Part shown: piece after piece, positions 1 to 64,000 of the stretch | How positions within the stretch are numbered: position 1 is the stretch's first letter | Layout of the letters: each line of letters starts with the position of its first letter | Program-made: the position numbers and the translations under genes | Notes under the pieces: generated by a model | Told to the model about the DNA's origin: nothing | Seen by the model: only the letters and a program-made list of their open reading frames with translations | Database searches by the model: none | From: Adineta ricciae | Lineage: Eukaryota; Rotifera; Eurotatoria; Adinetida; Adinetidae | Direction: 5' to 3' | Assembly (NCBI GenBank): GCA_905250025.1 | Contig: CAJNOJ010000075.1 | Location: 352,831-416,830, forward strand | DNA length: 64,000 nt

Positions 1-1
1 A

Positions 2-3000
2 ATGCATAGTGAACATCAACGACAACGAGAAAATGTCGAATTCTTACAAAATCAATTGAAAGATTTTCGTCTTTCAGCACAACAACAAATGAAGAATGAA
101 CAGATTCAATGGTTTGATCGCTTTAAACAATCATTCAACCAAATTTCCCATTTAATAAGACGTTTTATCATTCCACAGAATCATCATGACATGTGCGAAC
201 AAATACCAAATCATGATGAATGTTTAACTGCATTAGTTGATTTCTTCAATCACGATCTTTTTCAATCGATCGAAGACAAAAGATTTAATAATGATGAGAT
301 TTATCAATTGAACGAACAACAGATTGAATCTTTTATGAAAGATTTACGTGAATTAGCAAATGAATTACAAGAAAGTGATACAATGTTCTCTTTCTTACAT
401 TTCTATTTCAATGTCATATCAATGTCATTGTGTTCATTGAAAAATTCGATTTTTAATTGGAAAAATTATTTGAAAACAATTCAAAGTTCAGAAATTGAAT
501 CTTTTATTTCAAATGGAACAAAAGAAATTCTTTGTCAATTGAAATCTTCTTTAATAACAAAATCTTTTCAATTTATTCATCTTGTTCGTAATGCTCACGA
601 ATACGATGAAGTTAAAAGATCAGCTGAAGAAATTTATAAAACTCTTCGATGTCAAACTGATCGAATAATCAATCATCTCATAAGTCAACGATTATCCGAA
701 CAAGTTCAAAATCTTTTCAATGATTTTAATCAATTCATAATTAATCTTTTATTAATTGGTTGTAAATATTCACAAAAACAATTTCAAATTGAACACACAT
801 TAGATGATTTACTTATTGGTTTTACGTTTGAGACAATTGATTTGAAATCTTTAAACAAAGAAATTGATTTACTTCAATTACTTGATGATTATGAAATTCA
901 AATCAAATCACATATGAATAGTTTATCAAACATTATTTTACATTTAACATTTGATTTTAATTCAAGTTTATATTCAAATTTTGAAGAACTCAATCAATTA
1001 AATCTTTCATTTATTGAACTTGTTGTTCCAACTGCTTTTATGATCGAAAAAACTTGGTCAACTATTCTCACATTATTTCATCAAATCAAATTTCATCTTT
1101 TCACCGACGAATTTTCTCTTTTTCTATCAATTGCTAAGGAATTCGAAAAATTTGTTCATTCTTCATATGAAACTAAAAATCAATTCATTTTTCTTGATTC
1201 AAAATTTGATATTCAATGTTTTGAACAGATTTCGAACTTTCTCAATACTCTTTGTGATTTGTTGATTCGACGACGAGCAAATATTCATTCATTTTGTAAT
1301 GAAATGAAAGAACGATGGAATTTAACTTGTCGCGAACTTTTCCAAGGATTTATCAAAGTCAAATTAATCGTCTTGAATAGAAATATCGAAAAATATCGAC
1401 GAATAGAAAAAGATTTTCATTCACAGACAAATCGAGAAACAATGAAATTAGCTGCGATTGATCCAATTCTTGTGAAAAGAAAAGATCTTCAAAATCAAAA
1501 TGAACAATGGATCAAATTAAAACATCTTCAAGTTCTTTATCATTTACTTTATCACGGATTGAATCAATTTGCAAGAAAATTCGATGAAATTCCAATTCAA
1601 TTGATTGGCTATCAATTAACAATGATTTTCTTGAACAAAACTACAAAAATATTTCAACAAGCAGAAGATCTCTTCCTTCAATATTCAATATTTGACGTCG
1701 TCGATGATCGTTCATCGATTTTATATGAATTACTCAATGAAATTTTTCAATTGGAAAATAAATTCTTCAATGAAACATATTTAGTCTTATTGAAGACACA
1801 ACTCGAAGAACTTTATGAAAAGAATTGGCAATTAAATGATAAATTAATATCAACCAATTCATCTTCTACGCAATGGAAATCAGCGAGTCTCGCGTTTCTC
1901 AATCTTCGATATGAAACACGAAAGAAAATGCTCAACAAGACAAATCAATCGATAAACTTAAAATATAAAGAACAAATTCCATTGATTATTGAAGATGTTC
2001 GAAAAAGAATTCAAGTTGAGCAATGGGGTAATGAACAAATCTTTACTTTAGCCACATCACAGTTTTTAGTGAAAAAGCTTATGAATCTTTATGAACGCTA
2101 TGAAAAGTCACTAAATCTACAAAAAATTGATTTTAGAGAAATATTTCCAACAACGAAAAATGTTTTCACTTTTGAAATCTTTTCTAACGAAATTGTCTCG
2201 GTTAATCTTCATTTTTGGGTTAATGATCAAGATCAAAGTGATATTCAATTTCCTATGAAAATTTCTCGTCGTCAATCTCAAGTCTCATTTGTTATTAATA
2301 CAACAATTAAACAAATCTCCATTGAAATCAATTCACAATTTGGACCAAGAATATCTTGGACAGATCTTGTCAATCGTGCAATGACTTATCGATACTCTAA
2401 TGACTTCTATATTAACATCACTCGTCGATATGAAAGTTCTCTCAATTATATTGTTGATCGACACGAAAATTCTCTGGAAAACAGATCTTTTGACGAACTT
2501 AGTACCACTATTGATCAATTAGATAATGATTTCACTCAAATTATCCAATCTGAGAACGAACATCAATTATGGGAAAACTCACCGATCACTCGTGGTCTAA
2601 AGAGTTTGAATAATTGTTTTGAGAAAGTCAAAGAACTTCTTCGAATTCGTCGATTAAATCCGGAAGATTTGAAAAATGATGAAAATATCGAACAAATCTT
2701 TGCAATTCTTCCGAATTTAGAGAAATTCCGACAATCGGAGAACTTCTTAGAAATTGATGAACTGCAATCGATTATCGTTCCAAGTGAAATTGTCGATGAT
2801 AATGACGCAGCACTTCAAACAGATTTCGTTTATGTTTGGACAAAATCAATGGAAAAAGCGTATCTTCAAGCAAAGAAAAGTCTGTTAGAAATTATTCCAA
2901 AGATTCAACAACGATTTTCTGCTATTTGTTCGATTAAAGTTCATTTATTGTTAATTTATGCTTGTTCGAACAATCGAATAAATCGACAAGACAAATTCAA

Positions 3001-6000
3001 TGAAATGATCGATGATTGTCAAAAGTTATTTCAATATTCAACAAAAATTCATCTTGATAAAGAAAAACAAATGTTGGATGAAGCACAAAGATTCTTCCAG
3101 AAACGTCAAAATCCCACAAAACTTCACAAAGAAGTGCAAATGTTAATGAAAATCAATGAATTTACAATTGAAGATGAACTTGACGAAGCATTTCATCATT
3201 CTCGAATGGATCGTGATGTTCATTTATGGTTAACTTTTGATCCAGAGACCGATTCGATTGTTGCTCATCCAAATCCAGCTCAATTAAATTTTGGTATCGC
3301 CCTCCGTTATGTTAATCAACAAATCATTCAACGGATTTATATTCATAACTGTTCACAACAGAAATTTACTTTGAAAGTTGAACGAATTCCAACCAATGAT
3401 GATGTTTTTCATTTGAATAACGAAGAAATTCTTCTCAACAATGGTCAAATGGGAGAATTCGAAGTTTTATTAAAACCTTTCACTAAAAGTCAACAAATTG
3501 AAGAAAATTTCAGTTTGAAAATCAATGAGAAGACAACATTAATTAATGCAATCAAAGCAACAGTACGCATCGTCAATGTTGATGTCGAACTTTCCGAATC
3601 CAAGATCGATTTTGGTGTTGTTCCCTGTCGTGGACGACCAATTGAGAAAACAATTTTCATTACCAATGTTTTACCATGTGCAGTACGTGTCAGAGGACAA
3701 ATCGTGTCAAATGAAAATCAGAATTTTCATTCAAAATTGACGATTTTAGAAAAAGATTTGATTTTAAAAATTGATGATAAATTACCATTTCGAATAATTC
3801 TTCAACCAACAGAAAATGTCGAAGAAATCATTCACGCTGATCTCTCACTTGCTGTCGACACCGGAAAGAATCTCAAATGGATTCCAATTTCAGCAAATGT
3901 TCAAAAGAGTTCATTGAAGATCTTCTATGAAGATCAATTAATTCTTAACAATGTTCAATCAGGAGAGATTTTTCTTCAGAATTTTTATCCTGGTGAACAA
4001 AGAAAAATTCCATTGAAAATGATCAATAATGGTTCTGTTGATTATGCCATTCAATTATCATCTAATGATGAAGAAATTCAAGTTGAAGATCAACAAATTG
4101 ATTTACCAAAAGATATCAGAAAAATAATTGAAATTCAATTCAATATTTCTGAACAAATCATTCGAAAAGAACTTTGTCTAAACATTGATTTTGTAAATAT
4201 TCATCGTCGATGTCAAATTCTCTTTAAATGTCATGTTGTTCGACCTTCATTAAAATATCATTTACGCGATAGTGATCGCGATCATACAATTATCATCGAG
4301 AATGAACATCAACTGCAAAATCTTTGGAATTCCAATAAACATCAATTGGAATCGATTGATCATCAAGTTATATTCAAAAACAATGGACTTGTGGCAGCAA
4401 CACTTCAACTAGATCAATCGTGTTCCTTACCTGATGAACTTCGAGTTCAACCAAATGAAGCAATTATTCAACCACAATCAAAATTCATTGTTAAACTTCG
4501 TTATAAACCGAAAGATTTTCATTCATTTCAACATCTCATTCGTTTCTTGAGTAACACGTCGACAAAGATCATTGAAATTCCTTATTCTCTTAGATTTCAA
4601 CGACCAATTCTAAGTATAAATCCAGGTTGTGTCATTGATGTTGGTTTAATTACATTTGGAACAATAATTCGAAAAAAACTTTTCAATGTGAAAAACCTTG
4701 GTGAATCTGATCTTCGAATACGTTTCAAAGGACCTTTCTTTAAAAATTCCATTGTTAAAGAATTAGATCTGGAAAATCCATCTAAAGCATCCTCGACCAC
4801 ATCAGCTGTAACCGAAAATGGTTTTATCATTTCACCAAAAATGAGTCGTTCATTTCTCGTGAAAATTTTTTGCGAAAATCATTCATCGATTTCAAATTTA
4901 CCAAATCTTGTTGTTCTCGGCGGTTATAAACTCATCACTTCATGCGATCCGATTATAAGTATTGATGGAAATCTTGTTAATCGAGAATGGACAATTCTTC
5001 TTATCGGTCATAGTCGATCAATTCCACTTTTGAATCAACCAACCGAGTCACATTGCCAATCTTGGTCATCATTGAGACTACTTCAGCCTGAATGGCTTCG
5101 TTCAATTTGTCAAAATTATCAAGATTTATCATCGTATGTTTCTCTCATCATTTTTGTTTCTCTTGCTCATATTTGTGGTTCACAACAAACAACTGATTCT
5201 TTACCGATTTCTGTCGACGAATGGAAATCATTTTGTAAAACAATCAGCACCGGAAATCATCAAATTTCTCTTGATATGTTTGACAAGAACGAAAGAATCG
5301 ACGAAAATCTTTACATTTTATTGAAACTACTTCAAAATCAAGACTTCAATTCTTCATTTTTTTATCATTCAGCCATTTTCTTGAAGTCAGTTGATAATGA
5401 ATTAACAATGGGCGCACAATTGTTTTCTTGTACGAATTCATCGAGGAACATCGATGAATCGATTACTTTTCAATACTATATCAATTATTTATATAAATTT
5501 TATAGAGAATCAAATCTTAAAGAATCGATTCGAAATTCTTTTAAATTGGTTTATCGTTGTTTTGCTAAAGATCCGAAAATGAATCAATCAATTGTTGGTT
5601 TTGTTCATTTCCTCTATGGAACACTTGAAATGAAAACAGTTGATGAAATTCTCGATAAATTCTTGTCAATGTTACCCAAAACGCATTCAATTTGTGAATT
5701 ATTCTCCTTACAAGAAGATTTTCAATGGAAAATTCGTTTACTTATGATTGATGATGAAATTCGAGATGTTATTATGAAATTAATCAATGAAGATTGTCAA
5801 ACATTAATTGATCTGAATTGTAAATTTATCGATCAACAATCATCGAAGATGTGGAAACGTCAAATTCTACTTTTACTTCGAATTATTACGAAACCTTGGA
5901 GAAAATTGAAGGATCATCAAAGAATACAGATTTTCAACGATATGTTTGCTGATTATACTGATTTTCTTTCAATCTTAATTGAAACAAATGAAAATTCTTC

Positions 6001-9000
6001 AAAAATGACGAAATGGATTTCGATTTCCAAATTTATTTTTGAAAAACTTCATTGTTTAACATCGTTTGATGAAATTTGTTCACTTTTTCAAACATCGAAT
6101 GAAAATCAAATATTGGAATTACTTCGATCATTTCCTCATCTTGAACATATTCATTATGATTTAGCCAAACAAATCTTGACATGTCAAAAATCGATCAATG
6201 AAGATCATTATCCGATTTCTTCATTTGTTGAGATCGTTTCAAAAATATCGAATTTCACCAAAGATCAGAAACATTCTGCACAAATGTCTTTCATTTCAGC
6301 TTGGAAATTAACACAAATTGTCAACGAAGTCAATACAAGAGTTTGTGACGTAATTGAAGAAATTCTTTTATTTTTTTATACTTTAAATATTGATAAACAT
6401 TGGTCATTAATTCGTGAATCATTGAAACAAATTTCAATTCATCCGTCTTGGCAAACAATGATGCGTTTAGTGAATTTAATTAATGAAGATTATTCAGTAA
6501 ATAAACATATCGAGCAATTTCATTGTCAAACGAATCAAGAAGAGATGTTACAAAGTGTTTTTCAATTATGTTGTGATCTTTCATCTGATCGAGATGGGAA
6601 TTTCTGTGAAAGAAATTTCCAAATTACTCCAATCGATTCTCCATCGAAGATGAATATCTTGAAGAGTATTCAACCGGTTGTTTCAGGTCAATTAAGACAA
6701 ACAATTGATTTAATACTCCAATCGATGGAAATATTTGAAAAAATCTTTTCAAATGCTGACAATTTCGATCTTCTTCCATTGGAAATTCTTCCATTAATGT
6801 GGCAAACAGTATTTCATCTTGTTGATGAAGACTTAGTACGAAGTTTTCAAGCTATTTCAGCAATTCTCGTCTCTTTCCAAAGTTTAATAATGTTCAAAGG
6901 CGAATCTTTCTGCCAACAACTTTTCACGAGTAATTTATCATCAGCATTTTGTATTTTGGCACATTATCGAGAAAAGGATCTTTCGAAAACGAAATCTTCA
7001 ACTTCTTCATCGAATATTTCATCTATTTTCACATTGATTCAAACTCGAATAGAACAAAATAATATTTCACCATCGAATTCAATTCCATTCGAAGTCAAAC
7101 AATGGATTATTCCAATTGAAAAACATCCACCGGAAAATCTCCTTCTTCCTAAAATAGATTTATATTCAGCAGCAACGCTGAAAACAATGGAGAACACAGT
7201 TATGAAATATGTAAATCGTTCAAACGTGCCAAAAATCTCCCTTGATACTCTTGACAATATCGAATCTTTAGTCAATTGGCTATTTGATGAAGAAACTGCT
7301 ATTACTGAATGGTATGATGCCTTTGTAACATTCAATGTTCTTGTTTGTCAATCATCTACAAATGAGAAACTCGATCGAATATCCTCCAGTACTTGTCTTG
7401 TTCAACGTGGTCTTCAATTACTTCGTTGTCTTGTGATCATTCGATTAAGACTCGAACCAATATTTACTTATGAAGCTTTGAGTTTTGTTTCAAATCATAT
7501 TGCACGAATAGAAAAATGTTTTCGTTCATTGGCTTTGGACAAATGTGTTCAGTTGAAGAAAGCATTGGCGTTACTTCACATCGATTTAACTGAGTCACCA
7601 CCTTATTTCAAACGATCGTCATTTTCGTCGTCTCGATCAAAATTTAAATTCAAATTCGATTTCGATTTCAATAAAAATCTTAACGATCAATCCGAATTTT
7701 CAACAATTTATGGAGAGAAATACGCTGTGAACTTATCAAAATCTCAATGGAAACGAATCCTCGGGGGAAAAGCTCATAAAAGATTTGATGAATTTGTCTC
7801 ATCTCTCGATGATGTTCCTTCATCGGCGATGGAATTTGATATTGAACATCGAAATGAAAGAGATTTGTCGAGTAGCTTTCATCGAAAATCAAAACTTTCA
7901 TCGAAGACTTCATTTGGTTTTAATTTTGGAGCATCAATGCAAAGTCATGGATCCATTGATGCTAATCTTCTTCCTGAAATTGATTCTCAATTGAAATTCA
8001 AATATTTGAAAGACGAACGACAATTAATGAAAATGTATCGAGCTGTTGATCAACGTATTTCATCGATTTCAAATATGAATCAACAGAATACTCATGTATC
8101 ATTACAAATTCCTTCGAAAGCATCAAGATGGACATACGAACGACTCATTGAACTTCCTGTTTTGATACAAATGATCAATCTAATGATCGGAGCTTTTCGA
8201 ACAAATTGGGAACGTTTATTCAATCAAAGTCAAGGAACTCATTTTCAAGATATTCATTGGTGTATTTTAATTGACAATTCCGGTTCAATGAGTGTTCATC
8301 GAAATATTCTTTATGAAAGTCTTGTCATCTTAATGGAAATGTTACATAAACTTGAAAGTCCATTTTCAGTTTCTCGTTTTGGTGGTCGAACTAATCAAAG
8401 AATATTGAAATCTTTTGACGAACCATTCTCTCTTCAACTTGGTCAATATATTCTTCAATCTTTGACATTTAATGAAGGAACATATCCAGCTGTTGGTCTT
8501 AGACGTATTCTTCAACTTCTTTTTAATCAATCAGAAATATCCAAATTACCAATTGAACCTGTTCATCGTTTTGTTATTATGATTACAGATGGTCTTACGA
8601 ATGAGAGAGATGATACAACTTATTATAGTAGTTTAACCAAATATCAAATTGATCTCGGAATTCTTTTTATTGAAACTGAACAAGCAGAGACAAGTCAAAT
8701 ACTTCTTGATTGTTTAAAACGAGTTGAAAATGTTGTGATCAAATCGAACGCCATGTCTGATTTACCTTATTTAATGCCTGAATTATTACATAAAATGATA
8801 CGAAAACAATTTAATTCAATGTTAACGAAAGATATAGAAATTCTTCTTCCATCAATCATTGAAACTCAAATACCAAATCATGATGGATCAACTTCAGCAA
8901 TTAATAAATATGAAAAACATTTTAATCGTGATCTCAAATCTTATTCAGTCAGTTGTCCAACAAGTATCATTCCTGGATTGATTCTAGTTCGTATTTCATT

Positions 9001-11378
9001 TCTTTTCCTTTCAAATTCATTTTCTAATTCGTTTTTAGACTCATTCGAAACTTCCGACTTATCTTTTACAATCCAACGATCGTACAAATTTGATTTCACA
9101 TACTACTGGGAAATTATGTCAATATTATCAATTATTTCGATCAACACCAATGGTCAATGAAGCCGAACAGCATTGGTTCAATGATGAAACTCGATTTGTT
9201 CATTTGATTGATGATGTTGCTGAAATTCTTGGTAATTACGTTTTTCCAATAAATAAATTTACTCAACGACGTGCGGCATTACATGGTTCATCCCTCTATA
9301 TGCCAGGTGTGATTAAAGCAATGAATAGTGAATGGCAATATAAAAAGATTTTTGCAGCGAAATTAGCTGGTGGAAAACGTGAACATGCAGTTTGTTTAGT
9401 TATTGATGTTTCAACTTCAATGTCAAATGTCATCAATGAATCAATTTATGAAACACTTGTTGTTCTCATCGCAACATTAAGAAAAATTGGAATTGAAAAT
9501 ATTTCAATCATTGTTTTTGGACAAACTGTTCGATTAATTAAAACCAATGAACAAGAATGGAATGCATTGATCATTTATACTTTAATGAAAGAATTACAAT
9601 CGAAATCGGATCAAAATACAAAAGATGCTCATGGAATCGAAGCTGCGATTGATTTACTTCGACAATGTACAAATAAAGGAGAAAAGAAAATTTTGATTTT
9701 TACCGATGGTTATACAAGTTGTGGATATCATTTATCGATGGTTCAAAAAAGAGCTGAAGATAATCATATTCATTTAATTGCTTTAGCTATTGGAAATTAT
9801 CGAAATAATTTAAAAAATGTTTATAAATCTTATATTCAATGTTCGAATGTTTATGGATTACCCGGAGCTTTTCGAGCGTTGTTTCAAAATGATATTCAAT
9901 TAACTTCTTCTGATTGGATGATGAACAACATTACCTCTTCGGATATCGATTCTGATCGAAGTCTTTTACCAGGTCTCTACGAAACTCTTCAATCAGAGAA
10001 AGTTTTTCAACCATTAATCAAACAATTAGATGGACAACGTGATATACAAATAGTTAATCGGAATTTACTCGATGGAGATCTTACAATTGATCTTTGTTTT
10101 TGTCTCGATTGTACGGGAAGTATGTCTCGATGGATGAATGCTCTAAAAACACAAATGAAACAAATCATTAAGAATATTCAAGAAATGATTCGAAAGAAAT
10201 ATGAAAATCTTCGAATACAATTACGTCTGGCTCTTGTCGGATATCGAGATATTCATGATGATCCTCGTTTTTCTATTCGTGATTTTACAACTGATCACGA
10301 AGAGATTTTCAATGAATTAAACAAATTCATAATTACTGGTGGAAATGATATACCTGAAGATGTTCTTGGTGCACTTCACACTTGTTTAACTTTACCAGGT
10401 TGGAAAGCAAATCATGGTCGATTTATTGTTTTAATCACAGACGCACCAGGACACGGTGATCTCAATGATTTATTCCATGATGATCATCGACAAGTAATTT
10501 TCGAAGAGAAAACAAATTTATTTTTCATTTGAATCTTTTTTTAGGGAACTGATGAACATTCATTTACGAAGATATGTGAACGTCTTCTTCTCAACAATTA
10601 TGATATCGATTTAATCTTGTGTTCAATTAAAAAAGAAGCTACAATGAAAATGCAAAGCGCTTTTGCGAATTATTATCGTCAACATGAAGAGAATACAGAT
10701 AAAACATTTACTGTTGTTTATCCATTTGAAAATAATGAACATCTTATTCAATCATTTCATTATATTTTCGTTCTTGATGGATCAGATTCGATGGAAAATC
10801 ATTGGCAAACAATGATTGCAGCATATCAGACATTTATTCAATGTCGAAAAATGAACCAAGATTTCGATGATATATTCAGTGTTATACAATTCAGTGATCA
10901 AGTAAACATTGTCTATGAACAGAAAAAACTTGACGAAGCTCATCATGAGATTCATCGAATTGGTGGTGAGACAAATTATGAAATTGTTTTGAGAAAAGTA
11001 GAAGAGATGATTGAAAATGATCAAAGTCAATCAGTAATTGTGATGATTTTCATGTCAAATGGAAAAAATCCATCAAAACAAAAGCCTGTTGAAATGATGA
11101 AGAAAATTCGAAATCAGAGTAAAGAAAAACATGATTTCGTTTGTCATACTGTCGCTTTTAGTCAAACATCGAGTTCAAATCAAGAAAACATCAAATTAAT
11201 GGAGGATTTAGCAAAAGTTACTGATGGAATTTGTTATCAAACATTCAATGACGATCAGTTTAAAAAACCTTTTGTTGAAATTGCTGTTAATGACAAAACA
11301 ACAAACAAATTGGTTCGAATTCTATGTGAAAGGCTTTCAGAAGCAATCGGAAAACAAATCTTAATTGATTTTCTGTGA
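2..11378 (+). CDS. Gene A: C-terminal part of a giant midasin-like protein with ASH modules and four VWA domains (5' end outside window)
   Basis: Three exons, 2-8986, 9039-10493 and 10545-11378, joined by 52- and 51-bp GT-AG introns in phase 0, give about 3,757 residues. The frame is open to the left edge, so the N-terminus is missing. Residues 1-1070 are helical and coiled. About 1085-1650 hold ASH/HYDIN-like beta-sandwich repeats (LNFGIALRY, IDFGVVPCRGRP, VGLITFGTII). A second helical region follows. VWA1 has the MIDAS motif DNSGS near residue 2755 and MITDG downstream. VWA2 (DVSTS, about 3113) is preceded by SSLYMPGVIKA, like the lead-in to the midasin MIDAS domain. VWA3 (DCTGS, about 3348) resembles VWA domains of alpha-kinase proteins. 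VWA4 (DGSDS, about 3558) is absent from gene B. The plan matches gene B, so an AAA+ ring is expected upstream (inference). Midasin remodels pre-60S ribosomes; the role here is unknown. Confidence 0.8.
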
Positions 11379-11508
11379 TTTTCGATCGAAATCTTGTTTT
11401 GTTCTATTTAAATAATCATTTTCTTTCTTTTGTCAATGTTGTTTTGTTTGTTTTCTATTTCAGATTATCAAATATAAAATTCATTCGAATATCTTGAAGA
11501 GAATTCGA
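11379..11508 (+). promoter_or_regulatory. Intergenic junction between genes A and B with a strong 3' splice site
   Basis: Only 130 bp separate the stop of gene A from the ATG of gene B. The stretch is T-rich and ends in a textbook pyrimidine tract plus CAG at 11461-11463, 45 bp before the ATG at 11509. No canonical AATAAA lies between the stop and this site. This fits a spliced-leader trans-splice acceptor in an operon-like pair, or a 5'UTR intron. A cis-join to gene A is possible but the phases of the likeliest donor do not match. The choice between these is inference. Confidence 0.5.
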
Positions 11509-14500
11509 ATGGCTTCTACATCTGTACCAAATTACCCTAATCGAGAAATTTCTCAAACATTTAAAGATATACTTGACAATAAATGTCAATCACCGTTGAT
11601 TTCAACTATAAACATTCTTCGACAAGTTGTTGAGGAATTCAAAACTCAAAATCAATCAAAAGATGATCCAAATAATGAAAATATTCGTAACGCTTTTGAA
11701 CGATTAAGAGAAATTGTTGGAGAAATTACGACAAATAGTATCGATGATCCATATGAAATCTCTTTCATCATGGACACATTGATTCTTCCCTGTTTTCAAT
11801 TTTATTCAACACATGAATTATTTTCGAAAGAATTCTTTCGACTATTTGCTCGTGTCATATCCCATTCATTTATTAGGAAGGACAAAGATTATCTCAATTC
11901 AATTGCCATTATAATCACTCGTTCAGTAATTTATACATCGAAAGCAGACATTATGAATTTAGATAAATGGACCAAGGAGAAATGGTTGGGAAAGAGAAAA
12001 GATAGAAATCGATTAATTTATCAATCAGACAAAGAATTTCCTTTCAAAGAAAATTCAAACATTGTCAAAACTTTAACGGATAACAGTAAATATCCTGTGG
12101 ATTTTGATTCTCAATTAGTCCATTGGATTAATTCAAATCAAATTTCCCGACGAAAGAGCGAAAGTATTGAAACTATTCTCATGTGTTTAACTGATCTAGA
12201 ATGGATTTTGCAAATTCTCATTAATAGTGACAAATGTCTGTCGCTTTTGCTTTCCTTTTCCATAAAAAGACCAAGAATTCGAAAGATTGAAATCAACGAT
12301 CGAAACAACGATCAAGCGATTGCTAAGCTTCAATCAATTCAAAATGAAATCATTGGTCAATATGAATATTTATCGTTAAATCGTTTCGATAATTTTATAA
12401 ATGTTCGTTGTCAAGTCGAATGGTCCGATGGTTATTCATCAATTTATCCAACAAATCAAATTTCATGTCGAACATCATATTTAGAAATTGTCGCGAAAAT
12501 GCTCATTTTTAGTTGGAATTTCAATGACAATGAACGATGTTTATGGAATTGTATGATACAAAAAATTCATCAAATATCTCGAGATTCGTTAAAAGATTTC
12601 GAAGATTTTCTTCTTTATTTTGTTGAACACGATGATGAAAGTATTCGAGACATGTCATTCAAATTATTCTTATCATTTATCGACGATATCAACATTTCGG
12701 AAACGTTGAAACTATCTCGATTAATTTCATGTCGAATGATTGAACATATTTTGGAGAAATGTTGGAAAAAAAATCGATTTGATCTCGATACAAATGTCAT
12801 TAATGCATGTCTTCGTTCATCATTAACATGGTCAATTAATGAACTTATTCATCTGTTGAAATCATTGTTAAAAACATTTCATATGATCTTTGATGAACAA
12901 TCATTATGGTGGACATTCTTTCTTTCACTTATTGAAACAAATCTTCATCGATTAACTCTCGTCAAGACTGACAAAGATTTTACTGACTTTTCTTGTCAAA
13001 TTAATCTTTCAATTGCCCAGAGAATTAGTCAATATTCAATCGAAAAGAATAATATCGATTTATTGAAACTTTTCATCGAGTCTTGCCCTTTTGATTGGAT
13101 AAAAGTCTTTTTAGAGATGTTATCTGATGAACATACGAAGTCAACAATGTTAAATCAAGGTGTCGAGCTCTTTCGATTAGCTCGTGTCAAATCTTTTCAT
13201 CAATGGAATATTTCATCAAGTGAAAAGCTTCTTCTCGATTATTTTCGATTGTCAATCAATCATCAAACGGGTTTATTTGTCGAATTATTAAAATTATTCA
13301 AACAGATCACTCCTCAACATTATTTGAACAACAATACGATTGATTACCGTCAGATATTTTGTCTTTTCATCGAAATTTTAGATCGGTCATTTCATTTGCC
13401 AAGTGAACATTGTCAATTTCATCGCGAAGTGTTCTCCATTGTTTTACCAATGATCTTCGATTATGTCAAACGAGCTTTACTCAACGATTCCATGTTGATT
13501 GAAGAAAAAGATCTCGAACGAATTCTTCGATCGACATTTTACATTTCAATTGAAAACACAGATCTTCGTTGTTTATTTCAATACATCATTCGAAAGGGAC
13601 GAAAAGATTTGATCAATACGTGGATGGATGAACTTCTTTTATTTTTTTCGAAAGATGATCAATTTTACGAACGTTTGCGACTTTTTTCAATGGATGAAAA
13701 TCAAATAAATGAACTATTAAAAGAAAAACTCGACCAAACAACAACTCTCATTTCAACAAGTTCATCATCAAATCTTTTCTCAACTCATATTCAACAATCA
13801 ATGAAAATTTATCTGGAAAATCTTTTAAATTCCAATGAAAATATTCGATTGAGTGTCATTCGTTTGCTCATTTCAACTCTAAACGTTCAATCGAATGAGA
13901 TTGAACAAATTTATCAAATTTTGCCCAAAACATCCAAAGTACAAGAAATTGAAACAAATGATGATGAACGAGGATGCAATTATTTAATTGAACGACAAGA
14001 AAAACGTTCCAAATATCAAATTCCTTTTCAATTAATCAAATCTTCGCATTTTCAACAACTCAATCAAGATTTACGTAGATCATTCGATGAAAACGAATCA
14101 TCAAGCAAAGATCTTTCTGAATTTCGTTCGAATCGATCTTTAACTCAATTTAATTCATTGATTCCAAATGAACAAATTCATCAACCATTAGTCGAAACCC
14201 AATCATTGATTAACAATCGAAAACGAATTATTGAAGCTATTCGAACACCAATTCATCTTTTACTTCAAGGTGAAACCGGTGTTGGAAAAACCAGTTTAAT
14301 CATTGATATTGCTCGTCAACTTCATCAACCATTAATTCGTTTTAATTTCTCATCGAAAACTGATCTTGCAAATCTATTTGGTTCATTTCAATTAAAAACA
14401 AATGGAAATCAGATGGAATTTCATTTTGACGAAGGACCATTTACTCGAGCATTTCGTCAGGGTCTCTGGTTACTCTTAGATGAAATGAATTTAGCATCAC

Positions 14501-17500
14501 CAAATGTTCTTCAATCAATTGAACAAGCAATTGATTCAGGTATTTTATTTTTATCAAATGTTGAAGATGATCGAAATGAAAATGATCAACAAAACAAATC
14601 AAATTATCGAATTTATAAAATGCACGACAATTTTCGTCTATTTGCAACACAAAATCCGTCGTTAGGTCGATATAAAGATGCACGAAATGTTCAATCGACT
14701 TCATTAATGACACGTTTCAATGTTTTTCTTATCAATGGACCTGAACATGATGAATTGATCGCCATTATCGAACATCTTTTCAAACAAAAATCTTTTCGTT
14801 TTACGCTTCAAACACAAACAATGATTAAGCTTCATGAAAATGTTCTTCAACGAATTCAAACGACAAATTTTACTGAAAAACATACAAATTATTCTCAAAT
14901 GACTATTCGAGAACTTTTTCGTTGGACTTTTAATCTTTGTCATTATGAAAACTTATTGAAATCCAACGGAGATTCGATATCTAATCCGAACGGAACATAT
15001 ATCAATGGAATTCTTGCCGAACAAGCGATGATTATCTATGCTTTACGATATCGTCAAAAGTCGAATCGAGAAGGAATTATCGATGAAATCAAACAAATTT
15101 ATAGTTTAGATTCTTTATCATTATCGACAAATGTCATTGAACTTCAAGATTCACTCAAAGATTATTTGAAATTTCAAATCGATGAAAGAATTCTTTCGAA
15201 TTTGTATTTAATAAATCTTGAACAAATTATTTCTCATTGGCCAAAAGATGTGTCTCAACCAAGAGAGAAAGATAATGTGAGAAAAATTATTCGTATTCAT
15301 AATGAAATCTTCAAGAAACTCCATCTTGGACCAATTCATCGAATTTATCGATGTTCCTACGAATGTCTCTTATCAATTCTCAAAAAATATTTTGGACATA
15401 GTTTAGAAACTTTATCAAGAATTCTTTTCAAAACTTATCTAAATATAACTCGTGATGAAAATCAACAAAAAATTCTTCTCCAACTTTTGGAAGATCAATG
15501 TAATGAATTGAAAAATAAATCAAATGATCTTCATTCATTACCGATTGTTCCTCCACCGTTTTATCTTGATAAAGAAAGTCAACAACTGATGAAACATATT
15601 CTTTCTTTACCATCACAACAACCGATTCTTCTTGTTGGACCCGAAGGTTCAGGTAAAAGTGATTTTGTTCAAAGTTTAGCCAATCTTTGTCAAGTTCGTT
15701 GTGAACATTTGTATTTAACGCCACAAAGTGAACCATCATCATTAGTTGGTTCATTAGTTCCACAAGGCAAATCACCTATTTGGCAAAATGGATCTGTAAC
15801 TGAAGCGATTGAAAAAGGTTATTGGTTAATTTTAGAAAATCTTTCCGAAGCATCGTCTGTCGTTCTTGAACGTTTAAATTCAGTTTTAGAACAACCACCA
15901 CAATGGATTTTACTTGAAAATAATCAACTTGAACCAATGAAAGTTTCAAAAGATTTTCGTTTAATTGCAACAATTTCACCACCAGCATTAAAACGTCTTC
16001 AAAATGCTTCAATTGCAATTAATCGAGAATTATCACCAGCATTGTACAATCGATTTACAATATTTTATTATGAAGGTCTAAATTTAACATCTTGTGAAAC
16101 ATTTACTCAATTATTTCAAACATATTATCCAATTGATGATAAAGATCTTTTAGATTCTTTATACGATTTGATGCAAGATGAGAAAATGACAAGTCGAGAT
16201 TTTGTTCGATGGATCGATTGTGCTTATCGAATGAAACATTCCAAATATCTTTCCTCGATTTCAATCAATGATGCTTCAGTTTTACTTTCAGCATTTGATT
16301 TAGTTTTCTCTTCGCTATTAGAAAAATCTATTCAAATCAAAGAGTATCTCCGGTCAAAAGCGGATAAGAAATCAATTGATTGGTTCGATCTTTCAATTCC
16401 ACAGACCATTCGAGATGAATATCAACATTATATAATCGATTCTCAAATAACTCCATCGAGATACGAAGCTGCAAAACGTATTTGTGCTTCGATTATTTGT
16501 TCTCGACCAATTTTACTTGAAGGACCCGCAGCAACTGGAAAAACAAGTCTCATTGATTATTTATCAAAATGTTTCGAAAAATATCTTTATCGAATCAACA
16601 ATACACAAGATACGACTATCCAAGATTATTTTGGTTCGTATATGCCAAATGGAGAATTTCTTTTCGGTTCTTTATCACGAGCAATGTCGGAAGGCGAATG
16701 GTTCGTTGCGGATGAATTTGATTTAGCTGAACCAGCGGTGATGAATGTTTTATATCCAATACTGGAAGGTCAACAACAAATTCTTATTCCCAATACAAAT
16801 AAACGATTATTTATCCATCCAGAATTTCGTTTTTTTGCGACACAAAATGGAATGAATTATCTTGGAAGAAAACAATTACCCATTACATTACGATCAAGAT
16901 TTCTCGAAGCTCCATTTCAATCATTTACTGAAGATGAATTCAAATTTATCATTATTCAAAGAAATCGAACTGAATCGAAAGATTTTAATAAAGAACTCAC
17001 AGGATTTGCCGATTGTTTAGCATCAACAGTAACACATTTGAATGGTTATGTCGATGAAAAACAAAGATTTTTATTTGGAGGAGATCGAATCAAATTAACA
17101 ATGAGAGAAATTATCAAATGGATTCGAAGAAAACAAAATAAAAAATCGATTTCATGGCAAATCATCGGATTAACCTTACTCGAATCTCGAGTACCAAAAC
17201 AATATCGTCAAGAATTTCTCAATTGTTTTCAATATGAAAAGACTTTTTCACAATTTGTTGATCTTTCGTTTAAAGTTCAAATTCAAAAAGATCTCATTTC
17301 TCTTCATAATGTTAATTATGAACCGATTTCATTTAAGTTTTATAATGAAAAATATGCTAATGAATCGAATCTTTCTTTCGCACCACAAACATTTCTTTTG
17401 TCTCTCTGGAGAATATTCGCTGCTGTTGAAGAAAAAGAACCAATTCTTCTTATTGGTCCAACATCATCGAAAACCCATTTGATTCGAACGTGGTCAAAAT

Positions 17501-20500
17501 TAATGGCGAATGAAAATAATCTTTGTATCATAACATGTTCATCTGCAACTGAAACAAGTGATTTAATTGGATCAATTAGGTAAATATATTCGTTTCGCTT
17601 CATAAAAAATCACTTTGTTTTTCTTTTTTCAAAGACCTTATACTCATGCCGAAGCGTTTTCTCTATTTGTCAAATGTCTCCGTGAATTTTATCAACGATT
17701 GATAAATATTCTACAGGATAATCATTCGTTAATGGAAAGTTATCTTCAAAATATTAATCGTCTAAGTCAAATTATTGAAGATTTTCTCGTTCGACTCAAA
17801 GATGATCAAAATCGAAAACGACTAAGACAATTCAAACATGATCAACAAGTTGATACGATTAATGAAGAACAAACTCAATTCGAAGATATTCTATCACCAT
17901 TATCGCTTTCTGCTCCAAATTCTCGATCAGCCACTCCACCACCAATCTTACAGAAACGTCCTTTACAATTCGCTAATGATGATCAATCTTCGACAAGTGA
18001 CGATGGAAGTGTTTTTGAATATGAAGCAATGGGAAATGAAGTGGATACAATGCAAACATCTGATGCAGATGATGATCCATTTACAACGAAAAGTGATGCT
18101 ATTAATGAACCATCAACACCTGATGATGTAGATCCATTCGAAAATAATTCGGATAATTTTACAGAGAAAATGCCACATGATGATGAAGATGATAAAGATC
18201 CATTCGAAGAGAATTCCTTTCAATCAAAAGACGACTATGGAAATCTGATGGAATATTTTATGAAAAATGAAAATGATCTGTCGACAACATCATCGAATAA
18301 CAATGGAATATCTTCAAAGCAAAATAAAGAAAAGAATCCAATTTGTGAAGCATTTCAATCAATTGAAAATTCATGGAAAGATATCGTTGACAAAATGAAG
18401 TCATTTGAACGAATTTCTAATGATAATGGTCTGACATTGATGAAACACCGTTGTGAAATAATCATCAATGAACTTCGTCAAGCCATTGAAGAACAAAAAT
18501 CGAATATATTTCTTTTTCAAGATGGACCTGTAACAACAGCAGTGAAACAAGGTCAAATTTTAATTCTTGAAGATATGAATGAACCATCACAAGCAGTGAT
18601 AGAACGATTAAATAGTTTATTAGAAACTGAACCATCGTTTGTTCTCTATGAAGATTTTACCAGTCGAAAATTTGGAACAGATGATCAAAATCCTCGTTCA
18701 AATATTTCAATTCTTCGATCATTTCAAATCTTCGGAACAATTCATTGTGATGAACAAAATGAAACACGTGTACAAATTAGTGCGGCGACACGATCACGAA
18801 TGACAGAAATTCGTGTTGAATCTTATGATTATAAAGATTTAAAATCATTGGCCAAACAAAATCAATCAAATGAACCAACATTCCAAGCAGAATTTGAACA
18901 AATGATTGACATTTTAGCGGATAAATTGGCACCAACACTCGCTCGAGCAACAATGAAAAGTGAATCACTCAATTCGAGAGATTTTCTTCGATTTGCTCAA
19001 TGTTTACAATTACATTATCATTCAATGCCAATGAAACAAGCTGCAGCTTTATCGATTAAATTTTTATTTCTTGATCGGGTCTCCATGGGAAGAAAATCAT
19101 CTTTGAAATCAGTCTCAACTAATGATCTTCTCTGGCAACAGGTTTTAAATGCTTTCCAATGTGACAGAAATTCAATTATTCTCGATGATCAAATTGATCA
19201 ATCGATTATTTATACAAATATCGATGATTGGTGTCAAATCGAAAAGAATCAATCGACATCTGAACATCAATGGGCTTTACGTCTGAAATCGAATCGATTA
19301 ATTGCTCCTTTTTCAACAAAAATTATTGAACAACCTCAACTTTCTCACTTTCGATTAGCAGTGACGAAATCAGTTTTGAATAATATCTCACGAATCATTT
19401 TTTCTCTTCATTCATCGAATCGACAACTTCTTGTTGGTCCACCAGGTATTGGGAAAACAAAAATCATCGAAGTTTTAGCAGAATTACTTGGTTATCAAAT
19501 CATTCGAATTAATTTCAGTAATAATACAACTTTTGACGATTTAATTGGTTCGTTTGTTCCTCGAGTTGCTCATGGACAACGATCATTTCAATTTCAACCA
19601 GGTCCACTTTATCAAGCTTTACAAAACGATCGTCATAATACAATAATTCTTTTTGATGAATTAAATTTAGCCCGAAAAGAATTACTTGATCAATTAACAC
19701 CACTTTTTGCCAATAGTAAATCTCTTTTTATTCCATCTTTGGGTCAATCAATTGATATTGATGGTTCAATTGTTATTGCTACAATGAATCCTGCATCAAT
19801 TGGAAGTGGACGAGGAAAATTACCACGATCAACTGAATCACATTTTCTTCAAGTTCAACTTTCAAATTTTGAAGTTATTGAATTAATGCACATTACAATT
19901 TCTCTTCTTCGTCGTCATCTCGATGCTGGTTATTTAACAAGTAAAATCATTGAAAAGATCAATCTGTTTCATTATGAAATCAGTGAAAAAGCACGACTTA
20001 GACAAATCGGTCGTATCGGTGGTCCTTATCAATTCAATTTACGTGATATTGAAAAATTATCAAATCTCATTGCAAATCTTTCTGTAACACATCGAGCTCA
20101 TCTTAATCTTTCGAAATCGATTCCAAATGAAAATCTTTGTGAATCAACTGAAAATGACAATGTCGAAGAACAAAATATGATTCGAAGTCTTCATGTTTAT
20201 TTAGATATTGTCTATGCTTGTCGATTTGAATCAATTAATGAACAAAATCAAGTTCGTGAAATGATTCGAAAACATTTTCCTTTAATTGACAATTCACCTT
20301 TGATCGATCAGAGTCGATCTCAAATAATTGATTGTGATTTAAATCTTCTTGGTTATGTTCGTCTTGGTTTTGTTTACATTGAAAAGAAAGACTATCCATC
20401 AATCTATCCACCGTGTACTCATAGTAAAAAAACTTTAGAGAAATTACAACTACTCGCTGCTACTGTCATTAGTAAAGCAACTGTTTTGATTGAAGGTGAC

Positions 20501-23500
20501 GATTGTTCAGGAAAAACAGCGATTATTTGTGAATTAGCACGACTTTGTGGAAGACGTTTATTACTTTTCAATCTTAACCATGAAACAACAACTTCGGATT
20601 TACTTGGTTCATGGACAATTATTAACAAAGATTTATATGAGAAGAAAAAAATCAAACAAAATCGACAATTTCTCAATGATCTTCTTCGATTTTCATTGGA
20701 TCGATTATTACCTATTGCTGAACAATCGAAACAAATAGATCAATTTATTGAAAAGATTATTTCAATTGTTGAATTTTGGGAAAACAATGAACATTTGGAA
20801 ACTTTCAATCATTGTCGTTCTTTATTAGAATTTTCCTCGAAACAATCAAATGAATTATTAAACAAATGTTTAAGTGAAGAAATTGAAAAATATTTCGATT
20901 TACTCGATCAAATTGAAGATAATTGTAAATTAATTGAAGGATTATCGGAAGGTTTAACATTTACATTTAATAAAGGACCTTTAATTGAAGCAATGGAACG
21001 CGGTGATTGGATTCTTTTAGATAATATCAATTGTGCTCGAGGTGATGTGATCGAACGATTAAATTCATTAGCTGAAAGTGAACCAAGTTTAAATCTTTAT
21101 GAATCAAATGAAACACAAATTTATCGTCGTGATCAAGGAATTCATCAAGATTTTCGTTTATTTGTTATTGGAAATACAAATCGAAAAGGAAATGAGAAAT
21201 TATCAAATGCATGGAAAAATCGTTGTTTAATTATTCGAATGAAACGACTCGATGATGAATTAACGATTGAAAATGTCGAAAATCATGATACAAATCAATT
21301 AATTCAAGGAGAACTTCAAGGAATCAATGCAGGAGAAGAATTTACTCATCTTCTACTTCGAATTCACGCATCAGCTCAACAATTATTCAATGAAAAACAA
21401 ATCGAATTGATCACTTCGTACAAATATTCGTATCAAAATCTGAAAAGAGCCGCACGAATCTTACGAACATATGCACGTGAAGGAAAAGATTTAATGTTAG
21501 CATTAAAAACAGCTATTTTTAGAAGTTATATCGATCCTATTGTTAATCAAAATGGGAAAGAAGCATTAAGAAAGTGTTTTATCGAACATCTTTCCAATGA
21601 GGAATTGAAAAAAGGAAATTTTTTAACTTTACCAATGAGAATGACTTCTGAAACACTTGAAGAACAAGTTGAACAAATGGATTGGTTTAAATCAGCACAA
21701 ACTCTTCGAGATGTTTTAGCTTCAATTGAAGAATCAACTTATGATTTTCATCTTCAAATGATTATTAAAGAATTTGATGATGAATCGTTTCGTCAAAAAG
21801 AATTTAGTCCTTATGCTTTATCTTTACTTGATCATCTTTCACCTTTAATTCAAAGAAAAGTTTCAAACAATGAAGAACAATTATTTGGACAGAAGATTTC
21901 TTTATTTCGTCAAAAACTTCTCCAAATTCATCAAGAATATTTCGATCCATTGATTATTAATGAAATAAAACCATTTTTCAGTGAAATATCGAGGTTTCTG
22001 AGATCCGAATCGATTCTTTTGATTCTTGATCATATTGAAGATACGATCAATCAACTCAATCAACATGTTAAACAATGTTCGATTTTAATTGAAAATTTTG
22101 TTAAAAAAACGTCTTTTCTCGATGCATTTTCTCGAACAAAAGAATTGAAACGAATTAAAAAAACAATCGATCAACTTCGATTCTTATCGATTCAAAATCA
22201 ACAAATTCGATTAGGTGAACGTTCATTGATCAATGCACAGAGAAATTATGAAGTTAACCAATGTCTTTCTCAACTTCTCATTTGTGAAATTTATATTCGA
22301 TGGGTTTCATTTCCATGTCAATCAACAGTGAAAAATGATTTAGATATTCTTCTTCGTACAAATCAAATTCTTAATGAAAATCTCATCGATGAAGAAACAA
22401 CAACTGCTTTCAAATTTCTTAATGTTCATTTACAAAAAGTTCAAGCTTTACCAATTATTTATTCAACTGATCAAAGATATGAAACTATTTTCAGATTATT
22501 TCAATGTTTACCAAAAACAGAACAAACTCGAATGATTTGGAAATCTTCTGCAAAATTAGAATTGAATGTCGCGTGTAAATTATCGATGAATCTTTTGATT
22601 AAACGAGATTTTCTTGAAATCATCGATGATCGATATTCTCTTTTAAATTCATCGACATTTTTGAACAATCTTAATGTTCTTTTCTACATGGAAACGATTC
22701 TCAATCGAATCTCAAACGAAATTGACAATTGTCAAATCAATTTAGAAAACATTGTGAAAGAGTTGCGTGAACAGGAATTATCATCAAATTCATCTTTTCA
22801 AGTCATTGATATGGATTTTGCGCAAACAACAATTGACATTCATTCAAGTGATACATCAACCGACAAAATCAATGAAATCAAAGAAAATCTTCCTGTTCTT
22901 TTTCTTGCTCTTCGTGAAAATATTCAACAATATGATAAAGATGGTTCGTTTAATGATATTGATAATTTTATTCAACAACGAGAAATTTGTTTTACACGAG
23001 ATTTGATTGAAACTATCGGTGAGATTTATCATCAAGAATATCTTTGTCATCAAAAGATTTCTTCATCACATTTACTTGATGAAGAAACGAAACAATTGAA
23101 ACGACATGTTTTACAAGAACGTGTTTTTTCTCGTTTTAATCACGAAATTCTTCGTTCGAATCGAGGTCAAGCATGTTTAGCATTGATGCAATTAGTTTAT
23201 CCATCTCTTCTTCAACATGATCTGCTCTTTTCGATGGTCTGTGAAAAGAATTTTCATGAAATTATTGAACAAAGTTTAGAAAGACAAAATCTTCTCGAAA
23301 TTTTCATCGAACCACAATTCAATGAAATCCTTCTCATTGATAAAAGTCAATACAATCGTTATATTTCAAATGAATCAGATTTGATTCAACTCGGTACACA
23401 ACTTCGAGTGACTCATTTTGTCATTCATCAACAAAATCATTCAAATTCAACAATTTTCGATTCTCTTTTTGAACAATTTCAAAAGAAAACTAATTCAATT

Positions 23501-26500
23501 GAATTTCGTTTTCAAAAGCAAATCGTTAAAAGTTTCTTAACTAACGATCACATGCATTTCGCATTACCTTGTCTAATCAACCAATTATTTCATTGTTCAT
23601 CATCAATCGATTTATCGATAGTTGAAATTGATTTAGAAAACGCACAGAAGATCATCACTGAAATTCGTTCGTGGTTCAATGAATATGAAAGAAATGGAAT
23701 TGTTCAAAATCATCAAAATCGAATCGAATATCAAGTAGAAATCTCCATTGAAAAACATCTCAAGATTTTTCAAACAATTATCAAACAAACTCGACAAATT
23801 CTCGATGAAGTTGTCTCATCAAAATATGTCAATATCAATTCCATCAATCAATTTACCAAGAATGTTCGAACTAATTTAGAAAAACAAATTATTACCGATT
23901 TGAGAATAACAATTAATGATGCTTTACAACAATGTGTTCCCGAAACGATTTCATCTCGTGTGAAGTTGATAACGATTGTCGATGCAAAAAAATTCCGTTA
24001 TCCAGTCTTAACTCAATTAAAACCACTTTTATCTGATCAAAATATAACATTTAATACATTTGTTTTGAAATTAATTGATCAATTACATCAAATTCAAACA
24101 GAATTTCTCAAACTACTTTTAACAACGAAAGAAAATGATGAAAGTGAAATATTTAAAAATGCACATCAAATCTCGAAATTCTTAATCAAAACAATGTCGT
24201 CGATTATGGATTATGTCGATACATTAGGATTTCGAATACCTTTTCCAGATTTTACTCAAAATCTATTAAACATAAACAAAGAAATTTTAAATCATGTTCT
24301 TCAAATTCAAAGAAAAACTCAACTAACAGATGAAGAAATTGGCAAATTCACGTTGTTTAAAACGAGTGATATCAATGAATTTGATTTATCAAATCATTTG
24401 AATTCACAGACAACTATAGTAACAAATATTCCTCAAGAGAAAAAAGATGCCGAAGAAACAATTCTTGACAATCAAAAAGAATTATTTGTCGAAATTGAAA
24501 CCGAATTGGAAAAATTACGACAATTAGCTAAAGAAAAAGATCTCTCTCGACTTCAATATGCAATTGCCATGTATTTGACACAATTAAATCAAATGAAACA
24601 AAGTCGAACAAGATTAACTGAATCAAATCGAATTAGTTGGATAAAATTACCTAAACAATTACAAAGAAGTATCGCAAACGAATCAATTGAACAAAAGAAA
24701 ACTGACTGTTTCAATATTAAACGTATCAAAGATGAATATTTATCAGAAATTTCAACAGAAATGATTCGAAAAGAAACAACTATTATTGATCCTTATTCAC
24801 CATTATTATCAGATGAACAAAGAAATGAACTTCAAGAAACAATTGATCAATTATTTGATGACGAATGTGACGAATCTGATCCAACTTTAGTTTTTTTACT
24901 CGATTATCTTAATCGAAATATTTATGAATCCATGTGGAAAAAAGTTGAATCATTAGTTTATTCTTTATCATCATTAAAACAAAATAATAAAAGTACATCG
25001 GAATCAATTCTTGATACTCTTAACTCATTGAGAGCAACATTAATCTTTCTTGATGCGAATCAATTAGCTGAACAATGTCGTCAAGTTTTACAAGAATATG
25101 AAGAACAAATGAAAAATGGAAATAATCAATTGGCATTTCTCAATTCAAATTGGAAAGAACTTCATCGACAAACATTAAATAATGTAATGAAAAGACGATT
25201 AATTAATATTCAATATGTTAAACATTGTGATACTGAACAACTTCGGGATATGATTTCAGATGATAATCAGATGAATTCATATAATTTAATCTCTTTTTAT
25301 CCATTACTTATTAAATTAAAGAAAAGACATGAGAAATTAACTGAAATTGTTTATGATATGACAAGTTATAATCAAATTATTGGAATTCATATGTCATATT
25401 TACGTTTATCAGATTGTATTGTTATTGTATTTCCTGATTTGATTCATTTATTTCTTGAATCAATTCAATTTGATCAATTAGATTTTCGTGAAACCAAAAC
25501 AATGGAAATTTATTTGAATAGTGATGAATTTAGTGAATCAATTGACGAATTTTATCAATTTCGATTAATTCTTTCAAATGATCATCGAGAATCTTTTAGT
25601 CTATTTCAAAATGATCAATCAATAGCAAGAGATGATTTGAAGAATATTATTAAAAAATTCTTTACAAGAATTTCAAATGAAGGACAAATCGATGATTTTC
25701 GCCAAGTTGGTTATCATTCTGTTAATGAAAGTAATGAATTTCATTCATTTTTTGCTTTGGAATTTCGAGATCTTCTCAATAATTTGTTTGAGAAAATGCG
25801 AGAAAATGTTCTTGGTCTCACCAAACAATTTAATGATTCTACTCGATTTCCAGCTGATGCCTTTCTCAACTTTTCCAAATTATTTTGCAATGAAATTAGT
25901 CCTGATCTCGACAGAATTCGTATGCGACAACGAAATATCGAAATGCGATTAGCTGGATCTAAATTGACAGATTATGAAAGAACAAATCTTGAAAAAGAAA
26001 GAGATCAAATCAGTCAAGACTATAAACGAATCGATATTGATTATCATACGAAATTAAATAAAGAAATTATTCAACGAATTCGACAATTAGTTTCCATTCA
26101 TGACCAATTAGAATCTCGAAGTGATGATCTACCCTCACAAATATTGAAAATAATTGAAAATACTCATGAAACGAAGAATATCAAGGAACAGAACAAATCC
26201 ATTTCGATTACATCGATCGACTTTCATCGAAAATTACTAAATTATCATAAAAATGTTTTAAATATTAAAGTTGAAAGTTTCGAAGGATTGGAAACGAATC
26301 TTCGCTCATTTATTGGAGAAACTCGATCAAATCTTGAGAAGATCTACGAAGAACATCGAGATTTACTTCGTTGTTTCGATGAAAATGATAAATTATGGAA
26401 AATCTTTCAAACAGCTTTAATTTCTTATCAATTATGTCACAATCAATTATTCAATGCAATGTTCAATTGGATTCGTGATTTAACCAATCGACGTAAGATT

Positions 26501-29500
26501 TATAGTAATGATATTCATCGAATTATGGAAAATAATCAAGAAAATGTTCGAGAAGCATTCGAAATACTTCGACCGATTATTAAAGTCAATGAAATTTCAT
26601 CAATTCCTGTCGATATCTCATCAATACATCGTATTGTTCAAGTCATTAGTCGTACAATTTTAAATTTTGATCAATATCTGACAGAATCTCAAGCATTTTA
26701 TAAATCAACAAGTTTATCAATTCTTCTTCATCATTGTTTAACTCTTCATGCTCGTATTGTCGTTTTTCTTGTTCAACTTTATAAAAATTATTCAACTGAT
26801 GATTCACAATTGAAATCATTGAAAATTCAAATTGGAAATAAATCAATTTCTTGGAACGATCAAATGAAAATCTTATTAAAGAAAAGTCGTTTTCGTCTCG
26901 ATAAAGATATTCCAGGAATAATTTTACCAACTGATGAATTTTCATTAAAAGAAGTTCATCGATTTCTCTGTCATGATTATTCATTTTTACAATATAGTTT
27001 TTCTTATCGTTATACACATACATTTAGTGGAATTTGTTGTAATCCAATTGCTTTAATTGATAATATCGAACGAAAAATTGATGAAATACTTCAAATCGAT
27101 TGTCGTTATGAAAATCAATTTTTATCAACTTATAACACATCGTTAATTCAAGTCAGTTATTCTCTCAATCTTCTTGTTCGAAATAATCAATTAATTATTA
27201 AAAAAATCTTAAATAATAAAAATGATTATTTCGAACAAAACACAATGAAACATTTGAAAAGATTTCTCGAGAAATTATCTGATGTAACTCAACTGAAATG
27301 TTCATCAATATCACAAATATTAAATGTATTTGTAGATTTTATTCTCAAACAACATTTTGATGATCTTTTAAATGAAGGTTTAGCTTTTTTTAAATATTTA
27401 TGTCAAGAAAGATCATCATTAACAAAAATAATCAATCATTTTCCATCTTTATTAGAATATTTTGTTAAACAATATTTCGATTTGATCATCGATTATTTTC
27501 AATGGGAAAAACAAGATCAAATACAAAATTTTCAGAAAAAACTTCAAATTTTCAAAGAACAAACAATTAACAAAAATGAAATTTCTCTTATTGAAAATTA
27601 TCTTTATTCTCAGTCATCTGATGGTCATCTTTTGACCACAAATTCCGATGAATGGCACAATGAACTTGTTGCATTTCTTCTTCAATCATGGTCGCAGGTA
27701 TCACGGATTTTATCTTCATTCGCTGGTCCTTTTTATAAAGAAAATGAATATTCTCGAAGAAATTTAAAATATTCTCAAGTTATTGCTTATTTTCAGCAAG
27801 AAAAAATGGATTTAATTAAGTTTATTCAACAAACAATTGAAGAATTTAATAAAAAATACTCAGATCATCAAACGATTAACGATGAACCAGTCATCGTTCA
27901 TTTAATTCGAGTAAAAGAAATCTTTCGATATGAAATTATTCAAATGTCTTTGAATTCATTTCGAGAAATCTTTTCACATTGTGATGAAATTAAACAGGAC
28001 AATTGGCAAGGCATTTTTCAATTCATTAATGACAAAACAACACAGTGGAATAAAGAAATTCAAAATCTTTTGGATATACGTAAATCAATAAAAGAAAAAA
28101 TCGTCCAAAGAAGGAAAAGCCAATATGATGATAATGTGCGAAATATTGGAGAGGAAAATAAACGTAAAACAGAAGAATTTGATCAACAATATGAAAGATT
28201 CAACAAACGATTAGCACAAAATAAAGAGACAATGATGAAAATCTTTGGACAAATCAAGTTAATTGGAAAATTACTTTCTTCGGATGATTACAATGGAATT
28301 AGTTCAAAAGATAATTCTCGATTTTATGGGCAATTAACTAAAAATATTGACGAAACCATCGAATTACAAGACAAATTACCTGATTCTTGTCGATTAAATG
28401 AAGAAATTGAAGGAAAACAATTAATGGAAATGGTTCAAGTTCAATCAGTTCGATTTAATGTGCACCGAGTAACATATATTGAAGATATTCCGAGCTCTAT
28501 CAAATCTGAAAAGACATCATGGGACAACAAAATTCAATTGATTTTAAATGATGATGATATTCTCCAAGAAGGTGAAGTTGTAACAGTGAAAAAATACGGT
28601 TATATGAATTATGTCGATAATCTCTTTGAGAGAAAAATAAAAATACCAGATAATGCAATGACTCAATCAGGTGAAATTTGTCGAATTAATCTCATGGCTG
28701 GCTCAAAAAAAGACAAACAATGGCAAAAGATGGCTCAGATCTCGTTTTCTTATAATGATCTGTGTCAAAATACACGCACAATTCAGGAAAACTTTGGAAA
28801 ATTTAAGAAAAGCATAATTGTTATTGATATTACTCCTGAAAGAACTTACAATTTAATAGGATCAAACGAAAAATTACAAAATAAAACTCTCGCTGACGAT
28901 CCTTCTCTAAAACAACACTATCAACAACCTTATGAAGTCATCGAATCACTTCAAAAAAATATTGAAAAGCTCCAATCGGAACTCAAAGTAGGTTTTCAGG
29001 CTCCTATTCCCCCACGACCCATTGAAATCCCATCATATGAAAATTTTGATCTGATTCCTATTCAACAACAAGAATCTGATCTTCAATGTCTTTCTCACCT
29101 ATCTGATGACACTCATCATCAATTAATGTTGAATATGTCTGGAACTTTTAACACAATTGTACAAAACTTTCAATCGAATTTCACAATTGTTAAACAATTT
29201 TTCAATGAAAATTATGCGAATTCTCTACTCAATGTGACATCAATGAAATTTCATCAACGTGAAAGTCTCATATCTGATTTAGGTATTCTAAAAACACAAT
29301 TTTCTTTCAAAACAATCCATGAAAATCTTTCAATAATACACCAACAAATAATGGAAATCCATTCATCTGTTCAAAAACTCCGTACATTTCGTGACAAATT
29401 ACAATCATCAATTAAAACTCTACGTGAATGTCGATTTCGTGTTGAAATAGCACAGACTGAAGGAAACATCATTATTAAACCCATCTCATCTATCTACACA

Positions 29501-32500
29501 AAAAAGATGTTGGACTTAATGAATGAAACACTGAATTTCACATCCAATTTGGTAAAACGTTGTGAAAATCTTCGCCAAACATGGAAATCAGCTTGTGTAC
29601 ATTATGCACAGATTCTTGTTCAAACTTTGAATAATCTAGAACATTATGAAAAAGCTTTGACTCTGTTTGAAAACGTGAAAACAGATTGGCTAAGAGAATC
29701 CCCAAAAAATGCGATCAATCAGGATGAATTAGCAACTTTAGATGATTTGATGAAATTAATAAAAGAACAACAAAAAGAACGCGTTGAAATGAAAAATAAT
29801 AATTCCATAAAACAAATCAATTTGAAAGAATTAAGTGAAAAAATGAATATGAAATCATTACTTCAATATCGTGAATCACCAATGTTTAGTCAAATTATAT
29901 TTGAAAAAGTTGACGATCAATTTATTTCTTCACCATCATTTTTAAATATTCAATTTCAACCAATTGTTTTGCATTGGTCATCAAAGGAACCAAAAAGAAA
30001 ATTTATTTATCTTCTTAATCGGACAAATGAAACGATTTCAATTGAATTTATGAAAGATATGAATGAAAACTCCGAAAGTTCCTTTCAAATTCAACCAATC
30101 GAAACAACGATACGTGAAAATAGTCGCGAAGAAGTTCAAATCTCTTTTCTTGAATCGATTGATGTTGGAGAATTTATGGAAAAATGGATCATTTCTATAA
30201 AAGACCATTCTTTTGAAATTCCATTGAAAATTTCTGGTGAAATCAAACAATTTTTCATTTTTATCGATTTACCATTGATGGATCCGATGAAAATGAATTC
30301 AATCAAAACATTTTCTCTTGATTTTGGTTTTGTTGCTTGTGGAATTCAAGAAAAACTTCAAAAACAGTTTTGTATTGAAAATTCGACATCAGTTGATTTA
30401 CGAGTTAAATTACGTCGAGAAGCTGGTGCCACTGATCTTTTTGAAATTTCTCAGAAATGGTTTAATTTCATTCTCTCAGCACATGAATCAAAATCTTTAT
30501 CAATTCAATGGTTCATCCCAGCGATTCCTCGTGATTCAACATGTGTATACGAAATTTATTTCAGAAAAGATTTGAAATATCGTTTATTTTGTCAAGGAAA
30601 ATCTCGAAATATCGGATTTGATTTGATTCATAAGTCAAAGATTCTTCCAAAAGATCAATCTCGCATTACACTTCCTAGTTGTTTACCAGGAGAAATTCTT
30701 CAAGAAGAAATTCTCATAGAAAATACCAGTGAAGTCGAGATAAATATGAATTTCTTTATTGAAAATCAACCAAATGAAATTGAACTTTCTTTATCACATC
30801 AACAAGCAAATATTCCAGGTAAATCATCAATGATGTTCAAAATACATTTAAAAATGAAGAAACCTTATCAACAATTGATATCAACTATTGTTTTTCAAGT
30901 TTCTCATATTCAAAAAAATCTTGTTCATAAACTTATCTTACAAAATACAATTGCTTGGCCAGAATTAACTATTGATGGTAACAAAAATGATTTAACAGTA
31001 GAAATTGAGGGTGATTATAAAGAATATGGAAATACAATTTCTCTTTGTAATAATAGTTTAGTAACAATGAAAATTGATCATTTATATACAACATCAACAT
31101 CATTTACTCTTCATCCCGAATGTTCATTTCCAATTGAAATTTTATCTTATCAAACATTAATCTGTCCTTATGTTTATAAAATCGATAAAAAACTCGCTAA
31201 TTTTCATACTGCAATCATTGCTGACGGAAATTTTAAAGATAATCAAACAAAAATTGCGTGTCATTTTCGACTAATGATTCCAGCTATATCTTTATCACCA
31301 TATGTTTTACATTATGGTGCCGTAATTTCCAAATCTCCTACAAAACCATTAACAATTCATGTGAAAAACGTTGGAAATATCTCTGCAGAATTGCAATTGG
31401 AACGAATGGACACTGACACGTTTTTTATAAAAACTTTCCCAAATCAATCATCTTGGTCTTTGTCTGCAGGATCACACACATCATTAGTTTTATCTCTTCA
31501 CACAAAGGAGATCTCTTCCCTCGGTAATTTTACTTATATGATTCCATTGAAAATGAAACATTCGGGAAAGGAAATTCAAAATAAAAAACTAATCATTACT
31601 GTTCGATTTCGAAAGAAACAAAATTTGGATAAACAAAGATTATTAATCAATTTTCCAACTTCATGGGAATTTCTTCAGAATTCTTCAATATACGAACGTT
31701 TAAGAAATATTTTAGAAGATGACAAAGATTTACGTCAACAATGTTTAGCAATGGCATTGTGTCCTCTTCTCCTTCTTTTCGATGGTTTAAAAACTGTGAC
31801 AACACGATCAGAAATAATTCCAACTGATCTCTCATGTGATCAGATATTTTTATTAATTCAATCAAAATTATCTGTAAGGAACGGCAATAAGACTCCAATT
31901 GAAGAACAAATCGATCGAATATTGACCACATCGTGTTCATCAACTTGCTGGACAACATGGTTATCAATGGTTCGGGAACTTCTACGAAATTCATTACCAA
32001 ATTTAATTCTTAGTCTTGAAACATCAACACCAAATGAATATTTGAAATTAGCGATTGATTGTGCTGAACAATTAGCCATTCTAATCGAAGATCACGCAGA
32101 TAAATTGGAAGATCAAATTCTTGCTCGTCTTATCGAATACAGAAAAACTTCGACTCAATTCGACGACGAAAAATTTAAATCATTCTTGCACTACACAGCT
32201 GATTTGTTATTCAATCAGAATTCATTTCAAACGATACCTAATGAAGATGATCAAGAGCGAAAGATAAAATTTATTGAAACTTTGATTAAAGTTATACAAA
32301 TGAGTATCGAAAAGAAAACCTTGAAAGAACAATTCAAAAATTTTGTTATGGAAATGCAAACAGAAAATAATCGAAATATTTTGACATTTTTTCAACGATT
32401 CTTAATGTTAATCATTGAACGTGAACCAATTCATCAAGAAATTCTCATTGAGAAATTAAATGAATGTAACCTTCTATTTACTGATGATTTCTCAATGAAA

Positions 32501-35500
32501 AATCTGTTTTTTTCATTGAATTCATCATCATCATCATCAATACAATCTTTACAAAATTATATTAATGATCAAATTCAACAAAATCCATCAACAAATTATC
32601 TTTACAATTTTCTCATCTCATTAATTCCATTCGTAAATAATGATGATCAACAACAATCACTTTATGAAATTTTACATTTGCCTTTAACATTAATTTTATT
32701 GTGTTCATCATTATCTTTTCAGAAAAAAATTCTTTTTCGAAGTTTAGATCGTGTTATTTCCAATTTAACCAATTGGTTTCCTGATTGGTTCATTCTTATC
32801 AATGGTTTATGTGAAATTTTACAAGATCGTGTAGACGATACAAGACTAAGTGGCTTTCAATTATTACTCAAAATTGTCTTTCAATCAGATCCAAATGTTT
32901 ATTGTACGAAGAAAATTTTTCTCGACACGATTACTTCAATATTGAACTTAGGGTCAACGAATTGTCAATTCGTTGCAACGTTACTGACTAAATTGAATGA
33001 TAAAAACAGCTCACCACTGTTTTTATCATTAGCATTTCGATTAACATATCAAATGCGACGATCTAGTAGAAATGAGATTCGATGGTTAAGTATGTGTCAC
33101 TTAGAACATGACACATCACATCTTTCAGTAGATACCATTACAAATTCTTTACGTTCGACATTTTCAAGAAGAAAGGATATTGAAGAACGTTTTCTTCGAA
33201 GATTCGAAACAGCGGTTGATACGTCGGATATGAAAGAAATCTTGTCGATTCTATCAACTCTATGTGATATGACAAAAGTTTGTGAAGAAGACAGAGAAAG
33301 AAATCGTCTTTTAATTGATATCATTTCACATATTGGCTCAAATACAGTGTCACTTAGCAAAACAGTCGAATTGGGATTATCATTGTGTATTGCTCTACAT
33401 GACGCTACTCAAAGAATGGATTCAATAACAACACAATTCAATGATAGTCGAAAGAAATTTGAAACATCTGTTAACAATTATCAGCATGATCTACTTGCCT
33501 CTTTTAATCGAAGAAATCGTCTAGAAATCATCAAAATTCTCAGTAATCTTCTGAATAATCCAAGAGCAATATCTTTAATACAATTTTTGATCGATTTGAT
33601 AATCGACCAAATGGACGAACCCAATGCAAAGAATCTTTTCTTGAAACTATGTTCGTTAATGCCCCATGAGGATTATGCAAATTACGTTGGAAATATCGTT
33701 AAAGAAAAGATGACTAACATAGTCAAAAATGATCCGAAAAGAGATATTCTTGATTTAGCTTTGCAAATCCTCGAACCTGAAATAAGTAAATCGAGCAAAA
33801 TTGGTCTTGGGTCGGTCTTATGTAAAGAGAACGTTGATCCGATACAAAGCTTAAAAATGATTAAATGTTTGCTTCCGGAACTTCATCAAGAAAGTTTCGA
33901 ATCAGCTATTCAACAATGGAAACCAGGTGAAAGCAATGAAATCGACTTCATTGACAATCTTCGAGTCATATCAGGTCCTCATATTGCTTCTGCATTTCAA
34001 ATTTCATTAAATGCATTGAAATATTTGCAAAGAGATCGATTTCAAGCTATGCTCCATCTTTCGCAACTATGTTCACAACGAGCTCAAATTGTAGCGAAAA
34101 ATCTGTCCGAATTCTCCAACAATGATACATTCGATTCCAAGCATCTTAGTCGAATAACATTTGAACTTGTCTCAGTCTTATCTGGCTCTTATAGTACATC
34201 GTTACTCTTCAAAACTCTTGTCAATCTTTATGATCAAATTCAACTATTCAAAGATATTGATGTCATTGAAGCCATTGTACCAATTTCACCAGACATCGAA
34301 AATTCCTTGAAACAAATTTGTCAAACATGTTCAAAACTCTTTTCTCGTCGACTTACTTTAGACAATTATTTCGAGATCGCCTTTGAAGTTGCCGTTGCCA
34401 TGATTGATGATGACGAGATTGCCGAATCGATGAGAATTATTCAACAATCGATCAAACTTATTGAAAAGAAAAATTTTCGTTTATTCGCTAAACTGATGGT
34501 CGAACATTGTCTCGTTCGATCGTCCGATAAAGACAAACAAATCTCTCGAACAACTATTTGTTCATTACAATGTTTCTCTTCACTTGATGATCCATTGGAG
34601 ATTCTCTACGAAATAATGAATATCGATGAATTAAAAGTCAATTTGAAATCCAAACTTCAATATGTTTATGATCTCTGTCGAGAATTTCGATCGAATATGG
34701 AAAAACAGAAACGAACAGGACAAGAGATACTCATTCATAGTTTAAATCTTCTCAAATCATTTGCTGGTCGAGAAGCAATAGAAATTTCATTTTTAACAAC
34801 ACTTTTTCAATCAATAGAAGAAGGTCAACAACACCCAGCACTTGACGCACTCGTACAATACATCAACCATAGTGTTCCACGTGATCTTCGTCAAAATGTA
34901 TCCAAAACAATGAGTTCTTTACAACAAAAATTAAATGAACAAAAAATTGATCGACAGACAATTTACACTTTGACGAATAATTTACTTGATGAAGAGACGA
35001 AAAAAATGTTAATTGACGCATGGCAACATACTTCAATATTAACATTGAATTCATTTGAGCCAATGGAAGAACTTTTATCTGCTGCGTTAAGTGTTTTAAA
35101 GATTTTTAAAGTTAATACGACGATAACATCTCGTGTCGAAAAAATCCGAAAAATTCAGATCGAATTAAAAATTTTCTGTGAAAATGGAAACAAATTAGCA
35201 AATACAAATGAACTCAAATGTGAAGCACAATATATGAAATGTTTGGTCGAAAGTATAGAAAAACTATTCGCTCAACTCATTCCAAATGTATCTCCATCAA
35301 TGATCAATCCTTTCAGAATGATTCATCGAATTTGTGAAATTTTAATGGCAAAACAATTGTTAACACGAACATTCGATTCAATTAGACTTATTGATTTTGC
35401 TATAGAAACAATTAATCAATCATTAGAATCGTCAGTTGTATCGTCATTATCAGCAGATTTAACATCTACAACGATCGATGATATTCCTTGTTCGACAATT

Positions 35501-38500
35501 TCAACGCGATCAGTTTCTTTACCAACTTTCAGTTTTACAAATAGAGAATCGGAAAAGCGATCCGAAGACAAAGAAATCATTCCTAAAACCGTATCATTAC
35601 CAACAATTGATGTCGAATTTTCTCAGGAAATACGAGTACTTCATGAAATCGAAACAAAAATCAGAATTGATGCTATGCAAAACATTGAACAACGAACTTT
35701 AGAAATCGAAAGTGACAATAATATATTGAGAAGCCGAATGAATGATTTATATATAAATGAACAACTTGCTTTATATGAAATGATTAGTTACCTTACTAAA
35801 GCAAGATTACAATGTAGACATATTCAACAAGTTCTTGATGCTTTACAACAAATGGCTGTCAATGAGATGATTCCAGAAATTCTCAAACTTTCTTCCACAT
35901 CAATACCAAAAGTCATTTTAGCTTCAATTGAATTATATCAATCAATGAAACAAATTCAAGGAACAACAAATCCAATTTGTGGACATATCAAAGAAAAATC
36001 TCAGCAAATTCAAACTGATCTTATCAACGTTTTGGAGAAAATTCTTCAAACAGAATATCTTCGACAATTGTGCAAATCAAATAACAAAGCCCTTTCAGTT
36101 GCAGATTATGAAATACCAGCAAATGGACAAATGTCCTTGATGAATAAACGAACAATTGTCCATAGAACTGATTTACATCCAAAGATTGATGAAATTCAAC
36201 AAATGATGGAAGAGTTTGAAAAATCTAAATTGGAAGAAGATCATACTTTTGGAAATACGAATTTTCATCGTTTAGAACTTCATCTCGATCATTCCTTATT
36301 ACACAATGAAATCGAATCAAATCAATTAGATGATGATATTGAAGAATTGAAAGAAATGCCAATGGTTGATCAATCGATTGATTCATCAAATCATCGTGAT
36401 ATTCTCTACAATATCATTGAAGATAATCGACCAACTGATAAATCAAATCAAATCGTAGATACAACATCAATCGCGCAAAATTACATTCGTTTATCGACTG
36501 ACAACGAAATGAAAAACAATGAGAATGATCAGAATAAGAATGAAAAACGTCGTCGAATAAAAATTTCCAGAAAAAATATCGAACGTTTGAAGAAACATTC
36601 GGAAAAATTATTTCAAACATTGTTAAAATCGACTCAAACAAGTGAAATCGGAAAAATTAGTGAAGCATGTGACCCGGAACAACTTCCCGAAGTTCAACTC
36701 AATCAACCACGATACAGTTTATTGGCTCGAATAACTCGAAACATTCAAACAATGTTAATGATGCGTTTACGTTCGGTTTTAAAAGAACAACTTGAGAAAC
36801 CAAAAGATGAAAAAGAAGATTTACAATTTGAATTCATTTTTTGTGTTGATAATAGTGGAAGTATGAGTGGAAAAAAGATTCGTGAAGCTTTAAATACTTT
36901 AGTTATTCTAATGGAAACATTTCATCGTTTAGAATGGAAATATGGTGTTGTTCGATTTGGTACAGATCAAAAGATTCTTAAAGCATTAAATCATCAATCA
37001 ATGTATGAACAAATTCCATCAAATGGAAATGTTAATCTGAGACATCAGACTATTTCACGAGGACAATATATTTTGGAATCATTTACAACTGTTGAGAAAA
37101 CTTTACCAGCTACAGCTTTAAAACAAATCGCTCAAAATCGAGATCTTTTTGGTGAAAAAGCAAAATTAAATGTAAAACGATTTGTTATTATGATTACCGA
37201 TGGAATATCACCTCAAAGTGATGTTAATCAATTCAATGAACAATTGAAGAAAGCTAATGCTGATCTTTATATTGTTTGTATCGTTCCAGAACAACCGAGA
37301 AACGTCAATTCAACAACGATGAGTGAACAAGAACGTTTTGCGATTGAACATGAAGAAAAAGCGAAACAATTCAGTCAACGTGTGGCACCTGATCGAAATC
37401 GATTAATTGAAGTCGGACATATAGATATATTAACAACAACAGTTCTAAGTGATTTAGTGAACATAGTTAGATTAGCTACAATCAGTTATAATGAATCCAA
37501 TCGAATCAACTCTTTAGTATCATCAAATTCAGATGTTAATCAAATTTGTGTAATGAAACCAATGGTTATTTCACATTACCAAGATATTCAATCATGGCAA
37601 TCTCCTAAGATTGATTTTACTGGTCGATTTTATAATAGTGATCCAAATCGAAATTTAGATCAAAAACAGAAACAGATTAATTTGGATTTTTCTCATTCAT
37701 TCGATGAATTCATCAAACATTTCGATCAGAGTATGTCTGATCTCGAAAACAGTTATATCAATGCTGAAAATCAAACAAAAATTATGATCCAAACTGAAAA
37801 ACTCTTTCGCCAAATGGAACAACATTGTGAGTCATATATTATTGAATTTGTTCGAGTAATGGAAGAATATCTTTTACCTGCTTATAAACCAACACAATCA
37901 TTACCAGATACTCGTGGAAATCGGTTGTATATTCCAGGTGTTGTTCGATATCTGTGTACTCAAGGTCAATACAATCGAATTTATTTGAATCCGATCGGTT
38001 CACCGAAAGCGGAATATCGTATTGCGTTAATTCTCGATCAATCGGTCTCAATGACGGGACCAGCGTATTTTGCTTCAGTCGAGATTCTTTTCTCTATGTG
38101 TGCTGCATTAAATCGTCTTGGCATTGACGATTTTAACGTTCTATCTTTTGGCAGAGAGATTCGATTGATTAAAAGTTATAAACAAACGTATGATCGAGTA
38201 TTTTTTCATCATTTTCGTACAAATTCGAATATTGATGGTGAAACAACACTTCTAAGTGATGCGATTTTTGCTGCTGCACAATTACTTTTATTACAAACAA
38301 ATCATCAAAATAATTCTGGTCCAATGATGATCTTCGTTCTCACTGACGGTTATGATCATCGTACACATTTACTTGATCGTGTTTTGACTTATGTTGAACA
38401 ACAATCGATCACTGTTCTTGGTTTAGGAATTGGTGCGGAAGCGAATGGTGTTTGTCAATCATTTCATGATTGGATTATCGCCCAAAATCCTCATCTCACT

Positions 38501-39409
38501 TCAGATGCGTTCATTCAATGGTCAACTCAACAGACTGATGGTCAAACACCTAATGATAGTCTTTATCATAAAGCAACATTGTCGAATATTCGAACTGAAG
38601 ATGGTCGAACGTTTACAAAAATCGATGATATATGGAATGAAGATATGTGTAATTATTTTGATGAATTAACAAATAGTGCAGGACGAACAATTGATGCTGT
38701 ATTTTCCAATGAAGTTTATAATGCTCCGTTAACAGTTGAAGTTTGTTTTGTTATGGATTGTACATCGTCAATGGATCCTTGGATTGCAGCTTGTAAAACA
38801 CATATCCAATCGATTGCTGAAGGTATTGAACAACAAGTGAAAAACCAATGTGAGAAGAATACTACTTTACGAATGGCTTTCGTTGCGTATCGTGATTATA
38901 ACGACCGACAACGATATGATTCAATTGATTTTCAACCATTAAACATGATCGATGAAGTTCGAAAGAAAATACAGAGTCAAAAGGCAGAAGGTGGAGGTGA
39001 TACTTGTGAAGATGTTCAAGGTGGATTAAATGAAGCTTTGAAATTGAGTTGGACTAGAGATTCTATACATCCTGTTGCTAAAGTTCTTGTCTGGGTTGGT
39101 GATTGTCCTGGACATACTGATTTCTGTCATAATAAAGGACAAAAATGGGACAATTATTTAGATGGTCTTTCCGATGTACCATTGATGTCTGATCTCATCA
39201 AGCAGATCAAAGACGAAGAAATATTTTTATTGTTATCGGATTTTACAACTTATGTTCAATTGATGTTACAAAACATTGAAAAGATCTTTATCGATGATAG
39301 AAAAGAGTCCCAAGTGAAAAGAATTAAACTAAATTCACCTGATACTACGAAATTATTCGATGAAGTACAACGACAAATCAGTATAATCATTGCCAGTGAA
39401 TTCATGTAA
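11509..39409 (+). CDS. Gene B: giant midasin-like AAA+/ASH/VWA protein, about 9,281 residues
   Basis: Two exons, 11509-17579 and 17635-39409, with a 55-bp phase-2 intron. Six AAA+ modules follow a helical N-terminus. Walker A motifs are: AAA1 GETGVGKT (about residue 921, LLLDEMN, ATQNP), AAA2 GPEGSGKS (1376), AAA3 GPAATGKT (1671, ADEFD), AAA4 degenerate GPTSSKT (1981) with an acidic insert at about 2090-2250, AAA5 GPPGIGKT (2625, LFDELN, ATMNP), AAA6 GDDCSGKT (2978). Walker B acidic pairs are changed in AAA2, AAA4 and AAA6. A helical linker of almost 3,000 residues leads to ASH/HYDIN-like repeats (about 6120-6690) and more helices. Three VWA domains follow: DNSGS (about 8425), DQSVS (about 8820, after GNRLYIPGVVRY as in midasin) and DCTSS (about 9060, alpha-kinase-VWA type). 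Midasin is about 5,000-5,600 residues and has one VWA and no ASH repeats, so this is a divergent paralogue or new family. An AATAAA lies at 39496-39501. Confidence 0.85.
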
Positions 39410-39966
39410 TTGATCAAACGAGAAAATCTTTTTCCATATTTTAAACTTGATTGTTTTATCTTAATCACTTATACCTATCGTTTCTTTTGCTTTGAAATAA
39501 ACTTCCGAAAAAAAAGATGACTTTCTTTTATTTGTCTACAAATTACCAAAGTTAATATTCCAATAATCTCATTCATTTTGAGGAAACTGTGAATGTAGAA
39601 CTTTAATGAAACAGTTTATCGAAACATATGAGAATCTCTTTCCATTTTCATAGACGAATAGAATAGAATGAGAGATCGATTATCTATTTTTATTTGGATT
39701 ATTTTTACTTGCAACGAATGAAAGGTAAACTTCTCTGATTAAATTAGATGGCGCTTCAAACTGATCTTATTCTTATGAAGATCTTCGAGTATTGAATGAT
39801 ATTATCATCAAATACGAAGTGAATATCCTTTGATTGGAGATTTCATCAATAAGTTCAAAATGTAATTTCATATTCGTTGTGGATCGATTTTGTTGGTATA
39901 AATTGTATCAAATCAGATCTAATCTTTTTTATTTCGTTTATCTTTGTGTTTTTTTCTCTATTGTTG
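39410..39966. other. Intergenic region after gene B, before the GGT-like gene
   Basis: About 560 bp of AT-rich sequence. It holds the likely polyadenylation signal AATAAA of gene B at 39496-39501. No coding frame, RNA gene or clear promoter motif was seen. Confidence 0.5.
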
Positions 39967-42159
39967 ATGATAAGAAGAATGTCAACTAAAAGTGAATATC
40001 TAAAGTTAAATGAAAAAATCCATTTTGATTTTCAATCACGTCGATCTGTTGTTTATGGAACAAATGGAATTGTCGCATCATCTCAACCATTAGCATGTGA
40101 AGCTGGTTTAGAAATCCTACGAAAAGGTGGAAATGCAGCTGATGCAGCTGTTGCTGTTGCAGCTGCTTTGAATGTCACTGAACCATGTTCATGTGGAATT
40201 GGTGGTGATTGTTTTGTTTTGTTTTATGATGAAAAAACAAAGAAAGTTNATTTTCAATCACGTCGATCTGTTGTTTATGGAACAAATGGAATTGTCGCAT
40301 CATCTCAACCATTAGCATGTGAAGCTGGTTTAGAAATCCTACGAAAAGGTGGAAATGCAGCTGATGCAGCTGTTGCTGTTGCAGCTGCTTTGAATGTCAC
40401 TGAACCATGTTCATGTGGAATTGGTGGTGATTGTTTTGTTTTGTTTTATGATGAAAAAACAAAGAAAGTTTCTGGATTAAATGGAAGTGGAAGATCACCG
40501 AAAAATTTAACTTTAGAAAAACTTCGTGAAAAAGGTATTCAAGGAGATTCGATTCCACCGAATAATCTTAATTCAGTCACAGTACCTGGTGCTGTCGATG
40601 CATTCATTCAAACAGTCAAATCATTTGGTTCAGGAAAGATTTCATTCGATGAAATTTTCACACCAGCAATTCGATTAGCTGAAAATGGTTATCCGGTTTC
40701 AGAAATTACTGCAAATAGTTGGGCTAATGGAGAAAAGATTCTAAAAGAAGCATCTCATAATGCCAATGATATGTTAAAAAATGGTCGAGCACCAAAATCA
40801 GGTGAAATTATGAAAATGCCCAAATTAGCGAAAACTTTTCGTGAAATTATCGGTAAAGGTCGTGATGGATTTTATAAAGGATATGTTGCACAATCAATTG
40901 TTGATTTAATTCAAAGTAAAGGTGGTGAAATGACTTTAGAAGATCTTGAAGAACATCAGACAACGATTGTTGAACCAATTTCATTTTTATATCAACGAGA
41001 AAATCTTCCATCAGTTCGAATCTGGGAATGTCCACCGAATGGTCAAGGTCTTGTTGCACTTTTATCTCTTGGAATTTTACAAGAATTACAAAAACAAAAG
41101 AAAATTTCTTCATTAGAACAATATGAACATAATTCTGCAGAATATCTTCATATATTAATTGAATCACTTCGTTTAGCATTTGCTGATGGAAGATATTTTA
41201 TTCACGATCCAACATTTGAGCAAATTCCAATTGAAAATTTATTATCGGAAAGTTATTTATCGAAACGAACTGAACATTTTCAAACGACATCAATAAATAA
41301 AAATTTAAAACATGGAAATCCTGTCAATTCATCGGATACGGTTTATTTTGCTGTCACGGATGCACAAGGAAATGCTTGTTCATTTATATTTTCAAATTAC
41401 ATGGGTTTTGGTACTGGGGCCATTCCAGATAATTGTGGATTTACATTACAAAATCGTGGATCAAATTTTATTTTAGATCAAAATCATCCGAATTGTTTTC
41501 AAAGTCAAAAACGACCTTATCACACGATTATCCCATCGATGATTACTTATGAAAATGGAGATTTATTTGCTTGTTATGGTGTTATGGGTGGTTTTATGCA
41601 ACCTCAAGGTCATGTTCAAGTCTTTTGTAATTTATTACATTATCAAATGAATATTCAACGTGCACTTGATCTTCCTCGATTTTGTATTGGTCCATTTATT
41701 CCAAATGGAAATGAAGAAGATGAATGTCCAAGTGAAATCTTTTTTGAAGATGGAATCGANATGATTACTTATGAAAATGGAGATTTATTTGCTTGTTATG
41801 GTGTTATGGGTGGTTTTATGCAACCTCAAGGTCATGTTCAAGTCTTTTGTAATTTATTACATTATCAAATGAATATTCAACATGCACTTGATCTTCCTCG
41901 ATTTTGTATTGGTCCATTTATTCCAAATGGAAATGAAGAAGATCAATGTCCAAGTGAAATCTTTTTTGAAGATGGAATTGATGAAAATGTTCTAAAGAAA
42001 TTACAATCTTATGGTCATCAGGTGAAAACAATTAAATCATTTGAACGTGCAATGTTTGGTCGTGGTCAAATTATTTATCGTGTTTATAATGAAGAAAATC
42101 AATTAGTTTGGGCAGCAGCTTCTGATCCAAGAGGTGATGGACATGCTACTGGATATTAG
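39967..42159 (+). CDS. Gamma-glutamyltranspeptidase-like N-terminal nucleophile hydrolase
   Basis: The frame reads like the GGT family: an N-terminal half with [12 protein letters not shown] and CGIGGDCF, then a small subunit starting at a threonine in SSDTVYFAV (Thr codon 41339-41341), with [20 protein letters not shown] and [15 protein letters not shown]. In this family the precursor cleaves itself before that Thr, which becomes the nucleophile. Classical GGT cleaves glutathione gamma-glutamyl bonds; this subclade (DTVYF type, as in many fungal and bacterial homologues) may act on other amides. Start is ATG 39967 or 39979; a hydrophobic run just upstream lacks an ATG in frame. Two 221-bp segments are present twice around single Ns (40249, 41760) without shifting the frame. 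Counting each once gives about 580 residues, normal for the family. Substrate and localisation are uncertain. Confidence 0.85.
40028..40470 (+). repeat. 221-bp direct duplication around a single N, probable assembly artefact
   Basis: 40028-40248 is repeated as 40250-40470 with no difference seen, separated by one N at 40249. The period is 222 bp, so the frame survives. It duplicates the N-terminal [10 protein letters not shown] region of the GGT-like protein, which a working enzyme would not have twice. Confidence 0.9.
41539..41981 (+). repeat. Second 221-bp direct duplication around a single N, allelic copies
   Basis: 41539-41759 is repeated as 41761-41981 around an N at 41760. The two copies differ at three bases that I can see (for example CGT/CAT and GAA/CAA), as two haplotypes or homeologues would. 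The same 221-bp unit length as the first duplication points to scaffold joining rather than biology. Confidence 0.9.
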
Positions 42160-42268
42160 TTATTTTCTATTTATTGTGATGTTCTATAACGAAAATCTTC
42201 TTTAAATGATGATAAAATACTTCAAAGATTTCAATTGAAAAAAAAATACAAAAGAAAAAGTTGATTTT

Positions 42269-44590
42269 TTAATTTTGAATAATAAAATTTTTCGAAAAAG
42301 CATTGTATGGTTCTTTACCAAATAGATTATTTTTCACTCCATTATGACGAATTCGATATAAATCTTTACCAGTTGGATATATTGATGGAATAAACCATTC
42401 AACAGTAATTATACTATGATCAATTGCTTCTCTTTTCCAATGAAAACGTGTTTCAATATCAGAATCAGTTAAAATTGGAATCCATGTTTGATTTACATAT
42501 CGATCAATATAAAGATAAGATTTTTCTGTGAAAAGATCATTACGCGGATTTGCACCCCACCATGAACAACGAACAATATCACCTGGTTTATATGATGAAT
42601 TTACATCAGTGATAACATCACCAAATTTCTTTCCAATTGGTACACCATCCCATATTGGTGGTAAAACAAATGAAAATGTTTTTCCTCTCATATCATAAGG
42701 TTGTGGACCAGATGGTACTGATTGATTTCGTGCTAATTTTGTTGCTAAATCATCATAAATTTGTTGATAAGCAGCTAATGTATGTGGACCATATAATGTT
42801 GAAGCACCTTCATAACGTTGTTGTTGATATTCTTCATATGTTGTTATATAATGTGTATAACTATTAGAAAGACCAGCAATAACAACATGACTATCCGATG
42901 TCCATGTACCCTTTTAAAATAGAAGAAGAAGAAGTAAATAAATGAAATGTAATAAAATATGAAATTACTGCATTGATCAATGCTTGTTTTACTGTTGCTT
43001 TAAGTCTTCGTCCACTCATTGTTGTAAATTCACCAGGAAGTCCAATAATATATAATTGACCAATTTGAAAGATTTGTTGTGGTAAAACAAAAGGAACCCA
43101 TTCAATTGGTTTAATAAGACCCACATCGAGTAAAATTGGTTTTGGTGCTTGACATTTAATTTGTTCTGGTGTTGGTTTCGCTAAAAATGCTGAAACAAAT
43201 TGCCAAAAAGGATTTGTCGAATTTTTCGATTGAGTAAAATCAAAATCTCCTGGTCCATCGGTCGTTCCAGCAGCAAATCCATAACCAAGTGCTGCTTGAC
43301 ATGTTGTTTCATTTCGTTTTGTTGATGTAAATCGACTACTTACATTAATTGTCTTGAGAAAAGAAAAGAAAAGAATGAATGAAAAATGCAAATTGTGAAG
43401 AAATCTTTTACTTGCATATCAATATATGTATGTCGATATTGAACATTTCCATTGAGAAATGTTTGTGCTCTATCGTATAAATCTTTTGCTGTTTCAAATT
43501 GTCTTTGTCCAATAATTGTATTTGATTCATACATATCTTTTCCTGGTCCAAAAGCGATACATTTTTCTGTTCTTCCATGACATGTTGATGTTGCAAAATC
43601 ACAAGGTAAACCAGTATCAATACATTTCGGTCCCATTAGATTTGGACTGACATCACCTTCATTACTTTGTCCAAATGCTGCAACAAATTGACCTTGTCCC
43701 GGTAAAGTTCCTATTGGATTTTTTGCTTTTTCAAATAAATACGATGCATAACCTTTATTATCTCCAGCAACTAATAAATTTGTATTGTTTAAACTAACTG
43801 CATGAACAGGATAAAAATTCATCATTCCAATTTCATTTTTTCCATCAAAAGATTCAAATCTTAGAACAGTCATTTCATGATCTGTATTATCTGTATAATT
43901 ATTTTTATCAATATTATTTAAATATGAAGCTGGTGAACGATTAATATTTGCATTATTAACTTGTCCAATATTGATTTTAATTCTTCCTAATTGAAGATTT
44001 TGATGTGCATGTTGAATAGCTTGAACAATACCATTAACACATACTTCCCAATTTTCTTTAACAAATCCAAATGTTGTAATATCAACAAGTGCAGTTCCAC
44101 CTGTTCCACCTGGTGTTGAATGTGTATGTGTACCTGAGATTAAAACATTTTTTTCATTATAAATTTTTGATCCAAATGTTTTATTTAATCGATCCGCAAC
44201 TTCTGTTTTAACAATTTGAAATGCCATTCCATTATCAACTGATACATAAACAACACGATTATTTTCATTATTCGGATCACCAATGATAAATGCACGTGCA
44301 CGCATTCGTTGTAATAAACCTTGACCACGTTGTTTAGGAACAGCATATCCCATAAAACCAACTAAAATATTCAAAATAACAATGGGATTTGAAGGAGAAG
44401 AAACAAAGGAAATACTTTCGGCAACTTGACCAGTTATATCATAAATACCCGCACCGATCTAAAGAAAAAGAAAAAGAATTTGAATTTGAAAAAGAAATGA
44501 AATTACTAAGAATTGTTCAGGATCGTTCTTAATTGATTGAACATATTTATTGCAGAGAAAAAAGAAAAGAAAAGTGAAATAAAATCTCAT
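42269..44590 (-). CDS. Neutral ceramidase, complete, five exons
   Basis: Exons on the minus strand are 44590-44507, 44458-44416, 44361-43412, 43352-42969 and 42910-42269. Splice phases are consistent and give about 700 residues (human ASAH2 is about 780). The first exon is a signal peptide (MRFYFTFLFFF...). Exon 2 reads IGAGIYDITG and joins to GFMGYAV. Family motifs: ISGTHTHSTPGG (metal-binding histidines), NANINRSPASYL (catalytic serine region), AFGQSNEGDVSPN, and LYIIGLPGEFTTMSGRR. The C-terminal immunoglobulin-like domain ends the protein. Neutral ceramidases split ceramide into sphingosine and fatty acid at the cell surface or outside the cell. The gene converges on the GGT-like gene with 109 bp between stops and diverges from the gene at 44910. 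The start was chosen because it alone gives a signal peptide and an in-frame splice. Confidence 0.93.
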
Positions 44591-44909
44591 TTGAAATGAT
44601 TTTTTCTTTGATATGAAAAGAAAAGATCTTTGTTTTATATTATTATCTTTTATTAAGATAAACGAACATTCAAGTACGAGTTTGTTTTCATCACAAAGAA
44701 ATCTCTTGTGACGTCATTTTGTATTATTTTCTCTTTTTCTTACTTTTCCTAAACATTTTCAATGATTTTCCTTCGAATTAATTAAACAAAAAGCTTTTCT
44801 TTTTCCTTTTCAAATATCAAATTAAAACAAAAAGAATTTTAAAATAAAAGAAAAAAAAAGCAAACTTGTTTCTTTTCTTTTTCTTTTCAACATTGTTTCA
44901 GTTTGAGAA
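44591..44909. promoter_or_regulatory. Divergent promoter region with a 3' splice site for the plus-strand gene
   Basis: A 319-bp AT-rich spacer separates the divergent ATGs at 44590 (minus) and 44910 (plus), so it probably carries both promoters. A pyrimidine-rich run ends in TTTCAG at 44901, nine bases before the plus-strand ATG: a spliced-leader or 5'UTR intron acceptor. No TATA box could be assigned with confidence. Confidence 0.45.
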
Positions 44910-45978
44910 ATGTTCAATACTCAAATCTTTCAATGGAAATCTTTTCTCATCTTGTTTTTCTCAATTCTTTTTCTTTTGTTCAATTTTCGAAGAATTTTTC
45001 CCCAGAAACTTTTTCGAGAAAGTCGCTCAGATGTGAAATATATTCGATCACCATTCGATCGAACATTAGCATTTATTCGATGGAATTCTGCTCATATTCA
45101 ACGAATTCCATTAATAGAAAAATATCGTCCATTTTTCAATGAATTACATTATTCAATTCCATCATTTACAAATCAAGTCAATTTAACAGCAGATGGATTA
45201 ATTAAATATGATTTTCCTTATAAAATGGTCAGTGAAACAATGGAAATTATTTTAAATGGAACTTATTCATCGATTCAAGGAATTCTTTTCTTTCATTTTG
45301 ATGTAAGTTCAATTGCACAGATTTTTACGAATAAAAATGTGGATGAGAGATTATTTTCGAGTTGATCATAGAAGAAAAGACTTTTGTGATAAGAATTCTT
45401 AATCGAATATGTTTCTTGTTATTTAGGCGTGGATAAATCCATTTAAATTTGTTGGAATGAATTTTGAAAATATTTGGTTTCTCGATTCCACTGTTCCTCC
45501 ATTTATTTGTATGAAAAGTGAAAAGGAAATCTTTTGGTGGTCCGATATAAATGGTCTTCAACGAATTTCTCAAAAAGCGAGAAAACTTTTAGAAGAAAAA
45601 CATCCGAAAAAATATTTCATTAAAGATGAAAATGAATTTTGTGTCGGTTGGTCGGATATTTATTATATTCCACGAAGATTTTTTCGTGATTTTATTCTTT
45701 TATCGAATATTTATCATTCGGCAGGAACATTTCATGAAATAGCGATTCCAACAATTGTGAAAATTATCGATTTTACTTATCGTTTATCAAATTCTCATTC
45801 AATTATAACAAAAATTTCGGATTGTTGGGGAAATTGTTGTAGTTCAGGAGCCAAATCAATTGATTTACAAATGAGAAGATGTGGACATCGAATGGATTTG
45901 AATAACGAAATTATTCAAAAGACTTTTCTTCAATCTTTACAATCTCAACTTTCTCTTATCAACAAAACTTTTTCATAA
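44910..45978 (+). CDS. Type II membrane protein, possible glycosyltransferase, unidentified family
   Basis: Two exons, 44910-45302 and 45427-45978, with a 124-bp phase-0 intron, give about 314 residues. Residues about 12-25 form a signal anchor (FLILFFSILFLLF) after a short N-tail, the plan of Golgi type II enzymes. The lumenal part contains FFHFDAWINPF, FENIWFLDS, CVGWSDIYYIPRRFF and GTFHEIAIPTIV. The order of an acidic HFD motif, a Trp/Asp motif (GWSD) and a late His-Glu motif is typical of glycosyltransferase-fold proteins, and I recall similar uncharacterised proteins in fungi. That resemblance is from memory and the function is not proven. The downstream end has cysteines (CWGNCC). The gene shares a divergent spacer with neutral ceramidase. 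Confidence 0.7.
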
Positions 45979-46000
45979 CAAATTTCTTTTCGAAGATCAA

Positions 46001-46222
46001 ATGAACAAATATTTTTTCTTCTTTTTAATAAAAACATCTCATTTTACAATTAATCGTTTTATCGTTGAAGATTTACGAAACAATTTCAAGAATCATTTCT
46101 CATCGAAAGAATGTCGAAATACGTTTCAACATATTCTTGTCGAATCAACGATGATCAAGGTTATTTCACAGATCGAATCTTTGAAGAAGAAGAAGAAAAG
46201 TTCGTTTTCTTTATTTAGATGA
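46001..46222 (+). CDS. Short unidentified reading frame, possibly a 5' exon of the AIG1-like gene
   Basis: A 73-codon frame begins 22 bp after the preceding stop. It starts with a hydrophobic run (YFFFFLI) and has plausible amino-acid composition to residue 50, then a lysine-rich tail read from a GAA/AAG run and the T-rich 3' splice site. The 3' splice site at 46218 suggests the end is intronic. A donor in the right phase to join the GTPase at 46227 is not obvious, so it may be a separate small gene, an exon or chance. Confidence 0.25.
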   Translation: MNKYFFFFLIKTSHFTINRFIVEDLRNNFKNHFSSKECRNTFQHILVESTMIKVISQIESLKKKKKSSFSLFR

Positions 46223-46226
46223 ATCG

Positions 46227-47000
46227 ATGAACAAAAAATATCGAAGATTTCAAATGAATAAATTGATTGATGAAACGTTGGAAATGAATCGACGATTAAA
46301 TAAATATGAAATCTTTCAAAGAAAAACTTTAAATCTCGTTTTTATGGGTAAAAGTGGAATTGGAAAGAAAACGATTTCAAATGTTTTAGAAAATCCCTTT
46401 TATATTTCATCACCATCGAAACTTTATTATGAAAATACTCAAATAGATCTTCATCCAATTTCCATTCAAAATTGTCATTTCAATCAACCAAATTGGATTT
46501 GTTGTTTAAATATTTTAAGTACATGTGAAATAATGAAGAAAACAAAGAAAATTATTGACAAATGTGTTCAAGAAGATTTAACACATATTCATTTCTTTGC
46601 TTTTGTTTGTAATTTTCAAAAGAATTTAGATGAACAGGAAATTCATTCATTAAAATTTATCGTCAAAAATTATTCGTTTTTACGAAAATATTTTTATTTG
46701 ATTTTTACACATTGTGAAGAAACAAATTCAATCGAAAGGAATGACAAATTAAAAGAATTCTTTCAATGTGAACATTTACAACATTATCATTTTGAAGAAT
46801 TTTTCAATGAAAAAATCTTTTTTCTCGGTTCATTAAGATCTCAATTATTATCTTCTCCAGATAAAACTTTATTTCAAGAACAATTCAATAAAATCTGTTT
46901 AATGAGAAATATTTTTCTCGATTTTCTCTCGAATTTGAATCCAAATGATTATTTTCATATTGAACAAATTTCTTCTTTAAATAATTGTCATATTTTATAA
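46227..47000 (+). CDS. AIG1/GIMAP-like GTPase domain protein, degenerate
   Basis: A single exon of 257 residues. A P-loop lies at about residue 40 (LVFMGKSGIGKKT). The family norm is GKxGxGKS, so the magnesium-binding Ser is replaced by Lys with a Thr next to it. The G4-like segment reads YLIFTHCEE. A G3 DxxG motif is not recognisable, so nucleotide hydrolysis is doubtful. AIG1-like GTPases form filaments or coats on membranes and are expanded in several invertebrates and plants. A 3' splice site (TTTATTTAG ending at 46218) lies eight bases before the ATG, which supports this start and suggests trans-splicing. The family assignment rests on the P-loop, the spacing and the THCE motif. Confidence 0.65.
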   Translation: MNKKYRRFQMNKLIDETLEMNRRLNKYEIFQRKTLNLVFMGKSGIGKKTISNVLENPFYISSPSKLYYENTQIDLHPISIQNCHFNQPNWICCLNILSTCEIMKKTKKIIDKCVQEDLTHIHFFAFVCNFQKNLDEQEIHSLKFIVKNYSFLRKYFYLIFTHCEETNSIERNDKLKEFFQCEHLQHYHFEEFFNEKIFFLGSLRSQLLSSPDKTLFQEQFNKICLMRNIFLDFLSNLNPNDYFHIEQISSLNNCHIL

Positions 47001-47147
47001 TGAAGAAAGAATAAAAATAGTGAGAAAAGAAAAGAAAGACATTTTTGTGTTATCTTTTTGTATAAGAAATATTTCATCAACATTCTTTATTTACTTATTC
47101 GAGTTTAGAAAGGAGAAAGTTTCTTATCTGTGTGATAATTGTGGACN

Positions 47148-47274
47148 TGTCCTTCTTGTCCACTTATTCCAATTCCAATATGAGCTTCTAAAGAAAAAAA
47201 AAAGATTTTTTTAAAATCTTTTTTTTTTCTTTAGAAGCTCATATTGGAATTGGAATAAGTGGACAAGAAGGACA
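47148..47274. repeat. Perfect 62-bp inverted repeat with 3-bp loop next to an N, probable fold-back artefact
   Basis: 47148-47209 and 47213-47274 are exact reverse complements around three Ts (47210-47212). The left arm begins directly after the N at 47147. The right arm contains the start of the P4-ATPase exon (acceptor AG at 47233-47234), so the left arm is a backward copy of coding sequence. A contig end folded back during assembly explains this best. Confidence 0.85.
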
Positions 47275-48558
47275 ACAAGCTGTTTTAGCGAGTGATTTTA
47301 GTTTTGGTCAATTTCGTTATTTAGAAAGATTATTATTAATTCATGGAAGATTATCTTATCTTCGTGTATCAAAATTTTTACGTTATTTCTTTTACAAAAA
47401 TTTCGCTTTTACATTTTGTCATTTTTGGTTTTCATTCTTTTGTGGTTTTTCAGCACAAGTAACAAATATGAAAGAATGTCAATAGATTAATCATTGTTTC
47501 TCTTTAGACTGTCTATGATCCAATGTATGGAGCTTTATATAATTCCTTATTTTCAACATTTCCAATTTTATTTTTAAGCATCTTTGATCGAGTAATTCTT
47601 TATTTGAATTTTATCTTTAATTTCTTTTCTTTTTTCAAAGGATGTCAATGATAATTATTCGTTAAACAAACCGTATTTGTATGTCAATTTGATCTTTTTT
47701 GTGTTTTACTTTAGAGAGAGAAAAATGTTTGTTTAGATATATTCCCGGGCAAAAAGATGAATTTTTCAACAAAAAAGTTTTAATCAAAAGTATTTTTCAT
47801 GGAATTTTATCTTCATTGCTCATTTTCTTCATAACATATCTATCGATATCGAATGGTAAAATGATTGAAATGGATCTTCAATCATTTGGATTTTTAATTG
47901 GAACAATTATTGTCATTATCGTTAATCTACAAAATGCTTTGCAAATTTGGTATTGGACAATTTATTATCATTTAGCATTATGGTTAACAATTCTCATTTA
48001 TTTTCTCTTTCATTTAACACTTTATTCGACATATCTAATGAAATTCTTTCGAACAAATTATACTTATGTCGGAGTTGCCAAACAAATTCTCTTCGATCCG
48101 AAGTTTTATTTGATTTTAATCTTAATTTGTGTTGTTCTTCTTTTACCCGTATTTATCCAAGAGTAAGACGAATATTTTCGATAAAAATCAAAGAAAAATT
48201 TCTTTTCTCGAGTAGATTTTATCAAATGCGATTCATTCCCGATGAGACGAACAAAGCTCGTTATAATCAAAAATATCGTTATGAAGAAAAAGCACGATTT
48301 ATTGAACATATTCGACCAAAAAAACATTTGCGAAAACGTTTACCAAGATCAAGTTATGCTTTTGCTCAACAAGAAGGTTGGGGAAAATTAATAACATCAG
48401 GAATAATGCAAACTAAAAAGAAACCACATACAAGAGCATCACATGATCTTAATGTTTGTCCTTTTTTTTTCAAATCTTTTTATTTCTTTTGTTTTCAATT
48501 TTAGATTCATCAACGAAAAAGTCGAATTTATTCAACAAATCTTACTGGAACTTTATAA
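47235..48558 (+). CDS. P4-type phospholipid flippase (ATP8 type), C-terminal third only
   Basis: Six exons, 47235-47458, 47508-47591, 47641-47678, 47737-48162, 48216-48453 and 48505-48558, splice in frame and give about 353 residues. The first exon carries the end of the P domain and the start of the membrane block: [20 protein letters not shown], then [34 protein letters not shown], and in the next exons [11 protein letters not shown] and [13 protein letters not shown]. At least four further TM segments follow, and a cytosolic tail with [13 protein letters not shown]4-ATPases move aminophospholipids from the outer to the inner leaflet. The actuator, the phosphorylated DKTG motif and the N-domain should lie upstream but are lost at the N/palindrome junction. 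Broken by assembly, not necessarily in the genome. Confidence 0.85.
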
Positions 48559-48703
48559 AATCACATTTGATTTCTTTTTTTTTTCTTCAAATAATAAATC
48601 TTCATTTTTTTTCATATTCTCTTATTACGAAAAATATCGTTCAGGTCAAAGTATCTTTTGACTGCTCGTATATTTCATTGTTGATGATCGATTAATATTT
48701 GTT

Positions 48704-48726
48704 NNNNNNNNNNNNNNNNNNNNNNN
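48704..48726. other. Assembly gap of 23 Ns
   Basis: A run of 23 Ns separates the end of the P4-ATPase gene from the orphan 3' end of a kinase gene. The true distance is unknown. Confidence 1.
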
Positions 48727-49077
48727 TATAAAGGAAAATGTGATACACCATTTCCACTTCGATGGTCTTCACCAGAAGTTTTACTTTATCAAGAATATAG
48801 TTTCAAATCTGATGTTTGGTCATATGGAATACTTCTTTGGGAAATATTTTCACTTGGTCAAATGCCTTTTAATGATTCAATAACAAATGATATGGCTGCT
48901 AAAAGAATTAAAACAGGACAAATGTTAAATAAACCATCTTTAGCTAATGAAAATATTTATCAAGATATTATTCAACAATGTTGGATATTTAAATCTGATG
49001 ATCGACCAAGTTTTTCAATTTTAAAAGAAGTTTTTAATAAAATCTTTCAACGATCAACACCACCATTGTCATTTTAA
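48727..49077 (+). CDS. Tyrosine kinase, C-terminal lobe fragment
   Basis: The frame begins at the N gap and runs 116 codons to TAA. It covers kinase subdomains VIII to XI: PLRWSSPEVL (tyrosine-kinase form of the APE motif), FKSDVWSYGILLWEIFSLG, and CWIFKSDDRPSF with the conserved Arg. The Pro-hydrophobic-Arg-Trp motif before the P+1 loop separates it from Ser/Thr kinases. The ATP-binding lobe, the catalytic HRD loop and any receptor or SH2 part lie in or before the gap, so the subfamily cannot be told. AATAAA follows at 49123-49128. Confidence 0.85.
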   Translation, partial: YKGKCDTPFPLRWSSPEVLLYQEYSFKSDVWSYGILLWEIFSLGQMPFNDSITNDMAAKRIKTGQMLNKPSLANENIYQDIIQQCWIFKSDDRPSFSILKEVFNKIFQRSTPPLSF

Positions 49078-50362
49078 TGATTTATTTATTTATTTTTCAA
49101 ATGGTTTCTGTATTTTCTATGAAATAAATTAATAAAATGCAAATATAATATCAAGTTGAAAAGTTTCTTATATATCAATGATTTATTCATAAAATCTTTT
49201 CGTATTTTAAGTTTATTTTTAACAAATTGATGTCATTTTTCGAATATGAATTTCGTTAATAGAGAGTATCATAAACTTTAACGTCTTTTTAGAGAATACT
49301 TTTGTGTCACTTTAAAAGATTTCAAAAACAACATTGATCTGTTTTTACAATGATAATTTTGGATTTCATCAGAAATAAAACCATTCGAAAATCGATATTC
49401 TCATATTTTCGTTGGGATTTTACTTAGCGAACATCTTGAGGATGTGACACGCTTTTATATTCTACAAAAACGTATAACACAGATTAAATGAACCTCTCAC
49501 AATTTTTTCATTTATTCTTAGACATAGAAAAAAAATAACTTTTTTCATAAAATGATTCCTTGTCAAATTCTCTACAATCATAGATAATTTTATTATCTTA
49601 AATAATCTCCATTATTTGGAGACATGCGATACAATGAAAATTGATCCAAGAATTCTAACTTTCAAAGGCATTGTTTTTTTCGATTTTTTTCATAGCACAT
49701 TTTTATTCTTTGATCAATGTTCTTTTGGATGTCACTCTATCCCATATACAGTAATCCCATGGATTATATTCACAAGAAATCATTTTATAAAAAATGTTTT
49801 TTTTTTCTATGTCTATTAATAAATGAAAAAATTCTAAATTCTGAGAGATTCATTTGATTTGTGTCATTCATTCGTTCTTTAAAAACTTTCTTTCTACATG
49901 GTCTGATAGAGAAAAAATACTCTATTTATATATTATATGATCAAGTAGTAATGCTGGTTTGAAACTACATTTAATCTATACTGATTCTATCTATGTGATT
50001 GTGGTTGGATCGTTTCTGATCGGTTATGTTCATTTTCTGACAATTTCTTTGCCATTGGAATCGACTGGAACTATATCGAAACCGACTCAGATTTCAACAG
50101 GTCCAGTCGTCGAAACGATCGACTTGGGTACATAGCCTACTTACTTTTTTAGTATACAAAAGTCATTTAATAATCAACTAATGGAAAGTTTGTGCAATAA
50201 ACATTAGATTATTGCCTTATGGGTTTCTAGGTGTGCGATATTCAAATACCGTGGATTGACGTCAATGCTTTTAAATTAAAAAGAAGGGAATTTTATAAAT
50301 TTCATCGACGAAAGAGACGATTCTGTACTATTTTTGTTTTTAGATAGATAAAAGAAGTACTG
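49078..50362. other. Intergenic region, about 1.3 kb
   Basis: AT-rich, with a polyadenylation signal for the kinase near 49123 and no supported gene. A more GC-rich stretch at about 50030-50110, rich in CGAC/GTCG words, may be an old repeat. At its right end a T-rich tract ends in TTTTTAG at 50343, 19 bases before the next ATG, a likely spliced-leader or 5'UTR acceptor. Confidence 0.5.
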
Positions 50363-53300
50363 ATGAATTTTGTTCGTCGAATCAAACAAACAATAAATGA
50401 ATTGAATTTCTTTGAATTAGAAACAATTCGTTTAGAAAATTTTGATCAACAAAAAGCAATCATAGCGACAAGGATTTATATTATACTTTTCTCAATACTT
50501 TTAACAATTCTGGTTACTTATTTGACATTACAAGGCGAAACTCGTACTATCACTCTTAGTAATCCATTAGAATCCGATTTTACAACTCTTTTCAAAGAAT
50601 ATCCAAATAGTTTAACATGTCCATGTCAACAAATAACAATTCCCTATGAAATATTTCTGAAAATAATAGTTGAATATCATCCAATTTGTTCAAGTATATT
50701 TGTTAGTGATGATTGGATAAATCTCTTATTTAATTATAATATGAGTTATTTTTATCCTCTTGATTTTCGTTCATCATCTTTGGGACAATTTCAAATACTT
50801 TCATCATTATGTTCACTTTCCAAACAATATCTTGATGAACATATTCAAGATTTACTTTCTGATAGTTTTCTTACACCAATAGCTCTTTCATCACAATTAC
50901 TTGATCATCAAAGTCAATCACAAAGTTCATTCATTCGAGCATCCTCAACAAATGCTTTTTTGCAATTGTTACAATTAATTCGTAGTGCAACTTCTATTGA
51001 CGTGTTACAGAACGCTGCACAAACTGCACGACTTTCGCGATCGCGGGTGATCTATGATGGATTAATAACGACAACTCTGTATAGCACCCATTTTTCTGAT
51101 CGAAATGGTACTATTTGCGGTTGTGATCTTGAATCTACTTGCTCATCATCATTTTCTGGCTTTTTTAATTTATCAGCTTATGAGACTGTGCCTGTTGGAG
51201 ACTATACATTCTCTCAATCATTGATAACCAAAGTGCCAGGATTTGTTGTTGGATGTTATGCACTTGAATCACTTTTGAAATCATCACTTGAATGTTTATA
51301 CGATTTACAATGCTTAAATATTATATTAAATTTCTTTCCACATATCAATATAAACAATATTACTTATCTAAATAGAAATAAAACAAAATATTTAATTGAT
51401 ACACTTGTTAATGTACTTGTCGAAAATTTATTTATTGAAAATTGGACAATTAATAGTTCATTTCAAAATTATTATAATATGTGTGCACCTCTTTTATGCA
51501 CATATACATTTATTCAATATAATAACATATTATATATTATAACACAAATCTTAGGACTTTATGGTGGATTAGTTATTGTTCTTCGTTTTATTATACCTTA
51601 TATACTCCTCAAATTTAATAAACGTGTTCGTCATGAATCAACAGAAATTACTCGTAAGTTTGATTATCTATTTGAAGGAAGAAGATTGAGTTATGTACGA
51701 TATGTTTTACTTCCACTGAAACATGAGTTTTTTTTTCATTCTGTAATCTGTATACACTCTCGAAATATATTTTCTTAATTCTTGTTTTTCTCGTATAGAA
51801 ACTCGTTTGATCGATCGTTTTCGAATCTTATGTCAGTCAATGATTGATCATCTAAAACAATTAAATTTATTTAAGAAATTTGATGCAACACGTAATGATC
51901 CTTATGAATTACAAACATCACGTATAGCTACTCGTTTTTTTCTCATTGTCTTTCTTTTAACAATGTGTATTTTGGTAATTTATGTCCTCGTAAGTGTTCG
52001 TACACAATCATTCACTATTTTACAACCATCACAGAGTACTTTTGAAAATCTACACATGAAATATTCAAGTGAAGTGAAATGTGCATGTAAACAATCATTT
52101 ATTTCATACGAAAGCTTTATATCTTTGTTACCCGAGTATCATCCAGTCTGTTCAAGTTTATTTGTATCTTCGGCTTGGCTAGCCTCACTTTCGTCTGCAA
52201 ATTGGTTGGATACATCTTTTAGTTTTAAGGATTTTCGAGCAACAGGTATAGTTATTTTCCAAGTGATTAAAACCTTATGTTCGTATGCTGAAATAATAAT
52301 AAGAAATTCTTGGCAGAATTTCAAACAATCTCTATATGTTACCGAATTTGCATTGTCGAAAAGTGAAATTATTGAAGAGATTCAAGGAATAATAAGTCAA
52401 TTTCAATCAGGTACTATTGCTGATTTTAAACAAAATTTGGATACTATTCGATTACACACAATAAATACATTGAGTACTAGTATGGTAAATGGTGGTCCTG
52501 GTTCTTATAAATTATTGAATACTACTGATACTTATATTGATTTTCAATATATTTCAGCAGATTGGGATGAATGTTCTTGTGCATTGACTGATGATTGTAT
52601 TGTTCCAATGGTATTTTATGAATATCCTAACTCACTTTCTCCTTATTCACCTATTCTCTTATTCAATGTTCCTGGATTATTCGTTGGTTGTTTTGCTATC
52701 CGATCAACTTTTCATTCATCACTTGAATGTTTCTATAATGAAACTTGTCTAAGTACAATTGAAACAATGATTCGTTCTAATCGATCTATTAGTGTTGTTA
52801 GTCTGAATCAAAGTCAAACTCGATATTCACCCAATTCATCTATTGAAACAATATTTAATGAATTGATTTTGGAAAAATGGGGTACGAAAATTGAATACGA
52901 TCGTTATTATGAAGTATGTGCTCCTATTTCTTGTACTTATACAACTATAAAACATAATGATCTCACATATATTGTTACATTTTTACTGGGTTTATTTGGT
53001 GGTGTTTCCATATCATTAAAAATTCTTGTTTTATTTCTCGTTCAATGGATACGAAATCAATCTCGATCAAATTTGAATCCATCGAGTAAATAATTAAACA
53101 AGAATAAATATCGATATTATAATATTTCATTTTTAGATTTGAACGAACAAAATTTTCTTCAACGTTTCTCTCAATTAATAAATAAATTGAAGATAAAAAT
53201 CCAAACACATAATATATTCGAAAGTGAATTATCATGGTTTAATGAACAACGTCGTCAAAAAGAAATCCAAACTACTCGTATTTATTTTCTTCTTTTATTA

Positions 53301-54420
53301 TTTCATGTAATTATTCTCATTAGTTTTACTTCATTTTCTGTTTTAACAAAATCTATTACAATTGATTATCCAACACAATTAATATTCGATAATCTTCGAT
53401 TAAATTCTCGAATTTCATCAACATTAGAATGTTTTTTGTCAACAAATCAGTATTTCATATAAATCATTTATTTCAATTGAATCTCATTTTCATCAACTTT
53501 GTTCGAATGATATTACTAATATGAATTCAAATTGGACACGTGTACTTTATTCATATGGAATTGATGATGAACATTCTTATGATGATTATCGTTTATTTGC
53601 TTTACCACAATTTCGTACATTATCTTTATTATGTAATGTCTCGAAAACAACGGTGACAAATAATTTAATTCAATTTCATTCAAAAATATTAATTAATAAA
53701 CAAATTCAATCGTATGATGTTATTCAATCTCAAAGTGAAAATGCAATTAGACGATTTCGTTCATCATTGTGTAAAACATTTGTTTGGACATTTAATTTTA
53801 TTCGAGAAATGAATCAAGGAAATGGAATTGTTTCATCGATTTTTTCGAATTGGTATTTTCAAACATTGAAAAAAGAAGACGAGGCTTATTTATGGACAAA
53901 GCCACGTTCATATGGAAATCAAAATAATTGTTCATGTGGAATAAATTCAATGTGTAGTTCATCAGCAAAGATAGAAAATTCATCAATATCTGGTCTTCGA
54001 ATTGGTTGTTCTATCATTGATTCGTTTCTTCAATCAACTTTAGAATGTTTTTACAATATTAGTTGTATTAATTTATTAAAATCTTTTTATTTCGTACAGG
54101 ATGTTTTTATTTCACCATTAAATACAAATCTTTCTTCTTCAAATGAAACTGTTCAAGATCTTATTGATCGTCTATTGATTGATGAATGGAAATATAATAT
54201 TTCTTATGAAAATTATTATCGTACTTGTTCACCTCGTTTATGTCGATATACAATTGAAGAACGTGTTGATACATTATATATTATAACAAGAATTATCGGC
54301 TTTTATGGAGGATTAACTATTGCACTCAAAATTATTACACCTCTTCTTATGAACATTATTCAATATTGTTTTCGACGATTTCAAAATAGAATTGTTATAC
54401 AAAATCATTCTGTTTTATAG
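50363..54420 (+). CDS. Three-unit two-TM Cys-rich membrane protein, bdelloid-type family; one frameshift
   Basis: Three exons (50363-51653, 51799-53085, 53137-54420) joined by phase-1 introns, each exon one unit of about 428-430 residues. Each unit has a cytosolic N-tail, TM1 (IYIILFSILLTILVTY), a large ectodomain with N-glycosylation sites, and TM2 (YIITQILGLYGGLVIVL). Shared motifs: CPCQQITIPY/CACKQSFISY, YHPxCSSxFVSxxW, PGxxVGCxAxxS, SSLECxYxxxC, CAPxxCTYT. The topology is that of trimeric channels such as DEG/ENaC or P2X, but no channel signature was found. Unit 3 is broken by one extra T in the run 53432-53437; the next frame continues the conserved CxCQQ...Y segment without loss. This is either a homopolymer error or a young pseudogene. 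Without the introns the stops at 51776 and 53091 would give separate proteins; the matching phases favour one gene. Confidence 0.7.
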
Positions 54421-55847
54421 AAACATCATTATCAATTATATTTCTCGTATAACTTGACAATCTATCAATTGTAGATTTTTCTCATAAGCTTTCAATTCTA
54501 ATATAACAAAATAAAATCAAAGAAACACAATGTATTTTTATTGAAATGATTTCAATGTGATTTTAGTGTAGAGAGATGTAACAATATCAATAATATTAAC
54601 ATTGGATGATTAAACTTGAAGAAACAATCTCAATAATGATCATTTCGTTAGAAAATCTTATCAAATGATCTTTTATGAAGAAAATAAAAGATTGTTCATT
54701 CTTTTTCATATCGATTCAATATCTTTGTTTTTCTCTTGTTCTTATCATTGATTTCAACATGTAAAATCTTTTTTTTTATCATTTGACGCGAAACCAATTC
54801 GTTGTGAGACAACAATTTTCAATCGACAAGATCTTGTGAATAATGACGGTTGCAAATATCTTTATTTTTATGTTAGGAATTATATTTCAGGGAAACCTCG
54901 AAATGATTGAAAAATTCTCAATTTAAGAAATTCACCTTTGACTTCATGACAAAACTGAATGGACAAGATTTTTATTACTTGAATCGAAATTGAGAGGATA
55001 TATTAAATTTATCTCTACAAAGTTTATCATTAATTATGCTCATTTCATTCTAAAGCGTTGACACAAATGTCACTTTATTAGTGTTATCTTTATTTGAGAG
55101 ACGAATCTTAATCTATTCATTCGAAAATAGAATAAAGAAGAATATTTACAGACGATAGATGAAGAAAGAAAAACAAAACAGAACGATATTATTAGAGATA
55201 TTTTCTATATCTGAATGGAGATTAAAAATACTTCGACATGTCTATTAGACATAAGTAAATTCAGGAAGAAAAATGATCCATCGCAAAAAAGGGCACAAAA
55301 ATACGATGTACTCGACATAGGGGTTGGTCGGATTTGGCAAAAACAAACAAGACGACAGAGTGTTGACATATTCTATCATATATTGAAGTAATTCGTATGA
55401 TAAGGAGGAAAATATCGATCTCCAGAATAGAATTAGTATAAGAAACATTGAGTATATAACCTTGAAGAACAGGAAAAAATATGTCTTCAGACGACTTATA
55501 ATCTTTGTCCATTTCTAGTCGCTTTTAAGTACTTTCATTGAATATAATTAAGTTTTCTTCATAAATCTTTGTTCCATTTTATCTTTTTACTCTATAATAG
55601 ACTGAATCGTCGAATATGATGATTCTCTCTGAAAGAAATGCAACTGCGGATGACATTATACTTTTGTTTTCTTTATTTTTTCTGCATAAGAATTGTATTG
55701 TTTTTGTAGAAAATATACAGTTATATATACAAATAAGAGAAATAGAACGACAATGTTACAAATATATTATTTTTAGATACAATTTTCTACTTATCATTGA
55801 CATTTTGTCTCGAATGAAACTTTTAACTTTTAAGATAAATTAAAAAC
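54421..55847. other. Intergenic region, about 1.4 kb
   Basis: AT-rich, no supported gene. AATAAAAT-like signals for the upstream gene lie within 100 bp. Overlapping minus-strand frames at 55245-55512 are short and hydrophobic with no recognisable family. Confidence 0.4.
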
Positions 55848-56399
55848 ATGATTTCATCATTTCGTTTTTCGTATTTTATCCTTCTTTTACTAATTAATAT
55901 TTGTCCAAAATCGTATCGAATGGTTTCATCAATCAATCCAACTGATATATTTTCGTTTAAGGACAAAATATTATCAATAATGGACACAAGTCGCACAATT
56001 GGTGTGTAATACAGTTTTAAAGTCATTCGAGATATGTAAATTAAAGAACATGTTTCTCTTTTAGTCAATCAATATAAATGTCCAAAAGGATGGGAACGAT
56101 TCGGAAGTTCTTGTTATTATTTATCGAATACGACAAGTACAGTTTCTGAAGTTAAAAAGACATGTAATTATACATATTTAACTGATTCTCAACTAATCAG
56201 AATTAAATATATCGTTGAATTAATTTATGTTGCTCATCATTTGATGAGAAATAATCTCCTTGAATCATTTATTGAAATTGATCCATATTCATTTAAAGGT
56301 AAATCGTTCAAAATCAACATTTCTTTGCTTTATTCTTAGAAAACGAATTGTTTGTTTTTAGAACAAACAGAGTGGGAGTTAAAACTAGCGGAGTTATAA
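55848..56399 (+). pseudogene. Secreted C-type lectin-like protein, truncated at a minisatellite
   Basis: Three exons: 55848-56001 (signal peptide, FSYFILLLLINIC), 56065-56298 and 56362-56399, with correct splice phases (both introns phase 1). Exon 2 opens a C-type lectin domain: YKCPKGWERFGSSCYYL, then a Cys at VKKTC, the usual first strand and disulfides. Exon 3 reads EQTEWEL, close to the expected acidic/Trp segment of the fold, then hits TAA exactly where the GTTATAAC repeats begin. The second half of the domain, with the WND and paired cysteines, is missing. It is therefore either a truncated pseudogene or a gene interrupted by repeat insertion. Lectin-like proteins of this sort bind glycans outside the cell. 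Confidence 0.6.
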
Positions 56400-56625
56400 C
56401 TCGGGTTATAACTTTTAGGTTATAACCAATTAACTTTTTAGTCGAAAAGTTAAATTAGTTGTAACTATTAACCATAGTTATAACCTTCAACCAGAGTTAT
56501 AACCTCCAACCACAGTTATAACCTTCAACCGTAGTTATAACCTTTAACCATGGTTATAACCTCCAACCACAGTTATAACCTTCAACCGTAGTTATAACCT
56601 TTAACCAGAGTTATAACTATGGACC
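56390..56625. repeat. Minisatellite, 19-bp unit with palindromic core
   Basis: Head-to-tail 19-bp units of the form AACCnnnGTTATAACCTnC, at least seven clear copies from about 56490, with diverged ones before. The core GGTTATAACC is its own reverse complement. Variants recur every third unit, giving a 57-bp higher-order period. Confidence 0.85.
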
Positions 56626-56721
56626 CTGGTTGGAACTTCGGACATCATTAGCTTTNTTCATCCCCGTATCACCATCGTGAAGCTTTCTTTGAGTTGTCAA
56701 ATGCTGTAATCTGATTGGCTT

Positions 56722-56846
56722 GGACAGACAGATAGACAGACAGACAGACAGACCGACAGACAGACAGACCGACAGACCGACAGACCGACAGACAGACAGA
56801 CCGACAGACAGACAGACAGACAGACCGACAGACAGACAGACAGACA
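56722..56846. repeat. (GACA)n microsatellite with GACC interruptions
   Basis: About 125 bp of GACA/CAGA tetranucleotide repeats interrupted by CCGA units, in a periodic pattern. Open frames across it (Leu-Ser-Val-Cys repeats on the minus strand) are by-products of the repeat. Confidence 0.95.
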
Positions 56847-56849
56847 AAC

Positions 56850-57060
56850 TTTTAGCATTTCGAGCCGTCGATTTAATCGCTGTATAACCCTTTCTTTCAG
56901 AAAAGGGAATATTGAAAATGAATTGATAATGACTCCATTTGATTTGTATTCAGATGTTCTAATCATTTTTGAAGGTCTTCATTTCCAACATTAGAAATAT
57001 CTAATGATTGAAGTTGAGTAAATTGAATCAATTCAAATAATGGGAAAAATTAGCGATTTC
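56850..57060 (-). pseudogene. Relic of an F-box/LRR gene
   Basis: The minus strand reads LFELIQFTQLQSLDISNVGN then EDLQK, a stop, and LEHLNTNQMESLSIHF. This lines up with the intact paralogue at 61600-61500 (LFSLDQFTQLRSLTLFYIKN, NEDLEYFFEHLN, SLSIH). In-frame stops on both sides and loss of the rest show decay. The relic ends at the (GACA)n tract. Confidence 0.7.
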
Positions 57061-57113
57061 CATTAAATTTGCGGTTTTAAATATAAATTCTGATCGTATC
57101 AATGTTTTACTCT

Positions 57114-57787
57114 TTATTTTTCAAAAACAAAACACAATACGTTTTTCTCAATAAAACAATGTCTTTCAATGTTGAAATTCTTTTGACGACATCCAATATC
57201 ATTCATCAGGATCATCACCATATCACACTTGTTTGGAATGACTTTGACGGATAAGATATTTAATTCTGGCGGATTGCTTCCATCCACCATACCTGTACGT
57301 GTAAGTAATAGCCAACTTTCCGCTTGAAAACTAATTCCATGACCATCATAGGTCCACGAAAAATTATTTTTATCCTGGTGTAACTTTATAGATAATTTAT
57401 GAAGTTTTTTAGTCCTTTTAGTCTTCTTAGAGTGTGAGAATGAGAGAGATGGTTAGGGTGTGGGTGACGGTGAGGGTGAGGGTTCGCTGAATTAAAGGGA
57501 CTAAAGGGAGTAAAAGGAGTAAAGGATTTAAAGGGCCTAAAGGATTTTATAGATTAAATATAAAATACACCGGGATAAAACTAATTTTTCGTGGACCCCT
57601 CTTGATCGAGGGCTCCTTGTTGAATATTCACGTTCAAACAATCAAGAACCGTATATGCACCTGAATTTGGATCATATTCAAATCTCTCAAATGTACATTG
57701 TAACGGATAGTTAAAATTCGGATAATTCGTTCTGTTATTTATTGTGATGAAAACATTCGGTTGTTGTTCTTGTTGGTTTAACGACAT
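57114..57787 (-). pseudogene. Small unidentified gene split by a terminal-inverted-repeat element
   Basis: The minus strand starts MSLNQQEQQPNVFITINNRT at 57787 and stays open through TVLDCLNVNIQQGALDQEG up to the element at 57597, which adds STKN and a stop. Beyond the element, from 57350, coding resumes with YDGHGISFQAESWLLLTR and runs to a stop at 57114-57116 (ending CFVFEK). Together the two parts would make a protein of about 145 residues rich in beta-strand patterns, with no signal peptide and no family that I recognise. No GT-AG pair at the element borders would remove it cleanly, so this copy is probably inactive. Confidence 0.55.
57351..57597. mobile_element. 247-bp MITE-like element with 33-bp terminal inverted repeats
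   Basis: The ends GGTCCACGAAAAATTA... and its reverse complement match over about 33 bp with three mismatches. The inside shows further inverted AGTCC/GGACT symmetry and G-rich tracts but no coding frame. This is a non-autonomous DNA element in form. A clear target-site duplication was not seen; the element sits inside an otherwise continuous reading frame. Confidence 0.75.
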
Positions 57788-59770
57788 TACGTGAACGATT
57801 CTAAAAAAATCAGTAGAAACATAATCAAAGGCAGTGTGGTACGATGATTCTCTCTTATACGAATGAAAACTTCACAAATACGTATAAACAGATATATATA
57901 TATATAGAGAGAAAAGAATTCATTCACAAGTCACGTTGTTTATAGTCGAAGGTAGTAGAACGAAAAGTGAAGAATAACATACACATCCTACAATGAAGTC
58001 AATTTGTTTCTCGGTGGAAATACAGCTCACAAGCAAATACACATTTTAAAAGATCTCATTCAACTTCGTTTTCATATATATAATACTTTATTTCAATATT
58101 ATCGACAAGGATCTGTCACATTGCATTACTATTTCCAGTCGTAGATAGTCGAACTATTTTGGGCAAATGTATGCAGCTATTGACTGTCTAGATCAAGAAA
58201 GTCGAGTTTTACCCAAAAGCTTTAAAAAAAGCTTTTGACTAAGGAGACTGTAGAGCAATAGCAACTCGTTTCATTACAATTTGATTGATTTGTGTAAATA
58301 ATTAGTTTACTTTTTCTTGCGTCTGGTTATGTAATTCGACAGGATGAATCTTGAATGTATTTGATAATTTCTCATGTCGCTGAATACTTCGATCGATCAA
58401 GGTCATCGTAATCATAGAATTCCTTAGGCCCACCAATCCAATGCTTTGGATCTAAGTTTCTGGCAACTCAGGTTCAACAGCTCGTGAGAACTGAATTAAT
58501 GAACTGGATGATCACTTCAGTTCGTATAATCTGAACTGTTCGAACAGCTCATTTCAACTGAACCGAACTTGTCAGCGGCTTCGGTTGCCACAAACTAAAC
58601 CGATCAATTATTTTAGCTCGCAAGAATTAAACTGTTCATACAGTTCAGTTGCACAGAACTAGTTCGGTCAGTTCCAGTTGTGTGAATGGCTATGAAACTG
58701 TTACATATCTACTCGAACCCAAACCACAATCGTACCGGACGGAGTACAACAATGCAATAGAATTCTCGTAGGATTCTATCAAATGAGCGGAGCCGATCGG
58801 CTTCAACATCGAACATGCGAACCTGAATTGTGAATTCTATATATAATGTTGCATAGGTGACAAAATGTGAACTGATTTGTTTATGTTAAACGTACTTCTA
58901 ATTTTATAGAGGTAATATTTAACAAGTGTCATGATTCAGATTCAAATTTAGAGTTTGAGAAGAATCAGTTAATGCTATTTGTTCATATACAAAAGAGTGT
59001 GTGTTATTTAATAAGCCAGTTTATGTGCCTATAGTTGAATAAGTGAATAATCATATTCATTTGCGACTGAATCTAATCTTTTGACAAATAAGTAGGTGAT
59101 GAAAATTAAATCGATTATATATCAAATTCGATCAAAAATAATAGCTTCAATTTCAAACTCTTGTTTTTTATCTTGTAAAAAGATGTAGAAGAACCAGATT
59201 TCTTGTTCTAAGAAGAAGTTTTGTAGAAAATCAAGTGAATTTCTTAGAAGATTTCATCATTTCCAATGAGTCCATGTTGAGAGTGAATGTGATTTGCCAG
59301 TGAACTAATCTACTCGTACTTACACTTTCAACACAAATTATTTTCAATTTATATATTTTAATCATAATCTCTTTTGATGTTCTCGCATTTTTTCTATACA
59401 GTAAGTTTTAGCTTGTCAATAATCAAAATAATGCCATACATCGCCTCATCATATCCATCAACTATCATTCGAATTTCAATTCATGTTAATGTGACAAAGC
59501 ATTCATAAAAGAGTTTTTATCAATATGAACTGAAAAAGAACAAATCCTATTGGAAGAGACATAAATAAAATCGAAACAAAGTTCGAAACAAAAGAACATT
59601 ATTTTTTAAAATCTTTATTGAATGAAAACTCGTTCTTGTTTTTATTTCAAAGAAATTATTTGTGCAATTGAAGATTTAACTCATAGACGAAATTTTATTG
59701 ACCGAAAAAACATATAAAGTATAGCTTTTCTGTTGGAATAAACGAAAGTTCAGTTGTTAGAAGGTTTCGT
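57788..59770. other. Gene-poor region, about 2 kb, with diverged repeats
   Basis: No gene supported on either strand. It holds a short (TA)n run near 57892, a hairpin with 10-bp arms at 58214-58237, and a more GC-rich stretch at about 58450-58690 full of GAACTG/CAGTTC words and short palindromes (CTGTTCGAACAG), probably an old diverged repeat. Confidence 0.5.
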
Positions 59771-61907
59771 TTAAAGGTTGATTCGATTGGATATTTGTTT
59801 TAGTTCCGATTTCGACTGTGGTGTTATTGAATTATTCCAAAGCCATAATTCTTTCAGCGTCTAAAGAAAGATCGATGAAAACATTCAAAGAACTGAATAA
59901 ACGAAACTGACTTGATTCTCTTGAAGAGCATCAAGGAGTTCCATTGCTCCCTCATCTCTGATTTGATTTGCACTAAGATCCAACAATTTCAGTGTCTAAA
60001 TAGAGACAGATTTAGGTGAAGACGTTAAAATGAAATGATAACTAACAGAGTTTTGTCTTAACATAATCGAGAAATACTCAGCTCCTTCGTTTCCAATTCG
60101 ATTATTCCACAAATGTAATGTTGTCAATGTCTAAGAAGAGAAATAAAGAGTGTGAAAGAGAAACAAAGGAGAGAGTTAAATGACTTGATTGCGCATCAAT
60201 GCTTGAGCAAGAAAATCAGCTCCATCGTGTGATATTTGATTGTGAAGAAGATTCAATGAAGTCAATGTCTAGATAATGAAGATATTCGGAGAAAATAAAG
60301 AAAAGGAAAAGGAATTTACTTGATTTTCACGGAGAAAACGTGCGAGATGTTCCACACCTTGATCTCCAATTGAATTCTGAGAAAGATTCAATGTCTTCAA
60401 TGACTAGAAGAATAAATTATCAATATTATTTACAAAAGAGAAATGAAAATAAAGTCACTTTATTGTTTCGTAGAACATTTACAAGATATTGAACATCTTC
60501 ATTTTCGATTCCGTTATTGTATAAATCTAATAAACTGATTGTCTAAGTAAAAACAATAAAATTCTCCACAAAGACAAAGAATGAAAGGAGAATTACCGTA
60601 TCATTTTGTAGAACATCAGCAATACATCGGAGTCCCTCACGTTTAATTCCATATCCACCAAGATCAAATGTTATCGATGATGTCTGAACAAATACAAAAG
60701 ACGGGTTTTCATATTTTTAATCAACAATTTATGAATAATGAACATTTCATAAAAATCAATAAGATACCTCAATTGAATGAGTTTTACTTGTGACATTGAT
60801 AGATTGTTTAGTAAAATGATACGGATGATTTGTCCAAGAGATTTGATGTCGTACATCACATGTATAATTATTAATACACATTGGTGTTGTAAATAACCAA
60901 ACTTCACGTCTTCTTGGTAAGAAAGTAGAAGTGACAAAGCAAGATTTTGTAAGTAAATAGAATGAGGATCGAAATGATTCAATCATCAAATGAAGATCAA
61001 TGAAATTTTGATCATCAGAATGAACACATGAGAAGAAAAATTGAAATTGATCAAGTTCAGGTAGATTTATTTCAATTATATTTTCCCAAGTCGATCCGTT
61101 AAAAACATAATCGATTTCTTGTCTATGAGAAATAACTTTGAGATGTTTTAATGAATGAATTGGAGAGAAAAATAATGGAAGATTTTGTCGAGAAATTGAA
61201 AATTTCGAAATAGTTAATGATTTTAACGAGGAATTCAATTTTGATGGAAATGATTTGAAATTATAATTAAAATGACAATTCTTCATAATAAATGTTTGTA
61301 AATGTGGAAGTTGTTCAAGAATAGAAAGATAATTTTCATATGAACATTGATCAATTGATAAATAAAACAATTGATTTGATTTTGACCATGTTAATTGTTC
61401 AAATGGATAATCAATATTACTTAGAAATAATCTTTGAAGATTTCTACATTTGTAAAGAGATTTTAAAATAATAATCTATATTATTCTTGTATCAAATGAA
61501 TGTTTATACAAATGAATTGATAATGATATCAATTGTTGAATATTTAAATGTTCAAAGAAATATTCCAAATCTTCATTTTTAATATAAAACAATGTTAATG
61601 ATCGAAGTTGAGTAAATTGATCCAATGAAAATAAAGATTGAAATAAAGAAAAAAGATTCCATTTTTCATTATCATTTTTGAAATGTAATGAAACAACACA
61701 TGCAGGTGAAATACATCGAGATAAGAATTTTATATAATAATGAGTTTTGGAATTTAAAACCAAATTGAGTTGATTATACGTTTCTACAAGTTTATAGAAA
61801 CGTTTACAAACACTACGAATTGACAGAAAAATTGTTAAAATATCACAATAATCGAAGATATGATGAATTATTTCCACAGGAAAGTCAACAAAAGACAAAG
61901 TCGACAT
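59771..61907 (-). CDS. F-box/leucine-rich-repeat protein with one in-frame stop
   Basis: An F-box opens the frame from ATG 61907: LSFVDFPVEIIHHIFDYC and IRSVCKRFYKLV. F-boxes bind Skp1 and recruit substrates to SCF ubiquitin ligases. The frame runs to 60768 except for one TAG at 61476-61478; the reading after it (LKSLYKCRNLQRLFLSN) is in the same frame and LRR-like. Then come seven short exons, 60683-60597, 60542-60459, 60403-60320, 60268-60185, 60130-60047, 59995-59912 and 59860-59771, all phase 0, mostly 84 bp. Each encodes one ribonuclease-inhibitor-type LRR (TLTTLHLWNNRIGNEGAEYF). The stop makes this either a pseudogene or a sequence error. A 34-bp intron could be drawn around it but is too short and shifts the frame. 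The upstream ATG at 61964 is less likely because the F-box spacing fits 61907. Confidence 0.75.
59912..60683 (-). repeat. Series of six complete LRR-coding exons, one repeat per exon
   Basis: Exons of 87, 84, 84, 84, 84 and 84 bp, each flanked by phase-0 introns of about 50 bp, each starting after AG with a T/S-x-x-x-L-x-L motif and ending before a GT donor. A seventh, terminal exon follows at 59860-59771. The matched phases let exons be gained or lost without breaking the frame. Confidence 0.85.
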
Positions 61908-61964
61908 TGTCAAACGTGTTTTTTTTTCACTTCTCACGTCAACGAGATATGCAAAAATAAACAA

Positions 61965-62409
61965 AACACGAGAAAAACATTATGAATTGCTATTGTGCAC
62001 ACGCAGGAAAAATGTTTTCATTACACAACGATGAATGTATATGAAGAAAAAAAAGCGAAAGAACAGAAAAGTTAAATCGCCGTTTTTTCATATAAAAGGA
62101 AGTAAACTTGTTTCTTAGATATTTTAATTCTACTATAAAATTACCAATGTTGCATCGATCTATTTCAAGAGAAAAATATGTACATCTATTCGATTTGATA
62201 ACTTTGAAACATCAAAACTTGACTTCTCTTTTTAATGTGAATATATGATAAATCTTCATTCATATGAAATCGAAATTCTATTCGAAATCAATTATTTGTC
62301 TTCTATCAAGAAATGAAATTATTACGTCGATTCTTCTCTATTAGTTTATTTTAATAAAAATTTTCTTTATTATCGATGGATTAAAAATAAAGAAGAGAGA
62401 GATGTGTGA
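61965..62409. other. Intergenic region, 445 bp
   Basis: AT-rich spacer upstream of the F-box gene and downstream of the small cysteine-rich gene. Nothing coding was recognised. Confidence 0.4.
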
Positions 62410-62622
62410 TTAACAAGCACAACTGGCAACACAATATTTGCAACTTGTACCACTGCAGAAGCTAAAACAACTGCTGACACAACTGGCAACATAACTGTCA
62501 GTACAAAAAGCACGTTGATGATGTAATTCATTTGGAATTGCCGATGCTAAACTATTTGTAATCATTAAGAAGAAAATACAAATAGAAATGAAGGAAACCA
62601 ATTGATTGATGAGTTTTGCCAT
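62410..62622 (-). CDS. Secreted cysteine-rich mini-protein, unidentified
   Basis: A 70-residue protein on the minus strand from ATG 62622. A strong signal peptide (FISICIFFLMI) is followed by a short linker with HHQR before the cysteine part. The last 31 residues hold eight cysteines in the pattern C-x5-C-x3-C-x3-C-x4-C-x2-C-x3-C-x1-C, ending at the stop, and low in charge. YVASC and CVASC are internal echoes. Such small secreted Cys-rich proteins can be antimicrobial peptides, signals or structural proteins. No known family is matched from memory, so no function is given. The 32 codons upstream of this ATG are in frame but look like leader sequence. It is a single-exon gene. Confidence 0.6.
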   Translation of the reverse strand: MAKLINQLVSFISICIFFLMITNSLASAIPNELHHQRAFCTDSYVASCVSSCFSFCSGTSCKYCVASCAC

Positions 62623-62956
62623 AATTTTCTTTAGTGAATATTCGATGATTGAAGAAGAATATGAAATTATTTCATCGTTCTTATTCAGGTTTTTATAGAA
62701 GGAAATTCGAATGGTCATTCTTCGAATGATTTATCAGCAGATGTCCTTTTCTCCCTTGAAAATCCACTATACTTCGATGAAATCATAGATAAAAAGTGAA
62801 TTTTCAACGAAATCGTTCGTTACTTCTCAGATATGTGTTCTCTTTGTTTATCGAGAAATTCGTCAGATGGTCAATAATTCAAGATGAAAAAAAAAGCATT
62901 TATATTAAAAAAAAAGTAAAAGTTAATACACAAAGAAATTCTATTTAAAACAAATG
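62623..62956. other. Intergenic region, 334 bp
   Basis: AT-rich spacer holding the 5' flank of the mini-protein gene and the 3' flank of the RING gene, with A/T runs near 62890-62920. No other feature seen. Confidence 0.4.
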
Positions 62957-64000
62957 TTAAGAATGATAACCTATTCGATCAAATAATTTGGAAACATAAA
63001 ATCGAAATTTTGATCGATATTCTGATCTTCCATAAAGAAAAATCAAAGTNAATTGAGATGGAAAACAATATTTCTCTAAGTTGTCTTGTGCTTGATTTAT
63101 TGATTCAATTGTTGATTGAGATAGAGATATATCTTGAAGAAGTTTTCCATTACATAAAGGACAAGAATGAAGATTTGCACAACAATTAAGACAAATAATA
63201 TGTTTGTTACTCACTGAACACACCATCATGGGTAATCTATAATGATGGAAAATGTCAAATGAAAAAGTTGATTAGATAATCAATACCTATTTGAAGTCTT
63301 AATAACTGATTGATCAATAGTAAATCGGAAGAAACAGATTGGACATCGTGTTTCATGTAGAAATGTCAACCATTCAATTGTGACAGGTTCCATCGAGACC
63401 GATGTGTCAACATTTTTGTCGTTAACAGAATAGTTTTCATTTTGTAATGTTTGTGTTGTTCGATTTTGTTTGACATAACGTGAAATCATTCGACAAATAG
63501 TACCTGTAAAATAATTCGTCGCTTCAGAACGTCTTTTTTCTGCATAATTTTGAAAATAATTTGCATCATCAACTTCTAATTCATCCCATGTAGTTCCACA
63601 AGTGTCAACACATTCCATGATTATATTTATCGCATTTTGATCAACTCGATTGAGTTCATTTTTCAGACAATGTAAAAGTTGTTCATCATCGAATGAAAAT
63701 GTTTCAGTACATTTTAATGAAACATTAGCCGAGAAACGAATTAATTCAGGAAGAATACAACCTCTACAGTATGTTCCGCCACCCAATGCATATACTAATA
63801 GACGCAATATCGCTTCTTCATGTATGTTACACTCTGCGATCGTCTCATTGTTATTTAAAATTCTACGTCCACCATAGGTCAATGACATTTTTTTAATAGG
63901 AGCTCCCAGTTTCTCTCGTATTCGATGTTTCAGATTGAGAATAGTATCCATTTCTGATAGTTTATATCGAAATATGTGTCTATAATTAAGACAATCAATA
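62957..64000 (-). CDS. Ubiquitin-like domain plus RING finger protein, probable E3 ligase (5' end outside window)
   Basis: Exon 63287 up to at least 63979, then exon 63236-62957, with a 50-bp intron. An ATG exists at 63951, but the ubiquitin-like fold needs strands before it and the frame is open upstream (HIFRYKLSEMDTILNLKHRI), so an earlier exon is expected. The Ubl part has ILNLKHRIREKLG and LTYGGRRILNNNETIAECNI, as in ubiquitin. The middle is unassigned. The RING is split by the intron: CPIC at the end of exon 1, then C-SVSNKH-IICLNC and CPLC in exon 2. RING proteins of this form pass ubiquitin from an E2 to a substrate. One unresolved base (63050) lies in the C-terminal tail. About 314 residues are visible from 63951. 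Confidence 0.8.

Follow-up and report, generated by a model that had tools for sequence, protein, structure and literature searches.

A giant midasin-like gene of Adineta ricciae with six AAA+ modules, three VWA domains and ASH-like matches

Midasin is a motor that strips immature ribosomes of their assembly factors, among them Rsa4 and Ytm1 on pre-60S particles, and is commonly regarded as a single machine serving a single pathway. A preliminary description of 64,000 nucleotides of Adineta ricciae DNA (contig CAJNOJ010000075.1, hereafter the window) had reported a single midasin-like frame of about 9,280 residues. The gene occupies positions 11509-39409 of the plus strand, on which all features given below are located, and its two predicted exons joined into one frame of 9,281 amino acids with zero internal stops, confirming the length and limits first proposed. 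Exon 1 (11509..17579, with the ATG at 11509 and a GT donor at 17580) encodes residues 1-2023 plus a portion of codon 2024, comprising the N-terminal region, AAA1-AAA3 and the P-loop region of AAA4. The predicted 55 bp GT-AG intron (17580..17634, GTAAAT...CAAAG) maintains the reading frame, and introns were predicted at the matching position in the paralogues C48 and C141. Exon 2 (17635..39409) runs from the remainder of residue 2024 through the stop as one open frame.

The 7,267 codons in one uninterrupted frame cannot be explained by chance, and a chance ORF or a pseudogene was rejected on the open frame, the conserved motifs and the dN/dS of paralogues. In three type 2 paralogues one unbroken frame holds the AAA modules as well as the first VWA domain (7,493 codons in C75up, 7,717 in C12 and 7,430 in C112), so it is very unlikely that the AAA and VWA parts belong to separate genes.

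Both halves of the putative ring resembled midasin. The Pfam family AAA_5 matched exon 1 at E=5e-54 and an exon-2 piece at 2e-41, AAA_lid_7 (the midasin lid) was above its cut-off in both, and in PDB each half matched midasin far better than anything else (E=4e-104 and 6e-74), bearing out the six AAA+ modules reported previously. No dynein or RNF213 chain was found in the PDB search with the ring at E<=0.001, and the AAA_6 and AAA_7 Pfam matches were weaker than those of AAA_5; by sequence the ring is not a dynein motor. AAA1 with its midasin-type lid (14200..15108, about residues 898-1200) carries Walker A GETGVGKT, Walker B LLLDE and sensor ATQN; AAA3 (16456..17118, about 1650-1870), whose best match was midasin AAA3, carries GPAATGKT, FVADE and ATQN; and AAA5 (19370..19963, about 2603-2800) carries GPPGIGKT, ILFDE and ATMN, its own arginine finger being lost. 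AAA2 (15571..16188, about 1355-1560) has an intact Walker A and neither the catalytic Glu (LILEN) nor the sensor Asn, AAA4 (17431..18883, about 1975-2440, with the intron inside) has a shortened P-loop GPTSSKT and Walker B LILED separated by 351 residues, and AAA6 (20426..21433, about 2955-3290) has Walker A GDDCSGKT without the catalytic Glu (LLDN).

This pattern recurred across the family. Walker A, the DE of Walker B and the sensor Asn were retained at sites 1, 3 and 5 in all five sequences compared, the catalytic Glu was absent from sites 2, 4 and 6 in all five, and the full P-loop of AAA6 was kept in three of the five only. According to the available part of PMC6286127, the arginine finger is supplied by the next module in the ring; that of AAA5, the sole one replaced in 5/5 sequences, would serve the dead site 4. 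Judged by motif, sites 1, 3 and 5 look competent and alternate with the non-competent sites 2, 4 and 6, whereas in midasin sites 2-5 are functional and AAA1 and AAA6 are without Walker B (same source). This contrast was absent from the preliminary description. Walker A and B of AAA2 are 64 residues apart, versus about 170 in S. pombe midasin (read from the alignment); the auto-inhibitory helical insert of midasin AAA2 is absent, and the 351-residue gap sits in AAA4 instead.

In a module tree of five family members, which excluded midasin AAA1, the six modules formed six separate starred clades, each repeating the identical two-subtype split, which means that duplication copied the ring whole. 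The even family modules joined midasin 2, 4 and 6 together with one bacterial MoxR (support 95/95), the fork separating the odd modules was weak (55/76), and the tree did not resolve a one-to-one pairing with the midasin modules.

The linker (21434..29863, about residues 3291-6100) agreed with the earlier estimate of almost 3,000 residues. It showed no convincing Pfam family, no PDB match and no profile match to the midasin of the same genome, so that neither search supported its identity with the stem-middle-top linker of midasin, and the force path is therefore assumed. The HYDIN/ASH-like repeats that had also been described held as a property of the family but were weak individually: ASH/HYDIN/Cep192-type families matched all seven family sequences scanned (E up to 0.1 for the focal window and 0.01 for the others), three above and four below the curated cut-offs, and the best match in the focal protein, Cep192_D3, scored 25.0 bits, the cut-off being 27. 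The candidate beta domains lie at 29954..30553 (about residues 6131-6330), the second, from about 6250, being placed by position from C48, where two ASH-type domains adjoin. Because structure prediction of this region was uninformative (mean pLDDT 31), the term ASH repeats is based on sequence profiles.

Near the C-terminus, PF00092 matched two stretches at 8e-21 and VWA_4 matched at 1.5e-7, corresponding to the three different VWA domains of the first reading; family profiles gave 225-433 bits on their own domain and <=21.4 on the others. VWA1 (36821..37363, about residues 8420-8600) has the MIDAS motif DNSGS and TDG, and VWA3 (38726..39253, about 9055-9230), of the VWA_4 family, retains D-x-T-x-S (DCTSS) without the usual TDG. 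VWA2 with its N-terminal extension (37820..38518, about 8753-8985) is the only midasin-type MIDAS among them (DQSVS...T...TDG, with an element-II loop region), and VWA3 comes after it. Midasin was the first PDB match of a five-sequence profile of VWA2, its extension and VWA3, the C-terminal part as a single sequence reached it at E=1 only, and the match of VWA2 to the midasin of the same genome scored 80.6 bits. Structure prediction of the VWA region was unusable, both predictions (ASH and VWA) having pLDDT 31-32.

In the available part of PMC6624252, an extension of the VWA2 type docks the MIDAS domain of Rea1 in the ring pore, and the midasin MIDAS loop carries a PY-NLS. The stretch aligned with that loop, GNRLYIPGVVRYLC, is without the basic cluster and the PY, and the midasin of the same genome keeps the basic loop residues with SY in place of PY. 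By profile and motif, VWA2 is a midasin MIDAS domain with the docking-loop region and without the PY-NLS. The long D/E-rich stretch that precedes the midasin MIDAS, reaching 47 D/E per 100 residues in the midasin of this genome, is likewise absent from the focal protein (<=26 per 100 between residues 3290 and 8400, <=33 anywhere).

Six AAA+ modules in one chain, the midasin lid family, a long linker and a C-terminal MIDAS VWA with its specific extension are therefore shared with midasin (MDN1/Rea1). The focal protein differs in being nearly twice as long, in its N-terminal region of about 880 residues, in two further VWA types and ASH-like domains, and in a linker unrecognisable as that of midasin. 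Midasin proper was found as a separate gene at C135, with midasin lids, acidic stretch and VWA, indicating from sequence that the focal gene does not replace it.

At least six further family sequences of two subtypes were found in the genome (at least seven with the focal gene), two of which may be haplotypes of one locus. A tandem paralogue of the second subtype lies immediately upstream: its C-terminal part occupies 2..11378, its ring precedes the window, and it has two predicted introns, one near 8987-9038, where the donor is ambiguous, and one near 10494-10544, as well as an ASH-like match at about 4343-4567. Its four VWA domains all lie between about 8270 and 11225; similarity to the focal VWA1, and not Pfam, identified the first of them. 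The 130 bp spacer between the two giant genes (11379..11508) contains no AATAAA or ATTAAA and has a pyrimidine-rich stretch with CAG at its end, 45 bp from the ATG.

Two near-identical C141 copies gave dN/dS of 0.208 (3,472 codons) and 0.213 (570 codons) in the linker and 0.082 over 1,217 codons in the C-terminal part; the linker and C-terminus of this pair are under purifying selection. When the focal gene was compared with C48, conservation was highest in the ring and in the VWA region at the C-terminus; residues 4500-8400 in the middle and the first 880 residues diverged faster, and dN/dS was below 0.6 in all seven stretches, which gives a rough map only because synonymous changes (1.1-2.3 per site) are near saturation. 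C282 is a relic in which stops interrupt an apparently collinear region; it suggests that one homoeologous copy of the focal gene has decayed, so the gene may be dispensable.

Relatives were also sought outside the animal. Queries A1 and A2 found none in viral contigs, and query A7 matched at least 600 stretches, 216 of them relatives, of which 80 were retained. By our own profiles at E 1e-3, which a degenerate module could escape, no frame with two AAA modules was present in the 94 loci screened from bacteria and viruses (L043-L136, with L032-L042 excluded); on these results a viral origin was rejected. Seven loci matched in bacterial genome contigs, including the single CbbQ/MoxR-type genes L034 and L038 and an AAA+DUF2971 fusion, L032, that was ended by the contig end. 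In the order of L032 there was a match in 238 of 399 genomes and, among the matches listed, those besides L032 cover one AAA module; together with L034 and L038, this led us to reject a bacterial origin. With the AAA3 query, no match in 42 phage and 1,222 plasmid records covered 80% of the query. The PADLOC hits obtained with exon 1 appear to reflect generic AAA similarity and were set aside.

Several readings of the gene were weighed. A midasin subfunctionalised within ribosome assembly, serving other UBL-bearing factors or another stage, would be consistent with the MIDAS domain and element-II region of VWA2 and with the basic KRIKLN near the C-terminus (KRVKLN in C141), which we take to resemble a nuclear signal. 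It is nevertheless unlikely: the genome also has a true midasin, and the focal protein lacks the acidic stretch, the pre-60S-contacting AAA2 insert and, in its MIDAS loop, the residues of the PY-NLS. The ASH-type matches (HYDIN, Cep192 and CFAP65 among them) in 7/7 sequences would suit a ciliary or centrosomal remodeller placed by these domains on axonemal or centrosomal structures; such a role, suggested only by these weak matches, seems quite unlikely, since four of the seven sequences fell under every curated cut-off and ASH-related folds occur outside cilia.

We also consider improbable a sensor or defence role gated by ATP, comparable to RNF213 or to bacterial MoxR-VWA conflict systems, in which the fast-evolving middle would detect foreign or damaged material while the ring served as the switch. 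The faster divergence of the middle and N-terminal regions, the several paralogues and decayed relics, which fit turnover, and one Neisseriaceae MAG with a fusion of DUF2971 and a midasin-like AAA module would agree with it. However, no effector domain, and no RING or other E3 family, was found among the 13 and 7 Pfam families of two exon-2 pieces and the best 25 of 46 of exon 1, and the dN/dS against C48, rough as it is, stayed below 0.6 throughout. RNF213, described in the accessible part of PMC7311170 as having a dynein-like core, is likewise a giant single-chain protein, unmatched to the focal ring as noted above. In bacterial NorQ/NorD and RavA/ViaA, as far as the accounts available describe them, an AAA_5/AAA_3-type ATPase with one AAA per chain works with a separate VWA protein, whereas six AAA and three VWA domains are fused here. 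Finally, the ring might be mainly a scaffold in a gene acquired by horizontal transfer or a mobile element and now decaying, as the single intron in 28 kb, compared with a midasin gene broken into many ORFs, and a giant planarian retroelement carrying a midasin-like stretch (PMC6431247, in part) could suggest. This is highly improbable given the conserved odd sites, the C141 pair (dN/dS 0.08-0.21), several paralogues with open frames, the screen of L043-L136, and nine scanned flanking ORFs with no mobile-element family, five of which matched nothing.

With moderate confidence we propose instead that the gene encodes a single-chain midasin-type mechanochemical ATPase, which would pull a subunit from an assembly, probably a non-ribosomal one. 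Its six modules would form a ring hydrolysing ATP only at sites 1, 3 and 5, where each site would take its arginine finger in trans from the even module that comes next, and the even sites would be structural or regulatory. The long linker and tail could return the three VWA domains, which are metal-dependent, to the vicinity of the ring, where VWA2 would dock through its midasin-specific loop and grip a ligand, VWA1 and VWA3 gripping either different ligands or different faces of a single complex. The ASH-like domains of the tail may fix the machine to a scaffold, and ATP-driven movement would extract the bound subunit. The midasin derivative of the preliminary description, a ring driving several VWA hooks perhaps on a cytoskeletal or ciliary target, was in this way partly supported, through the midasin-like ring, the MIDAS-type VWA and the additional VWA and ASH-like domains. 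Only tentatively would we go further, to a distinct AAA+ family alongside midasin, with a single-chain, three-fold alternating ring of three catalytic and three structural sites set by parity, several VWA grips per cycle, ASH anchoring and non-ribosomal extraction.

At least seven giant midasin-like sequences beside midasin, with purifying selection in the tested pair, suggest that the principle of pulling with a MIDAS hook is used elsewhere. The alternation of competent sites also sets up a clean comparison with midasin, in which the coupling of ATP to force in a fused six-module ring can be tested. A shorter rotifer relative is probably already in print: g37061 of R. magnacalcarata, another bdelloid giant, has 7,479 residues, about 1,000 of them weakly similar to midasins, and was given as of 'unknown function' (Nowell et al. 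2021 eLife, PMC7943196). The accessible part of its account gives neither ASH domains, number of VWA domains, ring pattern nor family; compared by description only, it probably belongs to the same family as the focal gene.

The gene at window positions 11509 to 39409 (+) encodes 9,281 residues and has a single predicted 55-bp intron. The contig that carries it (C75) belongs to a 130 Mb eukaryotic assembly containing arrays of TGTGGG, the bdelloid telomere repeat; the control for these arrays was not independent, because reversing the repeat gives an identical array. Together with the shortness of the predicted introns and a bdelloid gene of this type already in print, the arrays are consistent with a rotifer, as named in the preliminary description. 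Pfam detected AAA_5 modules in both exons as well as midasin lids, VWA and VWA_4 domains. When the two ring halves were compared with solved structures using Phmmer, midasin was matched with E=4e-104 and 6e-74. Most of the remaining matches were ATPases of the NorQ/CobS and ClpB/ClpC/Hsp104 types, and neither dynein nor RNF213 appeared among the 12 and 22 sequences at E<=0.001. The preliminary description was right in observing six AAA+ modules, a long linker, ASH-like repeats and three VWA domains in one frame. Its reading of the protein as a midasin derivative whose ring drives several VWA hooks stood in part: the protein most likely operates like a midasin, but four tested features that define midasin do not hold for it. 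It is best described as belonging to a midasin-like family that has several hooks and whose ring pattern differs.

Searches of the same genome, in which only the best candidates were scored so that family counts are lower bounds, together with gene models, divided the family into two subtypes. Type 1 comprised this gene, the member on contig C48, which ends at the contig end and has one stop close to it, and two copies on contig C141. Type 2 comprised C75up, the paralogue directly upstream of this gene in the window, and the members on contigs C12 and C112. The two C141 copies (G000:C141:57000-110000, L024-L029) were interleaved on one contig with a DNA identity of 91-98%, probably reflecting the assembly of two haplotypes. 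In every type 2 member the sequence that was read showed four VWA domains, the first one of C75up being assigned from its similarity to VWA1 of this gene and not detected by Pfam. Identity per 300 residues between this gene and C48 was 0.43-0.69 for the ring, 0.53-0.65 for the VWA region, 0.19-0.39 for the interval separating the two and 0.27-0.36 for the part N-terminal to the ring; good alignment of type 2 was restricted to the ring, the linker start and the C-terminus.

True midasin was found at a separate locus (C135), with midasin lids, a match split over many ORFs, one VWA and an acidic stretch in which D/E reach 47 per 100 residues. A further midasin-lid match (G000:C106:120206-120478, 34.5 bits) could be a second midasin copy, and the strongest AAA_5 matches of the genome lay at G000:C10:851700-853170. 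Contig C282 bore four short fragments matching the C-terminus of this gene, three of them with a stop, and early-linker fragments were found on C113 and C284, those of C284 containing stops. Since C282 (G000:C282:87563-87982 and 97633-101656) is apparently collinear with the part of C75 that follows this gene, with neighbouring ORFs 90-91% identical, one homoeologous copy of the gene seems to have decayed.

The five full rings shared one pattern of ATP sites. Sites 1, 3 and 5 had Walker A, a Walker B with DE and the sensor Asn in all five, while site 2 had EN or DN in the Walker B position, site 4 a P-loop one residue shorter plus ED, and site 6 DN. The arginine finger, whose position we assigned by analogy, was present in AAA1-4 and also in AAA6; in AAA5 it was replaced in all five rings. 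The finger of site 4 is supplied in Rea1 (midasin) by the next module, AAA5 (PMC6286127), so the lost finger is the one that would serve the dead site 4; those for sites 1, 3 and 5, on AAA2, AAA4 and AAA6, were retained. The functional ATP sites reported for Rea1 are 2-5 (PMC6286127) and the midasin of the same genome keeps DE at modules 2-5, whereas in this family the sites that look intact by motif alternate (1, 3 and 5). This alternation, our main new observation, is at the level of sequence a real difference from midasin, and from it we infer that hydrolysis would be confined to the odd sites.

A maximum-likelihood tree was built with 38 AAA rows and 213 of 387 columns, the rows being 30 family modules, five midasin modules (without AAA1, and partly assembled from exons), two bacterial MoxR rows and the AAA module of the bacterial locus L032. 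AAA1-AAA6 of five family members formed six clades, all starred and each splitting 2+3 by subtype. The even family modules grouped with midasin AAA2, AAA4 and AAA6 (support 95/95), one bacterial MoxR also falling inside, and the odd modules with midasin AAA3 and AAA5 lay outside the even set, where forks were weak. Branches were long for midasin AAA6, L032 and both MoxR rows, and the tree gave no clear one-to-one pairing of family with midasin modules. The six clades with their two-subtype split and the even-with-even grouping indicate that the ring was duplicated whole, as one unit, retaining the odd/even alternation of midasin.

L032 (L032:2-2557), a Neisseriaceae MAG gene incomplete at the contig start, is a fusion of an AAA module, a P-loop and DUF2971. 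The module was close to midasin AAA3 (yeast midasin, E=7e-51 over four stretches), and the P-loop, GPSGYKS, resembled that of AAA4 of this gene, with weak profile support. In 399 genomes of its order, the listed matches included no second such fusion; the G+C content of the contig was about 0.25 in this part and about 0.39 beyond.

The dN/dS of the C141 copy pair was 0.208 (3,472 codons) and 0.213 (570 codons) in the linker and 0.082 (1,217 codons) in the C-terminal part, and stops were absent from these compared stretches, the ring lying outside the comparison. Between this gene and C48 it was 0.26-0.59 over seven stretches, a rough map only because synonymous changes reached 1.1-2.3 per site.

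A VWA2-VWA3 profile of five family members searched against the PDB found midasin first (E=3e-10), with a chain labelled NDE1 at midasin's level and an inter-alpha-trypsin inhibitor chain far weaker; the C-terminal part as a single sequence reached midasin at E=1 only. The profile alignment with S. pombe midasin extended through the stretch preceding the VWA, described in Rea1 as a loop that docks the MIDAS domain in the ring pore and bears the PY-NLS (PMC6624252). This gene retains the stretch without its basic residues and PY, and the midasin of the same genome keeps the basic residues and has SY in place of PY. A basic KRIKLN close to the C-terminus (KRVKLN in C141) could be another nuclear signal, and thus the loss of the PY-NLS does not fix the location of the protein. 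VWA1 and VWA3 are of types differing from VWA2 and had no match in the same-genome midasin. Catch bonds of the Mdn1 MIDAS with UBL ligands (PMC8837202) and movement and force generation by the Rea1 linker (PMC11603028) have been reported; by analogy, this family would combine catch-bond gripping with a force-making linker movement. ORFs of about 600 codons at G000:C145:63252-72624 and C185:99431-102180 contained VWA domains 33-36% identical to VWA3, of which they are a possible source.

At least one ASH, HYDIN, CFAP65 or Cep192-type match was found in all seven linkers scanned. A curated cut-off was exceeded in three (C75up, C12 and one C141 copy) and not reached in four, including this gene; one stretch of C75up passed it alone, and C12 and the C141 copy did so by whole-protein score only. 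An AlphaFold prediction of the region made with two sequences had a pLDDT of 31. We take the ASH-type assignment as valid at family level, and a ciliary role, raised in the preliminary description, is weakly suggested.

A giant of 7,479 residues and unknown function, some 1,000 of which show weak similarity to midasins, has been reported in R. magnacalcarata, its gene carrying a retrotransposon insertion in two isolates that both also had a partial insertion-free copy (PMC7943196). Among the top matches listed from the open-licence PMC literature there was no other report of a related rotifer giant, and no paper named this domain order, which does not prove its absence; a rotifer selection experiment mentions a gene annotated simply Midasin (PMC6927961).

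The two giant genes of the window are separated by 130 bp (11379-11508) containing neither AATAAA nor ATTAAA. A pyrimidine-rich, acceptor-like stretch ending in CAG lies 45 bp upstream of the ATG, and the spacer is compatible with a possible operon and spliced-leader processing by trans-splicing. Taken by itself, the site is no proof of an operon, because comparable pyrimidine-rich AG sites lie 47 bp (C48) and 53 bp (C141) upstream of the ATG of genes not seen behind another giant. Downstream of this gene are a gamma-glutamyltranspeptidase gene, a ceramidase gene and three ORFs without Pfam match (50348-51778, 51747-53093 and 53428-54420). The first and third belong to a very large same-genome family of ORFs of about 430 residues, often in tandem, with at least 91 (89 of 1,394 candidates scored) and at least 121 (121 of 1,211 candidates scored) matches, respectively; the search with the first also recovered the second. 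An ORF at 63280-63999 (-), which is truncated by the window end, contains a ubiquitin-like domain (E=3e-11 for the ubiquitin family), the kind of domain bound by MIDAS.
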